This document shows positions 1 through 32,426 of a DNA stretch of 32,426 bases, one piece after another. How positions within the stretch are numbered: the stretch's first letter is position 1; every line of letters starts with the position of its first letter. The translations under genes and the position numbers were made by a program. The notes under the pieces are model-generated. The model was not told where the DNA came from, ran no database searches, and saw only the letters and a program-made list of their open reading frames with translations. The stretch is from a virus: positions 1-32,426 of IMG/VR virus record IMGVR_UViG_3300006077_000018. The stretch is one strand, 5' to 3'.

Positions 1-1446
1 AAAGCAGGTAAAGATAGATACAGCGATAATAGTAATGTTTGGCTCATAATGGAGCAAAGTTTCCATAAAGATAATAAGTATAGAAAAACTATTGAAGCAT
101 TAAAAGCATTTGATAGTATTTATGTACTTAGAGATGAGTACTCTAAAGCATCTAGTGGAAAAAGACATAAAGAGATTATTAGCTTTTTAGACCCAGTAAA
201 AACTATAGGATTTGATGCTACACCTATAGATAGTCTAACTAGAGCTGTTATTCAAAAAGAAAATATAAAACAGTTCTATTCAGTAGAAAAGGCTATTGAC
301 AATGGATATTGGAAGAAACCAGTATATATTATTCCTAAAGCATCTAAAGAGCTTAATTTAGATGAAGTTAAAACTACATCAATGGGAGATTTTGATACAT
401 CAGAATTAAGTGAAAAAATGCAAAATATTATATTTATATCATCAATTCTAAAAGGTATTAAAGATAAGTTTGGAACTGATAAAAAATGGATTATCTACTG
501 TGTTGATATAGCTCACGCAGAAATGGTAACTAATTTAGTTAAAGAGATATTAACAGATAAAGTAGGAGTGGTTCACTCAAAGAAGAGTACAGCAAAAAAT
601 GAATTAACTATTGAAGCATTTAAATCAGATGGACCAATAGTAAATAGTCTAAGAGATAATTTATTTGATGAAGAAAAAGATTTAGAGGTTAATGTATTAG
701 TATCTGTAATGAGCTTAACAATAGGCTTCGATGCTCCAATAGCTGATGGAATAATTAACTTTAGACCAACTAATATACTTAAGTTATGGCATCAATTTGG
801 CTCACGTGCAAATACACCATACAAAGGTAAAGATACAGCATATATTATTGATGCAGGATTATGTAGTGTTAGATTAGGTTTCCTTGAAGAGCCACTATTA
901 ATGCTAGAGCCAGATACTAGCACTAGAGAGGCAAAAAAGGCTCTTAAATCGTTAAATAAAGAGTCTATAATCAATTATACTGACTCATATGATAAAGAGC
1001 TTAAATTCGAAAATATAGAGTTATTAGAGCAGACTTATCTAAAAGAGAAAGATAATATCTATAATAAGTCTTTTGATAAGTTATTGAAGCTATATGATGC
1101 AGAAACAGAACTTGAAAGAATAATAGAGATTGCATATGCTATTTGGTTCTATCTTGAAAAAGGTTATTTACTAAAGCAGAAACATAATAGTGTAGATTGG
1201 ATTTTAGATGGTATTAATGAAGCAATCAAAGAAGCAGAGGAAGATGGATTTGAAGTACATATAGATAGATTAACCTCATCTATTAAAAAGAGAACCAAGA
1301 ACATCATTAAACAAGGCAAAAAGATAGCATCATTAAGATACTTTGCAGATTGGCTCTTAAATGAGTCAAAAATGAAATTTATCTATAAAACTAGAGCTAA
1401 AGATGAAGATACAGATGAATATTTTGATGCAGAAGTACCATACTAG
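1..1446 (+). CDS. Superfamily II DNA helicase, C-terminal part (5' end outside window)
   Basis: The frame is open from base 1, so the first ATG at 49 is internal and the gene begins outside the window; the Walker A motif is not present here. Helicase features seen: a DEY motif-II-like stretch near 130-145, a motif-III-like GFDATP at nt 208-225, a motif-V-like block ending IGFDAP (nt 694-738), and a motif-VI-like HQFGSRA with the arginine codon at 805-807, followed by GKDTAYIIDAG. That order is typical of the RecA-like domain 2 of SF2 (DEAD/DEAH-like) helicases of phages. The last ~170 residues are charged and helical and not recognised. Likely role: unwinding DNA in phage replication or recombination. 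It is followed after 35 nt by a promoter-like spacer. Assignment to SF2 is firm; the exact substrate is unknown. Confidence 0.8.
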   Translation, partial: KAGKDRYSDNSNVWLIMEQSFHKDNKYRKTIEALKAFDSIYVLRDEYSKASSGKRHKEIISFLDPVKTIGFDATPIDSLTRAVIQKENIKQFYSVEKAIDNGYWKKPVYIIPKASKELNLDEVKTTSMGDFDTSELSEKMQNIIFISSILKGIKDKFGTDKKWIIYCVDIAHAEMVTNLVKEILTDKVGVVHSKKSTAKNELTIEAFKSDGPIVNSLRDNLFDEEKDLEVNVLVSVMSLTIGFDAPIADGIINFRPTNILKLWHQFGSRANTPYKGKDTAYIIDAGLCSVRLGFLEEPLLMLEPDTSTREAKKALKSLNKESIINYTDSYDKELKFENIELLEQTYLKEKDNIYNKSFDKLLKLYDAETELERIIEIAYAIWFYLEKGYLLKQKHNSVDWILDGINEAIKEAEEDGFEVHIDRLTSSIKKRTKNIIKQGKKIASLRYFADWLLNESKMKFIYKTRAKDEDTDEYFDAEVPY

Positions 1447-1478
1447 GTTCTATTTGTATAAATTAATTTAAAGGAATA
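1446..1478 (+). promoter_or_regulatory. Promoter-like element, copy 1, plus RBS
   Basis: The spacer after the helicase stop contains GGTTCTATTTGTATAAATTA, with a -10-like TATAAA at 1457-1462 directly preceded by a T-run and TG. AAAGGAATAAAA then leads into the ATG at 1482. Nearly the same block lies before the SSB-like gene (6527-6568). The conserved arrangement (GGTTCT, T-rich tract, TGTATAAATTAA, AAAGGA) suggests a promoter recognised by the host sigma-70 or a phage factor. No -35 box is obvious, as is common in Campylobacterota. Confidence 0.45.
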
Positions 1479-1481
1479 AAA

Positions 1482-2126
1482 ATGAGTTATTTTTCAAGTA
1501 AAGAGAAGAAAGGAACAAGAGTTTGGAGTTTTCAATATGGCTGGGGAACAATAGAAGATGTTGTTGATGCAGGAGCTATTGATGAAAGTATAATTTCGAG
1601 TGGATTGGTACTAAAAGTAAAATTTGATAATAAACAATACGACACTAGCATTTTTTATTATACATTAGATGGAGTTATGTTTGAAACCTATGAGAACCAA
1701 ACACTATTCTATGATGAAGTAAAATATGAAATACCTAAAAAACCAAATGTTGAACTAACAGATGGAGAATATCTAATCTGTTTAAATGACAATATAGCAA
1801 GCAATGATAAACATTTTAAAAGTTCTAGAGTAGGTAATTTTTCTATAGAAAATGGACTATTTAGAAATGATAAAATAACAGTAAAACTTGCATTAAAGCA
1901 AATAAAAAAGTTTACAAAGTTATTGGCTCTTAGAGATCAAGAATGTGAACTTAGTAGAAATCATATGTTTGAAGAGGGAGAAATCAACTATTATATATCT
2001 TATTCAGATAAATATTCTGTTAAAGGTGAACGATTTAACAATAATCCAACATCAGTATATTTTATTACAGAAGAAGATGCACAAAAAGTTTGTGATATTT
2101 TAAATGAAGGGAGATTTGAATTATGA
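1482..2126 (+). CDS. Hypothetical phage protein, 214 aa
   Basis: No firm family assignment. The N-terminal ~70 residues begin KKGTRVWSFQYGWGTIEDV and continue VKFDNKQYDTSIFYYTLDGV. This resembles the small beta-barrel-like 'KG..V..I.YGWG.V' module seen at the start of many hypothetical phage proteins. The C-terminal half (LLALRDQECELSRN, then YYISYSDKYSV and FITEEDAQKVCDILN) matches the layout of another common uncharacterised phage module. No catalytic motif, signal peptide or membrane segment was seen. The start has AAAGGA 7 nt upstream and lies just after a promoter-like block. The stop overlaps the next ATG by 4 nt (ATGA), so translation is probably coupled. Confidence 0.75.
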   Translation: MSYFSSKEKKGTRVWSFQYGWGTIEDVVDAGAIDESIISSGLVLKVKFDNKQYDTSIFYYTLDGVMFETYENQTLFYDEVKYEIPKKPNVELTDGEYLICLNDNIASNDKHFKSSRVGNFSIENGLFRNDKITVKLALKQIKKFTKLLALRDQECELSRNHMFEEGEINYYISYSDKYSVKGERFNNNPTSVYFITEEDAQKVCDILNEGRFEL

Positions 2127-2518
2127 GTAAATATTTAGATTTAGTAAAAGAGATAAAGAACAATCCAGATGATTTGAGTGAGTTTAAGTTTCATATATAT
2201 TGGAACAGAAATGGTGGAGCAAGAATATACAGACACTATACACCAACAAAAATATCAGCAGGTGGATATGGATACGATAGAGGCAGTACAGTATTATCAA
2301 CATTAATTAACGGAGTTATTGGAGAGCAGGATTACAAATATGCATATACTGACGGTGGTTCTGGTAAAAGAACTATAGCTGATGGTATAGGTATTGAAGA
2401 AGTAATTAATACCTTTGAGAAACTAGATGGTTGCTCATTAGATGTTTTATATGGTGCAAAAGATTTTACTGTATATAAAATTAAATTCAATAAAGAACTT
2501 ATTGAAAAGGAGAAATAA
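2123..2518 (+). CDS. Hypothetical protein, 131 aa
   Basis: Small soluble protein with the conserved-looking segment ISAGGYGYDRGSTVLSTLIN around residues 44-63. This resembles a widespread short phage hypothetical family containing GGYGYDK.ST, for which no function is established. There are no cysteine clusters or membrane segments. The start codon overlaps the stop of the upstream gene (ATGA, 4 nt) with GAAGGGAG just upstream. The stop TAA shares its last base with the ATG of the 50-aa gene that follows. It belongs to the same early-type operon as the helicase and primase genes. Confidence 0.75.
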   Translation: MSKYLDLVKEIKNNPDDLSEFKFHIYWNRNGGARIYRHYTPTKISAGGYGYDRGSTVLSTLINGVIGEQDYKYAYTDGGSGKRTIADGIGIEEVINTFEKLDGCSLDVLYGAKDFTVYKIKFNKELIEKEK

Positions 2519-2670
2519 TGGATTTAGCAAAAGCATATGAGATAGCCGTATTAGACGGTTATCGAACTGGAAAAGATTTTAAAGAGTATTTAAAAGCAAG
2601 AGCTATTGTGGATAACTCTAACGGAGAAGCAAGAAAAGCTTTCTATAAAAAGTTTTCAGTAGCAAAATAG
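2518..2670 (+). CDS. Small hypothetical protein, 50 aa
   Basis: A short open frame starting MDLAKAYEIAVLDGYRTGKD and ending KKFSVAK. Evidence that it is real: a strong AAAAGGAG site 7 nt before the ATG, a TAATG overlap with the upstream stop, coding-like composition, and it exactly fills the gap between its neighbours. The product would be small, helical and basic near its C-terminus. Function unknown. Confidence 0.65.
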   Translation: MDLAKAYEIAVLDGYRTGKDFKEYLKARAIVDNSNGEARKAFYKKFSVAK

Positions 2671-2679
2671 GAACTAAAT

Positions 2680-3627
2680 ATGGAAGATAAAAAAAGAATA
2701 GATTTACATACACTTAAGTATATAAAATCAAATAACTGGTTCTGGAATATAGCAAAAAACAAGAAGAGGAAGCAAGACAAAAATATAGATTTTCTATTTG
2801 AAAGATTTGAAGAGTTCAAGAAAGATTATGAAGAGATGATTGATGAACTGTTAATCAAAGATAAATATCTAAGACAGTATAAAGAGATATATAGGCTTTA
2901 TAGGAAAGACATATTGTTATATTATACAAATTCTTCTTACTACACGATGTTCTTGAAAGATAAATTAAGATTTAGATTAAAAAAGAATGGAAATAGATAT
3001 AGAAAGATTAAAAATATAACAAATATAATCAATATGTATATTGATGAACTAGAGAATTTGAGAGTAAAACCTATCAAAACAACATTTCTTGTATCTCAAT
3101 CAGAAATAGAGAAAGAGCTTATAAATATTAACAAACTCTATTCAATGAAAAAAGGAGATATACTTGTATTTTATAGATTTTTTAATCATTGTGAAACAAA
3201 AGAAGATGTATTAAGTGCATTTGAGAGATTAGATAGAGTGTATGATGTCGTATATAAAGACTCTAGGGACTCAATGAATAGAAGGTCAGAGAAATCAAAA
3301 GAGCCATTACAAAGATTTTTAAGAAATAGCGGTATAAAAGGCATAAATATAGGTCTACACTATCCACCAAATATAAGAAAGCAGAGAAAAGTATTTTATG
3401 GATATGACAAAAAGTCTTTTCAAAAGAGAGTTATAGTTCTAAAATTTGCTGAAGAGTACTATAACTATATGATAGATGGAAAGATTAGAGAACATATAGA
3501 TTGGTTCTTTAGTATGTTTACTAGAGGTAAGCATTTACAAACAATAAAGGAGTGGAACGATGAAGCTATTGGATATAGTAGGTTCTTTAGTGAAAAATAT
3601 AGAGCATACAACAAAAACAAAAATTGA
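2680..3627 (+). CDS. Basic hypothetical protein, 315 aa
   Basis: The product is rich in Lys, Arg and Tyr, with long charged helices (residues 35-70 FEEFKKDYEEMIDEL) and a basic middle section (KNGNRYRKIKNI). The composition fits a nucleic-acid-binding protein, but no domain or catalytic motif was recognised. The start at 2680 is the first ATG after the 50-aa gene; its RBS (GGAACTAA) is weak, so the start is the least certain part. The last 68 nt overlap the start of the ATPase-primase gene in another frame, an unusually long overlap for this window. Position suggests a replication-related role, by inference only. Confidence 0.65.
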   Translation: MEDKKRIDLHTLKYIKSNNWFWNIAKNKKRKQDKNIDFLFERFEEFKKDYEEMIDELLIKDKYLRQYKEIYRLYRKDILLYYTNSSYYTMFLKDKLRFRLKKNGNRYRKIKNITNIINMYIDELENLRVKPIKTTFLVSQSEIEKELININKLYSMKKGDILVFYRFFNHCETKEDVLSAFERLDRVYDVVYKDSRDSMNRRSEKSKEPLQRFLRNSGIKGINIGLHYPPNIRKQRKVFYGYDKKSFQKRVIVLKFAEEYYNYMIDGKIREHIDWFFSMFTRGKHLQTIKEWNDEAIGYSRFFSEKYRAYNKNKN

Positions 3628-5578
3628 TGAAAATATTGTAATTAATAATTTGTTTTTCTTTATAGGTTCTATACTTGGACTAAAAAGAGTTAAAGTAAAT
3701 GGTAAATTTGCAAACTATTTTGGAATAACATTTGCACCTAGTGGAAGCGGTAAAGATTACTCATTAGATTTAATTGAAAAAACTTTTAAATTTGATTATG
3801 TAGAGATATTAACAGATGATTTTAAAGAGTGTAATCCAGAGCCAATAAGCGGTTCATTCAATGAAGATGGATTTAATGTACCTAATAACTATAAAATACC
3901 ATTACAAGGTACACTAGAGGGTCTATTGGCAGTAAGTCAATTCTTTGATAGAATAAATAAAGGTTCAATAAACCTAGTTGAAACAGAGTTTGGCTCAATT
4001 ATGAATAAAAACATAACAAATACTCTAATCAAGTTATGGCAATCAGGAACATTTGATGGTTCAGTAAATGTTCATAATAAGTACAAACCAGTATATAATG
4101 TACCAAGTAATGTAATACTATTTGGAAGTCCTAGTACATTTGAAAGAGATAGTAATAAACAAGCAGAACTACTTGATATTTTAGAAAGTGGATTAGCTAG
4201 AAGATGCTTCTTTGTAAATAGCAATAACAATAAGATAGAGCATTCAGATGGCAATGAAGATTTAAGATATATAGAGTTATTAAAATATGTATACACTTTT
4301 ATTAGATTGATAGATGACAATAAAGAATTTATAGTAAATAGTGAACTATTAAATGATTATAGAAGTAAACTAATAAACCAATATAATCAAGAGCCAACAG
4401 AGATAAACAGAATCATTGCTAACTCTATAGATAAGATTGAAAGACTATCGGTCATAATAGCCATTATTAATGGAAATGATGAGCCAACAGAAGATGATAT
4501 ATCCTATGCTATTGATTGGGCTAAAAAGTCAAATATGGCTTTGCTAGAAGTGTTTAAACCTAAACAACCATATCTGAAGATATTTGACTATCTAAAGTGG
4601 AAAAAGATTGCTTATAAGACAGAGGTATTAGACGCAATAAATATAAAGTTAAGAAAAACAGAATTAGAGGAGCAGTTAGATTTACTAAAAGATTATGCAT
4701 ACAGAAAGGATTATACATTAACTGTAAGAAATAATAATGTATCAATGAAAGCAATAGAAGATGTTACATTAAAAGAGATTATTGTATCTATTAATCAGGA
4801 GGGCTTAAAAGAAAAAGGTAAAGAAACTAAATCTTTATACATTCCATTCCTTGATGGAGAACGAAGTATAGAAACTTTAGTTAAATCAAATACTGATTGG
4901 TTCTCTTTTATACATTATTCAGGAACAAGAAATCAGAAAAACGCAATACCAGTAGTTAATACAATAGCGTTTGATATAGATGATATGTTAAAGCTTGAAT
5001 TGGCTCAAAATTTATTAATACCATATGCATATATCATTTATACAACTAGAAATCATCAAAAAGAGAAAAATGGTTTTGTAGCTGATAGATACAGAATAAT
5101 TTTACCTCTTAAAAAGGAGTTTAGATATGAAGATGTAAATCATTATAAAGAGTTTGTTAAAAATATAGCATATATATTAGGTATTGAAAATGCAGTTGAT
5201 TATTCAACTGTAGAGCCAAGTAGGTTATGGTATACGAATAGTGAAGCATTAGTCTATACAAATAGAATAAAAGAACTGTTTGATACAACTTTAGCGATAC
5301 CTGATACAAAAGAGCAATTAGCTGTTTCAAACGCTCTAAGAGTAGTAGATACAGCTAACCTAGATAAAAGAATTGATGGTGCTACTAAATGGGCAGTATC
5401 TAATGCTATTACTGGTTCTAGAAATACAATACTATTTAGATATGGAACTATGGTAAAAGATATTACTGGAGATAAGCAAGAAGCTAAAGATATGGTTCTT
5501 TATGTAAATTCTCTTTTATCAGATGCATTGAGTGAAATAGAAATTGAAAAAACAATATTTAAGAGATTGAACAAATGA
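3560..5578 (+). CDS. P-loop ATPase (DUF3987-like) fused to AEP-type primase domain, 672 aa
   Basis: The N-terminal half has a Walker-A-like APSGSGKD at residues 59-66 (Asp where Ser/Thr is usual). Further features resemble DUF3987-type phage ATPase/helicase proteins: ETEFGSIMN, a sensor-like NVILFGSP and GLARRCFF. The C-terminal part has archaeo-eukaryotic primase (AEP) hallmarks: AFDIDD with D472 and D474, TTRNH with H499, RYRIILPL at 511-518, and DYSTVEPSRLW with D547 and R555. A PriCT-like tail (GSRNTILFRYGTMVKD...EIEIEKTIF) follows. Expected role: priming and possibly unwinding DNA at the phage fork. The start at 3560 is supported by AAAGGAG 8 nt upstream, and no other Met occurs early. 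The domain order (ATPase first, AEP last) is the reverse of the usual primase-helicase fusion. Confidence 0.65.
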   Translation: MKLLDIVGSLVKNIEHTTKTKIDENIVINNLFFFIGSILGLKRVKVNGKFANYFGITFAPSGSGKDYSLDLIEKTFKFDYVEILTDDFKECNPEPISGSFNEDGFNVPNNYKIPLQGTLEGLLAVSQFFDRINKGSINLVETEFGSIMNKNITNTLIKLWQSGTFDGSVNVHNKYKPVYNVPSNVILFGSPSTFERDSNKQAELLDILESGLARRCFFVNSNNNKIEHSDGNEDLRYIELLKYVYTFIRLIDDNKEFIVNSELLNDYRSKLINQYNQEPTEINRIIANSIDKIERLSVIIAIINGNDEPTEDDISYAIDWAKKSNMALLEVFKPKQPYLKIFDYLKWKKIAYKTEVLDAINIKLRKTELEEQLDLLKDYAYRKDYTLTVRNNNVSMKAIEDVTLKEIIVSINQEGLKEKGKETKSLYIPFLDGERSIETLVKSNTDWFSFIHYSGTRNQKNAIPVVNTIAFDIDDMLKLELAQNLLIPYAYIIYTTRNHQKEKNGFVADRYRIILPLKKEFRYEDVNHYKEFVKNIAYILGIENAVDYSTVEPSRLWYTNSEALVYTNRIKELFDTTLAIPDTKEQLAVSNALRVVDTANLDKRIDGATKWAVSNAITGSRNTILFRYGTMVKDITGDKQEAKDMVLYVNSLLSDALSEIEIEKTIFKRLNK

Positions 5579-5766
5579 TTTATATGGAAATAGATTTAGA
5601 AATATTCAATAAACCTAAAATATTAATCAAGGAGGTTGAAACAGATAAATTGATAAAAGTCATAAAACCTAAAAGAGAGTTTTTATGGAAAGTAGCTGGA
5701 GATGTTTTGGTTCAAATAACCGAGTATAACAATAAATTAAAAGGAGAAACTAATGAAAATAGTTAA
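5575..5766 (+). CDS. Small hypothetical protein, 63 aa
   Basis: A short acidic/basic mixed protein, mostly predicted strand then helix, with no recognised family. Its ATG overlaps the stop of the primase gene (ATGA). A second ATG at 5584 is an alternative start. Its 3' end overlaps the Sak4-like gene by 14 nt, so it forms a translationally linked bridge between primase and recombinase genes. Function unknown. Confidence 0.55.
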   Translation: MIYMEIDLEIFNKPKILIKEVETDKLIKVIKPKREFLWKVAGDVLVQITEYNNKLKGETNENS

Positions 5767-6457
5767 TTTGAGTGAAGTAGAAAAAGTAGATAGCCTAAAA
5801 GCATTAATCTATGCTAAATCAGGTGCAGGTAAAACTTTTAGTATTAAATCTTTTGCAAAAAGACATAAAGTTTTACTAATCAATATGGAGTCTGGAACTA
5901 ACACTATGAAAGATTTTAGCGATGAAGAGAAAGCTAATATAGATGTAGTTAGCACAAAATCATTAGAAGAAATTAGAGAAATCTATACATATCTTACGTT
6001 GAAAGAACACAATTATAAAACTGTAGTGCTAGATAGTCTATCGGAACTATCAGATATTGTGTTTAATTCAGTTAAATCTGACCCAACATATCAAGACCCT
6101 AAGATGGCTCTAAAGATGTGGGGAGAAATAGCTGAAAAGCAAATAAACATATGTAAATCATTTAGAGACATAAGAGAAATGAATGTTGTATTGCTAGCTC
6201 TTGAAGAACAAACAACAAAAGACTTTAAAGATTATGCACAGCCGTTAATGAATGGTCAAAAGGCTACAAAACGATTAGCATCATTATATGACTTAGTTGG
6301 GAGAATAGAACTAGATGAAGATAACAAAAGAAGTCTGGTTCTTGATAGTACTAATTGTGAAAGTAAAGTTAGAAGTAGACAATTCAACTCATCAGAACCA
6401 ATGACAGTAGATGACCCTCTAGGTTCTCTTTGGGACAAAGGTTATTTGAAAAACTAA
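5753..6457 (+). CDS. Sak4-like RecA-fold ATPase (phage single-strand annealing/recombination), 234 aa
   Basis: Walker A is AKSGAGKT at residues 21-28 and Walker B is KTVVLDS ending at D94, followed by a Ser/Glu-rich segment. The arrangement (short N-terminus, NMESGTNTM after strand 2, then LALEEQTTKD) is that of the phage AAA_24/Sak4 group. These are minimal RecA cores that assist annealing of single-stranded DNA together with an SSB. The start has AAAAGGAG 7 nt upstream. The SSB-like gene, the Cas4/RecB-like nuclease and the RusA-like resolvase follow directly, which supports a recombination module. It is terminated by a hairpin at 6514-6536. Confidence in the fold is high; the precise biochemical role is inferred from the family. 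Confidence 0.75.
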   Translation: MKIVNLSEVEKVDSLKALIYAKSGAGKTFSIKSFAKRHKVLLINMESGTNTMKDFSDEEKANIDVVSTKSLEEIREIYTYLTLKEHNYKTVVLDSLSELSDIVFNSVKSDPTYQDPKMALKMWGEIAEKQINICKSFRDIREMNVVLLALEEQTTKDFKDYAQPLMNGQKATKRLASLYDLVGRIELDEDNKRSLVLDSTNCESKVRSRQFNSSEPMTVDDPLGSLWDKGYLKN

Positions 6458-6513
6458 TCAATATGTGGTTGTAAGAGGTTGGGAATTTATTGGTTAGCTA
6501 AGCAATAGAGGTT
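6458..6513 (+). promoter_or_regulatory. Intergenic spacer with 16-bp dyad at 6490-6505
   Basis: The gap between the Sak4-like and SSB-like genes begins with ~55 nt without a credible ORF. It holds TTGGTTAGCTAAGCAA at 6490-6505, a dyad symmetric in 14 of 16 positions. Its location ~30 nt upstream of the promoter-like copy 2 would suit an operator. In AT-rich DNA a chance dyad is also possible. Confidence 0.3.
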
Positions 6514-6536
6514 AAAGAACTTTTTTGGTTCTTTTT
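6514..6536 (+). terminator. Probable rho-independent terminator after the Sak4-like gene
   Basis: AAAGAAC (6514-6520) can pair with GTTCTTT (6528-6534) around a 7-nt T-rich loop, and the RNA then continues in U. The stem is only 7 bp with two G-C pairs, so termination may be partial. The T-run is shared with the T-rich segment of the next promoter-like element. Confidence 0.5.
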
Positions 6537-6565
6537 GTATAAATTAAATTAAATTAAAAGGATAA
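6527..6565 (+). promoter_or_regulatory. Promoter-like element, copy 2, plus RBS
   Basis: GGTTCTTTTTGTATAAATTA starts at 6527 with TATAAA at 6538-6543, preceded by TTTTTG. It is followed by a repeated AAATT stretch and AAAAGGATAAACA before the ATG at 6569. It matches copy 1 at 1446 almost base for base over the first 20 nt. It would restart transcription after the terminator so that the SSB is expressed independently and strongly. Confidence 0.45.
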
Positions 6566-6568
6566 ACA

Positions 6569-7231
6569 ATGTTTGATGTAAAATTAGATGAGAGTATGTT
6601 AAATGAAGTAAAGAGTGCTGATATTAAAGAGTATTTAAAACCATCAGGTTTAAGATATATAAGAATTAGTGAAGCATATGGTGATAAATCACTAGGTGGA
6701 GCAAATTTTATTCGTATTAACTTTGATGCAAAAGCAACTGATGAAGAGATTAAGGACAATGCAGAATTAGCTAATAATGGTATAAAAGGTAGTTTTAACC
6801 TATATATCTCTAGTGGTGATGATAAAGGCAACAAGACAACTTTTACTGATAAAAGTGGTAGAGAAAGACCATTACCTGCTTGGGGTCAATTAAAATCAAT
6901 CTTAGAAGCTTGTGGTGTTAATAAAGACCTAAATACATTTATTGCAAGTGGAATTGATGGTGTAATCGAAATTGGCTCTGAAAAGAAAAAAGTTAAAATA
7001 TTCCAAGATTTAATTGGTAAAGAATGCTATCTTGGATTAGTGCAGAAAAATGATGATTATGGTAACTTAGAACTTAAATGTGCTTGTAGTATAGATACTC
7101 AAAAAGATGAGCTAGATAAAAAAGCTAAAGCATTAGATAAAGCACAGGAAAAAGAGAACAAAAAAGAACCTGCATCTACTAAAACTGAAGCTAAGAAAGA
7201 AGAGGTTGAAAAGCAAACTAGCGGTTGGTAA
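6569..7231 (+). CDS. Probable single-stranded-DNA-binding protein, 220 aa
   Basis: Residues ~20-170 look like an OB-fold-type beta-rich domain (YIRISEAYG, ANFIRINFDAKA, GSFNLYISSGDDKGN, KVKIFQDLIGKECYLGL). A long low-complexity Lys/Glu-rich linker follows (~175-215) and the protein ends SGW. A compact OB domain plus a charged tail ending in an aromatic residue is what phage SSBs look like, although the tail here is basic-mixed rather than the classic acidic tip. Support also comes from the neighbours: Sak4-like ATPase upstream, nuclease and RusA-like resolvase downstream. It has its own promoter-like block and RBS (AAAAGGAT). The stop codon lies in the loop of a strong hairpin (7217-7242). 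No sequence signature is decisive, so the function is inferred. Confidence 0.5.
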   Translation: MFDVKLDESMLNEVKSADIKEYLKPSGLRYIRISEAYGDKSLGGANFIRINFDAKATDEEIKDNAELANNGIKGSFNLYISSGDDKGNKTTFTDKSGRERPLPAWGQLKSILEACGVNKDLNTFIASGIDGVIEIGSEKKKVKIFQDLIGKECYLGLVQKNDDYGNLELKCACSIDTQKDELDKKAKALDKAQEKENKKEPASTKTEAKKEEVEKQTSGW

Positions 7232-7242
7232 CAACTGCTAGT
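7217..7242 (+). promoter_or_regulatory. 11-bp RNA hairpin with GUAA tetraloop over the SSB stop codon
   Basis: ACTAGCGGTTG (7217-7227) pairs with CAACTGCTAGT (7232-7242), with one G-U wobble and no mismatch. The loop GTAA (7228-7231) has the GNRA form. The TAA stop of the SSB-like gene is inside the loop. No U-run follows (AAGCAAAAAAAGG), so it is not a standard terminator. An mRNA-stabilising or processing structure is more likely. Confidence 0.6.
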
Positions 7243-7262
7243 AAGCAAAAAAAGGATACAAA

Positions 7263-7463
7263 ATGAACAAAAAAATCTATAACAAACTTAAAGAGAAGTA
7301 TTCAGATGTATTGTATATTGGAAATGGATTATATGTATGTAATGTTTTAAATATGTGGTATGACTTATATCACAACGATAACTTTCTAAATACATATGTA
7401 GTATTTGAAGATATGCAAGATGCAATAAGCTTAATTAAACAACAAAAGGAAAAACAATGTTAA
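7263..7463 (+). CDS. Small hypothetical protein, 66 aa
   Basis: Short protein with alternating aromatic strands (YIGNGLYVCNVLNMWYDLY) and a C-terminal helix (DMQDAISLIKQQKEKQ). No family recognised. The RBS AAAAAGGATACAAA is well placed. The 3' end overlaps the nuclease gene by 7 nt, so it is probably co-translated with it. An accessory role to the nuclease cannot be judged from sequence. Confidence 0.6.
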   Translation: MNKKIYNKLKEKYSDVLYIGNGLYVCNVLNMWYDLYHNDNFLNTYVVFEDMQDAISLIKQQKEKQC

Positions 7464-8272
7464 TTGATGATTTACTAGAAAAACTTAAATATAAAAGAGA
7501 ACCATATGATAAAAGAATTTCATCTACGATGTTAAATCGAGAGCCACTAGAATTAGTTATGAGTGTAGCTCATTGTAATGAACAATTAGAGAATTTTAGT
7601 CAAGCAACATTTGGTTCACTGGTGCATAAAGGGTTAGAGTCGTTATTTAAAGATGATAATACATATAACCCTGAAGTAGAGGTTGAATATGAAGATGAAG
7701 ATTATAGATTAACATCTACTATAGATTTAATTGAATATGAAGAAATAACAGAATGTGGTGGTGAGGATTGTGCAGTAATCAATAGACCAATAGCATTTTA
7801 TGACTGGAAAACAACAAAACATTTTACAGTTAAAAAGCTGATTGAAAATATTGAAAAAGGTAATTTACTTGATAATGATTATATATTGCAACTAAACTTT
7901 AGTAGATATATTTGGGCTAATAAATATGGAGAGTTAATCAATAATCTATATCTAGTATTTCTATTAAAAGATGGTGGTTGGGACTATAGAAGTAAACTCA
8001 AAAAAGAAGATATTAAAATAGTTAAAATACCTACTATTGACTTTAAAGAGATTGAACAAAAGATTAATACAACTAAAGAGTTGCTAGATAATTATATTGA
8101 TTTTGATGCAAAAGAAGTTAAATCTTATCCTGAACAATGCGATGCTAAGTATGGATTTATTACATACAAAGATGGCTCTAAGAAAAGTAGTAAATGTGCT
8201 TTATATTGTAGTTATAAAAATATTTGTCCTAAATATTATGAAAGTGATACTCCAAAAGGTCTGGAATGGTAA
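7457..8272 (+). CDS. PD-(D/E)XK nuclease, Cas4/RecB-like with Fe-S cysteines, 271 aa
   Basis: Motifs seen in order: FGSLVHKGLE with H57 and E61 (the G..vH...E motif of RecB/Cas4 nucleases), TIDLIEY with D90, YDWKTTK with D116 and K118, and QLNFSRY near 145-150 (the QxxxY motif). One cysteine at C40 plus C247, C251 and C257 reproduces the one-plus-three pattern that holds a [4Fe-4S] cluster in Cas4 and AddB/AdnB. Together these indicate a DNA exonuclease that resects ends to give single strands for the Sak4/SSB annealing route. No cas genes or CRISPR array were seen, so a recombination exonuclease is the better reading. The start has AAAAGGAAAAACA upstream. The 3' end overlaps the RusA-like gene by 7 nt. 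Confidence 0.75.
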   Translation: MLIDDLLEKLKYKREPYDKRISSTMLNREPLELVMSVAHCNEQLENFSQATFGSLVHKGLESLFKDDNTYNPEVEVEYEDEDYRLTSTIDLIEYEEITECGGEDCAVINRPIAFYDWKTTKHFTVKKLIENIEKGNLLDNDYILQLNFSRYIWANKYGELINNLYLVFLLKDGGWDYRSKLKKEDIKIVKIPTIDFKEIEQKINTTKELLDNYIDFDAKEVKSYPEQCDAKYGFITYKDGSKKSSKCALYCSYKNICPKYYESDTPKGLEW

Positions 8273-8655
8273 TTAAAATACCATATCCAAAAATTAAAAT
8301 ATCAGGAGTTAAGAAACCTCAAAATTTAACTTTAAATAATTATATGAAAGCACATTGGGCTACATTATCAAAGTTCAAAATGGAATTCAAAAATCAATTA
8401 AAAGAGTGGTATATACCAAAGCCAACAGAGCAATATAAATCACTAGAGATTACTTGTAAAATAATCTATAGAAAGCATATAGATGCTATCAATGTTGCTT
8501 TGGTTCTTAAGATTGTAGAAGATGTTTTAACTGATATTGGTTATGTAAAAGATGATAAATACAATAGAATCATTTTAGAGCCAACAAATGTTGATAAAGA
8601 GTATAAAGACCCTATTATAGAGTTAGATATAAGAGGAGTAAGTGATGCAAATTGA
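8266..8655 (+). CDS. RusA-like Holliday-junction resolvase, 129 aa
   Basis: Size and layout match RusA-family endodeoxyribonucleases (~120-140 aa). Residues 69-97 (RKHIDAIN, K82, VEDVLTDIGYVKDD with D96-D97) correspond to the family's R.D.DN...K...D.L...G...DD pattern of metal-binding acidic residues. The first acid is shifted: D73 and N76 are separated by two residues. RusA dimers cut four-way junctions made during recombination and replication, which fits the preceding recombination genes. The ATG overlaps the nuclease stop. No strong RBS is visible, suggesting coupled translation. The 3' end overlaps the next gene. Confidence 0.65.
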   Translation: MVIKIPYPKIKISGVKKPQNLTLNNYMKAHWATLSKFKMEFKNQLKEWYIPKPTEQYKSLEITCKIIYRKHIDAINVALVLKIVEDVLTDIGYVKDDKYNRIILEPTNVDKEYKDPIIELDIRGVSDAN

Positions 8656-8881
8656 AACTAAATTCGATTTAGATGAAATAGTGTATGTAGTACAGAAAAA
8701 CAGTTACGACATATTAGATAGTAGAGTGCGTGAGATTAGAGTAAGACTTGATAGCCAGAAATGTCTTTTAATTGAGTACGATATAGGTATACAGAAATGG
8801 TTTGAAGAAAAAGATGTATTTAACACAAAACCAGAAGCTTTAGAAGCTATTATCAGTAGAGTTAAAAAAAGAAACAAATAA
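8645..8881 (+). CDS. Small hypothetical protein, 78 aa
   Basis: The ATG at 8645 is preferred over the GTG at 8642 because GAGGAG lies 6-8 nt before the ATG. The product is a small beta-rich protein (FDLDEIVYVVQKNSYDI, then VREIRVRLDSQKCLLIEYD and a terminal helix EALEAIISRVKKR). This pattern is common in small phage proteins whose function is not established. It overlaps the RusA-like gene by 11 nt. Confidence 0.6.
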   Translation: MQIETKFDLDEIVYVVQKNSYDILDSRVREIRVRLDSQKCLLIEYDIGIQKWFEEKDVFNTKPEALEAIISRVKKRNK

Positions 8882-8893
8882 AAGGAGGGAGTA

Positions 8894-9400
8894 ATGAGTA
8901 AAAAATACTACAAAGATGTAGAAACTGATTTGAAAAAGATAGAAGATGAAGTAAGAGAAAGACTTGATAATATGAAAATCAATAACACTAATGATAAAAC
9001 TACATTAGAAAGAGATATGATTAGTTCATCATCAATACATAATGATGAAAACCCTTTAGATATAGCAAGAGAGATGATAGACTTTGCAACTGAAATAAGT
9101 GAATTACCAGAGCATTGGTTCGGAGAGTATGAAAGGGAATATGATATTGATGAAAATAACATAGTAACACTTGATACTATTAAGTATACATACTATACAA
9201 AATATAGTGAAACTGAAGTATATAAAATAAGAAACAAGTTCTTTGATAATAACTTTAAAGATAAGTTATATAGCTACTTTAGAGTACCTAAAAATAGATG
9301 GTGTAATGAAACCTTTGAAGAGTTCAAAAATGGAAAAATTGATGCTGATACGATGAGAGAGAAAATGTGGAAAAAATATGAGGAGATGATAAATGGATAA
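8894..9400 (+). CDS. Hypothetical protein, 168 aa, intact copy of a tandem paralogue pair
   Basis: N-terminal charged helices (residues 1-30) are followed by a Ser-rich linker and a domain with ELPEHWFGEY, then a Tyr-rich strand region (IKYTYYTKYSETEV), then helical FKDKLYSYFRVPKNRW and a C-terminal helix. No known family. The start has an excellent AAAGGAGGGAG. A second, disrupted copy of the same protein follows immediately (9393-9881). It aligns without gaps in the first ~50 residues and shares ELPEHW and the Tyr-rich and FKxGxID segments. The stop of this gene overlaps the ATG of that copy by 8 nt. Confidence 0.75.
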   Translation: MSKKYYKDVETDLKKIEDEVRERLDNMKINNTNDKTTLERDMISSSSIHNDENPLDIAREMIDFATEISELPEHWFGEYEREYDIDENNIVTLDTIKYTYYTKYSETEVYKIRNKFFDNNFKDKLYSYFRVPKNRWCNETFEEFKNGKIDADTMREKMWKKYEEMING

Positions 9401-9881
9401 GTTATTTTATAAAGATATCTTAAAAGATATTGTTGAGTTAGAACAATTAGCTAAAGAAGAAGCGAATAAAGCTTAAATCAATAATAACGACAATAAAAAT
9501 AGTTTAAAAAGAAATGTAATACTTTCAGATGAATGTCTAACTGAAAATGATATTGACTATATTGTTAGCACATTGAAAGATTTTCAAGAAAAGGTTGAAG
9601 AATTACCAGAACACTGGTGGGGTCATTTTGTAAATCAATTAACTTGTGATGATTATGGCAATGTGAGTAATGCGTATATTTCCTATATCTATTATGTTTA
9701 CTATACAGATGAAGAGGTTAATGAAATTATAGAAAAGAAAACTAAAACTATTTTTATGAATAAAATACAAGATTATTTTGGTGTAAATATCTTTAAATGG
9801 GATTGTCGAATTTATAAACTTTTCAAAGATGGAGTTATTGATAAAAAAACGATGATAGACCTTATGAATAAAAATTGCTAA
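9393..9881 (+). pseudogene. Tandem paralogue of the 168-aa gene interrupted by one in-frame TAA (9474-9476)
   Basis: From ATG 9393 (GAGGAGATGATAA upstream) the frame reads 27 codons to TAA at 9474-9476, then stays open in the same frame to 9881. Gapless alignment with the upstream gene places the TAA at Lys28 of that copy (AAA to TAA, one base). The next residues match (INN at 29-31 in both), and the downstream half keeps EELPEHWWG, YISYIYYVYYT and FKDGVIDKKTM. There is no in-frame ATG with an RBS after the stop, only a TTG at 9573. The downstream half is therefore either not made, made by readthrough, or started weakly. The well-kept downstream frame suggests a recent mutation, a sequencing error, or a functional readthrough. 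Confidence 0.7.
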
Positions 9882-9893
9882 AAGGAGTAAGTT

Positions 9894-10118
9894 ATGAAAA
9901 AAAGATTAGAATTAAAAGCAATATTGATTATGGCAAAATTAAATTATGCCAGAACCAAACTTCAGGATTTTCAAATTGATTATGAAGAGTGGGATAATGA
10001 GCAAGGAGCAAGAGAAATTAGAGTTGATTTACACGAAGATGATAATGCTAGAGCATTAGAAATCTTTGAAGTTGAAGCTAACATTGAAGATGTAGATTAT
10101 TTAATATTTTGGGAGTAG
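9894..10118 (+). CDS. Small acidic hypothetical protein, 74 aa
   Basis: The N-terminus is helical and basic (MKKRLELKAILIMAKLNYARTKL). The rest is acidic (DYEEWDNEQGAREIRVDLHEDDNARALEIFEVEANIED). The total charge is strongly negative, as in some DNA-mimic or regulatory phage proteins, but nothing specific supports such a role. The RBS AAAAGGAGTAAGTT is strong. It lies 12 nt after the broken paralogue and 3 nt before thyX, so it belongs to the same operon. Confidence 0.65.
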   Translation: MKKRLELKAILIMAKLNYARTKLQDFQIDYEEWDNEQGAREIRVDLHEDDNARALEIFEVEANIEDVDYLIFWE

Positions 10119-10121
10119 ATT

Positions 10122-10817
10122 ATGAAAAACATTAAAGTAGAAAACCTATTTAATACACCATTATGGTTATGTAGTAATGCAATTAGAATGAGCCACGATA
10201 ATCATTATTTAAGTGATACTGTAGATGGTAATATTGGCTCTAAAGATTTAGCTCTTATTGGTAGAGTAGGTAATAAGCACAAACATTCATCAATACTAGA
10301 GATGATACAAATGTATTGGGAAATAGATAGAATAAGCAGAGGATGCTTACAACAATATTCACGCCATAGAATTCAATCTTTAACAGTTAAATCAAGTAGA
10401 TTTACATTAAACAAAGACCTTAAAAATGAAAAAACTTTTATATCATATGAACCAATAAAGGATTGGCTAATAGTTAATGGTACTGATGGTTCAAGAAGAT
10501 GGTTTGATATAGATAGAGCATCTAAATATATCGTTTTAAGTGGAGATGATGATATAGACGCTTGTTCTATTCAAGCATTAGAAAATACAAGATTTATGAT
10601 TACTATTAATAAATCAAATGATATAGTTAAATACAATCTTTGCGAAGCTTACAGAACCAAGTTACAAACAAGTATGAATATGAGAGCATTTCAAAACTTT
10701 TTACAGTTGAGATTAGCTAAAGATGCACACTTTGAGATAAGAGAGTTGGCTCAAAAGATGCTAGATAGTCTACCTAAAGAGTATCAAAAAATAGCTTTAG
10801 GATATAAAGATGAATAA
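10122..10817 (+). CDS. thyX: Flavin-dependent thymidylate synthase ThyX, 231 aa
   Basis: The signature RHR-x7-S is present as R81 H82 R83 ... S91 (YSRHRIQSLTVKSSRF). The C-terminal MRAFQNFLQLRLAKDAHFEIR matches the R..hFl.lR....A..EIR region that binds dUMP and closes the active site. ThyX makes dTMP from dUMP using FAD, NADPH and methylene-tetrahydrofolate in the cytoplasm, supplying thymidine for a very AT-rich phage genome. Length is normal for the family (~210-260). There is no strong RBS (GGGAGTAGATT). The next gene overlaps the last 8 nt. The MazG-like gene further down is a natural partner in nucleotide-pool control. Confidence 0.93.
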   Translation: MKNIKVENLFNTPLWLCSNAIRMSHDNHYLSDTVDGNIGSKDLALIGRVGNKHKHSSILEMIQMYWEIDRISRGCLQQYSRHRIQSLTVKSSRFTLNKDLKNEKTFISYEPIKDWLIVNGTDGSRRWFDIDRASKYIVLSGDDDIDACSIQALENTRFMITINKSNDIVKYNLCEAYRTKLQTSMNMRAFQNFLQLRLAKDAHFEIRELAQKMLDSLPKEYQKIALGYKDE

Positions 10818-11031
10818 TTATGAAATAACTTTTGAACAAACTAAAAAAGTACTAGATAAGTATGGCGTTACTTATACAGTTGAAGATGGAGAACTTTACT
10901 ACTTGGATTATGAATTTTCACCTGACAAAGAAGATTGGCTTTATGTTGATTCAAATAATCCATATGCAGTAGCTAAGTCTTTAGGTATAGATATGGATAC
11001 ATTAATGGAGGAGATAAAAGATGAAAATTAA
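10810..11031 (+). CDS. Small acidic hypothetical protein, 73 aa
   Basis: Acidic protein with ITFEQTKKVLDKYGVTYTVEDGELYYLDYEFSP followed by DSNNPYAVAKSLGIDMDTLMEEIKDEN. No family recognised. The final ~25 residues could form a small helix-turn-helix-like pair, but this is not specific. The ATG lies within the end of thyX, with AGGATATAAAG upstream acting as RBS. The 3' end overlaps the next gene by 11 nt. Confidence 0.6.
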   Translation: MNNYEITFEQTKKVLDKYGVTYTVEDGELYYLDYEFSPDKEDWLYVDSNNPYAVAKSLGIDMDTLMEEIKDEN

Positions 11032-11236
11032 AATACCAAAAATTAGAACAGTAACAACAGTTCTTATGATTGATGATGGTATAACTATTTATTCAGCAGA
11101 GTATATAAATACTGGTTTATATATATTCATACCAAAAATATTTTTATTAGATAGTTGGCTGAAAAAAGCAAAGACTGATTTTGGAGTAAATACACTAAGA
11201 CAGATATCAGCGATAACTAGGTTTGAACTATACTAA
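11021..11236 (+). CDS. Small basic hypothetical protein, 71 aa
   Basis: Begins MKIKIPKIRTVTTVLMIDDG, then aromatic/hydrophobic strands (IYSAEYINTGLYIFIPKIFLLDSW) and a basic tail. The hydrophobic stretch is short and interrupted, so a membrane helix is doubtful. A strong GGAGGAGATAAAAG precedes the ATG. No recognised family. It is in the thyX operon. Confidence 0.6.
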   Translation: MKIKIPKIRTVTTVLMIDDGITIYSAEYINTGLYIFIPKIFLLDSWLKKAKTDFGVNTLRQISAITRFELY

Positions 11237-11246
11237 AGGATAAGAG

Positions 11247-11560
11247 ATGAAAGAAGTAAAATATAATGAGAATATAACATTACTACCAGATAGAGTTGCT
11301 AAAAATGGTATCAAGTTAGCAGATAATGAATTTATAGTACTAATGGTAACAGATGAGAGAAGAGGATTATCAGATGATAGAGAGTTCTTTGATGAAAAAA
11401 AAAAGGTTGGCTGGGTTTAGAGAGAAGTGATAGAGTATATGGAACAAAAGGAGATAGTAAATATCCTTTTGATACTTATAACCCATCAAGAGGTATACCT
11501 ATGGTAGCTAGAGTAGAGTGTGAAGATTTATATAGTGTTATAAACTTATTAGATTACTAA
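11247..11560 (+). CDS. Hypothetical protein needing a -1 shift at an A10 run (104 aa if shifted, 57 aa if not)
   Basis: From ATG 11247 (AAAGGATAAGAG upstream) the zero frame gives MKEVKYNENITLLPDRVAKN and onward to DDREFFDEKKK, then hits TAG at 11418-11420. At 11395-11404 there is a run of ten A followed by G, which contains the classic slippery A AAA AAG. A -1 shift there continues as KKGWLGLERSD through YPFDTYNPSRGIPMVARVE to TAA at 11558-11560. That fills the whole gap to the next gene with coding-like sequence. Options are programmed ribosomal frameshifting, transcriptional slippage on A10, a true inactivating indel, or a sequencing error in the homopolymer. Function unknown. A 7-bp hairpin (11446-11452 with 11464-11470) lies ~40 nt downstream, too far to be a typical stimulator. 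Confidence 0.6.
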
Positions 11561-11577
11561 ACAATAAAGAGTTTAAA

Positions 11578-12075
11578 ATGAATAATACAGAGATTAATGA
11601 AAAGATTAAAGAGTTGTTACCAGATGCTAAAGATAGAAGAGCATTATTTAAAAAGATAATTCTCTTTCTAATAGATATGCATCTTGATAAGATAATTGAA
11701 GAGAAAGATAGCTTAGTAACTAATGGAATGAAGCTAGTTAAGTTAAAGACACAAGATTGGCTCATTAGACACAGATTTAATCAAATAGAGAGCCAATGTA
11801 TTGAGATACTTAAAAACAGTTCGATAGCAAAGCAGATGGATAATATAGAGTTTAATTATGCTCTATTTAGCTATGAGCTATTTAAAAGACTAGATGAAGA
11901 TGGTTTTATTAAAGCTAAGGCTTTCTTTGGTTCTGCTAATGCAGGTAGATATAAGTTGTTAAAAATGAGATGGAAAATTCTTTTAGAGGAATATAAAGAC
12001 AATGAGGTTATTAACGATACTCTCAAATCTAGTAAAAAGATTTGGGAGAAACACAAAGAATTAATCTTAAGATGA
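11578..12075 (+). CDS. Helical hypothetical protein, 165 aa
   Basis: Almost entirely helical and charged (IKELLPDAKDRRALFKKIIL, IIEEKDSLVTNGMKLVKLKTQ). No membrane segment, cysteine cluster or enzyme motif was recognised. The start follows a 17-nt gap with AATAAAGAG as a weak RBS. It could be a structural or nucleic-acid-associated helper, but nothing specific supports a function. Confidence 0.65.
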   Translation: MNNTEINEKIKELLPDAKDRRALFKKIILFLIDMHLDKIIEEKDSLVTNGMKLVKLKTQDWLIRHRFNQIESQCIEILKNSSIAKQMDNIEFNYALFSYELFKRLDEDGFIKAKAFFGSANAGRYKLLKMRWKILLEEYKDNEVINDTLKSSKKIWEKHKELILR

Positions 12076-12085
12076 GAGGGGAAAT

Positions 12086-12226
12086 ATGTTTTTTGATTTT
12101 TTATTTTACACAATAATAATAGCAATATTAGCTGGAGCTGTTGGTTTACTGATTGGTTTCTTTTTGGTAAAAAAAGATAGGAAAAGTGCTTATGAAGAGT
12201 TATTTGGGAAAAAGGACTGTAAATAA
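12086..12226 (+). CDS. Small single-pass membrane protein, 46 aa
   Basis: The frame starts MFFDFLFYTIIIAILAGAVG and continues LLIGFFLVKKDRK. This gives one clear transmembrane helix over residues ~4-29, followed by a positively charged tail (KKDRK) and an acidic end. AGAGGGG lies 6 nt upstream, and TAA shares its last base with the next ATG. By the positive-inside rule the tail would be cytoplasmic. Small one-helix proteins in phage early operons can be inner-membrane effectors or holin-like. There is no lysis gene nearby, so no role is assigned. Confidence 0.6.
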   Translation: MFFDFLFYTIIIAILAGAVGLLIGFFLVKKDRKSAYEELFGKKDCK

Positions 12227-12519
12227 TGATAGATGTAGATTTAATTAAAAAAAGAAAAGAGCTATATGGGAATAATTTTCCTATGATAGCTAGAGAGTGG
12301 ACCAAGACATTAAGTGTATCTATTAAAGAGCCAATGGTTGCAAAGTTAATGGCTCAAATGAAAGAAACAAGAATTAGACATATCAACAAGATATTAAAAG
12401 AGAAAAGTTTAACTCTAAATGAGATAGACAAATTAACAAATGCTTTAGGTGATAGTGAAAAAGACAGAGCTAACTATCTTTGGATAGCTGAAAATTACAG
12501 ACAATATGAGGAGTTATAA
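12226..12519 (+). CDS. Hypothetical protein, 97 aa, weakly resembling the DUF6378 type
   Basis: The start KKRKELYGNNFPMIAREWTKTL, then EPMVAKLMAQMKETRI and the terminal SEKDRANYLWIAENY, recalls the 'R...YG...iA..W......v..~m...K..R....Ds..DiagYa' layout of DUF6378-type phage proteins. The similarity is loose and the usual final D-x-x-x-Y is altered. The ATG overlaps the membrane-protein stop (TAATG). The stop overlaps the next start. Its place upstream of the MazG-like gene is compatible with nucleotide metabolism, by inference. Confidence 0.55.
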   Translation: MIDVDLIKKRKELYGNNFPMIAREWTKTLSVSIKEPMVAKLMAQMKETRIRHINKILKEKSLTLNEIDKLTNALGDSEKDRANYLWIAENYRQYEEL

Positions 12520-12806
12520 TGGAAGATAAAGCAATATACTTAGTGGAACATATAGATAGTGGTTGGTACAAATTATCTGATAGTTCAGTATCAGGAATAA
12601 AGGTATTAGGATTAAAACAATTCTTAAAAGAATTTTCAAGAGATACTGGTAAGCATCTAGTATTTGATGCAGTACCTGAATATAGTAGAGATAAATGTAA
12701 CTACTATAGAGTAGTTAAGATTACAGACAATATTAGTGAAGCTACTAAAGCTTTAAATGAAGTAATTATTAAACATAAAAATGAGGTTTTCAATGAAGCT
12801 AATTAA
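12519..12806 (+). CDS. Hypothetical protein, 95 aa
   Basis: Compact alpha/beta protein (YLVEHIDSGWYKLSDSS, GLKQFLKEFSRDTGKHLVFDAVPE, YYRVVKITDNISEATKALNEVI). No recognised family or catalytic residues. The RBS GAGGAGTTATA leads to an ATG that overlaps the previous stop (TAATG). Its 3' end overlaps the MazG-like gene by 14 nt. Confidence 0.65.
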   Translation: MEDKAIYLVEHIDSGWYKLSDSSVSGIKVLGLKQFLKEFSRDTGKHLVFDAVPEYSRDKCNYYRVVKITDNISEATKALNEVIIKHKNEVFNEAN

Positions 12807-13239
12807 AAAAATAGAAAAATGGCAAAGAGATAGACTACTGAACCAAAAACCATACGATGCATTAAATGAGCATACTAATATTTTAGAAGAGTTGATGGAA
12901 TCGTTAGGATACAAAGTACCTAAAGAAAAAAGAAAAAAATTAATGAATGGGTTTCAGGAGTTCACAATAAAGATGGAAGCATCTGAAGTTATAGAAGAGT
13001 TAAAAGAAATTGATAAACATTATAAAGTAGATGCATATTGTGATATAGTAGTTTTCTGTATTGGTGCGATTATGAAGCTAGGTTATAACCCACAAAGGGC
13101 TTTAAGCGAAACAGTTAAAGAGATAGATAGCAGGACTGGTTCTATTGTCGATGGTAAGTTTCAAAAAGATACATCAGAAGAAGCTAAAGCCAAATGGTAT
13201 AAAGCTAATTATGATGTATGTATTTTAGGGTCTTGCTAA
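12793..13239 (+). CDS. MazG-like nucleotide pyrophosphohydrolase, 148 aa
   Basis: EExxE is present at E32-E33-L-M-E36 and the second metal-binding set at D80-A-Y-C-D84 (VDAYCDIVVFCIGAIMKLGY). This is the paired helix arrangement of all-alpha NTP pyrophosphohydrolases. The conserved tail KEIDSRTGS...GKFQKDTSEEAKAKWYKANYDVC is typical of phage MazG-like proteins. The enzyme would hydrolyse (d)NTPs or an alarmone-like nucleotide to the monophosphate plus PPi, either cleaning the dNTP pool with ThyX or damping the host starvation response. The ATG at 12793 is chosen over 12781 because GAGG lies 5-6 nt upstream of it. Confidence 0.7.
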   Translation: MKLIKKIEKWQRDRLLNQKPYDALNEHTNILEELMESLGYKVPKEKRKKLMNGFQEFTIKMEASEVIEELKEIDKHYKVDAYCDIVVFCIGAIMKLGYNPQRALSETVKEIDSRTGSIVDGKFQKDTSEEAKAKWYKANYDVCILGSC

Positions 13240-13529
13240 TGATTAGATATAAAATACTTGAAAAGAAGATGACTTTTGATGAAGTTCAAGATGTATTAAG
13301 TAAACATAAAAGATGGAGTTTACCTATAACAGCAGAGGTATTTAATAAATATCCAAATGAAAATAAGTTCTTTTGGGTTGGAACTGAAAGTAAAAATAAA
13401 AATATTCCAACATATAATCCTGCAAAGAGATTAGCATTAAATAGCAATAGACTGTTTAAAAACAATGTAATTATAAAAATTGATGAACCAACTTGGTTAT
13501 ATAAAATAAGAACTTGGTTAGGTCTTTAA
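13239..13529 (+). CDS. Hypothetical protein, 96 aa, last gene of the early operon
   Basis: The ATG at 13239 shares a base with the upstream TAA (TAATG), as at several other junctions here. An in-frame ATG at 13218 would overlap the MazG-like gene by 22 nt and has no RBS. The product has MTFDEVQDVLSKHKRWSLPITAEVFNKYP and ends WLYKIRTWLGL. No family recognised. A hairpin 8-25 nt after the stop probably ends the transcript. Confidence 0.6.
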   Translation: MIRYKILEKKMTFDEVQDVLSKHKRWSLPITAEVFNKYPNENKFFWVGTESKNKNIPTYNPAKRLALNSNRLFKNNVIIKIDEPTWLYKIRTWLGL

Positions 13530-13536
13530 TCAATAA

Positions 13537-13554
13537 AGAGCCAGTGTTGGCTCT
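13537..13554 (+). terminator. Hairpin terminator built from paired GAGCCA/TGGCTC motifs
   Basis: AGAGCCA (13537-13543), loop GTGT, TGGCTCT (13548-13554): a perfect 7-bp stem just after the last early gene, followed by ATTAAATATTTT. The U-tract is weak. The 3' arm also contributes TTGGCT, which sits at -35 distance from the next promoter. Confidence 0.6.
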
Positions 13555-13583
13555 ATTAAATATTTTATGATATAATTACTTTA
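13547..13583 (+). promoter_or_regulatory. Sigma-70-type promoter with extended -10
   Basis: TGATATAAT (13568-13576) gives an exact TATAAT with the TGn extension and T-rich sequence before it. TTGGCT at 13547-13552 lies 18 nt upstream as a possible -35. The predicted transcript starts around 13582-13584, exactly where the 26-bp hairpin begins. This is the best promoter match in the window. Confidence 0.65.
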
Positions 13584-13738
13584 GAACATTTAAAGAAGAT
13601 ACAATGAACACAGGTTTTCCCAAGCACCTTCATAGCATTGTATCTTCTTTAAGTGTTTTAATCTAAGAGAAGCTTGGGAACTTCACTTAAATACTCACAC
13701 TTTAAAGATAACCAAATTTCAAGCTCCTGAAAGTTATT
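13581..13738 (+). ncRNA. Structured leader RNA: 26-bp hairpin, pseudoknot and possible 20-aa uORF
   Basis: Bases 13581-13606 pair with 13636-13661 over 26 positions with only two G-U wobbles and no mismatch. The 29-nt loop can form a 4-bp inner stem (AGGT 13612-13615 with ACCT 13626-13629). Its apex TTCCCAAGC (13617-13625) is perfectly complementary to GCTTGGGAA (13672-13680), downstream of the stem, giving a pseudoknot. TTTAAGTG (13648-13655) can instead pair with CACTTAAA (13684-13691), opening the base of the long stem: a possible switch. A short ORF starts at ATG 13604 (MNTGFPKHLHSIVSSLSVLI, stop 13664-13666). A small TTTCA/TGAAA hairpin (13717-13732) sits just before the next gene's start. 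It could be a regulatory leader or an independent sRNA; no known RNA family was recognised. Confidence 0.55.
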
Positions 13739-14275
13739 ATGAATGAATTAATCAAATTAACTTCAACAGAAGTAAATAAAAAATTTATAAAAAAAGAAAC
13801 TAATAGAATTTATGAATTAGTATATAATAGTATATACTTGAATTCATCTTATTCAAAAGAAGATTGTGAGCATATAGCTAATACTGTTAGTGAACTTTTT
13901 AATACAACATTAAATGAGAGTATAAAAAAATACAACGAATTACAATCAAAAGAACTAATAGAGTTATTAATGGGTTCAATGAAAGAAGATAAAAATAAAA
14001 AAAGTAAATCTTTTAAAACTTATTTGGCTCACAGTCATAATGATATTTATAAAATTGGAAAAACTTCTCAGGAAAATATAGAAAAAAGAATTAATGAAAT
14101 TCAATCACCTTATAAATTACAGATTGTCGCTGTATGTAGTAAAGATGTTGAAAATGAATTACACAAAAAATATCATTCGAAACGATTAAATGGTGAATAT
14201 TTTAAATTATCATATGAAGATATTCAAGATATTAAGTTTAAATTTGAAAAATTAAATATTATGAAGATAGATTAG
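13739..14275 (+). CDS. T5orf172/GIY-YIG-superfamily protein, 178 aa
   Basis: The C-terminal ~85 residues match the T5orf172 (MUG113-like) branch of the GIY-YIG superfamily: TYLAHS at 94-99 (GIY equivalent), IYKIGKT at 103-109 (YIG equivalent), KRINEIQ with R117, ENELHKKYH with E140 and H142, and NGEYFKLS at 151-158. The N-terminal ~90 residues are helical with no known DNA-binding domain; KilA-N or Bro domains, often fused to T5orf172, were not seen. Members are thought to be DNA nucleases or regulators of phage development. The gene has its own promoter and long structured leader, slightly more AT-rich composition than its neighbours, no strong SD (GAAAGTTATT), and a private terminator. This suggests an accessory or mobile gene. 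Confidence 0.7.
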   Translation: MNELIKLTSTEVNKKFIKKETNRIYELVYNSIYLNSSYSKEDCEHIANTVSELFNTTLNESIKKYNELQSKELIELLMGSMKEDKNKKSKSFKTYLAHSHNDIYKIGKTSQENIEKRINEIQSPYKLQIVAVCSKDVENELHKKYHSKRLNGEYFKLSYEDIQDIKFKFEKLNIMKID

Positions 14276-14299
14276 CAGAACTTAAATCTAGCTAATAAA

Positions 14300-14316
14300 G
14301 AGCCAGTTACTGGCTC
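14300..14316. terminator. Bidirectional terminator between the converging arms
   Basis: GAGCCAG (14300-14306), loop TTA, CTGGCTC (14310-14316): a perfect 7-bp stem placed between convergent genes, with A-rich sequence on the left (AATAAA) and T-rich sequence on the right. The loop TTA is the TAA stop of the 2507-aa gene on the minus strand, so the hairpin overlaps the end of that gene. Confidence 0.65.
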
Positions 14317-17300
14317 CTTACTTTCTTTAAATCTGTTAATAATCCGAAATCAACTAAATTACTAGGGTGTGTAATTAAATTATATGCTAAGAAATTATCT
14401 AATATAGAACTATCACTAGCTAATGGTGAACTCATAGAGAATGGAAGCATACTCTCAATATAAACAGCTTCATCTTCATCTACTTTAGCAAATCCATTAT
14501 CCATATACCACTCATATTTCTTTTCATCTCCATCGTCCCAAGTCATATTGGTTCTAGGTAGTACCGCCATTAAAGCTAAACCACCAGAGCCAATCCATTT
14601 GTTTTGGTCTACTGCATATAACGCCATCTTAGGTATATTGAACATATACTTAGTAAATGGACTAAATGCATCTATAACTGCTACACCAGTAGGTAAGTTG
14701 TAGTATGTAGGGAATGCCATTAAAACCTTTTGAGTAGCTAAATCTTTACTACCAGTTTTTTCTAGCTCTTGTAAGTATAGAGCTAGTTTAGGATATAGCT
14801 CCGTACTATCAAATATTGTACCAAGAGTAGAACCTATTTTTGTACTAGGGTCTGCCATTAACATCTTATATGCGTTACCAGCATCATTGCCAAATAAATC
14901 TCCTAACTTCTTAGCTATTAGATTTTCCTCAAATGTACCTAAATGATATGCATCAGTACGAATTGTAGCATTAAGTCCAAACTTGAATATATGATGCATA
15001 TGGTGGTCCTCTAGTGCTTTTAATTCTACTGAATAATCAACACCATCTATTTGCTTTTGTACTACATCTGCTAGTAATGCTTTATATTCATTTAAATCTT
15101 TTTTAGCTTTATACATATAATGAACAACATTACCTCTAGTGTGCAATCCAAGTATAATCATATTAGATGCGAAGTTGTTTATATATGTTTTCATATGATA
15201 AAGCAATATAGGTGTCTTCAAGCTCTTAGTTAATTCAACTGTATATTTAAGTATATTACATATAAATTTACCAACATCTTTACCAAACACTTGCTTACTC
15301 ATCTTATATACATCAAAACCTTTTGTACCATTAATATAGTGAGCATACTGCTTATTAAAGTAATGACCTTTATAGCTATTACCTAATGGGTGCTTATTGT
15401 TAATTCTAGTGTACTTAGCTTGAACATCTACTGGTAACTCTCTAAGTTCTTCTTTGGTAATAAGTATGCCTTGTTGCTTAAGAATATTAAATGCTTCAAA
15501 TGCAATCTTTCCACCAAAGTGGTCGTATTGTCTAGTATAAAAATTTCTAGTTGCCATTCTAGTGAAAGATGTATCTACTAACTCATTGCTTGTTCTAATA
15601 TTTTCAGGCTTTAAAAACATCTCTATTTTATTACCATTCTCATTTTTACCTTTAACTCTAAAAATACCTTTTTGAGCCATCTTAGGTTCAAAGTCAATAA
15701 TGTTACTCTCTTGATTACCAAGATGGTATTGTTGATGTTTATCTTTTGAAATAACATAGTATTTGCTTTTACCTTTATATACAGTACCAACAATATGTTC
15801 TTTCTTTATATCACCTGTTTTGCTTTCAGGAACAAGCTTTAAATATCTATTAGATAAATCAACACTAGGATTGGCTCCGAATAATGTTTGATTGTTTTTA
15901 AATCTATTCCAGATAGGTAATGCTTCATCTATCATAGTATCAAAATCATCATATTTAGCTTTCTTGCTAAACAACTTACCAATAGACTCATTCCACATAT
16001 TAGTCTTAGCATTAGCACTTAACGCATCGTGAACTTTACCAGTCTTTGTCGATTGCTTTTGACCATTAATTAAATAGTATGTAGCTTTCATCTCTACATA
16101 GTCTTTAAGGTCTTTAACTTTATTTATATTATTTATAGGATTTTCTCCTAACTGCTTAATCAGCTTCTTAGCTATTGCATCAGGAGATGATTTACCTTTA
16201 TATGCTAAATCACTAATAGACTTTTCAAATCTATCTATAATCTTATTAGCCATAGCATCATCTTGTACGATGTCGTATATCTTATTCTTTAAATCAATGG
16301 TTAGACCTCTAGTATGCTCATTTATTTTAGATATAAACTCATTACTTGTTTTACTATCTTTGAATAGATTAGCAAAATTATGTAATCCTAATTTAAAGAA
16401 ATTACCTAGAGTCTTATCTGCATTTTCATCTTGATATTTAGAAATCATTTCATTAATCTTTTTATTAAATTCAGCAGTTGAATTACTAAGCTCTTGGTCA
16501 AAACCATCTTTAAGAGCCATAGCTTTTATTAATGCTTCTTTCTTAGGATTAACTGCAAATGTTTCAAATAGACTAAGTTCAGTTATATCATTAAATATAT
16601 TTGCAATCTTATTAGGGTCTTTAAACATTTTAGAGCCAACTACTTCAGCAACATTAAATCCTATAGGCTTATTGCCTTTAATAGTAGTCTGGAACTCATC
16701 AGGTTTAGTTTTATTTATCCAACCAATAATTGTAGGGTTAGAATTAATCTCACCAGTTACTTTAATAGCTACATCATCTAGTTGGCTCTTATATAATTGT
16801 TTCATATCTTTATCAGCTATAGAGTCTATTAAATCAATTAAATGGTAAATTGAACTAAACTCTCTACCATTTGCATCATATAGTCTTAACTTATCTATTT
16901 CAGCTTTTAAATCCTTAGTACCAAATATCTTTGCAAACTTACTAGGATTAGTCCTAATCATATCTGCTAATAGTAATCTTTCAACAACTTGTGCTAGTTT
17001 CTCTTTAAATACTTCAGCTTCTTTACCATTAGATAGTTTATTGCCTTTACTATCTGTTAGAGAGCCAATATTAGCTTCAAAGAATTGTTTTAATTCATTA
17101 TGTGTACCATCAGTTGCGATGTGCGTTAATTCGTGTAATAGCTTTTGCATTTTAACTACATCTATCTTTTCGTGGAAATCAAAATCCATAGTTGCCATAC
17201 TTTCAACCCTAACTGCATCTGAACTTTTAGCACCTTTTTCAAAGAATAGTTTTACATTTTTAATAACTGCATTAGATACTTTAATAACACCATTAGATAG

Positions 17301-20300
17301 ATTAGAGATAAATGTAGCTTCAGTAGGCTCTACATCTTTTAAGTCATTATCTTTAAATACTTTAGTTTCAATACTTTCAGCGTGTAAAGAGTTAGTTGGC
17401 TCTGGAATATCTTTATTGCTAGTAGCTTCTTTAACGGTAGATTTAACTTCATCATTACCATTATAGTATTGTGCTATCTCTTCAATATCTTTAATATTAT
17501 CTTTATTACTATCAACATCTAATTTCTTAGATTTAATTTCAGTAGCTAAATCATCAACACTATTCCTACTAAAATCTTCTTCTATTTTATTTTTCTCTCT
17601 AGTAATAGCTTCTTTAGTGATAACTTTATCTCTACTTCTTAAACTTTGTTCAGCTAACCAGTTAATTGCTTCTGCTTCTGTTTTATCTTTATGAGCCACT
17701 ATCTCGCTTAGATTGTCTGTGTTCTCGTTAATAGTTTCTTCCATTCTGTAGTATGGATTGGTTCTCTTATCTTTGTAAATAACACCTACAACATCATTTG
17801 CTGTCTTTGCGTTTTCTGCTATATGTATTGGGTTTCCAACGAATGCGTCCCATAATGATACAACTGGTTTATCTCCATTAACAGTCTTAGTAATCTGCAT
17901 AATAGAACTATCATTACTAATTGTATATAACGGTTGAAAAGTATGAATTACAGTTGGTGAACCAAAGTTCTCTTTGTTCTTAAAGTCATATCCTGCATAG
18001 CCTTTAAAACCTATCATAGGTACTTTATTGTATCCATTAGATATATAAGGTATCATAGACTTAAGAGTACTGTGGTTCATTATCTGTGAGTTAATTTCAA
18101 CATTAGAGCCAAGAGTGTCTATAATATCTCTCATAGAGTATGTATCATTATCTTTAAATGATGCTTTAATCTCTTTCTTTAAAGACTCATCTTTAACATT
18201 TAGAATATCAAAGAACTCATCTAGTTGTATCTCAACACTCTGTTTATTAAATTGTTTTCTGTGATATTTAATTGCAAAATCAGCTTGTACCATTTTAGAT
18301 ACTTTTTTCATACTGTTTCTATAATCAAGTACCTCTTTAGGGAATATCTTTTTAACAGCAGATTTAATAGGCATATGGTATTTAGCAGATAATATATTTA
18401 TAAAATCCTCTTTAGCTACAAGTGGTATATCCTTTTTATTTACTATAGCATCATATACTACACTAGAGTTAAATATAGATGACATCTTTCTAGCTTCATT
18501 ACCAAGCTTATCTTTTAACTGTTTCTTGTGTTCAGCAATATCTTTACCAACAGTAAACTTATTTTTACTAACTAAGTAATCAAAGAATACACCATCAATA
18601 GTTTTATTCTTTTTCTTAGGTTTATATTTCTTAGGGTCAAAGTTATCTATTTTCTCATATACTTTATTTAAAATATCTCCAAATGTTCTATCTTCTATTT
18701 TAATATCAGAATCTTTTAGAATATTCATAGTATCTTCTAGCATACCATTTAATCTACTTAACTCTTTTTCAGATAAAACACCTTTACTATCTGTAGCTAA
18801 ATCTTTTAGCATATTACTTACTGCACCCTCTATTGGTGCTAAATCAACATCTTTACTAGTAGCAATAGCTAATCTAGCATTATCAAGTATAGTTCTAGCT
18901 ACAGACTTAGAAGCTTCATATTCAGTTGCATTATTAAGTAATGCAATAAAGGCAGTTTTAACATCTCCTCTTGATAGAGCCAATCCTTCGTTATTAAGTG
19001 TATTTGCAAACTCTGTATAGAAGTCATCTATATTTGCCTTTGGAGTAGAGCCAATACCTACTCTACTATCAGTTAATCCTAAACCAGCTAATGTAACACC
19101 AAATCCATTGTTGATACCATCTAGCTCTGCCGTAATATGCATTGGCTCTTTGAAGCCTTTAGCTTCATTATCAGCAAATCTAACAACTTCTCTCATAAGA
19201 AAATCATTTAGTATCCCATCATCATATTTTGTAAAACCTTTACTTCCAAAGATATTTACATTTCCAGATTTACAAGCTTTTACTAATTGATTAAATGCTT
19301 CATTAACTTCTAAATCGTTCATATGCACAGGTTTAGCACCAAACAACTCTAAATAACTTCTCTTAGCTATATTTAAGCCTTTAGCTTTATCATCTAATGA
19401 AAGTTTAGATACATCAAATTTAGTACCTTTTATTTTGAAGATATATCTACCAAGTTTAGTTTGTGGATTAATCAATCCCTCATATCTCCATCTAGTTTCT
19501 CCTGAATATGATACATCAAAGTAAAATTCATTTTTACCGCTTTTAGTTAATGCATATAATCCCTCTAGCTCCTGCTTATAATTCTTTGTCATAGTCTTGT
19601 ATGTTTCTTTTAAATCATCAGGTAAATCTCTTAAAGCTTTTCTGATTTCAGATAAACTCATATCTCTAAATGCAGGAACTTGCATTTGTAAAATATATGT
19701 TGATATACCAGTCTTTTCATCAATAGATGATGTAATCTTTTTAAGAGTATTATCAATATCTTTTACTGCTCCATCGTTTACTTCAAAAGGAGTATTAGCT
19801 TCTTTCTCTAATAAATCATACTTACTCTTTTCAATAGGAGCTTTAATTTTAATCTTTACATCTTTAGAACTTGTGTGTATTGCATTTTTATCTTCAGCAG
19901 GTACATAGCCTCTGAAATCTTCATTTAACTCTCTAGCTAAATTACCGTCTATATCTTCATAGTTTTTAAGATAGTATCTCTCTACATTATCTGTATCTTT
20001 TACTACACCAAGTAATCCATTTTCTTCATTTAGCTTTTTAATATCTTCGGCTAACTGTTTTACTATATGTTCTTTTTTAACATTTTTAGTGTCAATACCT
20101 AGTAGGTCCACAGTCTTTTGAGCTATCTTCTTATATAACTTATCTGTAGATAAACCTTTTGTATCTTTAGACTCTAAACTTTGAACCAATGCTGTTTTAA
20201 TAGCTTCTTTAGTATGGTCATTAAAATCAACTTTAGTTACTGTAGTTTCATTTTTAATAGGTTTACTAGTATCAGGGTCAATAGTTGGTTCTGATTTAGT

Positions 20301-21830
20301 TTCAAACATAGATAGGTAACCACTATCTTCTTTACTCATAGCACTTGTTTGTTTAAATGACTCTTCAGATTTTAAAGATACATCGGGGTCATTTATTTTA
20401 TTTTTAGTTTCAACTATCTTTTTTAGTGGTTCAGGAAGTTTAGCAGTATCTAATGCATCTTTTTTAGCAGTAAGTATTTGATTAACTACATTAGTCTTTA
20501 CATTCTCACCAGTATTGATACCATTATGGTCTTTAATTGCTGACTGCATAGCTTCTAAATCTTTCTTGTTCTTTACATCATCTATAGATGTTAAACCTCT
20601 TTTATCAACTGGTGAAAAATCACCTTTATCATTAAAGTTAAATTCATAACTTTCTAGTTCGTGATACTTTGAAGCATTAGGATTATCAGCTTTAGTAGCT
20701 TTAGCTTCTCCAGCTTTTATTAAAGTAGTTGGCTCTAATAATAGTTTATCTCCAATTTTTAATTTATATGCTTTATCTTTTAAATTAGATTTCTTAACAT
20801 CTAATCTTAGAGAGCCATCTACTTCTGTACCTTTCATAGTACCAAGAGCATCTGATTTAATAATGAATTTATCGCCATCTTTAATTGCATATGATTTAGA
20901 TTTTTTAATTCTCTTAGCTACCATCTCTTTTATTTCAGGAGTCATACCAGTTAAATCTATCAATCCATTATTGTCTATAGAACCTTTTAATACTTCATTC
21001 ATTTCAGGGTCTTCTAGTAGACTTTTGTTAATTACTGCGTTATGTTCTGCACCAAGATTTACATTAACAGCATCTGCACTATTAACTTGCTTAACTAAGT
21101 TTTTTCTAATACCTATTTTAGATACAGTTGAACCAATAGCTCTACCAGCAAGTTCAGGAGCAGTACCCATTGCAAATTCACCAGCAAATGCTTTACCAAA
21201 TGATTTTAAATCTCTAGCCGTATGTGCTTGTTCTCCAATACTATCTGTTTGTGTCATATCAGATACTGCACCAATACCAGCATATGTAGTATTTTCAGCC
21301 AAGAAACCTTTTGCACCTTGCATTAAAGTTTTATCAACACCATCTGTTAATATTTTCTCTGCTTTCTCTAATGACTTAGTAGCCATTTGTTGAGCCAACT
21401 TCTTGCTTTCAGTTTTAAAACCTACACTAGCTAACATTCTAGGAGCAGTAGCTCTAGCAACATTAGCTAATCCACCAGTACCAACACCTACTAATGTTTG
21501 TGTACCAACATCAAGTAACGATTGAGATGCACCTACCATTGAACTACCATTTTGTAATTGCTCCATAGTGTTAAAGTTTTCTGCTTGTTTAGCCTTAACT
21601 TGGTCGCTATCATCACTAAGCCATTGATATAATGTTTGGTCTGCATTCTCCATTGTCCCATTAAAGGTATCAGCTACTGCTTGACCATAACCTCTATCGT
21701 GTTGATATTCAGCTGTGCCAACTAGCCCACCGATAGCATTATTCATATCTCTATATTTTGACTCATAAGTTTTTTTAACCCCATAGTCTAATAAATCTTT
21801 TAAATTAAAGTCTGTATCTTTTTCTTGCAT
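14307..21830 (-). CDS. Giant internal virion / polyvalent protein with zincin motif, 2507 aa
   Basis: The last and largest gene of the structural operon. The N-terminal ~260 residues contain Gly/Ala-rich weakly hydrophobic helices (VGVGTGGLANVARA, AGIGAVSDMTQ), as in proteins ejected into the host envelope. The middle is long, charged and mixed. A zinc metalloprotease motif HELTH lies at H1566-E1567-x-x-H1570, in a helix typical of zincins. The final ~350 residues (NNFASNMIILGLHTRG, AYHLGTFEENLIAKKLGD, YPKLALYLQELEKTGS, INAFSPFTKY-like) recall the C-terminal domain shared by phage large polyvalent and internal core proteins. By position it corresponds to T7 gp16. The RBS AAAGGAG lies 8 nt before the ATG. 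The hallmark motifs of N4 virion RNA polymerase were not visible. Ejection with the DNA is inferred. Confidence 0.65.
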   Translation of the reverse strand: MQEKDTDFNLKDLLDYGVKKTYESKYRDMNNAIGGLVGTAEYQHDRGYGQAVADTFNGTMENADQTLYQWLSDDSDQVKAKQAENFNTMEQLQNGSSMVGASQSLLDVGTQTLVGVGTGGLANVARATAPRMLASVGFKTESKKLAQQMATKSLEKAEKILTDGVDKTLMQGAKGFLAENTTYAGIGAVSDMTQTDSIGEQAHTARDLKSFGKAFAGEFAMGTAPELAGRAIGSTVSKIGIRKNLVKQVNSADAVNVNLGAEHNAVINKSLLEDPEMNEVLKGSIDNNGLIDLTGMTPEIKEMVAKRIKKSKSYAIKDGDKFIIKSDALGTMKGTEVDGSLRLDVKKSNLKDKAYKLKIGDKLLLEPTTLIKAGEAKATKADNPNASKYHELESYEFNFNDKGDFSPVDKRGLTSIDDVKNKKDLEAMQSAIKDHNGINTGENVKTNVVNQILTAKKDALDTAKLPEPLKKIVETKNKINDPDVSLKSEESFKQTSAMSKEDSGYLSMFETKSEPTIDPDTSKPIKNETTVTKVDFNDHTKEAIKTALVQSLESKDTKGLSTDKLYKKIAQKTVDLLGIDTKNVKKEHIVKQLAEDIKKLNEENGLLGVVKDTDNVERYYLKNYEDIDGNLARELNEDFRGYVPAEDKNAIHTSSKDVKIKIKAPIEKSKYDLLEKEANTPFEVNDGAVKDIDNTLKKITSSIDEKTGISTYILQMQVPAFRDMSLSEIRKALRDLPDDLKETYKTMTKNYKQELEGLYALTKSGKNEFYFDVSYSGETRWRYEGLINPQTKLGRYIFKIKGTKFDVSKLSLDDKAKGLNIAKRSYLELFGAKPVHMNDLEVNEAFNQLVKACKSGNVNIFGSKGFTKYDDGILNDFLMREVVRFADNEAKGFKEPMHITAELDGINNGFGVTLAGLGLTDSRVGIGSTPKANIDDFYTEFANTLNNEGLALSRGDVKTAFIALLNNATEYEASKSVARTILDNARLAIATSKDVDLAPIEGAVSNMLKDLATDSKGVLSEKELSRLNGMLEDTMNILKDSDIKIEDRTFGDILNKVYEKIDNFDPKKYKPKKKNKTIDGVFFDYLVSKNKFTVGKDIAEHKKQLKDKLGNEARKMSSIFNSSVVYDAIVNKKDIPLVAKEDFINILSAKYHMPIKSAVKKIFPKEVLDYRNSMKKVSKMVQADFAIKYHRKQFNKQSVEIQLDEFFDILNVKDESLKKEIKASFKDNDTYSMRDIIDTLGSNVEINSQIMNHSTLKSMIPYISNGYNKVPMIGFKGYAGYDFKNKENFGSPTVIHTFQPLYTISNDSSIMQITKTVNGDKPVVSLWDAFVGNPIHIAENAKTANDVVGVIYKDKRTNPYYRMEETINENTDNLSEIVAHKDKTEAEAINWLAEQSLRSRDKVITKEAITREKNKIEEDFSRNSVDDLATEIKSKKLDVDSNKDNIKDIEEIAQYYNGNDEVKSTVKEATSNKDIPEPTNSLHAESIETKVFKDNDLKDVEPTEATFISNLSNGVIKVSNAVIKNVKLFFEKGAKSSDAVRVESMATMDFDFHEKIDVVKMQKLLHELTHIATDGTHNELKQFFEANIGSLTDSKGNKLSNGKEAEVFKEKLAQVVERLLLADMIRTNPSKFAKIFGTKDLKAEIDKLRLYDANGREFSSIYHLIDLIDSIADKDMKQLYKSQLDDVAIKVTGEINSNPTIIGWINKTKPDEFQTTIKGNKPIGFNVAEVVGSKMFKDPNKIANIFNDITELSLFETFAVNPKKEALIKAMALKDGFDQELSNSTAEFNKKINEMISKYQDENADKTLGNFFKLGLHNFANLFKDSKTSNEFISKINEHTRGLTIDLKNKIYDIVQDDAMANKIIDRFEKSISDLAYKGKSSPDAIAKKLIKQLGENPINNINKVKDLKDYVEMKATYYLINGQKQSTKTGKVHDALSANAKTNMWNESIGKLFSKKAKYDDFDTMIDEALPIWNRFKNNQTLFGANPSVDLSNRYLKLVPESKTGDIKKEHIVGTVYKGKSKYYVISKDKHQQYHLGNQESNIIDFEPKMAQKGIFRVKGKNENGNKIEMFLKPENIRTSNELVDTSFTRMATRNFYTRQYDHFGGKIAFEAFNILKQQGILITKEELRELPVDVQAKYTRINNKHPLGNSYKGHYFNKQYAHYINGTKGFDVYKMSKQVFGKDVGKFICNILKYTVELTKSLKTPILLYHMKTYINNFASNMIILGLHTRGNVVHYMYKAKKDLNEYKALLADVVQKQIDGVDYSVELKALEDHHMHHIFKFGLNATIRTDAYHLGTFEENLIAKKLGDLFGNDAGNAYKMLMADPSTKIGSTLGTIFDSTELYPKLALYLQELEKTGSKDLATQKVLMAFPTYYNLPTGVAVIDAFSPFTKYMFNIPKMALYAVDQNKWIGSGGLALMAVLPRTNMTWDDGDEKKYEWYMDNGFAKVDEDEAVYIESMLPFSMSSPLASDSSILDNFLAYNLITHPSNLVDFGLLTDLKKVRSQ

Positions 21831-21842
21831 AATAATTCTCCT

Positions 21843-23525
21843 TTATTCGCCATATACTTTTTTAACTGGAAATATAACCTTACCAAGTACATAAGGCATA
21901 GCTAGTTTCACCATTTCACTTCTATTAACAGGTTTAGTAATAGGATTTCCATTGTTATCTTTTAAATGCTTTATTTTATGTGCTTTTTTATCGTAATAAA
22001 TTACTGGCAAATCAAATGTATATGCATCTTTTGTTTGTGATAATTGTTCAAACGCTAATTGGCTCTGTAACAATACTGCTTTACCCTCACTAGGTTTATT
22101 CTTAGTAAGTGTTTCATTTATATTTTTTATATATTTCATAATATCTGTAGATTCACCTTTGTTCTTTCTAGCATCTAATAAATGCTTAAGATGTTCTGCT
22201 TCTTTATTGCCATCTTTTGTATGTTTACCTTTTGTATTATTGTAATTCCACTTCAATAGCCAATCAGGTGTATGTCTTTCAGTAAAACTTCCATCTTCAG
22301 TAGTATATAACTCTTTAGCGTCTTTAGCTCCATATCCTTTAGCAAATTTAACTAAGTCATTAAATGGATTAATTAATTGTTGAGCGTGTACCTCGTTACC
22401 AACTAAACCGTTTTGGAATAAATCTTCTTTACCCATAAGATTAGCAATTAAAATTGCTGTTTCTTGTTGCGGTGTTGGTAATGTTTTAGCTTGGTTAATT
22501 ATTTCTTGATTTACCTCTTTGTTACTAGCTAATTTGCTGGTAAATGGTAATGTAGATATAGCCCAATCAAATGATGTATAATTTTTAGCTCCAAGTGAAG
22601 TATTTGGATTAATAGCTGTTTTTGTATCTACAACATCTGGTTTCGACATTTCACTTGCAGTAATAACCTTATTAGCCAAAGTTGAACCATTAGGAGTTCC
22701 ATCTGCTTTAAGAATATTTACTGCTGTAGTTACTACTTTTTCATTTGCTCTTATACTTGTTGGTTCTACGCCTTGTTTAATTAATTTTACATATTCTTGT
22801 GCTGTAGTAGCTTTATGTGAACCATCTTCTCCACTACCTTTACCTTTGCTTTTAGCTTCTTTACCAGCTAACGATGACACACTAGCTGTTTTAACTGGTT
22901 TGACACCCCAAGATTGCATTTCAATCTTTGCTTTGTTAAAGTCATCAATAGCTTTTTGTTTCTCTTCAGGAGTTTTAGCTAACTCATACTCTTTATTATA
23001 TTTAGCTAGTAACTCATTGTATGCTACAGTAGCCTTTCTGTAGTTCTCTGCATCTGCTTGTTTTTTAGCTAAATCAGCTAATCTTTTAACATCTTTTGCT
23101 TTTCTCTCTTCATCAAGTTGAGTCTGTCTATCTTTAACATCTTGTCTTTCAGTATCAAACTCTCTAACCTTTTCATTGAATTGTTTTTCAGATAAATTAG
23201 CTCTTCTATTTTGTAGAGCCACTTGCTGTCCTCTATACTTATCTAAGCTAGTTAATTGTGCATCAGCTAATCCATACTGTGCTTGTGTTTTAGCTACATC
23301 TTGTTGCATCTTAAACTGTTGCATCTGCTCATTAGCAAACATTTGTGATAGATTAACAGCAGATTGTATCTTTGATTGTTCTTTCTTTTCTAGGTAAGCA
23401 TCTAACTTCATACCAATAGATGTAATAGCATCTATATCAGTATCAATACCTTTAACAGCTCCTAGAGCCACATTAGCATTGTTAGTTGATGTGTCTTTAC
23501 CCATTATGTCCATAATACCCATCAT
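21843..23525 (-). CDS. Internal-virion-like coiled-coil protein, 560 aa
   Basis: Residues ~45-215 are a long Gln/Lys/Glu-rich coiled coil (SLSQ-type helices, EKQFNEKVREFDTERQDVKDRQ, DLAKKQADAENYRK), followed by a Gly/Ser-rich linker near 220-235 and a globular C-terminus. Composition and position directly before the 2507-aa gene parallel T7 gp15-like internal core proteins. There are two adjacent ATG codons: the first is 3 nt after GGAG, the second 6 nt, so translation probably starts at the second (559 aa). It is followed by the 2507-aa gene after 12 nt. No enzyme motif was seen. The structural role is inferred from composition and order. Confidence 0.6.
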   Translation of the reverse strand: MMGIMDIMGKDTSTNNANVALGAVKGIDTDIDAITSIGMKLDAYLEKKEQSKIQSAVNLSQMFANEQMQQFKMQQDVAKTQAQYGLADAQLTSLDKYRGQQVALQNRRANLSEKQFNEKVREFDTERQDVKDRQTQLDEERKAKDVKRLADLAKKQADAENYRKATVAYNELLAKYNKEYELAKTPEEKQKAIDDFNKAKIEMQSWGVKPVKTASVSSLAGKEAKSKGKGSGEDGSHKATTAQEYVKLIKQGVEPTSIRANEKVVTTAVNILKADGTPNGSTLANKVITASEMSKPDVVDTKTAINPNTSLGAKNYTSFDWAISTLPFTSKLASNKEVNQEIINQAKTLPTPQQETAILIANLMGKEDLFQNGLVGNEVHAQQLINPFNDLVKFAKGYGAKDAKELYTTEDGSFTERHTPDWLLKWNYNNTKGKHTKDGNKEAEHLKHLLDARKNKGESTDIMKYIKNINETLTKNKPSEGKAVLLQSQLAFEQLSQTKDAYTFDLPVIYYDKKAHKIKHLKDNNGNPITKPVNRSEMVKLAMPYVLGKVIFPVKKVYGE

Positions 23526-23532
23526 TTGCTCC

Positions 23533-23946
23533 TTAGTAAATCTTAGCTAATTTAGAGCGAACTTTTTTAACTCTATTAACTTCATCTTTCATCTGTCCAA
23601 ACTTATAATTCATCATATCCATTTGCTTATCAAATAAATCAGCTTTTCTATTGTAGTTAGCAAAGCCCATATATAATCCTGCAAGTTGTGAACCAACATT
23701 AACTAGACCACTAACTGTTTGCATACCGGTAGGGTTCATTCTACGCATAGCATCATAAGTATTTATATCTTGTGGACTAGCTCCACTAGCTAATGCAGAT
23801 TTATAATCAAAGTTTGGTCTTTGAAAGAAGTTTGTAAATTTATCCCAATTATTTTGTGGTTGTTGTTCAAATTGTGTTAAGTTTGATAAGTCTTGTCCTG
23901 ATGTAGTAATATCAGGAACATTTGGTTGTGTATAATATAGTGGCAT
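23533..23946 (-). CDS. Small internal-virion-like protein, 137 aa
   Basis: A flexible Gln/Asn-rich N-terminal half (SNLTQFEQQPQNNWDKF) is followed by a weakly hydrophobic Gly/Ala helix (VSGLVNVGSQLAGLYMGFANY, ~80-100) and a basic C-terminal helix (DLFDKQMDMMNYKFGQMKDEVNRVKK). This layout resembles T7 gp14-type ejection proteins, with one hydrophobic segment and a helical tail. Its place first in a 14-15-16-like trio supports that, but sequence identity to the family was not checked. The start and SD are enclosed in an 11-bp inverted repeat (23945-23981). Confidence 0.5.
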   Translation of the reverse strand: MPLYYTQPNVPDITTSGQDLSNLTQFEQQPQNNWDKFTNFFQRPNFDYKSALASGASPQDINTYDAMRRMNPTGMQTVSGLVNVGSQLAGLYMGFANYNRKADLFDKQMDMMNYKFGQMKDEVNRVKKVRSKLAKIY

Positions 23947-23981
23947 ATAATATCCTTTAATTGTTTTTGTGGATATTATAT
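23945..23981 (-). promoter_or_regulatory. 11-bp inverted repeat masking the SD and AUG of the 137-aa gene (or -10 box)
   Basis: ATATAATATCC (23945-23955) and GGATATTATAT (23971-23981) are perfectly complementary around a 15-nt loop. On the minus strand the downstream arm contains the GGA of the Shine-Dalgarno and the first two bases of the ATG, while the upstream arm is its exact complement. The upstream arm also contains TATAAT and could be a -10 box. A transcript starting there would lack part of the arm and escape masking. Confidence 0.5.
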
Positions 23982-23995
23982 ACTATTTTAGCTAT

Positions 23996-24316
23996 TTATA
24001 GTGTAATTACGCTATAAAGTTCTCTTTTAACTATTCTCTCACCTAGCATAGGTTGTTTTTTGATAGCATTAGCTCTATTCTCATCTACCTTGTATTTATC
24101 CATAATCTCTTTAATACTCAAATTTTCTTTTTGGCTAGTAATTTTTTTTAGCCTTTTTATAGTTTGCATCTCTTTAACTGTAACTCTAACTTTTTTATCA
24201 AAAGGAATAAATCGTGAATTTGCGAACTCACCAGTATTTATAACTATACCTTTTTCGTTTGTTTCAAATTTTGGAATAACCTTTACTAAAACCATATTAC
24301 TTTCTTTACTTGACAT
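23996..24316 (-). CDS. Small basic hypothetical protein, 106 aa
   Basis: The beta-rich start (MVLVKVIPKFETNEKGIVINTGEFANSRFIPFDKKVRVTVKEMQTI) looks like a small barrel. Helical, strongly basic NLSIKEIMDKYKVDENRANAIKKQ follows. No family recognised. It lies between the capsid-side genes and the ejection-type proteins, and is separated from the upstream gene by a 121-nt gap with a hairpin. It may therefore be expressed from its own promoter. Head-completion or DNA-contacting roles are possible, but only by position. Confidence 0.55.
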   Translation of the reverse strand: MSSKESNMVLVKVIPKFETNEKGIVINTGEFANSRFIPFDKKVRVTVKEMQTIKRLKKITSQKENLSIKEIMDKYKVDENRANAIKKQPMLGERIVKRELYSVITL

Positions 24317-24417
24317 ATAAATATCCTTTTTTTTTATACTGTTTGTAGTTTATATTGGTAATGATAAAGATTTTTTATTAAAGTAAGTTTATTAATGAAG
24401 TAAATAATTTAGTAAGT
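24317..24417 (-). promoter_or_regulatory. AT-rich spacer with possible promoter upstream of the 106-aa gene
   Basis: About 100 nt without an ORF. On the minus strand, after the hairpin, the sequence is AT-rich and has CAGTATAAA followed by nine A and GGAT before the ATG. The TATAAA (complement of 24332-24337) could be a -10, but it lies very close to the SD. CCAATATAAACT further upstream is another candidate. No stronger site was seen. Confidence 0.3.
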
Positions 24418-24441
24418 GTAATTGGCAAGAGAGCCAATTAC
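24418..24441 (-). terminator. 9-bp hairpin at the end of the capsid gene pair
   Basis: GTAATTGGC (24418-24426), 6-nt loop, GCCAATTAC (24433-24441): a perfect 9-bp stem overlapping the stop codon of the 93-aa gene on the minus strand. One arm and the loop contain a GAGCCAA motif. No clean U-tract follows on the minus strand, so it may be a leaky terminator or a 3'-end stabiliser that sets the capsid mRNA apart from downstream genes. Confidence 0.55.
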
Positions 24442-24719
24442 TTATCAGTAGACTGGTCTTTAAGAGCCAATACTACTGGTGCTGAACCAAGTTGGTTTCT
24501 AGGTTCTACTAAGAACCAATCATAGTTTGTATCTGCTGTAGCAGACTCATTTGGTTCTAATTCAATCTTTTCATCTAGTTTAAGCTCATTAGTTTCAGAG
24601 TCATATGGAGCAATAACCATCTTTGTACTAAATCCATTTTTAACTTTACCAGATGTGCTTTCAAAATTTCCAAGATGTGTACCAAATACACCATAATTTT
24701 TAATTGTTGCTTCTGCCAT
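24438..24719 (-). CDS. Small hypothetical capsid-adjacent protein, 93 aa
   Basis: Acidic, probably all-beta protein (NYGVFGTHLGNFESTSGKV, KMVIAPYDSETNEL, KIELEPNESATADTNYDWFLVEP). It is immediately downstream of the major capsid gene (11-nt gap, AAAAGGATAGATA as RBS), the usual place for a decoration or head-stabilising protein. Size fits such a role, but no family match is claimed. A hairpin at its 3' end probably delimits the capsid transcript. Confidence 0.55.
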   Translation of the reverse strand: MAEATIKNYGVFGTHLGNFESTSGKVKNGFSTKMVIAPYDSETNELKLDEKIELEPNESATADTNYDWFLVEPRNQLGSAPVVLALKDQSTDK

Positions 24720-24730
24720 TATCTATCCTT

Positions 24731-25801
24731 TTACAGTTTAATATTTGCTACTACTCTAGCCATTCTCTCTGGATACAATACTGTACCACCTATAGTAGCT
24801 TTCCAACCTACAGAGCCAATTCTGTTTAGTGGGTCATTACCATTTTCACCAAGAGCTTTAACAATAAAGTTTACTCTACCTGCACCTCTAACACCAATGT
24901 TTGCTGAATGGTCTTGACCAAAGATAAACATTTCGCAAGTATATTCACCAGCATTGTCTTCATCAGGTTTAAGTACTGCATTAGGAGTTGTATATACTGC
25001 TACTCCACCGATATAACCAATTAACTGCATATAAATGTCATATTCAGTTGATTTACCAGTCTCTTCTATAGCAACAAAATCAGGGTTAGCTCTTAAAGCT
25101 TCCTCTGCTGAAGTATGAATTAGTGCAGAATAAACCGACTTAATAGGTGTAGTACCGTAGTTAGGTGAAGAGCTTATAATCCATCTAGTTGGTTTAGCAC
25201 CTTGCAGTTGCATACTTCTAACAGCTTTTCTAATTTGAGCAGTAAAGTTAGAGCTATTAACTACTCTTTTTGTTGCTGTACCATCTGAAATATCAAAGTT
25301 TTGAGTTGCACCAAGACTTAATGTATCTCTGTGAAAGCCATCGATAACCATAGAAGCAACTTCGCTCATCTGTGATACCTCTTCAGTTACAGTCCATTTG
25401 TCATCATATTTTTTGATTTCTTCAGTATGAGATTTCCACATACCAATATCAATAATGTTAGCTTCTTTTTGAACTAGCTTCATATCACCTTTTTCATCAC
25501 CTGAACTTCCCTCTGGTAATACGAAAGACTCCCAAGCTTGTTGTGGCACATTGATAATTAAATCGCTATCTTCTGTTCTCCCCTCCACAAATTGCTCATT
25601 AATGTTATTTGTAAACATCAATAAAGACATCGGAACCCATCTATCAAATCTAACCTTTGTTCCACTATTAGCTGGAATTTTTTTATTGATAGTAAACCAT
25701 CTGTCAAATACTGTTGATTGTGCAATATTTGTTAGCATTTTCTTATCTGCATAAACCTGCATCTCTCTTCCGAGAGTGTTACCGCCATTGAATCTAAACA
25801 T
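24731..25801 (-). CDS. Major capsid protein, N4-gp56 family, 356 aa
   Basis: The N-terminus NTLGREMQVYADKKMLTNIAQ, the following TVFDRWFTINKKIPANSG and KVRFDRWVPM, and above all the C-terminal NRIGSVGWKATIGGTVLYPERMARV are characteristic of the N4-gp56-type capsid proteins (HK97 fold). The middle has a receptor-independent beta domain (GDEKGDMKLVQKEANIIDIG). Length is within the family range (~300-420). It forms the icosahedral head shell together with the scaffold-like product encoded just upstream. The RBS is AAAGGATATATAT. The 105-nt AT-rich gap upstream may hold a promoter for high expression. Confidence 0.88.
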   Translation of the reverse strand: MFRFNGGNTLGREMQVYADKKMLTNIAQSTVFDRWFTINKKIPANSGTKVRFDRWVPMSLLMFTNNINEQFVEGRTEDSDLIINVPQQAWESFVLPEGSSGDEKGDMKLVQKEANIIDIGMWKSHTEEIKKYDDKWTVTEEVSQMSEVASMVIDGFHRDTLSLGATQNFDISDGTATKRVVNSSNFTAQIRKAVRSMQLQGAKPTRWIISSSPNYGTTPIKSVYSALIHTSAEEALRANPDFVAIEETGKSTEYDIYMQLIGYIGGVAVYTTPNAVLKPDEDNAGEYTCEMFIFGQDHSANIGVRGAGRVNFIVKALGENGNDPLNRIGSVGWKATIGGTVLYPERMARVVANIKL

Positions 25802-25906
25802 ATATATATCCTTTGTTGATTTTGTTTATTTTTTTTGTGATTAAATAATAATATAAGATGAAATAAAAAGTAGTATTCGTTTTTAGTATTTTATATCTCT
25901 AAGAGG
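25802..25906 (-). promoter_or_regulatory. AT-rich gap upstream of the capsid gene
   Basis: No ORF. On the minus strand it contains TCTTATATTATTATTTAATC, with several TATATT/TATTAT hexamers usable as a -10, then a purine tract and the RBS. A short GAGGT-TAA-ACCTC inverted repeat (25903-25915) overlaps the scaffold stop. Its stem is only 5 bp and no U-run follows. Confidence 0.3.
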
Positions 25907-26866
25907 TTAAACCTCCATAGAGTTCCATAAATCTTCATAACTTGTAGCAGTATCTTTAACATTAGTCCCTGAAGAGTCATTATTTTTATTAGTAGATGTA
26001 TCTTTTGGTTCATCATTCTCTTTGTTTATATTGTCTGAACCTTTTGTTAATACTTCAAATGCCTTACCATACGCTTCAATCCAGCTATCGTATCCATTGA
26101 TAGCTTTAAGCTCTATTGCCTTTTGATAAACTGGTTGAAAAATACCATTAGAAACATCTTCTACAAATGCATCAAATATATTTGGGTCAGATACTTCTTT
26201 CTTGAAGTCATCAGGTATAGTTGAAAATGTACTCATAGTAGCATTAAACACTTCGGTGTTTGCTTCTTTTAGTTTTTCCACTTTATATTCAATACTATTA
26301 GGGTCTAAAACTTTAGGTTTATATTCATCTTCTTCATTATCTTTACTTTTATTGTTATCATCTTCTGAACCAAAGAAATCAAATTCATCATTATCTTTAG
26401 AGCCAATGTCTATACCTAGCTTATCAAGTATATATTTTTTAGCCTTTTCATTTCCACTCTTTGCATCTTTGATTGCAACTAATAAATCTTTATCAATTCC
26501 TTTTGTTAAATCAATTAATGTTTCATCTATAGGTGAGGTTTCTTGTTTTATTTTATATTCATATCCAGCATCTAATAACTCTTGTAGTTTTTCAGGGGAT
26601 AACTCTTTTTCCTCTCCAGCAATAGTAACATTAATCAATTCATCATTTGAATTATTTGTGTTATTTTCTGTTTTACTATCTTCAGTAGGTTTTGTTTCAT
26701 CTTTTGTACTGTCATCTTTAATATCTGTTTTGTTATCTTTTTCACCTAACAACTCATCATCACTTTTGCTCCATAACTCTTCATATGTTGGCTCACTATC
26801 TGTTTTACTCTCATCAGTTTTGTTTTCATTACCATTATCTTGTTTGAACATATCGAAAATTCCCAT
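25907..26866 (-). CDS. Scaffold-like protein, 319 aa, with YE(E/D)LW motif at both ends
   Basis: Very acidic and low in complexity (DESKTDSEPT, DNKTDIKDDSTKDETK, DDNNKSKDNEEDEYK), with helical stretches and no cysteine. This is typical of capsid assembly scaffolds, and it lies directly before the major capsid gene with a portal upstream. The pentamer YEELW occurs at residues 28-32 and YEDLW at 310-314, near the two termini, each preceded by Thr/Ser. It may be a repeated contact peptide. A mid-domain (EKELSPEKLQELLDAGYEYK, 83-105) resembles the helical region of phage scaffolds. The RBS AAAAGGATAATTAAT is clear. Protease processing cannot be judged. Confidence 0.65.
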   Translation of the reverse strand: MGIFDMFKQDNGNENKTDESKTDSEPTYEELWSKSDDELLGEKDNKTDIKDDSTKDETKPTEDSKTENNTNNSNDELINVTIAGEEKELSPEKLQELLDAGYEYKIKQETSPIDETLIDLTKGIDKDLLVAIKDAKSGNEKAKKYILDKLGIDIGSKDNDEFDFFGSEDDNNKSKDNEEDEYKPKVLDPNSIEYKVEKLKEANTEVFNATMSTFSTIPDDFKKEVSDPNIFDAFVEDVSNGIFQPVYQKAIELKAINGYDSWIEAYGKAFEVLTKGSDNINKENDEPKDTSTNKNNDSSGTNVKDTATSYEDLWNSMEV

Positions 26867-26879
26867 ATTAATTATCCTT

Positions 26880-27092
26880 TTAATTGTTTTGTTTTATTGT
26901 ATTAATAGTTTCTTTAAATCTATTTAAGAAATCAGCAAATTCCTGTCTAGCTATAATTGCTTTTCTAGTACTGTCATCATCTATATTACCATTCAAAGCA
27001 ATATCTTTTATTTCATCTACATAGTGTTGAAATAGAGCCAATACAGGCTCTGTAGCATCTCTACTTATTATCGTTCTTACTATCTTTTCCAT
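26880..27092 (-). CDS. Small helical hypothetical protein, 70 aa
   Basis: Fully helical (TEPVLALFQHYVDEIKDIALNG, STRKAIIARQEFADFLNRFKETINTIKQ). It starts inside the end of the portal gene (32-nt overlap) and ends 13 nt before the scaffold start. A short helical protein between portal and scaffold is common in podoviruses, but its function is unsettled; an accessory to portal or scaffold assembly is a guess from position. The ATG is preceded on the minus strand by GGAGACGATAATGGA, giving a usable GGAG. Confidence 0.6.
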   Translation of the reverse strand: MEKIVRTIISRDATEPVLALFQHYVDEIKDIALNGNIDDDSTRKAIIARQEFADFLNRFKETINTIKQNN

Positions 27093-29052
27093 TATCGTCT
27101 CCCTCTGCTATTTCTTTACTTTCTTTTGCAACTTCCATATATTTCTTACTAACATTTGGCTCTATAGAAGCGTGAGCCTCTTTAGCTTTAGCATTAGTAA
27201 GTTCAGTTCTTGCCATAGCATTTTGAGCCAATGCTTGTTCTTTTTGAGCTTTAGCTTGTTCACCTTGCATCTGTATTTGCATAGCTTGTTCTTGCATAGG
27301 GTTACCTTGTGGCTTATCTCTTTTAATTATTTGAGCCAATGTATGTTCACCTAGTAAATCTGCTAATTCTATAACTAATTGCTTAGTAGCTTCTGAACCT
27401 ATTACATTATTTGACATTAATGGTCCTATTTGTTGAGCTAACATTAATAGATTTTGTATCTTAATTTGCTCTGCACCTTTTGAAGATACTTTAATTGTAA
27501 TATCGTATTTATCGTATTTATCATTAAACATATTTTCAAGTTCATATGCAATAATAGTTTTAGCACCCTCTTTTACATCTTCAGGTAATTCATCTATTCC
27601 ATAGAAGTTGCTAAGTTTTTTATATTCAATCTTTTTAAGTTGTTCTATATTAATTCTAGTTATCTCTTTAATATCCTCATCTGTATAATACTTGTTAAAT
27701 AATTGAACCCATATAGTAAATACTTGCTTTAAGCTATCAGTTAAATTACTCATAGCATCATCAAGTCGTATTTGGCTCTGATGCATTAATGAAGCATAAT
27801 TACTAGCAGGGGCTTTTATATCGTTAGAACCAACACCTAGCATATGAGAACTAATACCAGTAGTTTCGCTTGCATCACCATTAAATTTGTCCATAAGTGC
27901 AAATACACTTTGTGGTAAAGGAGTAAAGTTGCCTTGCTGAATAACATTATGTAGATTATCTCTTGTATTTATCTCAACTATAGGGTTACCAGCTAAAAAT
28001 TTACTCATAGCATTTTTATCAAGTGTATTTTTTTTAATAAAAGTCATACCAAAGTTTGACCTAGCAAGATTATCCTTGATAGCTTTTTTAATCTTAGCTA
28101 CATCTTTGTCTTCTTCTTCTATAGCCCAATATAGAGATTTACCAATAATTTTATTATCTATATCGTATAGCTTTCCTATTGTAATAGGTATTGTACTTAT
28201 TGGCAATGCATCTTTGTTTGAATTTACTAATCTAAAGTTTCCACCATCAACACTAGCTAGATAATGTATATCTACATTGTTTTTACTGTTAAGCCTATAG
28301 TATTTTAATACTTTATATCGTGCATCTATATTTTCATTAGAACCATACTCTATATCTAAATCTTTTTTCATAGATTTTATTTTTTTAATTTCTCTTGAAT
28401 TAAATAATCCTAGAGTTTCTATTTCAGATATTGTATATTTGTATTCAATTATGAACCATTGTAATGGCTCTGTAATTTTAGCAGTTGCATCAAACACTAC
28501 ATCATCAATAGAATAGCTATACATAAAAGGTCTATTGATTATTTTCTTAACTTCATATATAGTCATAGTGTTTTTCTTTTTGTCGATAACTACTTCTATA
28601 TTTTTTTTATTTTCTCTAACTCTTTCTATTAATTGGATATTATATGGAGCATCTTTTACTATTTCATTTTTGATACTCTTGTATTTCCAACCAGTTTCTA
28701 CAAAAAGGTTACCGTGTATATAATTTGATACACAATCTCTAATTACTTGTAGTCCCTTGACCTCTCTTTTGAAAATGCTATTAATTAGTTTCTCATTTAT
28801 GCTTGCTCTATACTTAGCAGATGCATTATCAGAGTCTAAACTAACTATCTTATTTCTATTGCTGAATGGGCTTCTTAAATTAGCTATTAAAGCCAATGCT
28901 TGTTTCTTGTAGATTGAAGTTAGTTTTTTGTTATTATTGCTATCTTTATTAGCTAGTATCTCTTTCTCTTCTGCAACATATTGTCTATACTCAATTATAC
29001 TGGATATATTATCATTATATCTATCGTGTACCTCTTGTTCTAATTCGTTCAT
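27061..29052 (-). CDS. Portal protein, podovirus (P22/N4-like) type, 663 aa
   Basis: The layout matches phage portal proteins. An N-terminal clip/wing region has RSPFSNRNKIVSLDSDNASAKYR and RDCVSNYIHGNLFVETGWKYKS. A middle has SIDDVVFDATA and KVLKYYRLN. The core region SETTGISSHMLGVGSNDIKAP and SNYASLMHQSQIRLDDAMSN comes before the stem helices. A long Gln/Ala/Lys-rich C-terminal helix (MQEQAMQIQMQGEQ..., ~590-640) resembles the barrel-forming tail of P22-type portals. Twelve copies would form the DNA channel at one head vertex and dock the terminase and tail. The RBS is AAAAAGGATTTAGCAT. The gene order portal-scaffold-capsid supports the call. Confidence 0.75.
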   Translation of the reverse strand: MNELEQEVHDRYNDNISSIIEYRQYVAEEKEILANKDSNNNKKLTSIYKKQALALIANLRSPFSNRNKIVSLDSDNASAKYRASINEKLINSIFKREVKGLQVIRDCVSNYIHGNLFVETGWKYKSIKNEIVKDAPYNIQLIERVRENKKNIEVVIDKKKNTMTIYEVKKIINRPFMYSYSIDDVVFDATAKITEPLQWFIIEYKYTISEIETLGLFNSREIKKIKSMKKDLDIEYGSNENIDARYKVLKYYRLNSKNNVDIHYLASVDGGNFRLVNSNKDALPISTIPITIGKLYDIDNKIIGKSLYWAIEEEDKDVAKIKKAIKDNLARSNFGMTFIKKNTLDKNAMSKFLAGNPIVEINTRDNLHNVIQQGNFTPLPQSVFALMDKFNGDASETTGISSHMLGVGSNDIKAPASNYASLMHQSQIRLDDAMSNLTDSLKQVFTIWVQLFNKYYTDEDIKEITRINIEQLKKIEYKKLSNFYGIDELPEDVKEGAKTIIAYELENMFNDKYDKYDITIKVSSKGAEQIKIQNLLMLAQQIGPLMSNNVIGSEATKQLVIELADLLGEHTLAQIIKRDKPQGNPMQEQAMQIQMQGEQAKAQKEQALAQNAMARTELTNAKAKEAHASIEPNVSKKYMEVAKESKEIAEGDDNGKDSKNDNK

Positions 29053-29074
29053 ATGCTAAATCCTTTTTTTTTAT

Positions 29075-30751
29075 TTAGATTTTAGCATAGAAAGCATCAG
29101 CTGTACTTGAAATAGAGTGTACTGAACTGTAGGCTATATCGAAAGGATTATGTAGCATATTGTATGAGTCGTTAAATAATTCTTCAGGTGGTGGTAAAAT
29201 ATATGAGTTCTCTTTAGATTTATCGTACTCTTCTTGATATTTCTTCATCTCTTTATTTAGTTCATTAACATCATCTTTTTTTAATCCAAGTTTATAATCG
29301 TAATACTCATTTAATAGAAAACCACTAAATTTCATTATCTGGTTTACATCAGTAAAAATACTACCTACACTAGACATAGTATTTGCCATTGATACAACCA
29401 TTAGTATGACACTAAAAATAGTAGATAATTCAGGGGCAAACTGATTTATAGCTACACCTAAAGAGCCAACTATCAATGTAGTAAGTCCAGCTCCTGCTCC
29501 TCCAGTAGCATATGTAATTAATGCACTAACAGCTACCATAAGTAATTGTCCCCACCAAGTTTGATACCATTTTAAATGTATTTTTTGAGTTACTGATACA
29601 AACATAGATAGATAATCTCTATATGCTCTATATTTATCTTTAAGATTTAATTTCTGTAGAGTTTCTATAGGTATTATATAAAATGGATTTTCGTTATCGT
29701 ATTCATATTTACCTTTGTAATCTCCATTGTTATACATTTTTATTGTATGCTTATCTGCATCACTACCAACTTCAATATAGTATTCTATCTTTACATTGTG
29801 TCCATCATAGTTTGAATTTATAGTTACAGTTTTTCCTATATCATCATCAAAGTAATATGGTTTTACTTTGTCATATATAAACTCATCGCTAGATGCTTTC
29901 ATAGCATATGTAACTATCATATTCTTAATATCAGAATTACTGTAAGTATCGTTTAAGTCAGAACCACCATCTTTTAAATCTCTACCTATACCAAACTTAT
30001 TTAATATAAAAAAGTTATTATCTGCTTCTCCAGCACTATCTATCTTTATAGGTAGTATAAGTACATCTTTCTCTTCAAGCATTGGTTTTAAATCTTCTTC
30101 AGGAATAAATATACTATCTTCATTGCTATCTTTATTGTATTTGGCATAATATATATGTCTATCATCTATATACCATTGTAGTTTATTCTCATCTGTATCA
30201 TCATCTATATTTACTAACTTTATATATCTAATATTTGTATCTTCATCATCATAATACATAAAGCTATTATCTTGAACAACTACAGTATAGTTATTGTTAT
30301 CTATTGTAATATAGCCTAATCCTAGCTCCTCTACATATGTATTACCATTACAACTTATTTCCATATTTATAGAAGAGTTAGAGCCATCTATGTAGCTATC
30401 TTGGCTCTTAAAGAAGTCATATAATAGATAGTTTAGTCTACTATTATCTTCTAAATTTCTGTAGCATATTAAATCATCTATAGAGCCAACTTCGTCTTCT
30501 ATAGCTTCTTGTATAACTGTTTCATCTACAGTCTCTATTTTCATACTACTATCTGCTAATAAGCCTTTGTTTTTGAATAAGTTTTTATTGAAGAATACTG
30601 TAGCATCATCTATTGCTTTATCAAAAGATGCATTAAGATTTCCATTAGTTGCACCATCTAAATATAATAATTTAGCAATAAACATATCGTGTTCTCTCTT
30701 CTGTAGAAAAGAAGCAGATACACCTTTAACTGTTTTTGTTGAACTACCCAT
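29075..30751 (-). CDS. Structural protein with central hydrophobic hairpin, 558 aa
   Basis: The first ~380 residues are acidic and beta-rich (YITIDNNNYTVVVQDNSFMYYDDED, YYAKYNKDSNEDSIF). Around 398-468 lie several strongly hydrophobic, Gly/Ala-rich segments: WWGQLLMVAVSALITYATGG, AGLTTLIVGSLGVAI, LSTIFSVILMVVSM. These could form a membrane-inserting helical hairpin, and a charged helical tail follows. Such a segment in a virion gene cluster suggests a tail or internal protein that enters the host membrane during ejection. No family was recognised. The ATG shares a base with the stop of the preceding 144-aa gene (TAATG). The stop lies 23 nt before the portal start. Confidence 0.6.
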   Translation of the reverse strand: MGSSTKTVKGVSASFLQKREHDMFIAKLLYLDGATNGNLNASFDKAIDDATVFFNKNLFKNKGLLADSSMKIETVDETVIQEAIEDEVGSIDDLICYRNLEDNSRLNYLLYDFFKSQDSYIDGSNSSINMEISCNGNTYVEELGLGYITIDNNNYTVVVQDNSFMYYDDEDTNIRYIKLVNIDDDTDENKLQWYIDDRHIYYAKYNKDSNEDSIFIPEEDLKPMLEEKDVLILPIKIDSAGEADNNFFILNKFGIGRDLKDGGSDLNDTYSNSDIKNMIVTYAMKASSDEFIYDKVKPYYFDDDIGKTVTINSNYDGHNVKIEYYIEVGSDADKHTIKMYNNGDYKGKYEYDNENPFYIIPIETLQKLNLKDKYRAYRDYLSMFVSVTQKIHLKWYQTWWGQLLMVAVSALITYATGGAGAGLTTLIVGSLGVAINQFAPELSTIFSVILMVVSMANTMSSVGSIFTDVNQIMKFSGFLLNEYYDYKLGLKKDDVNELNKEMKKYQEEYDKSKENSYILPPPEELFNDSYNMLHNPFDIAYSSVHSISSTADAFYAKI

Positions 30752-31185
30752 TATTTTTTAAACCTATATAAGTAAACTATTTTATCTTTATCTTTGTAGT
30801 ATATTTCAAATTTAAGCATTTGTAATATTTTATTTCCTTTTTCGTGCCAAGAAGATGCAGTAGCTTCTAATGGAAAATGTTTACATACTTTATTTGATTT
30901 AAGTAATTTTACTAACATACCAACATATTTAAAGTTATACTTCTCTATTAAATCATTAGTTGTAAATAAACTAACTTTATTATCTTTATGATATAGGACT
31001 ATTCCAATCTTATGTTTATAATGTTTGATGTGATAAAAGATTGTATCTCTTGCATTACAAGCTTTTATATACTCTTTTATATTTAAACCAGTAAGCTCAA
31101 TACACTCTTTTATATCATCTTCTTTAAAATCAAAATTATCAATAAGAGCCATCAACTGGCTCTTTGTTATTTTAATTAATTTCAT
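30751..31185 (-). CDS. T7 gp13-like (GNAT-fold-like) small virion protein, 144 aa
   Basis: The central part HKIGIVLYHKDNKVSLFTTNDLIEKYNF, followed by a helix and FPLEATASSWHEKGNKILQMLKFEIYY, resembles the pattern of podoviral gp13-type proteins, which are related to the GNAT acetyltransferase fold (strand, strand with LFTT, helix, then 'A...H.KG.K.L..LGF'). The acetyl-CoA-binding motif (Q/RxxGxG/A) was not seen, so catalysis is unlikely. In T7 this protein is needed for correct assembly of the internal core. Size matches (~140 aa). Both ends overlap neighbours by TAATG. A GAGCCA-paired hairpin lies at codons 8-14. Confidence 0.45.
   Translation of the reverse strand: MKLIKITKSQLMALIDNFDFKEDDIKECIELTGLNIKEYIKACNARDTIFYHIKHYKHKIGIVLYHKDNKVSLFTTNDLIEKYNFKYVGMLVKLLKSNKVCKHFPLEATASSWHEKGNKILQMLKFEIYYKDKDKIVYLYRFKK
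31144..31164 (-). promoter_or_regulatory. 8-bp hairpin within the start of the 144-aa gene
   Basis: AAGAGCCA (31144-31151), loop TCAAC, TGGCTCTT (31157-31164): a perfect 8-bp stem, nt 22-42 of the gene, encoding KSQLMAL. It is made of the same paired GAGCCA/TGGCTC motif as the terminators at 13537 and 14300, but lies inside a coding region. Possible attenuator or pause site; chance pairing of a frequent motif is an alternative. Confidence 0.4.
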
Positions 31186-31673
31186 TAACTATCCTCACAT
31201 ATACTTTTATCTATTGTTTCTTCTTGAACATTACCGTAATCATCTACTGTATACATCTTTTCTATTCCAGATACGCAGGAGTACTCTCTGTATACTTCCT
31301 CAACATTTTTCCCATTAAGTACAGATAGTAAGTTGTCTTCTGTAATACCAACTGCTGAAGCATATCTACTCCAACCATCAATTTGTATCTTTAATAGGTC
31401 AGATACTTTTTTAGATTTAAAACTCTTAATTTGCTCTTTAGTAAGCTCTATCTGCTTATCTTTAAGCTCTATATCTTTCTCTTTTAGCAAAATATCAAGA
31501 AAATCTTTTTGAGATTGCATAGATGCTTGCATAATTACTGGTAAAGCTTTCTGCAAGAAGTCCATATATTCACTTGGTTTTATATGTGGACTATTCTTTA
31601 TCTTTCCCTCTACTAATCCAAAGAAGACATTAAAACTGTCTTCTAATTGTTTTTTAAAATCAGCGTAAACCAT
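31185..31673 (-). CDS. Hypothetical virion-cluster protein with coiled coil, 162 aa
   Basis: A helical N-terminus (FKKQLEDSFNVFFGLVEG) is followed by a coiled coil at ~65-95 (KDFLDILLKEKDIELKDKQ, IELTKEQIKSFKSKK) and a mixed C-terminus. No family recognised. It lies between a tail/fibre-type gene and the gp13-like gene, so a tail or connector role is plausible by position. The stop shares a base with the next ATG (TAATG). Confidence 0.55.
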   Translation of the reverse strand: MVYADFKKQLEDSFNVFFGLVEGKIKNSPHIKPSEYMDFLQKALPVIMQASMQSQKDFLDILLKEKDIELKDKQIELTKEQIKSFKSKKVSDLLKIQIDGWSRYASAVGITEDNLLSVLNGKNVEEVYREYSCVSGIEKMYTVDDYGNVQEETIDKSICEDS

Positions 31674-31682
31674 AATTTACCC

Positions 31683-32426
31683 TTACGCTAAGTTATCAGG
31701 TAAATTATCTTCTACATCAATAATTTCATCTCTTAACCAATCAGGGATTATCTCACCATATCCTCTATACCAGTTAAATCTTTGTAGTACTGTTTCTCCG
31801 TTATCTTGTTCAGGTCTGTGAACCGTTAGACCAGTATTTGTAAATTTTATTGGAGTAGAGCTATTATACTCTTGGTCATCTATTCTAAAATACATAGTAT
31901 TATCATCTGCAAGTTTATATTCCATTAATTGCCAACCAGTTGCTAGAGCAACTCCAGTATCTTCGTATGAGTCATCTTCTAACTGTACGAATAATGTACC
32001 AGTATTTGCATCAAATTTCATATTAAATGCACCAGAGAATATAAGCTCTTGGTCTTTAATTAGGTCAGCTTGTTCATATACTCTACCAAATTGATGCTTT
32101 AATACATTTCCATATGGTAAATCTGCATCAACATCAGGTGCACCATATTTTCTGCCATCTATAGAACCAGAGTAGGCAAAGTATCTACCATCACCGTGGT
32201 TTCCTCCACTAGAATAGTAAACAGTATTGCTATCAATATGAGTACTAAAATATGATTTATATTTGGTTTTATACCCATCGCCATCTACTCCATTAGGTTG
32301 ATATTCAAAGTTCTTTATATTGAAACTATCTTCTCCTACAGTTAATACAGTTGATTGTGGATATACTTTTCCACCCTCTGTAGTTGGTGTAAAAGGTCTA
32401 CCATTTGTTGTAATTTTAATATCTGT
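31683..32426 (-). CDS. Tail/fibre-type structural protein, C-terminal part (5' end outside window)
   Basis: The frame is open through the right edge, so the Met at 32021 is internal; at least 247 codons are present. The sequence is beta-rich and Gly/Asn/Asp-rich (TTNGRPFTPTTEGGKVYP, SSGGNHGDGRYFAYSGSIDG, NTGTLFVQLEDDSYEDTG) and ends in an acidic EIIDVEDNLPDNLA. This composition fits a tail fibre, tail tubular or adhesin-type virion protein. No catalytic or trimerisation motif was identified. Being first in the visible part of the structural operon, it lies on the tail side of the cluster. Confidence 0.55.
   Translation of the reverse strand, partial: TDIKITTNGRPFTPTTEGGKVYPQSTVLTVGEDSFNIKNFEYQPNGVDGDGYKTKYKSYFSTHIDSNTVYYSSGGNHGDGRYFAYSGSIDGRKYGAPDVDADLPYGNVLKHQFGRVYEQADLIKDQELIFSGAFNMKFDANTGTLFVQLEDDSYEDTGVALATGWQLMEYKLADDNTMYFRIDDQEYNSSTPIKFTNTGLTVHRPEQDNGETVLQRFNWYRGYGEIIPDWLRDEIIDVEDNLPDNLA

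Follow-up and report, generated by a model that had tools for sequence, protein, structure and literature searches.

The 32,426-nt stretch of viral DNA analysed here as a whole (the window) carried a dense scatter of one short word, TTGGYTCW, which probably serves the phage's own AEP (archaeo-eukaryotic primase)-type primase-helicase, encoded at 3560-5578, as template recognition sequence. We infer both the primase as reader of the word and lagging-strand priming as its function. As the replication fork passes, the motif on the lagging-strand template would become single-stranded; the primase would read it there and then begin a primer, and selection for frequent start points would have distributed the word across the two strands and all codon frames. 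The primase is favoured as reader because the enrichment survived codon shuffling, the word family recurred in N4-like genomes and primase-related loci and rarely in controls, the bias in relatives followed the genome strand, the last base of the motif changed fewest times on the primase tree, and the window enzyme displayed AEP motifs and a modest AEP fold match. Two known systems, an AEP of phage NrS-1 whose reported site shares TTGGTT with the motif and phage T7, whose genome is enriched in the T7 primase site on a single strand, point the same way.

A direct count, repeated, gave 45 exact copies of TTGGCTC/GAGCCAA (22 plus, 23 minus), as in the initial annotation, against 2.2 (order-1) and 2.8 (order-2) expected under Markov models, and TTGGCTC was the top-ranked heptamer under both. 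TGGCTC/GAGCCA, for which 65 copies had been given, was indeed numerous, the exact figure being 66 (28 plus, 38 minus, spread over 40-31162). Under a maximal-order model, the inner 5-mer GGCTC already carried the excess (70 vs 23.5), and longer words brought no extra top-listed excess. Within ORFs, 42 copies of TTGGCTC compared with a mean of 5.2 in 300 synonymous-codon shuffles (maximum 11) and of 6.8 in 300 shuffles also fixing the first base of the next codon (maximum 15), so that the shuffle test, which the initial annotation itself had named as able to refute its claim, upheld selection on the DNA word rather than on protein or codon usage. With a second ORF set, the codon shuffle placed TGGCTCT first (43 vs 7.4), followed by TTGGCTC (41 vs 7.1).

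The variant TTGGTTC reached 31 copies on both strands (6.8 Markov-expected) and 30 in ORFs (11.7-12.8 in codon shuffles), which confirms the degenerate Y of the form first guessed, TTGGYTCT. The refined motif stays close to that form: the base following the 45 TTGGCTC copies was T in 32, A in 12, C in 1 and G in none, thus almost always T or A, hence TTGGYTCW. On each strand TTGGCTC occurred once per about 1.4-1.5 kb, and both forms together once per about 0.85 kb, with a spacing no more regular than random in the window (CV 0.87 vs 0.97, P=0.23). The copies were distributed as follows:

39..30407, plus strand: TTGGCTC, 22 copies, at 39, 797, 1350, 1923, 3990, 5000, 6972, 10234, 10746, 11757, 13547, 14024, 15871, 16782, 17396, 19142, 20729, 22059, 26788, 27156, 27772, 30401
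3839..30489, minus strand: TTGGCTC (as GAGCCAA), 23 copies, at 3839, 4391, 4481, 5213, 8578, 11790, 12328, 14587, 16633, 17062, 18106, 18977, 19048, 21392, 24431, 24464, 24813, 26400, 27035, 27225, 27333, 29463, 30483
1143..26011, plus strand: TTGGTTC variant, 15 copies, at 1143, 3501, 4897, 5707, 6525, 7611, 8500, 9115, 11927, 14548, 17758, 20285, 22760, 24551, 26005
1292..27833, minus strand: TTGGTTC variant (as GAACCAA), 16 copies, at 1292, 1694, 6395, 9952, 10449, 10654, 12840, 13485, 17959, 20183, 21130, 23690, 24484, 24513, 26367, 27827

All six codon frames were used, in agreement with the frame independence noted earlier, but not evenly (frames 0/1/2: 10/13/2 for sense and 11/1/5 for antisense copies). 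The coding-strand bias of 28 to 17 was not recovered, the recount of 25 sense and 17 antisense copies showing no significant difference (binomial P=0.28). Three copies lay outside the ORF set (39, 13547 and 24431), the one at 39 falling within a helicase frame that stays open up to where the contig starts. By genomic strand, the difference was small and not significant in the window alone (observed/shuffle, minus 48/20.6 and plus 50/27.2). Facing pairs GA[AG]CCA...TGG[CT]TC with a gap of at most 15 numbered 5, against 1.5 by random placement (P=0.0175), and the hairpin formed by the pair where the gene arms converge resembles a co-opted terminator:

13538..13553, no strand assigned: motif-pair hairpin, intergenic
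14300..14316, no strand assigned: facing-motif hairpin GAGCCA-loop-TGGCTC between convergent gene arms, terminator-like, fold energy -11.1 on the plus and -21.8 on the minus strand
28453..28470, no strand assigned: motif-pair hairpin within a gene, GAACCA...TGGCTC
30381..30407, no strand assigned: motif-pair inverted repeat within a gene
31146..31162, no strand assigned: motif-pair hairpin within a gene

The layout of the window was N4-like (Schitoviridae), with helicase, primase, Sak4, SSB and RusA genes forward and giant protein, MCP and portal genes reverse. A protein of 2507 aa stood at the position expected for the giant virion RNA polymerase and had no PHROG or Pfam match. The proposed reader and its neighbours were:

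3560..5578, plus strand: primase-helicase, 672 aa, N4 gp43 type, proposed motif reader (PHROG 2135 DNA primase, E 1.3e-56)
3560..4561, plus strand: residues 1-334, its N-terminal helicase part (modelled with an AAA+/MCM-like fold, Z about 16)
4865..5329, plus strand: its AEP catalytic domain with motifs D472xD474, H499 and D547, at residues about 436-590
5309..5575, plus strand: its C-terminal helix bundle, residues about 584-672 (confident in the model; weak PriCT_1 match at 618-666)
5753..6457, plus strand: Sak4-like ssDNA annealing protein, alternative motif reader (PHROG 124)
6569..7231, plus strand: single-strand DNA binding protein, alternative motif reader (PHROG 743)

The PHROG 2135 match covered residues 132-671 of 672, and the protein was a diverged member of the N4 gp43 family, with 24-28% identity to its relatives in a 49-sequence alignment. 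D472 and D547 were invariant, and D474 and H499 nearly so, among the 48-49 sequences aligned; these DxD, H and D residues are the AEP catalytic motifs. Fold matches of the C-terminal model were modest (all Z below 8), the top five aligned entries being S-2L PrimPol (Z 6.5), the LigD polymerase domain (Z 5.8) and Prim-PolC (Z 5.5-5.7), and the best of them extended across 123 residues. Foldseek gave a RepB' primase as best match (E 0.008). The helix bundle matched PriCT_1 below the cut-off (E 0.039) and AsfvPrimPol 295-367 at Z 4.7; it is proposed, by analogy to the corresponding domain of PrimPol, to be the part that reads the sequence.

In the codon-shuffle null, the hexamer ranking first belonged to the family [CT]TGG[CT]T[CT] not only in the window but also in 10 of 15 N4-like genomes, among them N4; under an order-3 Markov null, a family word came top in the window and 7 of the 15. 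The enriched N4-like phages differed in host and GC. Of 51 IMG/VR loci picked by primase relatedness, each 10 kb or longer, 33 had an NTGG[CT]TN heptamer in the top 20 and 21 had one in the top 5, compared with 3 and 2 of 46 control viral loci; after removal of near-copies, the figures were 22 and 15 of 38 loci vs 3 and 2 of 45 controls. Judged from these sequences, the word is a property of phages that have an N4-type primase-helicase. The family motif was not significantly enriched overall in five of the 15 N4-like genomes (VBP47, RG-2014, pYD6-A, PT11-V19 and AD45-P1). A related primase was present in VBP47, RG-2014, pYD6-A and, more distantly, PT11-V19, while the top hexamer of AD45-P1 under the codon-shuffle null was CTAGTT instead. 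Of 50 loci bearing the primase, 20 received the label 'none' for the word, and TTGGYTC showed no excess in four loci with a distant major head protein, known by that protein only (0, 1, 0 and 2 copies vs 1.0, 1.6, 0.4 and 3.6).

Pooling the nine enriched N4-like genomes with the same layout, the family motif was enriched 2.30-2.31-fold on the minus strand in both gene arms and 1.72-1.83-fold (1.77 overall) on the plus strand (P=2.9e-7 if sites are independent), as measured by genomic strand. As the minus excess was equal in both gene directions, the bias tracks genome strand and not transcription. In pYD6-A, only the minus strand was enriched (42 vs 25.3, a count that none of 100 shuffles reached), the plus strand having 23 vs 26.9.

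The last base of the motif (C or T) changed once on the primase tree, twice on the exonuclease tree and three times each on the Sak4 and SSB trees, which covered 26 loci other than the window and were without support values. Primase and exonuclease trees differed by one change only, and these genes travel together. On a 50-row tree, rows of T type surrounded the C-type window, whose branch is very long and of unsure placement.

Several other origins of the word were weighed. That the word is an artefact of composition or coding (dipeptides, codon pairs, repeats) is scarcely credible: sense copies do prefer frames 0 and 1, but the shuffle fixing protein, codon usage and next base refutes this, antisense copies were in excess too, and the sequences flanking the copies were unrelated to each other. 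Very improbable also is a DNA-uptake sequence, shared with the host as the initial annotation had suggested, or another host genome motif taken up by the phage. The phage density of TTGGCTCW, 1.36 per kb, is of the order reached by uptake sequences, and the five motif-pair hairpins would suit this origin. Against it, 249 genomes from the phylum of a Sulfuricurvum locus, which may not include the phage's own host, held at most about 0.33 per kb, and none of 7 further genomes came near the phage density. In pieces from four of the genomes with higher density, the word was about as frequent as a Markov model predicts, the family motif was not enriched in a 50-kb stretch of E. coli, the host of N4, and phages of unrelated hosts have the word family in common.

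A Chi-like site that governs a phage or host nuclease, or loads the Sak4-type annealing protein, and thereby protects or recombines phage DNA, is quite unlikely. Chi sites, like uptake sequences, are frequent, frame-independent short words found on both strands, and they are strand-biased; Sak4 and exonuclease genes adjoin the primase in N4-like genomes, several also having a RusA-type resolvase, and the window carries Sak4 and RusA-type genes. However, the C/T changes were fewest on the primase tree, an N4-seeded profile detected no gp42-type exonuclease in the window, and the motif resembles a known AEP site, that of NrS-1. The enzyme evidence, the co-variation and the strand bias are better accounted for by a primase site. 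It is likewise unlikely that another DNA-binding protein of the phage (SSB, nucleoid-like or regulatory) uses the word in compaction, replication control or packaging. SSB (47/50) and Sak4 (48/50) were also common to primase-bearing loci and the window, but no 7-nt specificity is known for SSB, and both the strand bias independent of gene direction and the C/T co-variation favour a replication enzyme reading single strands.

More tentatively than for the primase site in the window, a lineage-specific primase code is quite possible in N4-like phages, where each primase-helicase would read its own 6-7-nt [CT]TGG[CT]T[CT] word (possibly CTAGTTC in Alteromonas phage AD45-P1), the genome being rewritten to two to five copies per kb with a strand bias set by the main fork direction. 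Neither replication start words of N4 and its family nor a recognition site for the N4 gp43 family came up in searches of open-licence PMC papers. If the primase reading is true, an unusually long primase site, its changes between lineages and the main fork direction become predictable from genomes, a single purified protein from each lineage would do to test such predictions, and comparable words elsewhere among phages might expose unknown primase specificities. Should the lineage code hold, primase specificity, its evolution and fork polarity would be readable from sequence alone. The case is also a caution that a phage word resembling a DUS or a Chi site need not be one or the other.

The closest comparison was the NrS-1 PrimPol, an AEP enzyme that recognises 5'-TTTGGTTA-3', a site having TTGGTT in common with the window motif, and whose helix-bundle domain is reported to bind it (PMC8718748). 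This phage of an Epsilonproteobacteria host resembles the window in joining an AEP catalytic domain, a helix bundle and a helicase part in one protein; it differs in that the helicase is C-terminal (N-terminal in the window primase) and that the PrimPol is the replicative polymerase. Its genome is described with only two copies of the 8-mer (PMC7102993), so a known reader need not enrich its own genome. NrS-1 PrimPol is described as priming better at GTGG and also using GTG (PMC8718748), and the phage AEP GP55 as preferring CCAAC (PMC12205980), and AEP sites therefore vary. The window primase itself belongs with the N4 gp43 DNA primase family (PHROG 2135), and the gene order of the window matches that of N4. 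T7 gp4 primase reads (G/T)2GTC (PMC12839067), a 5-nt site shorter than the window word. As proposed for the window phage, a phage primase with a short template site coincides with enrichment in its own genome, in T7 confined to the plus strand (162 vs 129, 0/300 shuffles; minus 183 vs 190) and 1.26-fold; in the window, the family motif reaches about 2-fold and TTGGCTC 6-fold. T7 gp4 is a TOPRIM/zinc-type primase, unlike the AEP-type window enzyme. Finally, whereas Chi sites and DNA-uptake sequences are features of host genomes, the window word was a trait of phages that the tested hosts did not share.

Direct counting found TTGGCTC/GAGCCAA 45 times in the window (22 on the plus strand and 23 on the minus), where order-1 and order-2 Markov models predict 2.2 to 2.8; both models ranked it as the top heptamer, bearing out the over-representation described in the initial annotation. 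The hexamer TGGCTC/GAGCCA occurred 66 times in 32,426 bases, so the reported excess stood and only its exact figure (65) was corrected. A codon-preserving shuffle, named there as the refuting test, gave 5.2 to 6.8 copies in open reading frames versus 42 observed (300 shuffles per mode; highest shuffled count 15), and TGGCTC was the top hexamer under this null (60 vs 14). TTGGTTC, too, was over-represented (31 vs 6.8), and the eighth base, directly after TTGGCTC, was T or A in 44 of the 45 copies; the motif is therefore refined to TTGGYTCW, which keeps the Y of the TTGGYTCT first suggested but replaces its last base by W. The TTGGYTC core was in excess about equally on the two strands within open reading frames (plus 34 vs 10.4, minus 37 vs 8.3), and no regular spacing of the copies was found across the window. 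Another word, GAAGATG/CATCTTC, was over-represented in the whole window under the order-2 Markov model (28 vs 5.7) and was absent from the top five words under the codon-shuffle null.

The window encoded an N4-type DNA primase (PHROG 2135), Sak4, SSB, a RusA-type resolvase, ThyX, the major head protein (MCP) and the portal, in a gene order resembling that of N4. The features used below were the following.

Features of the window
1-1446, plus strand: helicase reading frame, open to the left end
3560-5578, plus strand: N4 gp43-type primase-helicase, 672 aa
10122-10817, plus strand: ThyX
13739-14275, plus strand: protein with a MUG113/T5orf172 domain (GIY-YIG nuclease type), beside the convergent junction
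14300-14316: hairpin of a facing motif pair between the convergent gene arms, with A/T-rich flanks
14307-21830, minus strand: 2507-aa protein at the place where N4 has its virion RNA polymerase

Because the helicase frame is open at the left end, the virus record is probably a fragment cut there; a search seeded with N4 detected no N4-type DNA polymerase in the window. The 2507-aa protein had no match in PHROG or Pfam; it may be a virion RNA polymerase that has been shortened or has diverged strongly, or a protein that has replaced it. Five pairs of facing motifs separated by short gaps were present where 1.5 are expected, and none in the opposite order was found in the window, in agreement with the proposed hairpin arms except that not all were intergenic. 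The hairpin at the convergent junction is probably a terminator, and the facing pairs look like a secondary use of an abundant word.

The word belongs to a family, [CT]TGG[CT]T[CT], widely present in N4-like phages. A primase-alignment scan of viral contigs gave at least 304 relatives, and in the pooled best 80 loci (1.04 Mb) TGGTTT and TGGCTT were the first and second most over-represented hexamers under Markov orders 2 and 3. In primase-related loci of at least 10 kb, a heptamer NTGG[CT]TN was among the top 5 in 21 of 51 and among the top 20 in 33 of 51, versus 2 and 3 of 46 control viral loci; after removal of near-copies, the proportions were 15/38 vs 2/45 (top 5) and 22/38 vs 3/45 (top 20). 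The controls came from the hairpin-pattern scan and were thus selected for one motif hairpin, which biases against this contrast. Among 15 named N4-like phages, picked for diversity mostly from match lists and read over 50 kb each, a piece of the word was the first of all hexamers in 10 under the codon-shuffle null and in 7 under an order-3 Markov null.

First hexamer in named phages, observed versus expected (codon-shuffle null)
N4: TGGTTC, 136 vs 50
EcP1: TGGTTC, 126 vs 47
Ab09: TGGCTT, 137 vs 48
SP-076: TTGGTT, 122 vs 52
RHph_Y2_6: TGGTTC, 102 vs 44
Pokken: TGGTTC, 111 vs 50
VCO139: TTGGTT, 208 vs 91
nACB1: TGGTTT, 109 vs 51
Axy12: TTGGTT, 84 vs 29
BUCT194: TTGGTT, 170 vs 75

Thirteen of the 15 are Schitoviridae by record, all but the Alteromonas phages PT11-V19 and AD45-P1, and the word came first in 10 of these 13 (codon-shuffle null). 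It was not the first hexamer under that null in VBP47, RG-2014, pYD6-A, PT11-V19 and AD45-P1, although the first heptamer of pYD6-A was nonetheless TTGGTTT (28 vs 12). In AD45-P1, whose 50-kb stretch holds no annotated primase, the first hexamer was CTAGTT (87 vs 39 in open reading frames), with CTAGTTC enriched on both strands, possibly the same system with one base changed. PT11-V19 displayed a strong excess of CCCGGG (28 vs 1.9) and overlapping words around GTTGATCCTGTTG with 15-17 copies apiece. The word lay outside the top five in both T7 and the 50 kb read from E. coli (codon-shuffle null); the family motif was mildly in excess in T7 (ratio 1.34, z 2.8) and without excess in E. coli.

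In the relatives, the word leaned to one genome strand whatever the direction of the genes. Pooling nine of the ten enriched genomes, which share one layout (nACB1, whose record runs in the opposite orientation, was excluded and by itself gave a mixed pattern), minus-strand enrichment was 2.30-fold at forward genes and 2.31-fold at backward genes, versus 1.72 and 1.83 for the plus strand. The pool held 914 minus and 642 plus sites (expected 397 and 363; P=2.9e-7 if sites are independent), all nine genomes leaned to the minus strand, RHph_Y2_6 barely, and the raw minus share was 0.54 to 0.68 in each 5-kb bin around the convergent junction. Only the minus strand was enriched in pYD6-A (42 vs 25.3; plus 23 vs 26.9; overall not significant) and, weakly, in RG-2014 (50 vs 40.1, 4 of 100 shuffles; plus 30 vs 32.4), and shuffles found no minus-strand enrichment in VBP47. 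The window alone had a weak form of the tendency (48 vs 20.6 on the minus strand, 50 vs 27.2 on the plus). The bias in these phages is given by genome strand, not by lagging or leading template. In T7, forks run mostly rightward, which makes the plus strand the lagging template. For comparison, enrichment of the T7 primase site, given as (G/T)2GTC in PMC12839067, was confined to the plus strand of that phage (162 vs 129, 0 of 300 shuffles; on the minus strand 183 vs 190).

Last-base preference was labelled by fixed z thresholds in 50 loci (the window, 14 named phages and 35 IMG/VR loci), giving 20 T (TGGYTT), 8 C (TGGYTC), 2 both and 20 none. N4 is an example of the C type and Ab09 of the T type. 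Among the 28 loci typed C or T, 26 had all four genes compared; the window, with its exonuclease match missing, fell outside them. In quick trees of these 26 loci, built without support values, C/T changes numbered 1 for the primase, 2 for the exonuclease and 3 each for Sak4 and SSB, against about 6.3 when shuffled; trees of DNA polymerase and helicase (9 and 7 loci; 2 and 1 changes) say nothing at that size. The four labels also clustered on the 50-row primase tree (12 changes vs a shuffled mean of 22.7), where the C-type window was placed with T-type rows; its branch is very long and its position unsure. Because inheritance is linked, the agreement of last base and primase tree is supportive, not decisive.

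The initial annotation had compared the word to DNA-uptake sequences shared with a host, which was not borne out in the genomes counted: across 249 of them the density of TTGGCTCW never exceeded about 0.33 per kb, versus 1.36 per kb in the phage. These genomes are an even sample of the phylum to which a Sulfuricurvum locus belongs, which we take to be Campylobacterota; a host there is only hinted at by ThyX, closest to Campylobacter phages (43.7% identity) among the phage records searched. In a count of eight genomes it lay between about 0.07 and 0.17 per kb, and pieces of four of the denser genomes (100 kb from one, 11-56 kb from each of the others) stayed near Markov expectation, with 38, 5, 20 and 9 copies against 30, 2.5, 17 and 10.5. 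A pattern scan of GTDB for direct copies lying close together in threes, its matches probably dominated by tandem repeats, gave 104 isolated copies vs 144 expected among the matches listed. Neither the portal nor ThyX, each used as a single query protein, picked up a viral relative. Four distant loci from an MCP scan did not carry the word, two weak portal matches among 397 genomes of the Sulfuricurvum phylum lay in short loci with 1 and 0 TTGGCTC, and the best-ranked matches listed for the hairpin-pattern scan of viral contigs had at most 6 TTGGCTC in 10.8 kb. Promoters of N4's virion RNA polymerase were considered as another identity for the word and dropped, since its copies are scattered within genes and point either way.

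We favor the primase as candidate reader of the word. Its enzyme type is given by sequence motifs, with D472 and D547 invariant, and D474 and H499 almost invariant, in an alignment with 48 relatives, and its N-terminal half is modelled as an AAA+/MCM-like helicase. A PDB sequence search with a five-primase profile returned nothing useful, and a fold search with the whole model returned the helicase part alone, so the C-terminal part was folded by itself (pLDDT 80.5). Its top five aligned entries were S-2L PrimPol, LigD and Prim-PolC structures, with modest Z scores for S-2L PrimPol (Z 6.5, rmsd 4.0, 123 residues) and, for the helix bundle, AsfvPrimPol 295-367 (Z 4.7, rmsd 2.6, 65 residues); NrS-1 polymerase was not among the matches listed. 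The primase-helicase would travel with the fork, its helix bundle reading TTGGYTCW on the exposed lagging template and its archaeo-eukaryotic primase (AEP) domain starting a primer beside it, a role for which the word may have been selected. The open-licence PMC papers searched yielded neither a recognition site for N4 gp43 nor a report of this word.

Sites of related enzymes differ, the phage AEP GP55 using CCAAC (PMC12205980). PMC8718748 describes NrS-1 phage PrimPol as recognizing 5'-TTTGGTTA-3', with GTGG working better, and its helix-bundle domain as reported to bind the primase recognition site. Unlike the abundant word of the window, that site has just two copies in the NrS-1 genome (PMC7102993). 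Per strand, the window carried one TTGGCTC per 1.4-1.5 kb (0.85 kb counting TTGGTTC), a spacing of the same order as the 1-6 kb given for T7 Okazaki fragments in PMC12839067.

Follow-up and report, generated by a model that had tools for sequence, protein, structure and literature searches.

Phage leader RNAs with a long hairpin placed directly before its own predicted target, a probable functional counterpart of C4 antisense RNA

The window analysed here, the whole 32,426-nucleotide stretch of the IMG/VR virus record IMGVR_UViG_3300006077_000018, carries on its plus strand an exceptionally long hairpin upstream of a T5orf172 gene, which raises the question of whether this leader is a genuine RNA element and, if so, how it might act on the gene. 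The stem (stem P1) joins 13581-13606 to 13636-13661 through 26 contiguous pairs (24 Watson-Crick and two G-U) with no mismatch, exactly where the first-pass annotation had placed it, and stands alone in the window, whose next-longest plus-strand hairpin has 14 bp. The earlier view that such pairing is hard to obtain by chance was borne out by first-order Markov simulation, the longest stem in 40 simulated windows measuring 13 to 18 bp, and the fold of 13578-13740 (-43.9 kcal/mol, z = -6.25) was equalled by none of 200 shuffles. The inner 4-bp stem proposed earlier is also present (P2, 13612-13629; AGGU at 13612-13615 with ACCU at 13626-13629) and presents the loop segment a', TTCCCAAGC (13617-13625), which pairs at nine of nine positions with the downstream site a, GCTTGGGAA (13672-13680), as had been claimed; each sequence occurs once in the window. 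A further helix, absent from the earlier description, joins p3' (13630-13635), located between P2 and the 3' arm of stem P1, to p3 (13663-13668), 1 nt past the stem, with five of six positions paired. An alternative 8-bp pairing of 13648-13655 with 13684-13691, previously put forward as a competitor of the stem base, does exist in the window, though with a partner that the family does not conserve; conservation is seen instead for a competitor formed by b' (AAGUGU, 13651-13656), within the 3' arm of stem P1, and b (ACACUU, 13697-13702).

Scanning IMG/VR with the loop-target pair alone matched 16 contig stretches, two of which were real (L008 and L011); both retain the pairing with stem letters wholly different from those of the window, and the tandem copy in L011 has the loop TTGCTAAGC and the target GCTTAGCAA, a compensatory change. 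The remaining elements were recruited with a covariance model (R1) and less stringent patterns, and pattern matches were dropped as chance, as most were, unless the hairpin and an independent complementarity were both present. This yielded 13 homologous elements in nine further phage contigs and a total of 14 elements in 10 records, all of them IMG/VR contigs: two elements in L011, four in L131/L145 and one each in the window, L008, L128, L129, L144, L147, L152 and L154. With R1, 12 of the 14 scored 73 to 133 bits, while the top score in 853 kb of unrelated contigs was 25.4 bits; the weakest two, L131b (34.3 bits) and L131c (26.2 bits), were retained on the strength of a loop-target and p3 complementarity that is complete or almost complete and forms no part of R1. 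The 42.9-kb contig IMGVR_UViG_3300048635_000074 holds four units (L131 9355-9499, 5587-5712 and 6529-6662, and L145 2411-2535, all on the minus strand) with four distinct loop-target pairs and different regulator genes, and the two tandem L011 units (8273-8401 and 8091-8235, both minus strand), which differ in specificity, have just a very short ORF (ATGGCATTAGGCTAA) between them. Group I introns were noted in two carriers, one in L154 (8589-8882, minus strand) and two in L008 (4997-5234 and 5628-5889, minus strand), where the structural genes of that stretch seem to be split.

Rfam 15 contained no family reaching its gathering score for the element in the window or in the other carriers tested, the only matches being the group I introns elsewhere in L008 and L154 and chance ones; blastn found no match for the window element among INPHARED phages and only chance matches for the L128 element among phages and plasmids, and an exact-core scan of genome contigs gave unrelated matches only. 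The T5orf172 relatives L003 to L007 have no such leader, and a match in a Helicobacter prophage (14.9 bits) was discarded, the element being absent there. Short-repeat clusters in L012, L013, L014, L015, L017 and L022, of the GCTTGGGAACGAGATGGTGTGAG type and with self-complementary TTCCCAAGC...GCTTGGGAA, were set aside as an interspersed repeat family unrelated to the element. Our search of the open-access literature returned no description of the element and no RNA leader described for T5orf172, MUG113 or GIY-YIG proteins, a domain encoded downstream in the window and, as a GIY-YIG protein, in L144. Neighbouring genes gave no clear answer as to the host, and naming Campylobacterota would be guesswork, based solely on A+T content, the type of promoter and the Malaciobacter and Helicobacter matches.

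The elements share a common anatomy. Stem P1 has 19 to 28 bp in all 14, with variable sequence and with one position held by a U-G pair in 14 of 14, and P2, present throughout, is AGGU/ACCU (GGGU/ACCC in L145) and presents loop a'. The six nucleotides directly after ACCU form p3', and b' lies near the foot of the 3' arm of stem P1. Past the stem, a gap of 0 to 6 nt leads to p3, followed by a 3-nt linker (RAA in most elements), site a, and a conserved stretch containing b (ACUCACACUWUAAAGAUAAUCAAA across the family; ACTCACACTTTAAAGATAACCAAA in the window). The parts are never found apart, sharing one strand and the same orientation upstream of a gene, so that the predicted antisense hairpin (stem P1, a' and p3') stands directly before the predicted target hairpin (p3, a and b). 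A phage gene of regulatory type usually follows the putative target, with its start codon 47 to 60 nt past site a (58 nt in the window). The most conserved letters are pairing partners or belong to b. A 20-codon ORF starting at ATG 13604 (MNTGFPKHLH...) was rejected as a leader peptide, no comparable start codon being found in L008, L011, L128, L129 and L131.

Pairing is retained across the family while its letters change. Site a pairs with a' in 98 of 98 cells over the 14 elements despite several different loop sequences, a count that is partly conditioned by the initial search patterns, which demanded part of a'/a (later ones left out the variable a' letters). The p3'/p3 result is independent of how the elements were discovered, since p3 was part of no pattern and no model pairing: 79 of 84 cells pair in register, versus 23 to 29 when shifted by 1 or 2 nt and a mean of 36 (maximum 62) in shuffle controls. 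Neither the a'/a nor the p3'/p3 count was reached in 100,000 reassignments, and in stem P1 and a'/a taken together the paired cells made up 92.9%, compared with 74.4% in shuffles and 32-54% in slid registers, with 17 pairs showing two-sided change and 60 two-sided cells against 17.4 in shuffles; the elements being related, these shuffle counts are not strict probabilities. The conserved b'/b helix covaries weakly, with few changes (AAGUGG/CCACUU in L131b, for example). Having looked for homologs that lose the pairing without compensation, we found that the 14 elements favor pairing; their stem and loop-target match persist under changed letters and, at the level of comparative sequence analysis, mark a real phage RNA element.

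The complementarity is also specific to each unit. Predicted duplex energies averaged -21.4 kcal/mol for an antisense segment with its own target and -9.7 kcal/mol with those of other elements, and 13 of the 14 segments ranked their own target first; in the window the self duplex (-17.1 kcal/mol) ranks second because of one p3 mismatch. Within the four-unit contig, self duplexes ranged from -18 to -23 kcal/mol and cross duplexes from -3.7 to -10.9 kcal/mol. By comparison, b'/b showed no self-preference (-7.8 self versus -6.9 cross).

The downstream part has a predicted fold of its own. When the leaders were folded without the 5' arm of stem P1, most gave a three-tier hairpin composed of b'/b, which closes the lower stem, a UUUA/ACUC internal loop, a p3-containing stem, and AAG/CUU, whose loop displays site a. 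The upper part of this common fold spans 13664-13689 in the window, where UAAG (13664-13667) pairs with CUUA (13686-13689) and GAAG (13669-13672) with CUUC (13681-13684). The pairing of p3 with its 3' partner is element-specific, none of 200,000 permutations being as good. Since b' is used by both structures, the antisense and target hairpins would be mutually exclusive at that arm.

The extended -10 sequence noticed earlier (TATGATATAAT, 13566-13576, plus strand) is present and ends 4 nt before stem P1 as a putative promoter; sequences of the same type precede the elements of L008, L131a, L131b and L131c, and a similar -10 sequence, TATCATATAAT, lies upstream of that of L145. With compensatory homologs, no matching Rfam family and this -10 sequence before several copies, the proposal of a new structured RNA standing at its own promoter before the T5orf172 gene is supported. 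On the left, a terminator-like hairpin, AGAGCCAGTGTTGGCTCT (13536-13556, plus strand; -10.8 kcal/mol), followed by a weak T-rich stretch, would end the upstream transcription unit. An exact 14-bp direct repeat, AATAAAGAGCCAGT, has only two copies in the window, one at 13532-13545, inside this hairpin after the upstream gene, and one at 14294-14307, within a second, similar terminator-like hairpin (14294-14318); together they flank the promoter, the RNA and the T5orf172 gene, as expected of an inserted one-gene cassette, and suggest insertion by recombination at terminators. Beyond it, positions 14307-21830 (minus strand) encode a 2507-aa protein with no Pfam match; neither its C-terminal 797 aa nor the portal protein of this virus has a relative in IMG/VR; within the collections searched, the virus is an orphan.

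In the window, the presumed regulated gene (13739-14275, plus strand) encodes a 178-aa GIY-YIG-like protein (Pfam MUG113, 4e-15; T5orf172, 1.5e-8). Antirepressor-type genes are the commonest cargo of the family, with five clear cases, namely AntA+ORF6C in L128, Rha+ANT in L129, Bro-N+ANT in L131a, AntA+ANT in L131c and ORF6C in L152, plus weak matches to KilA-N in L131b and to Rha in L008. No antirepressor gene lies downstream in the window, L011, L147, L144, L154 or L145, and control of antirepressors is thus not universal, given the replication-type HTH proteins of L011b and L147, a gene with no family assigned in L154 and a very short ORF in L145.

The arrangement recalls the C4 RNA of phages P1 and P7 (RF01695; targets c4-a1b1, RF03163). 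The order in phage P1 is promoter, C4 (48343-48419), a2 (48423-48429), b2 (48452-48459) and icd (48470); C4 is processed from a longer transcript, its a' gives specificity while b' partly occludes the ribosome site, and a 4-nt difference sets phage P1 apart from P7 (PMC5320573). The new elements resemble it in having a candidate antisense RNA that lies within the leader of its own presumed target mRNA, two complementary segments (a' and b') with targets directly downstream and before the gene start, a variable a' with a matching target beside a conserved second segment (b in the new elements), antirepressor genes downstream and a promoter of their own, here putative. They differ in fold: C4 has an outer stem enclosing two hairpins, with b' in the loop of the second and a' in the junction, whereas the new elements form a single long hairpin in 14 of 14, whose apical loop carries a' and is extended by p3' and whose stem base contains b', common to the target hairpin. 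They differ further in that transcription apparently begins at the hairpin, so that, unlike C4, they would need no 5' processing by RNase P, and in that one phage may hold up to four units, some before GIY-YIG-like and replication genes. The layout being the same and sequence and fold not, we class the elements as working like C4 and not as RF01695 members; a C4-like principle has apparently arisen convergently, in a different architecture, in phage contigs that are unrelated.

Other leader-encoded or loop-initiated systems offer partial parallels. The CI RNA of phage P4 is a small leader-encoded RNA that pairs with sites on its own transcript and shuts off the operon; it shares with the new elements the complementary sites on one transcript, but it acts through premature transcription termination and has a different fold and gene (a comparison of features). 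In ColE1 RNAI/RNAII and R1 CopA/CopT, the loops of antisense and target hairpins meet first and the duplex then extends into the stems, as proposed here, yet in those systems the partners come from opposite strands of one locus while in the new elements they lie in tandem on one strand.

We therefore propose, as the quite probable reading of these patterns, that the leader functions as an antisense unit directed against itself, in the manner of C4. Transcription would start at the foot of stem P1, and an antisense hairpin of about 80 nt would fold first, holding the b' arm. Freed by 3' processing or partial termination, or still attached, it would pair in trans with the target hairpins of other leader copies, initially by a'/a loop-loop kissing and then by extension into p3'/p3 with displacement of the target's own stem. 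The pairing would repress the downstream gene, in the window the T5orf172/GIY-YIG-like gene of the one-gene cassette between similar terminator-like hairpins, through a block to translation, cleavage of the duplex by RNase III or early termination. Blocking a and p3 in silico left the predicted accessibility of the start codon unchanged, so that folding lends no support to the step that would lead from pairing to gene control, and RNase III cleavage or termination is no less likely a route than direct occlusion. Antisense pairing thus probably lets the leader silence the gene behind it, in many cases one whose product counteracts a phage repressor. The suggestion of a stand-alone sRNA controlling the gene comes close to this reading. 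With specificity set by a' and p3', several units could coexist in one phage. We lean, with less assurance, towards the wider proposal of a new family whose antisense and target hairpins would compete for the shared arm b' and whose diversified letters would let one phage run several insulated circuits over different antirepressor or selfish genes.

The main competitor is a switch in cis, in which a' and p3' would pair with a and p3 of the same molecule, replacing stem P1, and the choice of fold, set by translation, RNA polymerase pausing, a protein or a ligand, would control the gene. The sharing of b' between stem P1 and the target hairpin, which makes the folds mutually exclusive, and the constant co-occurrence of the parts on one strand would suit such a switch. 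Against it, stem P1 with P2 (-23 to -39 kcal/mol) generally outweighs the a'/p3' duplex (-17 to -27 kcal/mol) and forms first, and p3 begins 0 to 6 nt past the stem. An A-form helix of 19 to 28 bp is about 50 to 80 angstroms long, and a pseudoknot formed in cis on a folded stem P1 is sterically implausible with p3 at the foot and a' and p3' at the far end; pairing would need either a second molecule or an opened stem, and on this model pairing in trans is favored, although stem P1 could be opened in cis by polymerase pausing, a helicase or a protein. The pseudoknotted loop of the first-pass annotation is hence probably wrong as a cis fold, its partner lying at the foot of the stem and having a hairpin of its own. 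Nor was the likeness to a riboswitch supported: loop and target letters vary yet stay complementary, the downstream genes differ, and the family shows neither the invariant ligand-binding core nor the consistent metabolic genes that are riboswitch hallmarks. The specificity letters diverge between units even in one phage, which cis pairing does not need and which would be best understood if free antisense RNAs have to be prevented from cross-pairing. We regard a cis switch as unlikely, if still the most serious of the alternatives.

That the elements are C4 RNAs too diverged for the Rfam model seems far less probable: the gene order, tandem self-targets, variable a', conserved b and antirepressor genes are shared, but the fold is unlike that of C4, and the RF01695 model (gathering score 45 bits) found nothing in the window, L128 and L131 records, nor any match at E<=10 around the window element, while recovering phage P1 at 68.8 bits as a control. 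Slightly less credible still is a DNA-level element, such as a cruciform, a recombination site or a protein-binding site of a mobile cassette, for which the length of the inverted repeat and the direct repeats around the window cassette would speak; the constant orientation upstream of a gene, the extended -10 before several copies and an R1 score of 132 bits forward versus 27 bits on the reverse strand point the other way, and neither the invariant U-G pair nor the complementarity of loop with target and of p3 would be meaningful outside single-stranded RNA. A chance or repetitive hairpin without function retains no supporting point after the homolog search and can practically be dismissed, refuted by covariation, own-target preference, the Markov simulations and the gap between R1 scores of elements and of unrelated contigs.

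Phage antirepressors are widespread, and RNA control of them is, to our knowledge, known mainly from a few well-studied phages. The elements described here constitute natural antisense-target pairs, up to four per genome, that are predicted not to cross-react, and they open to direct test the question of whether specificity letters in RNA serve phages as determinants of immunity, which is how phages P1 and P7 use them.
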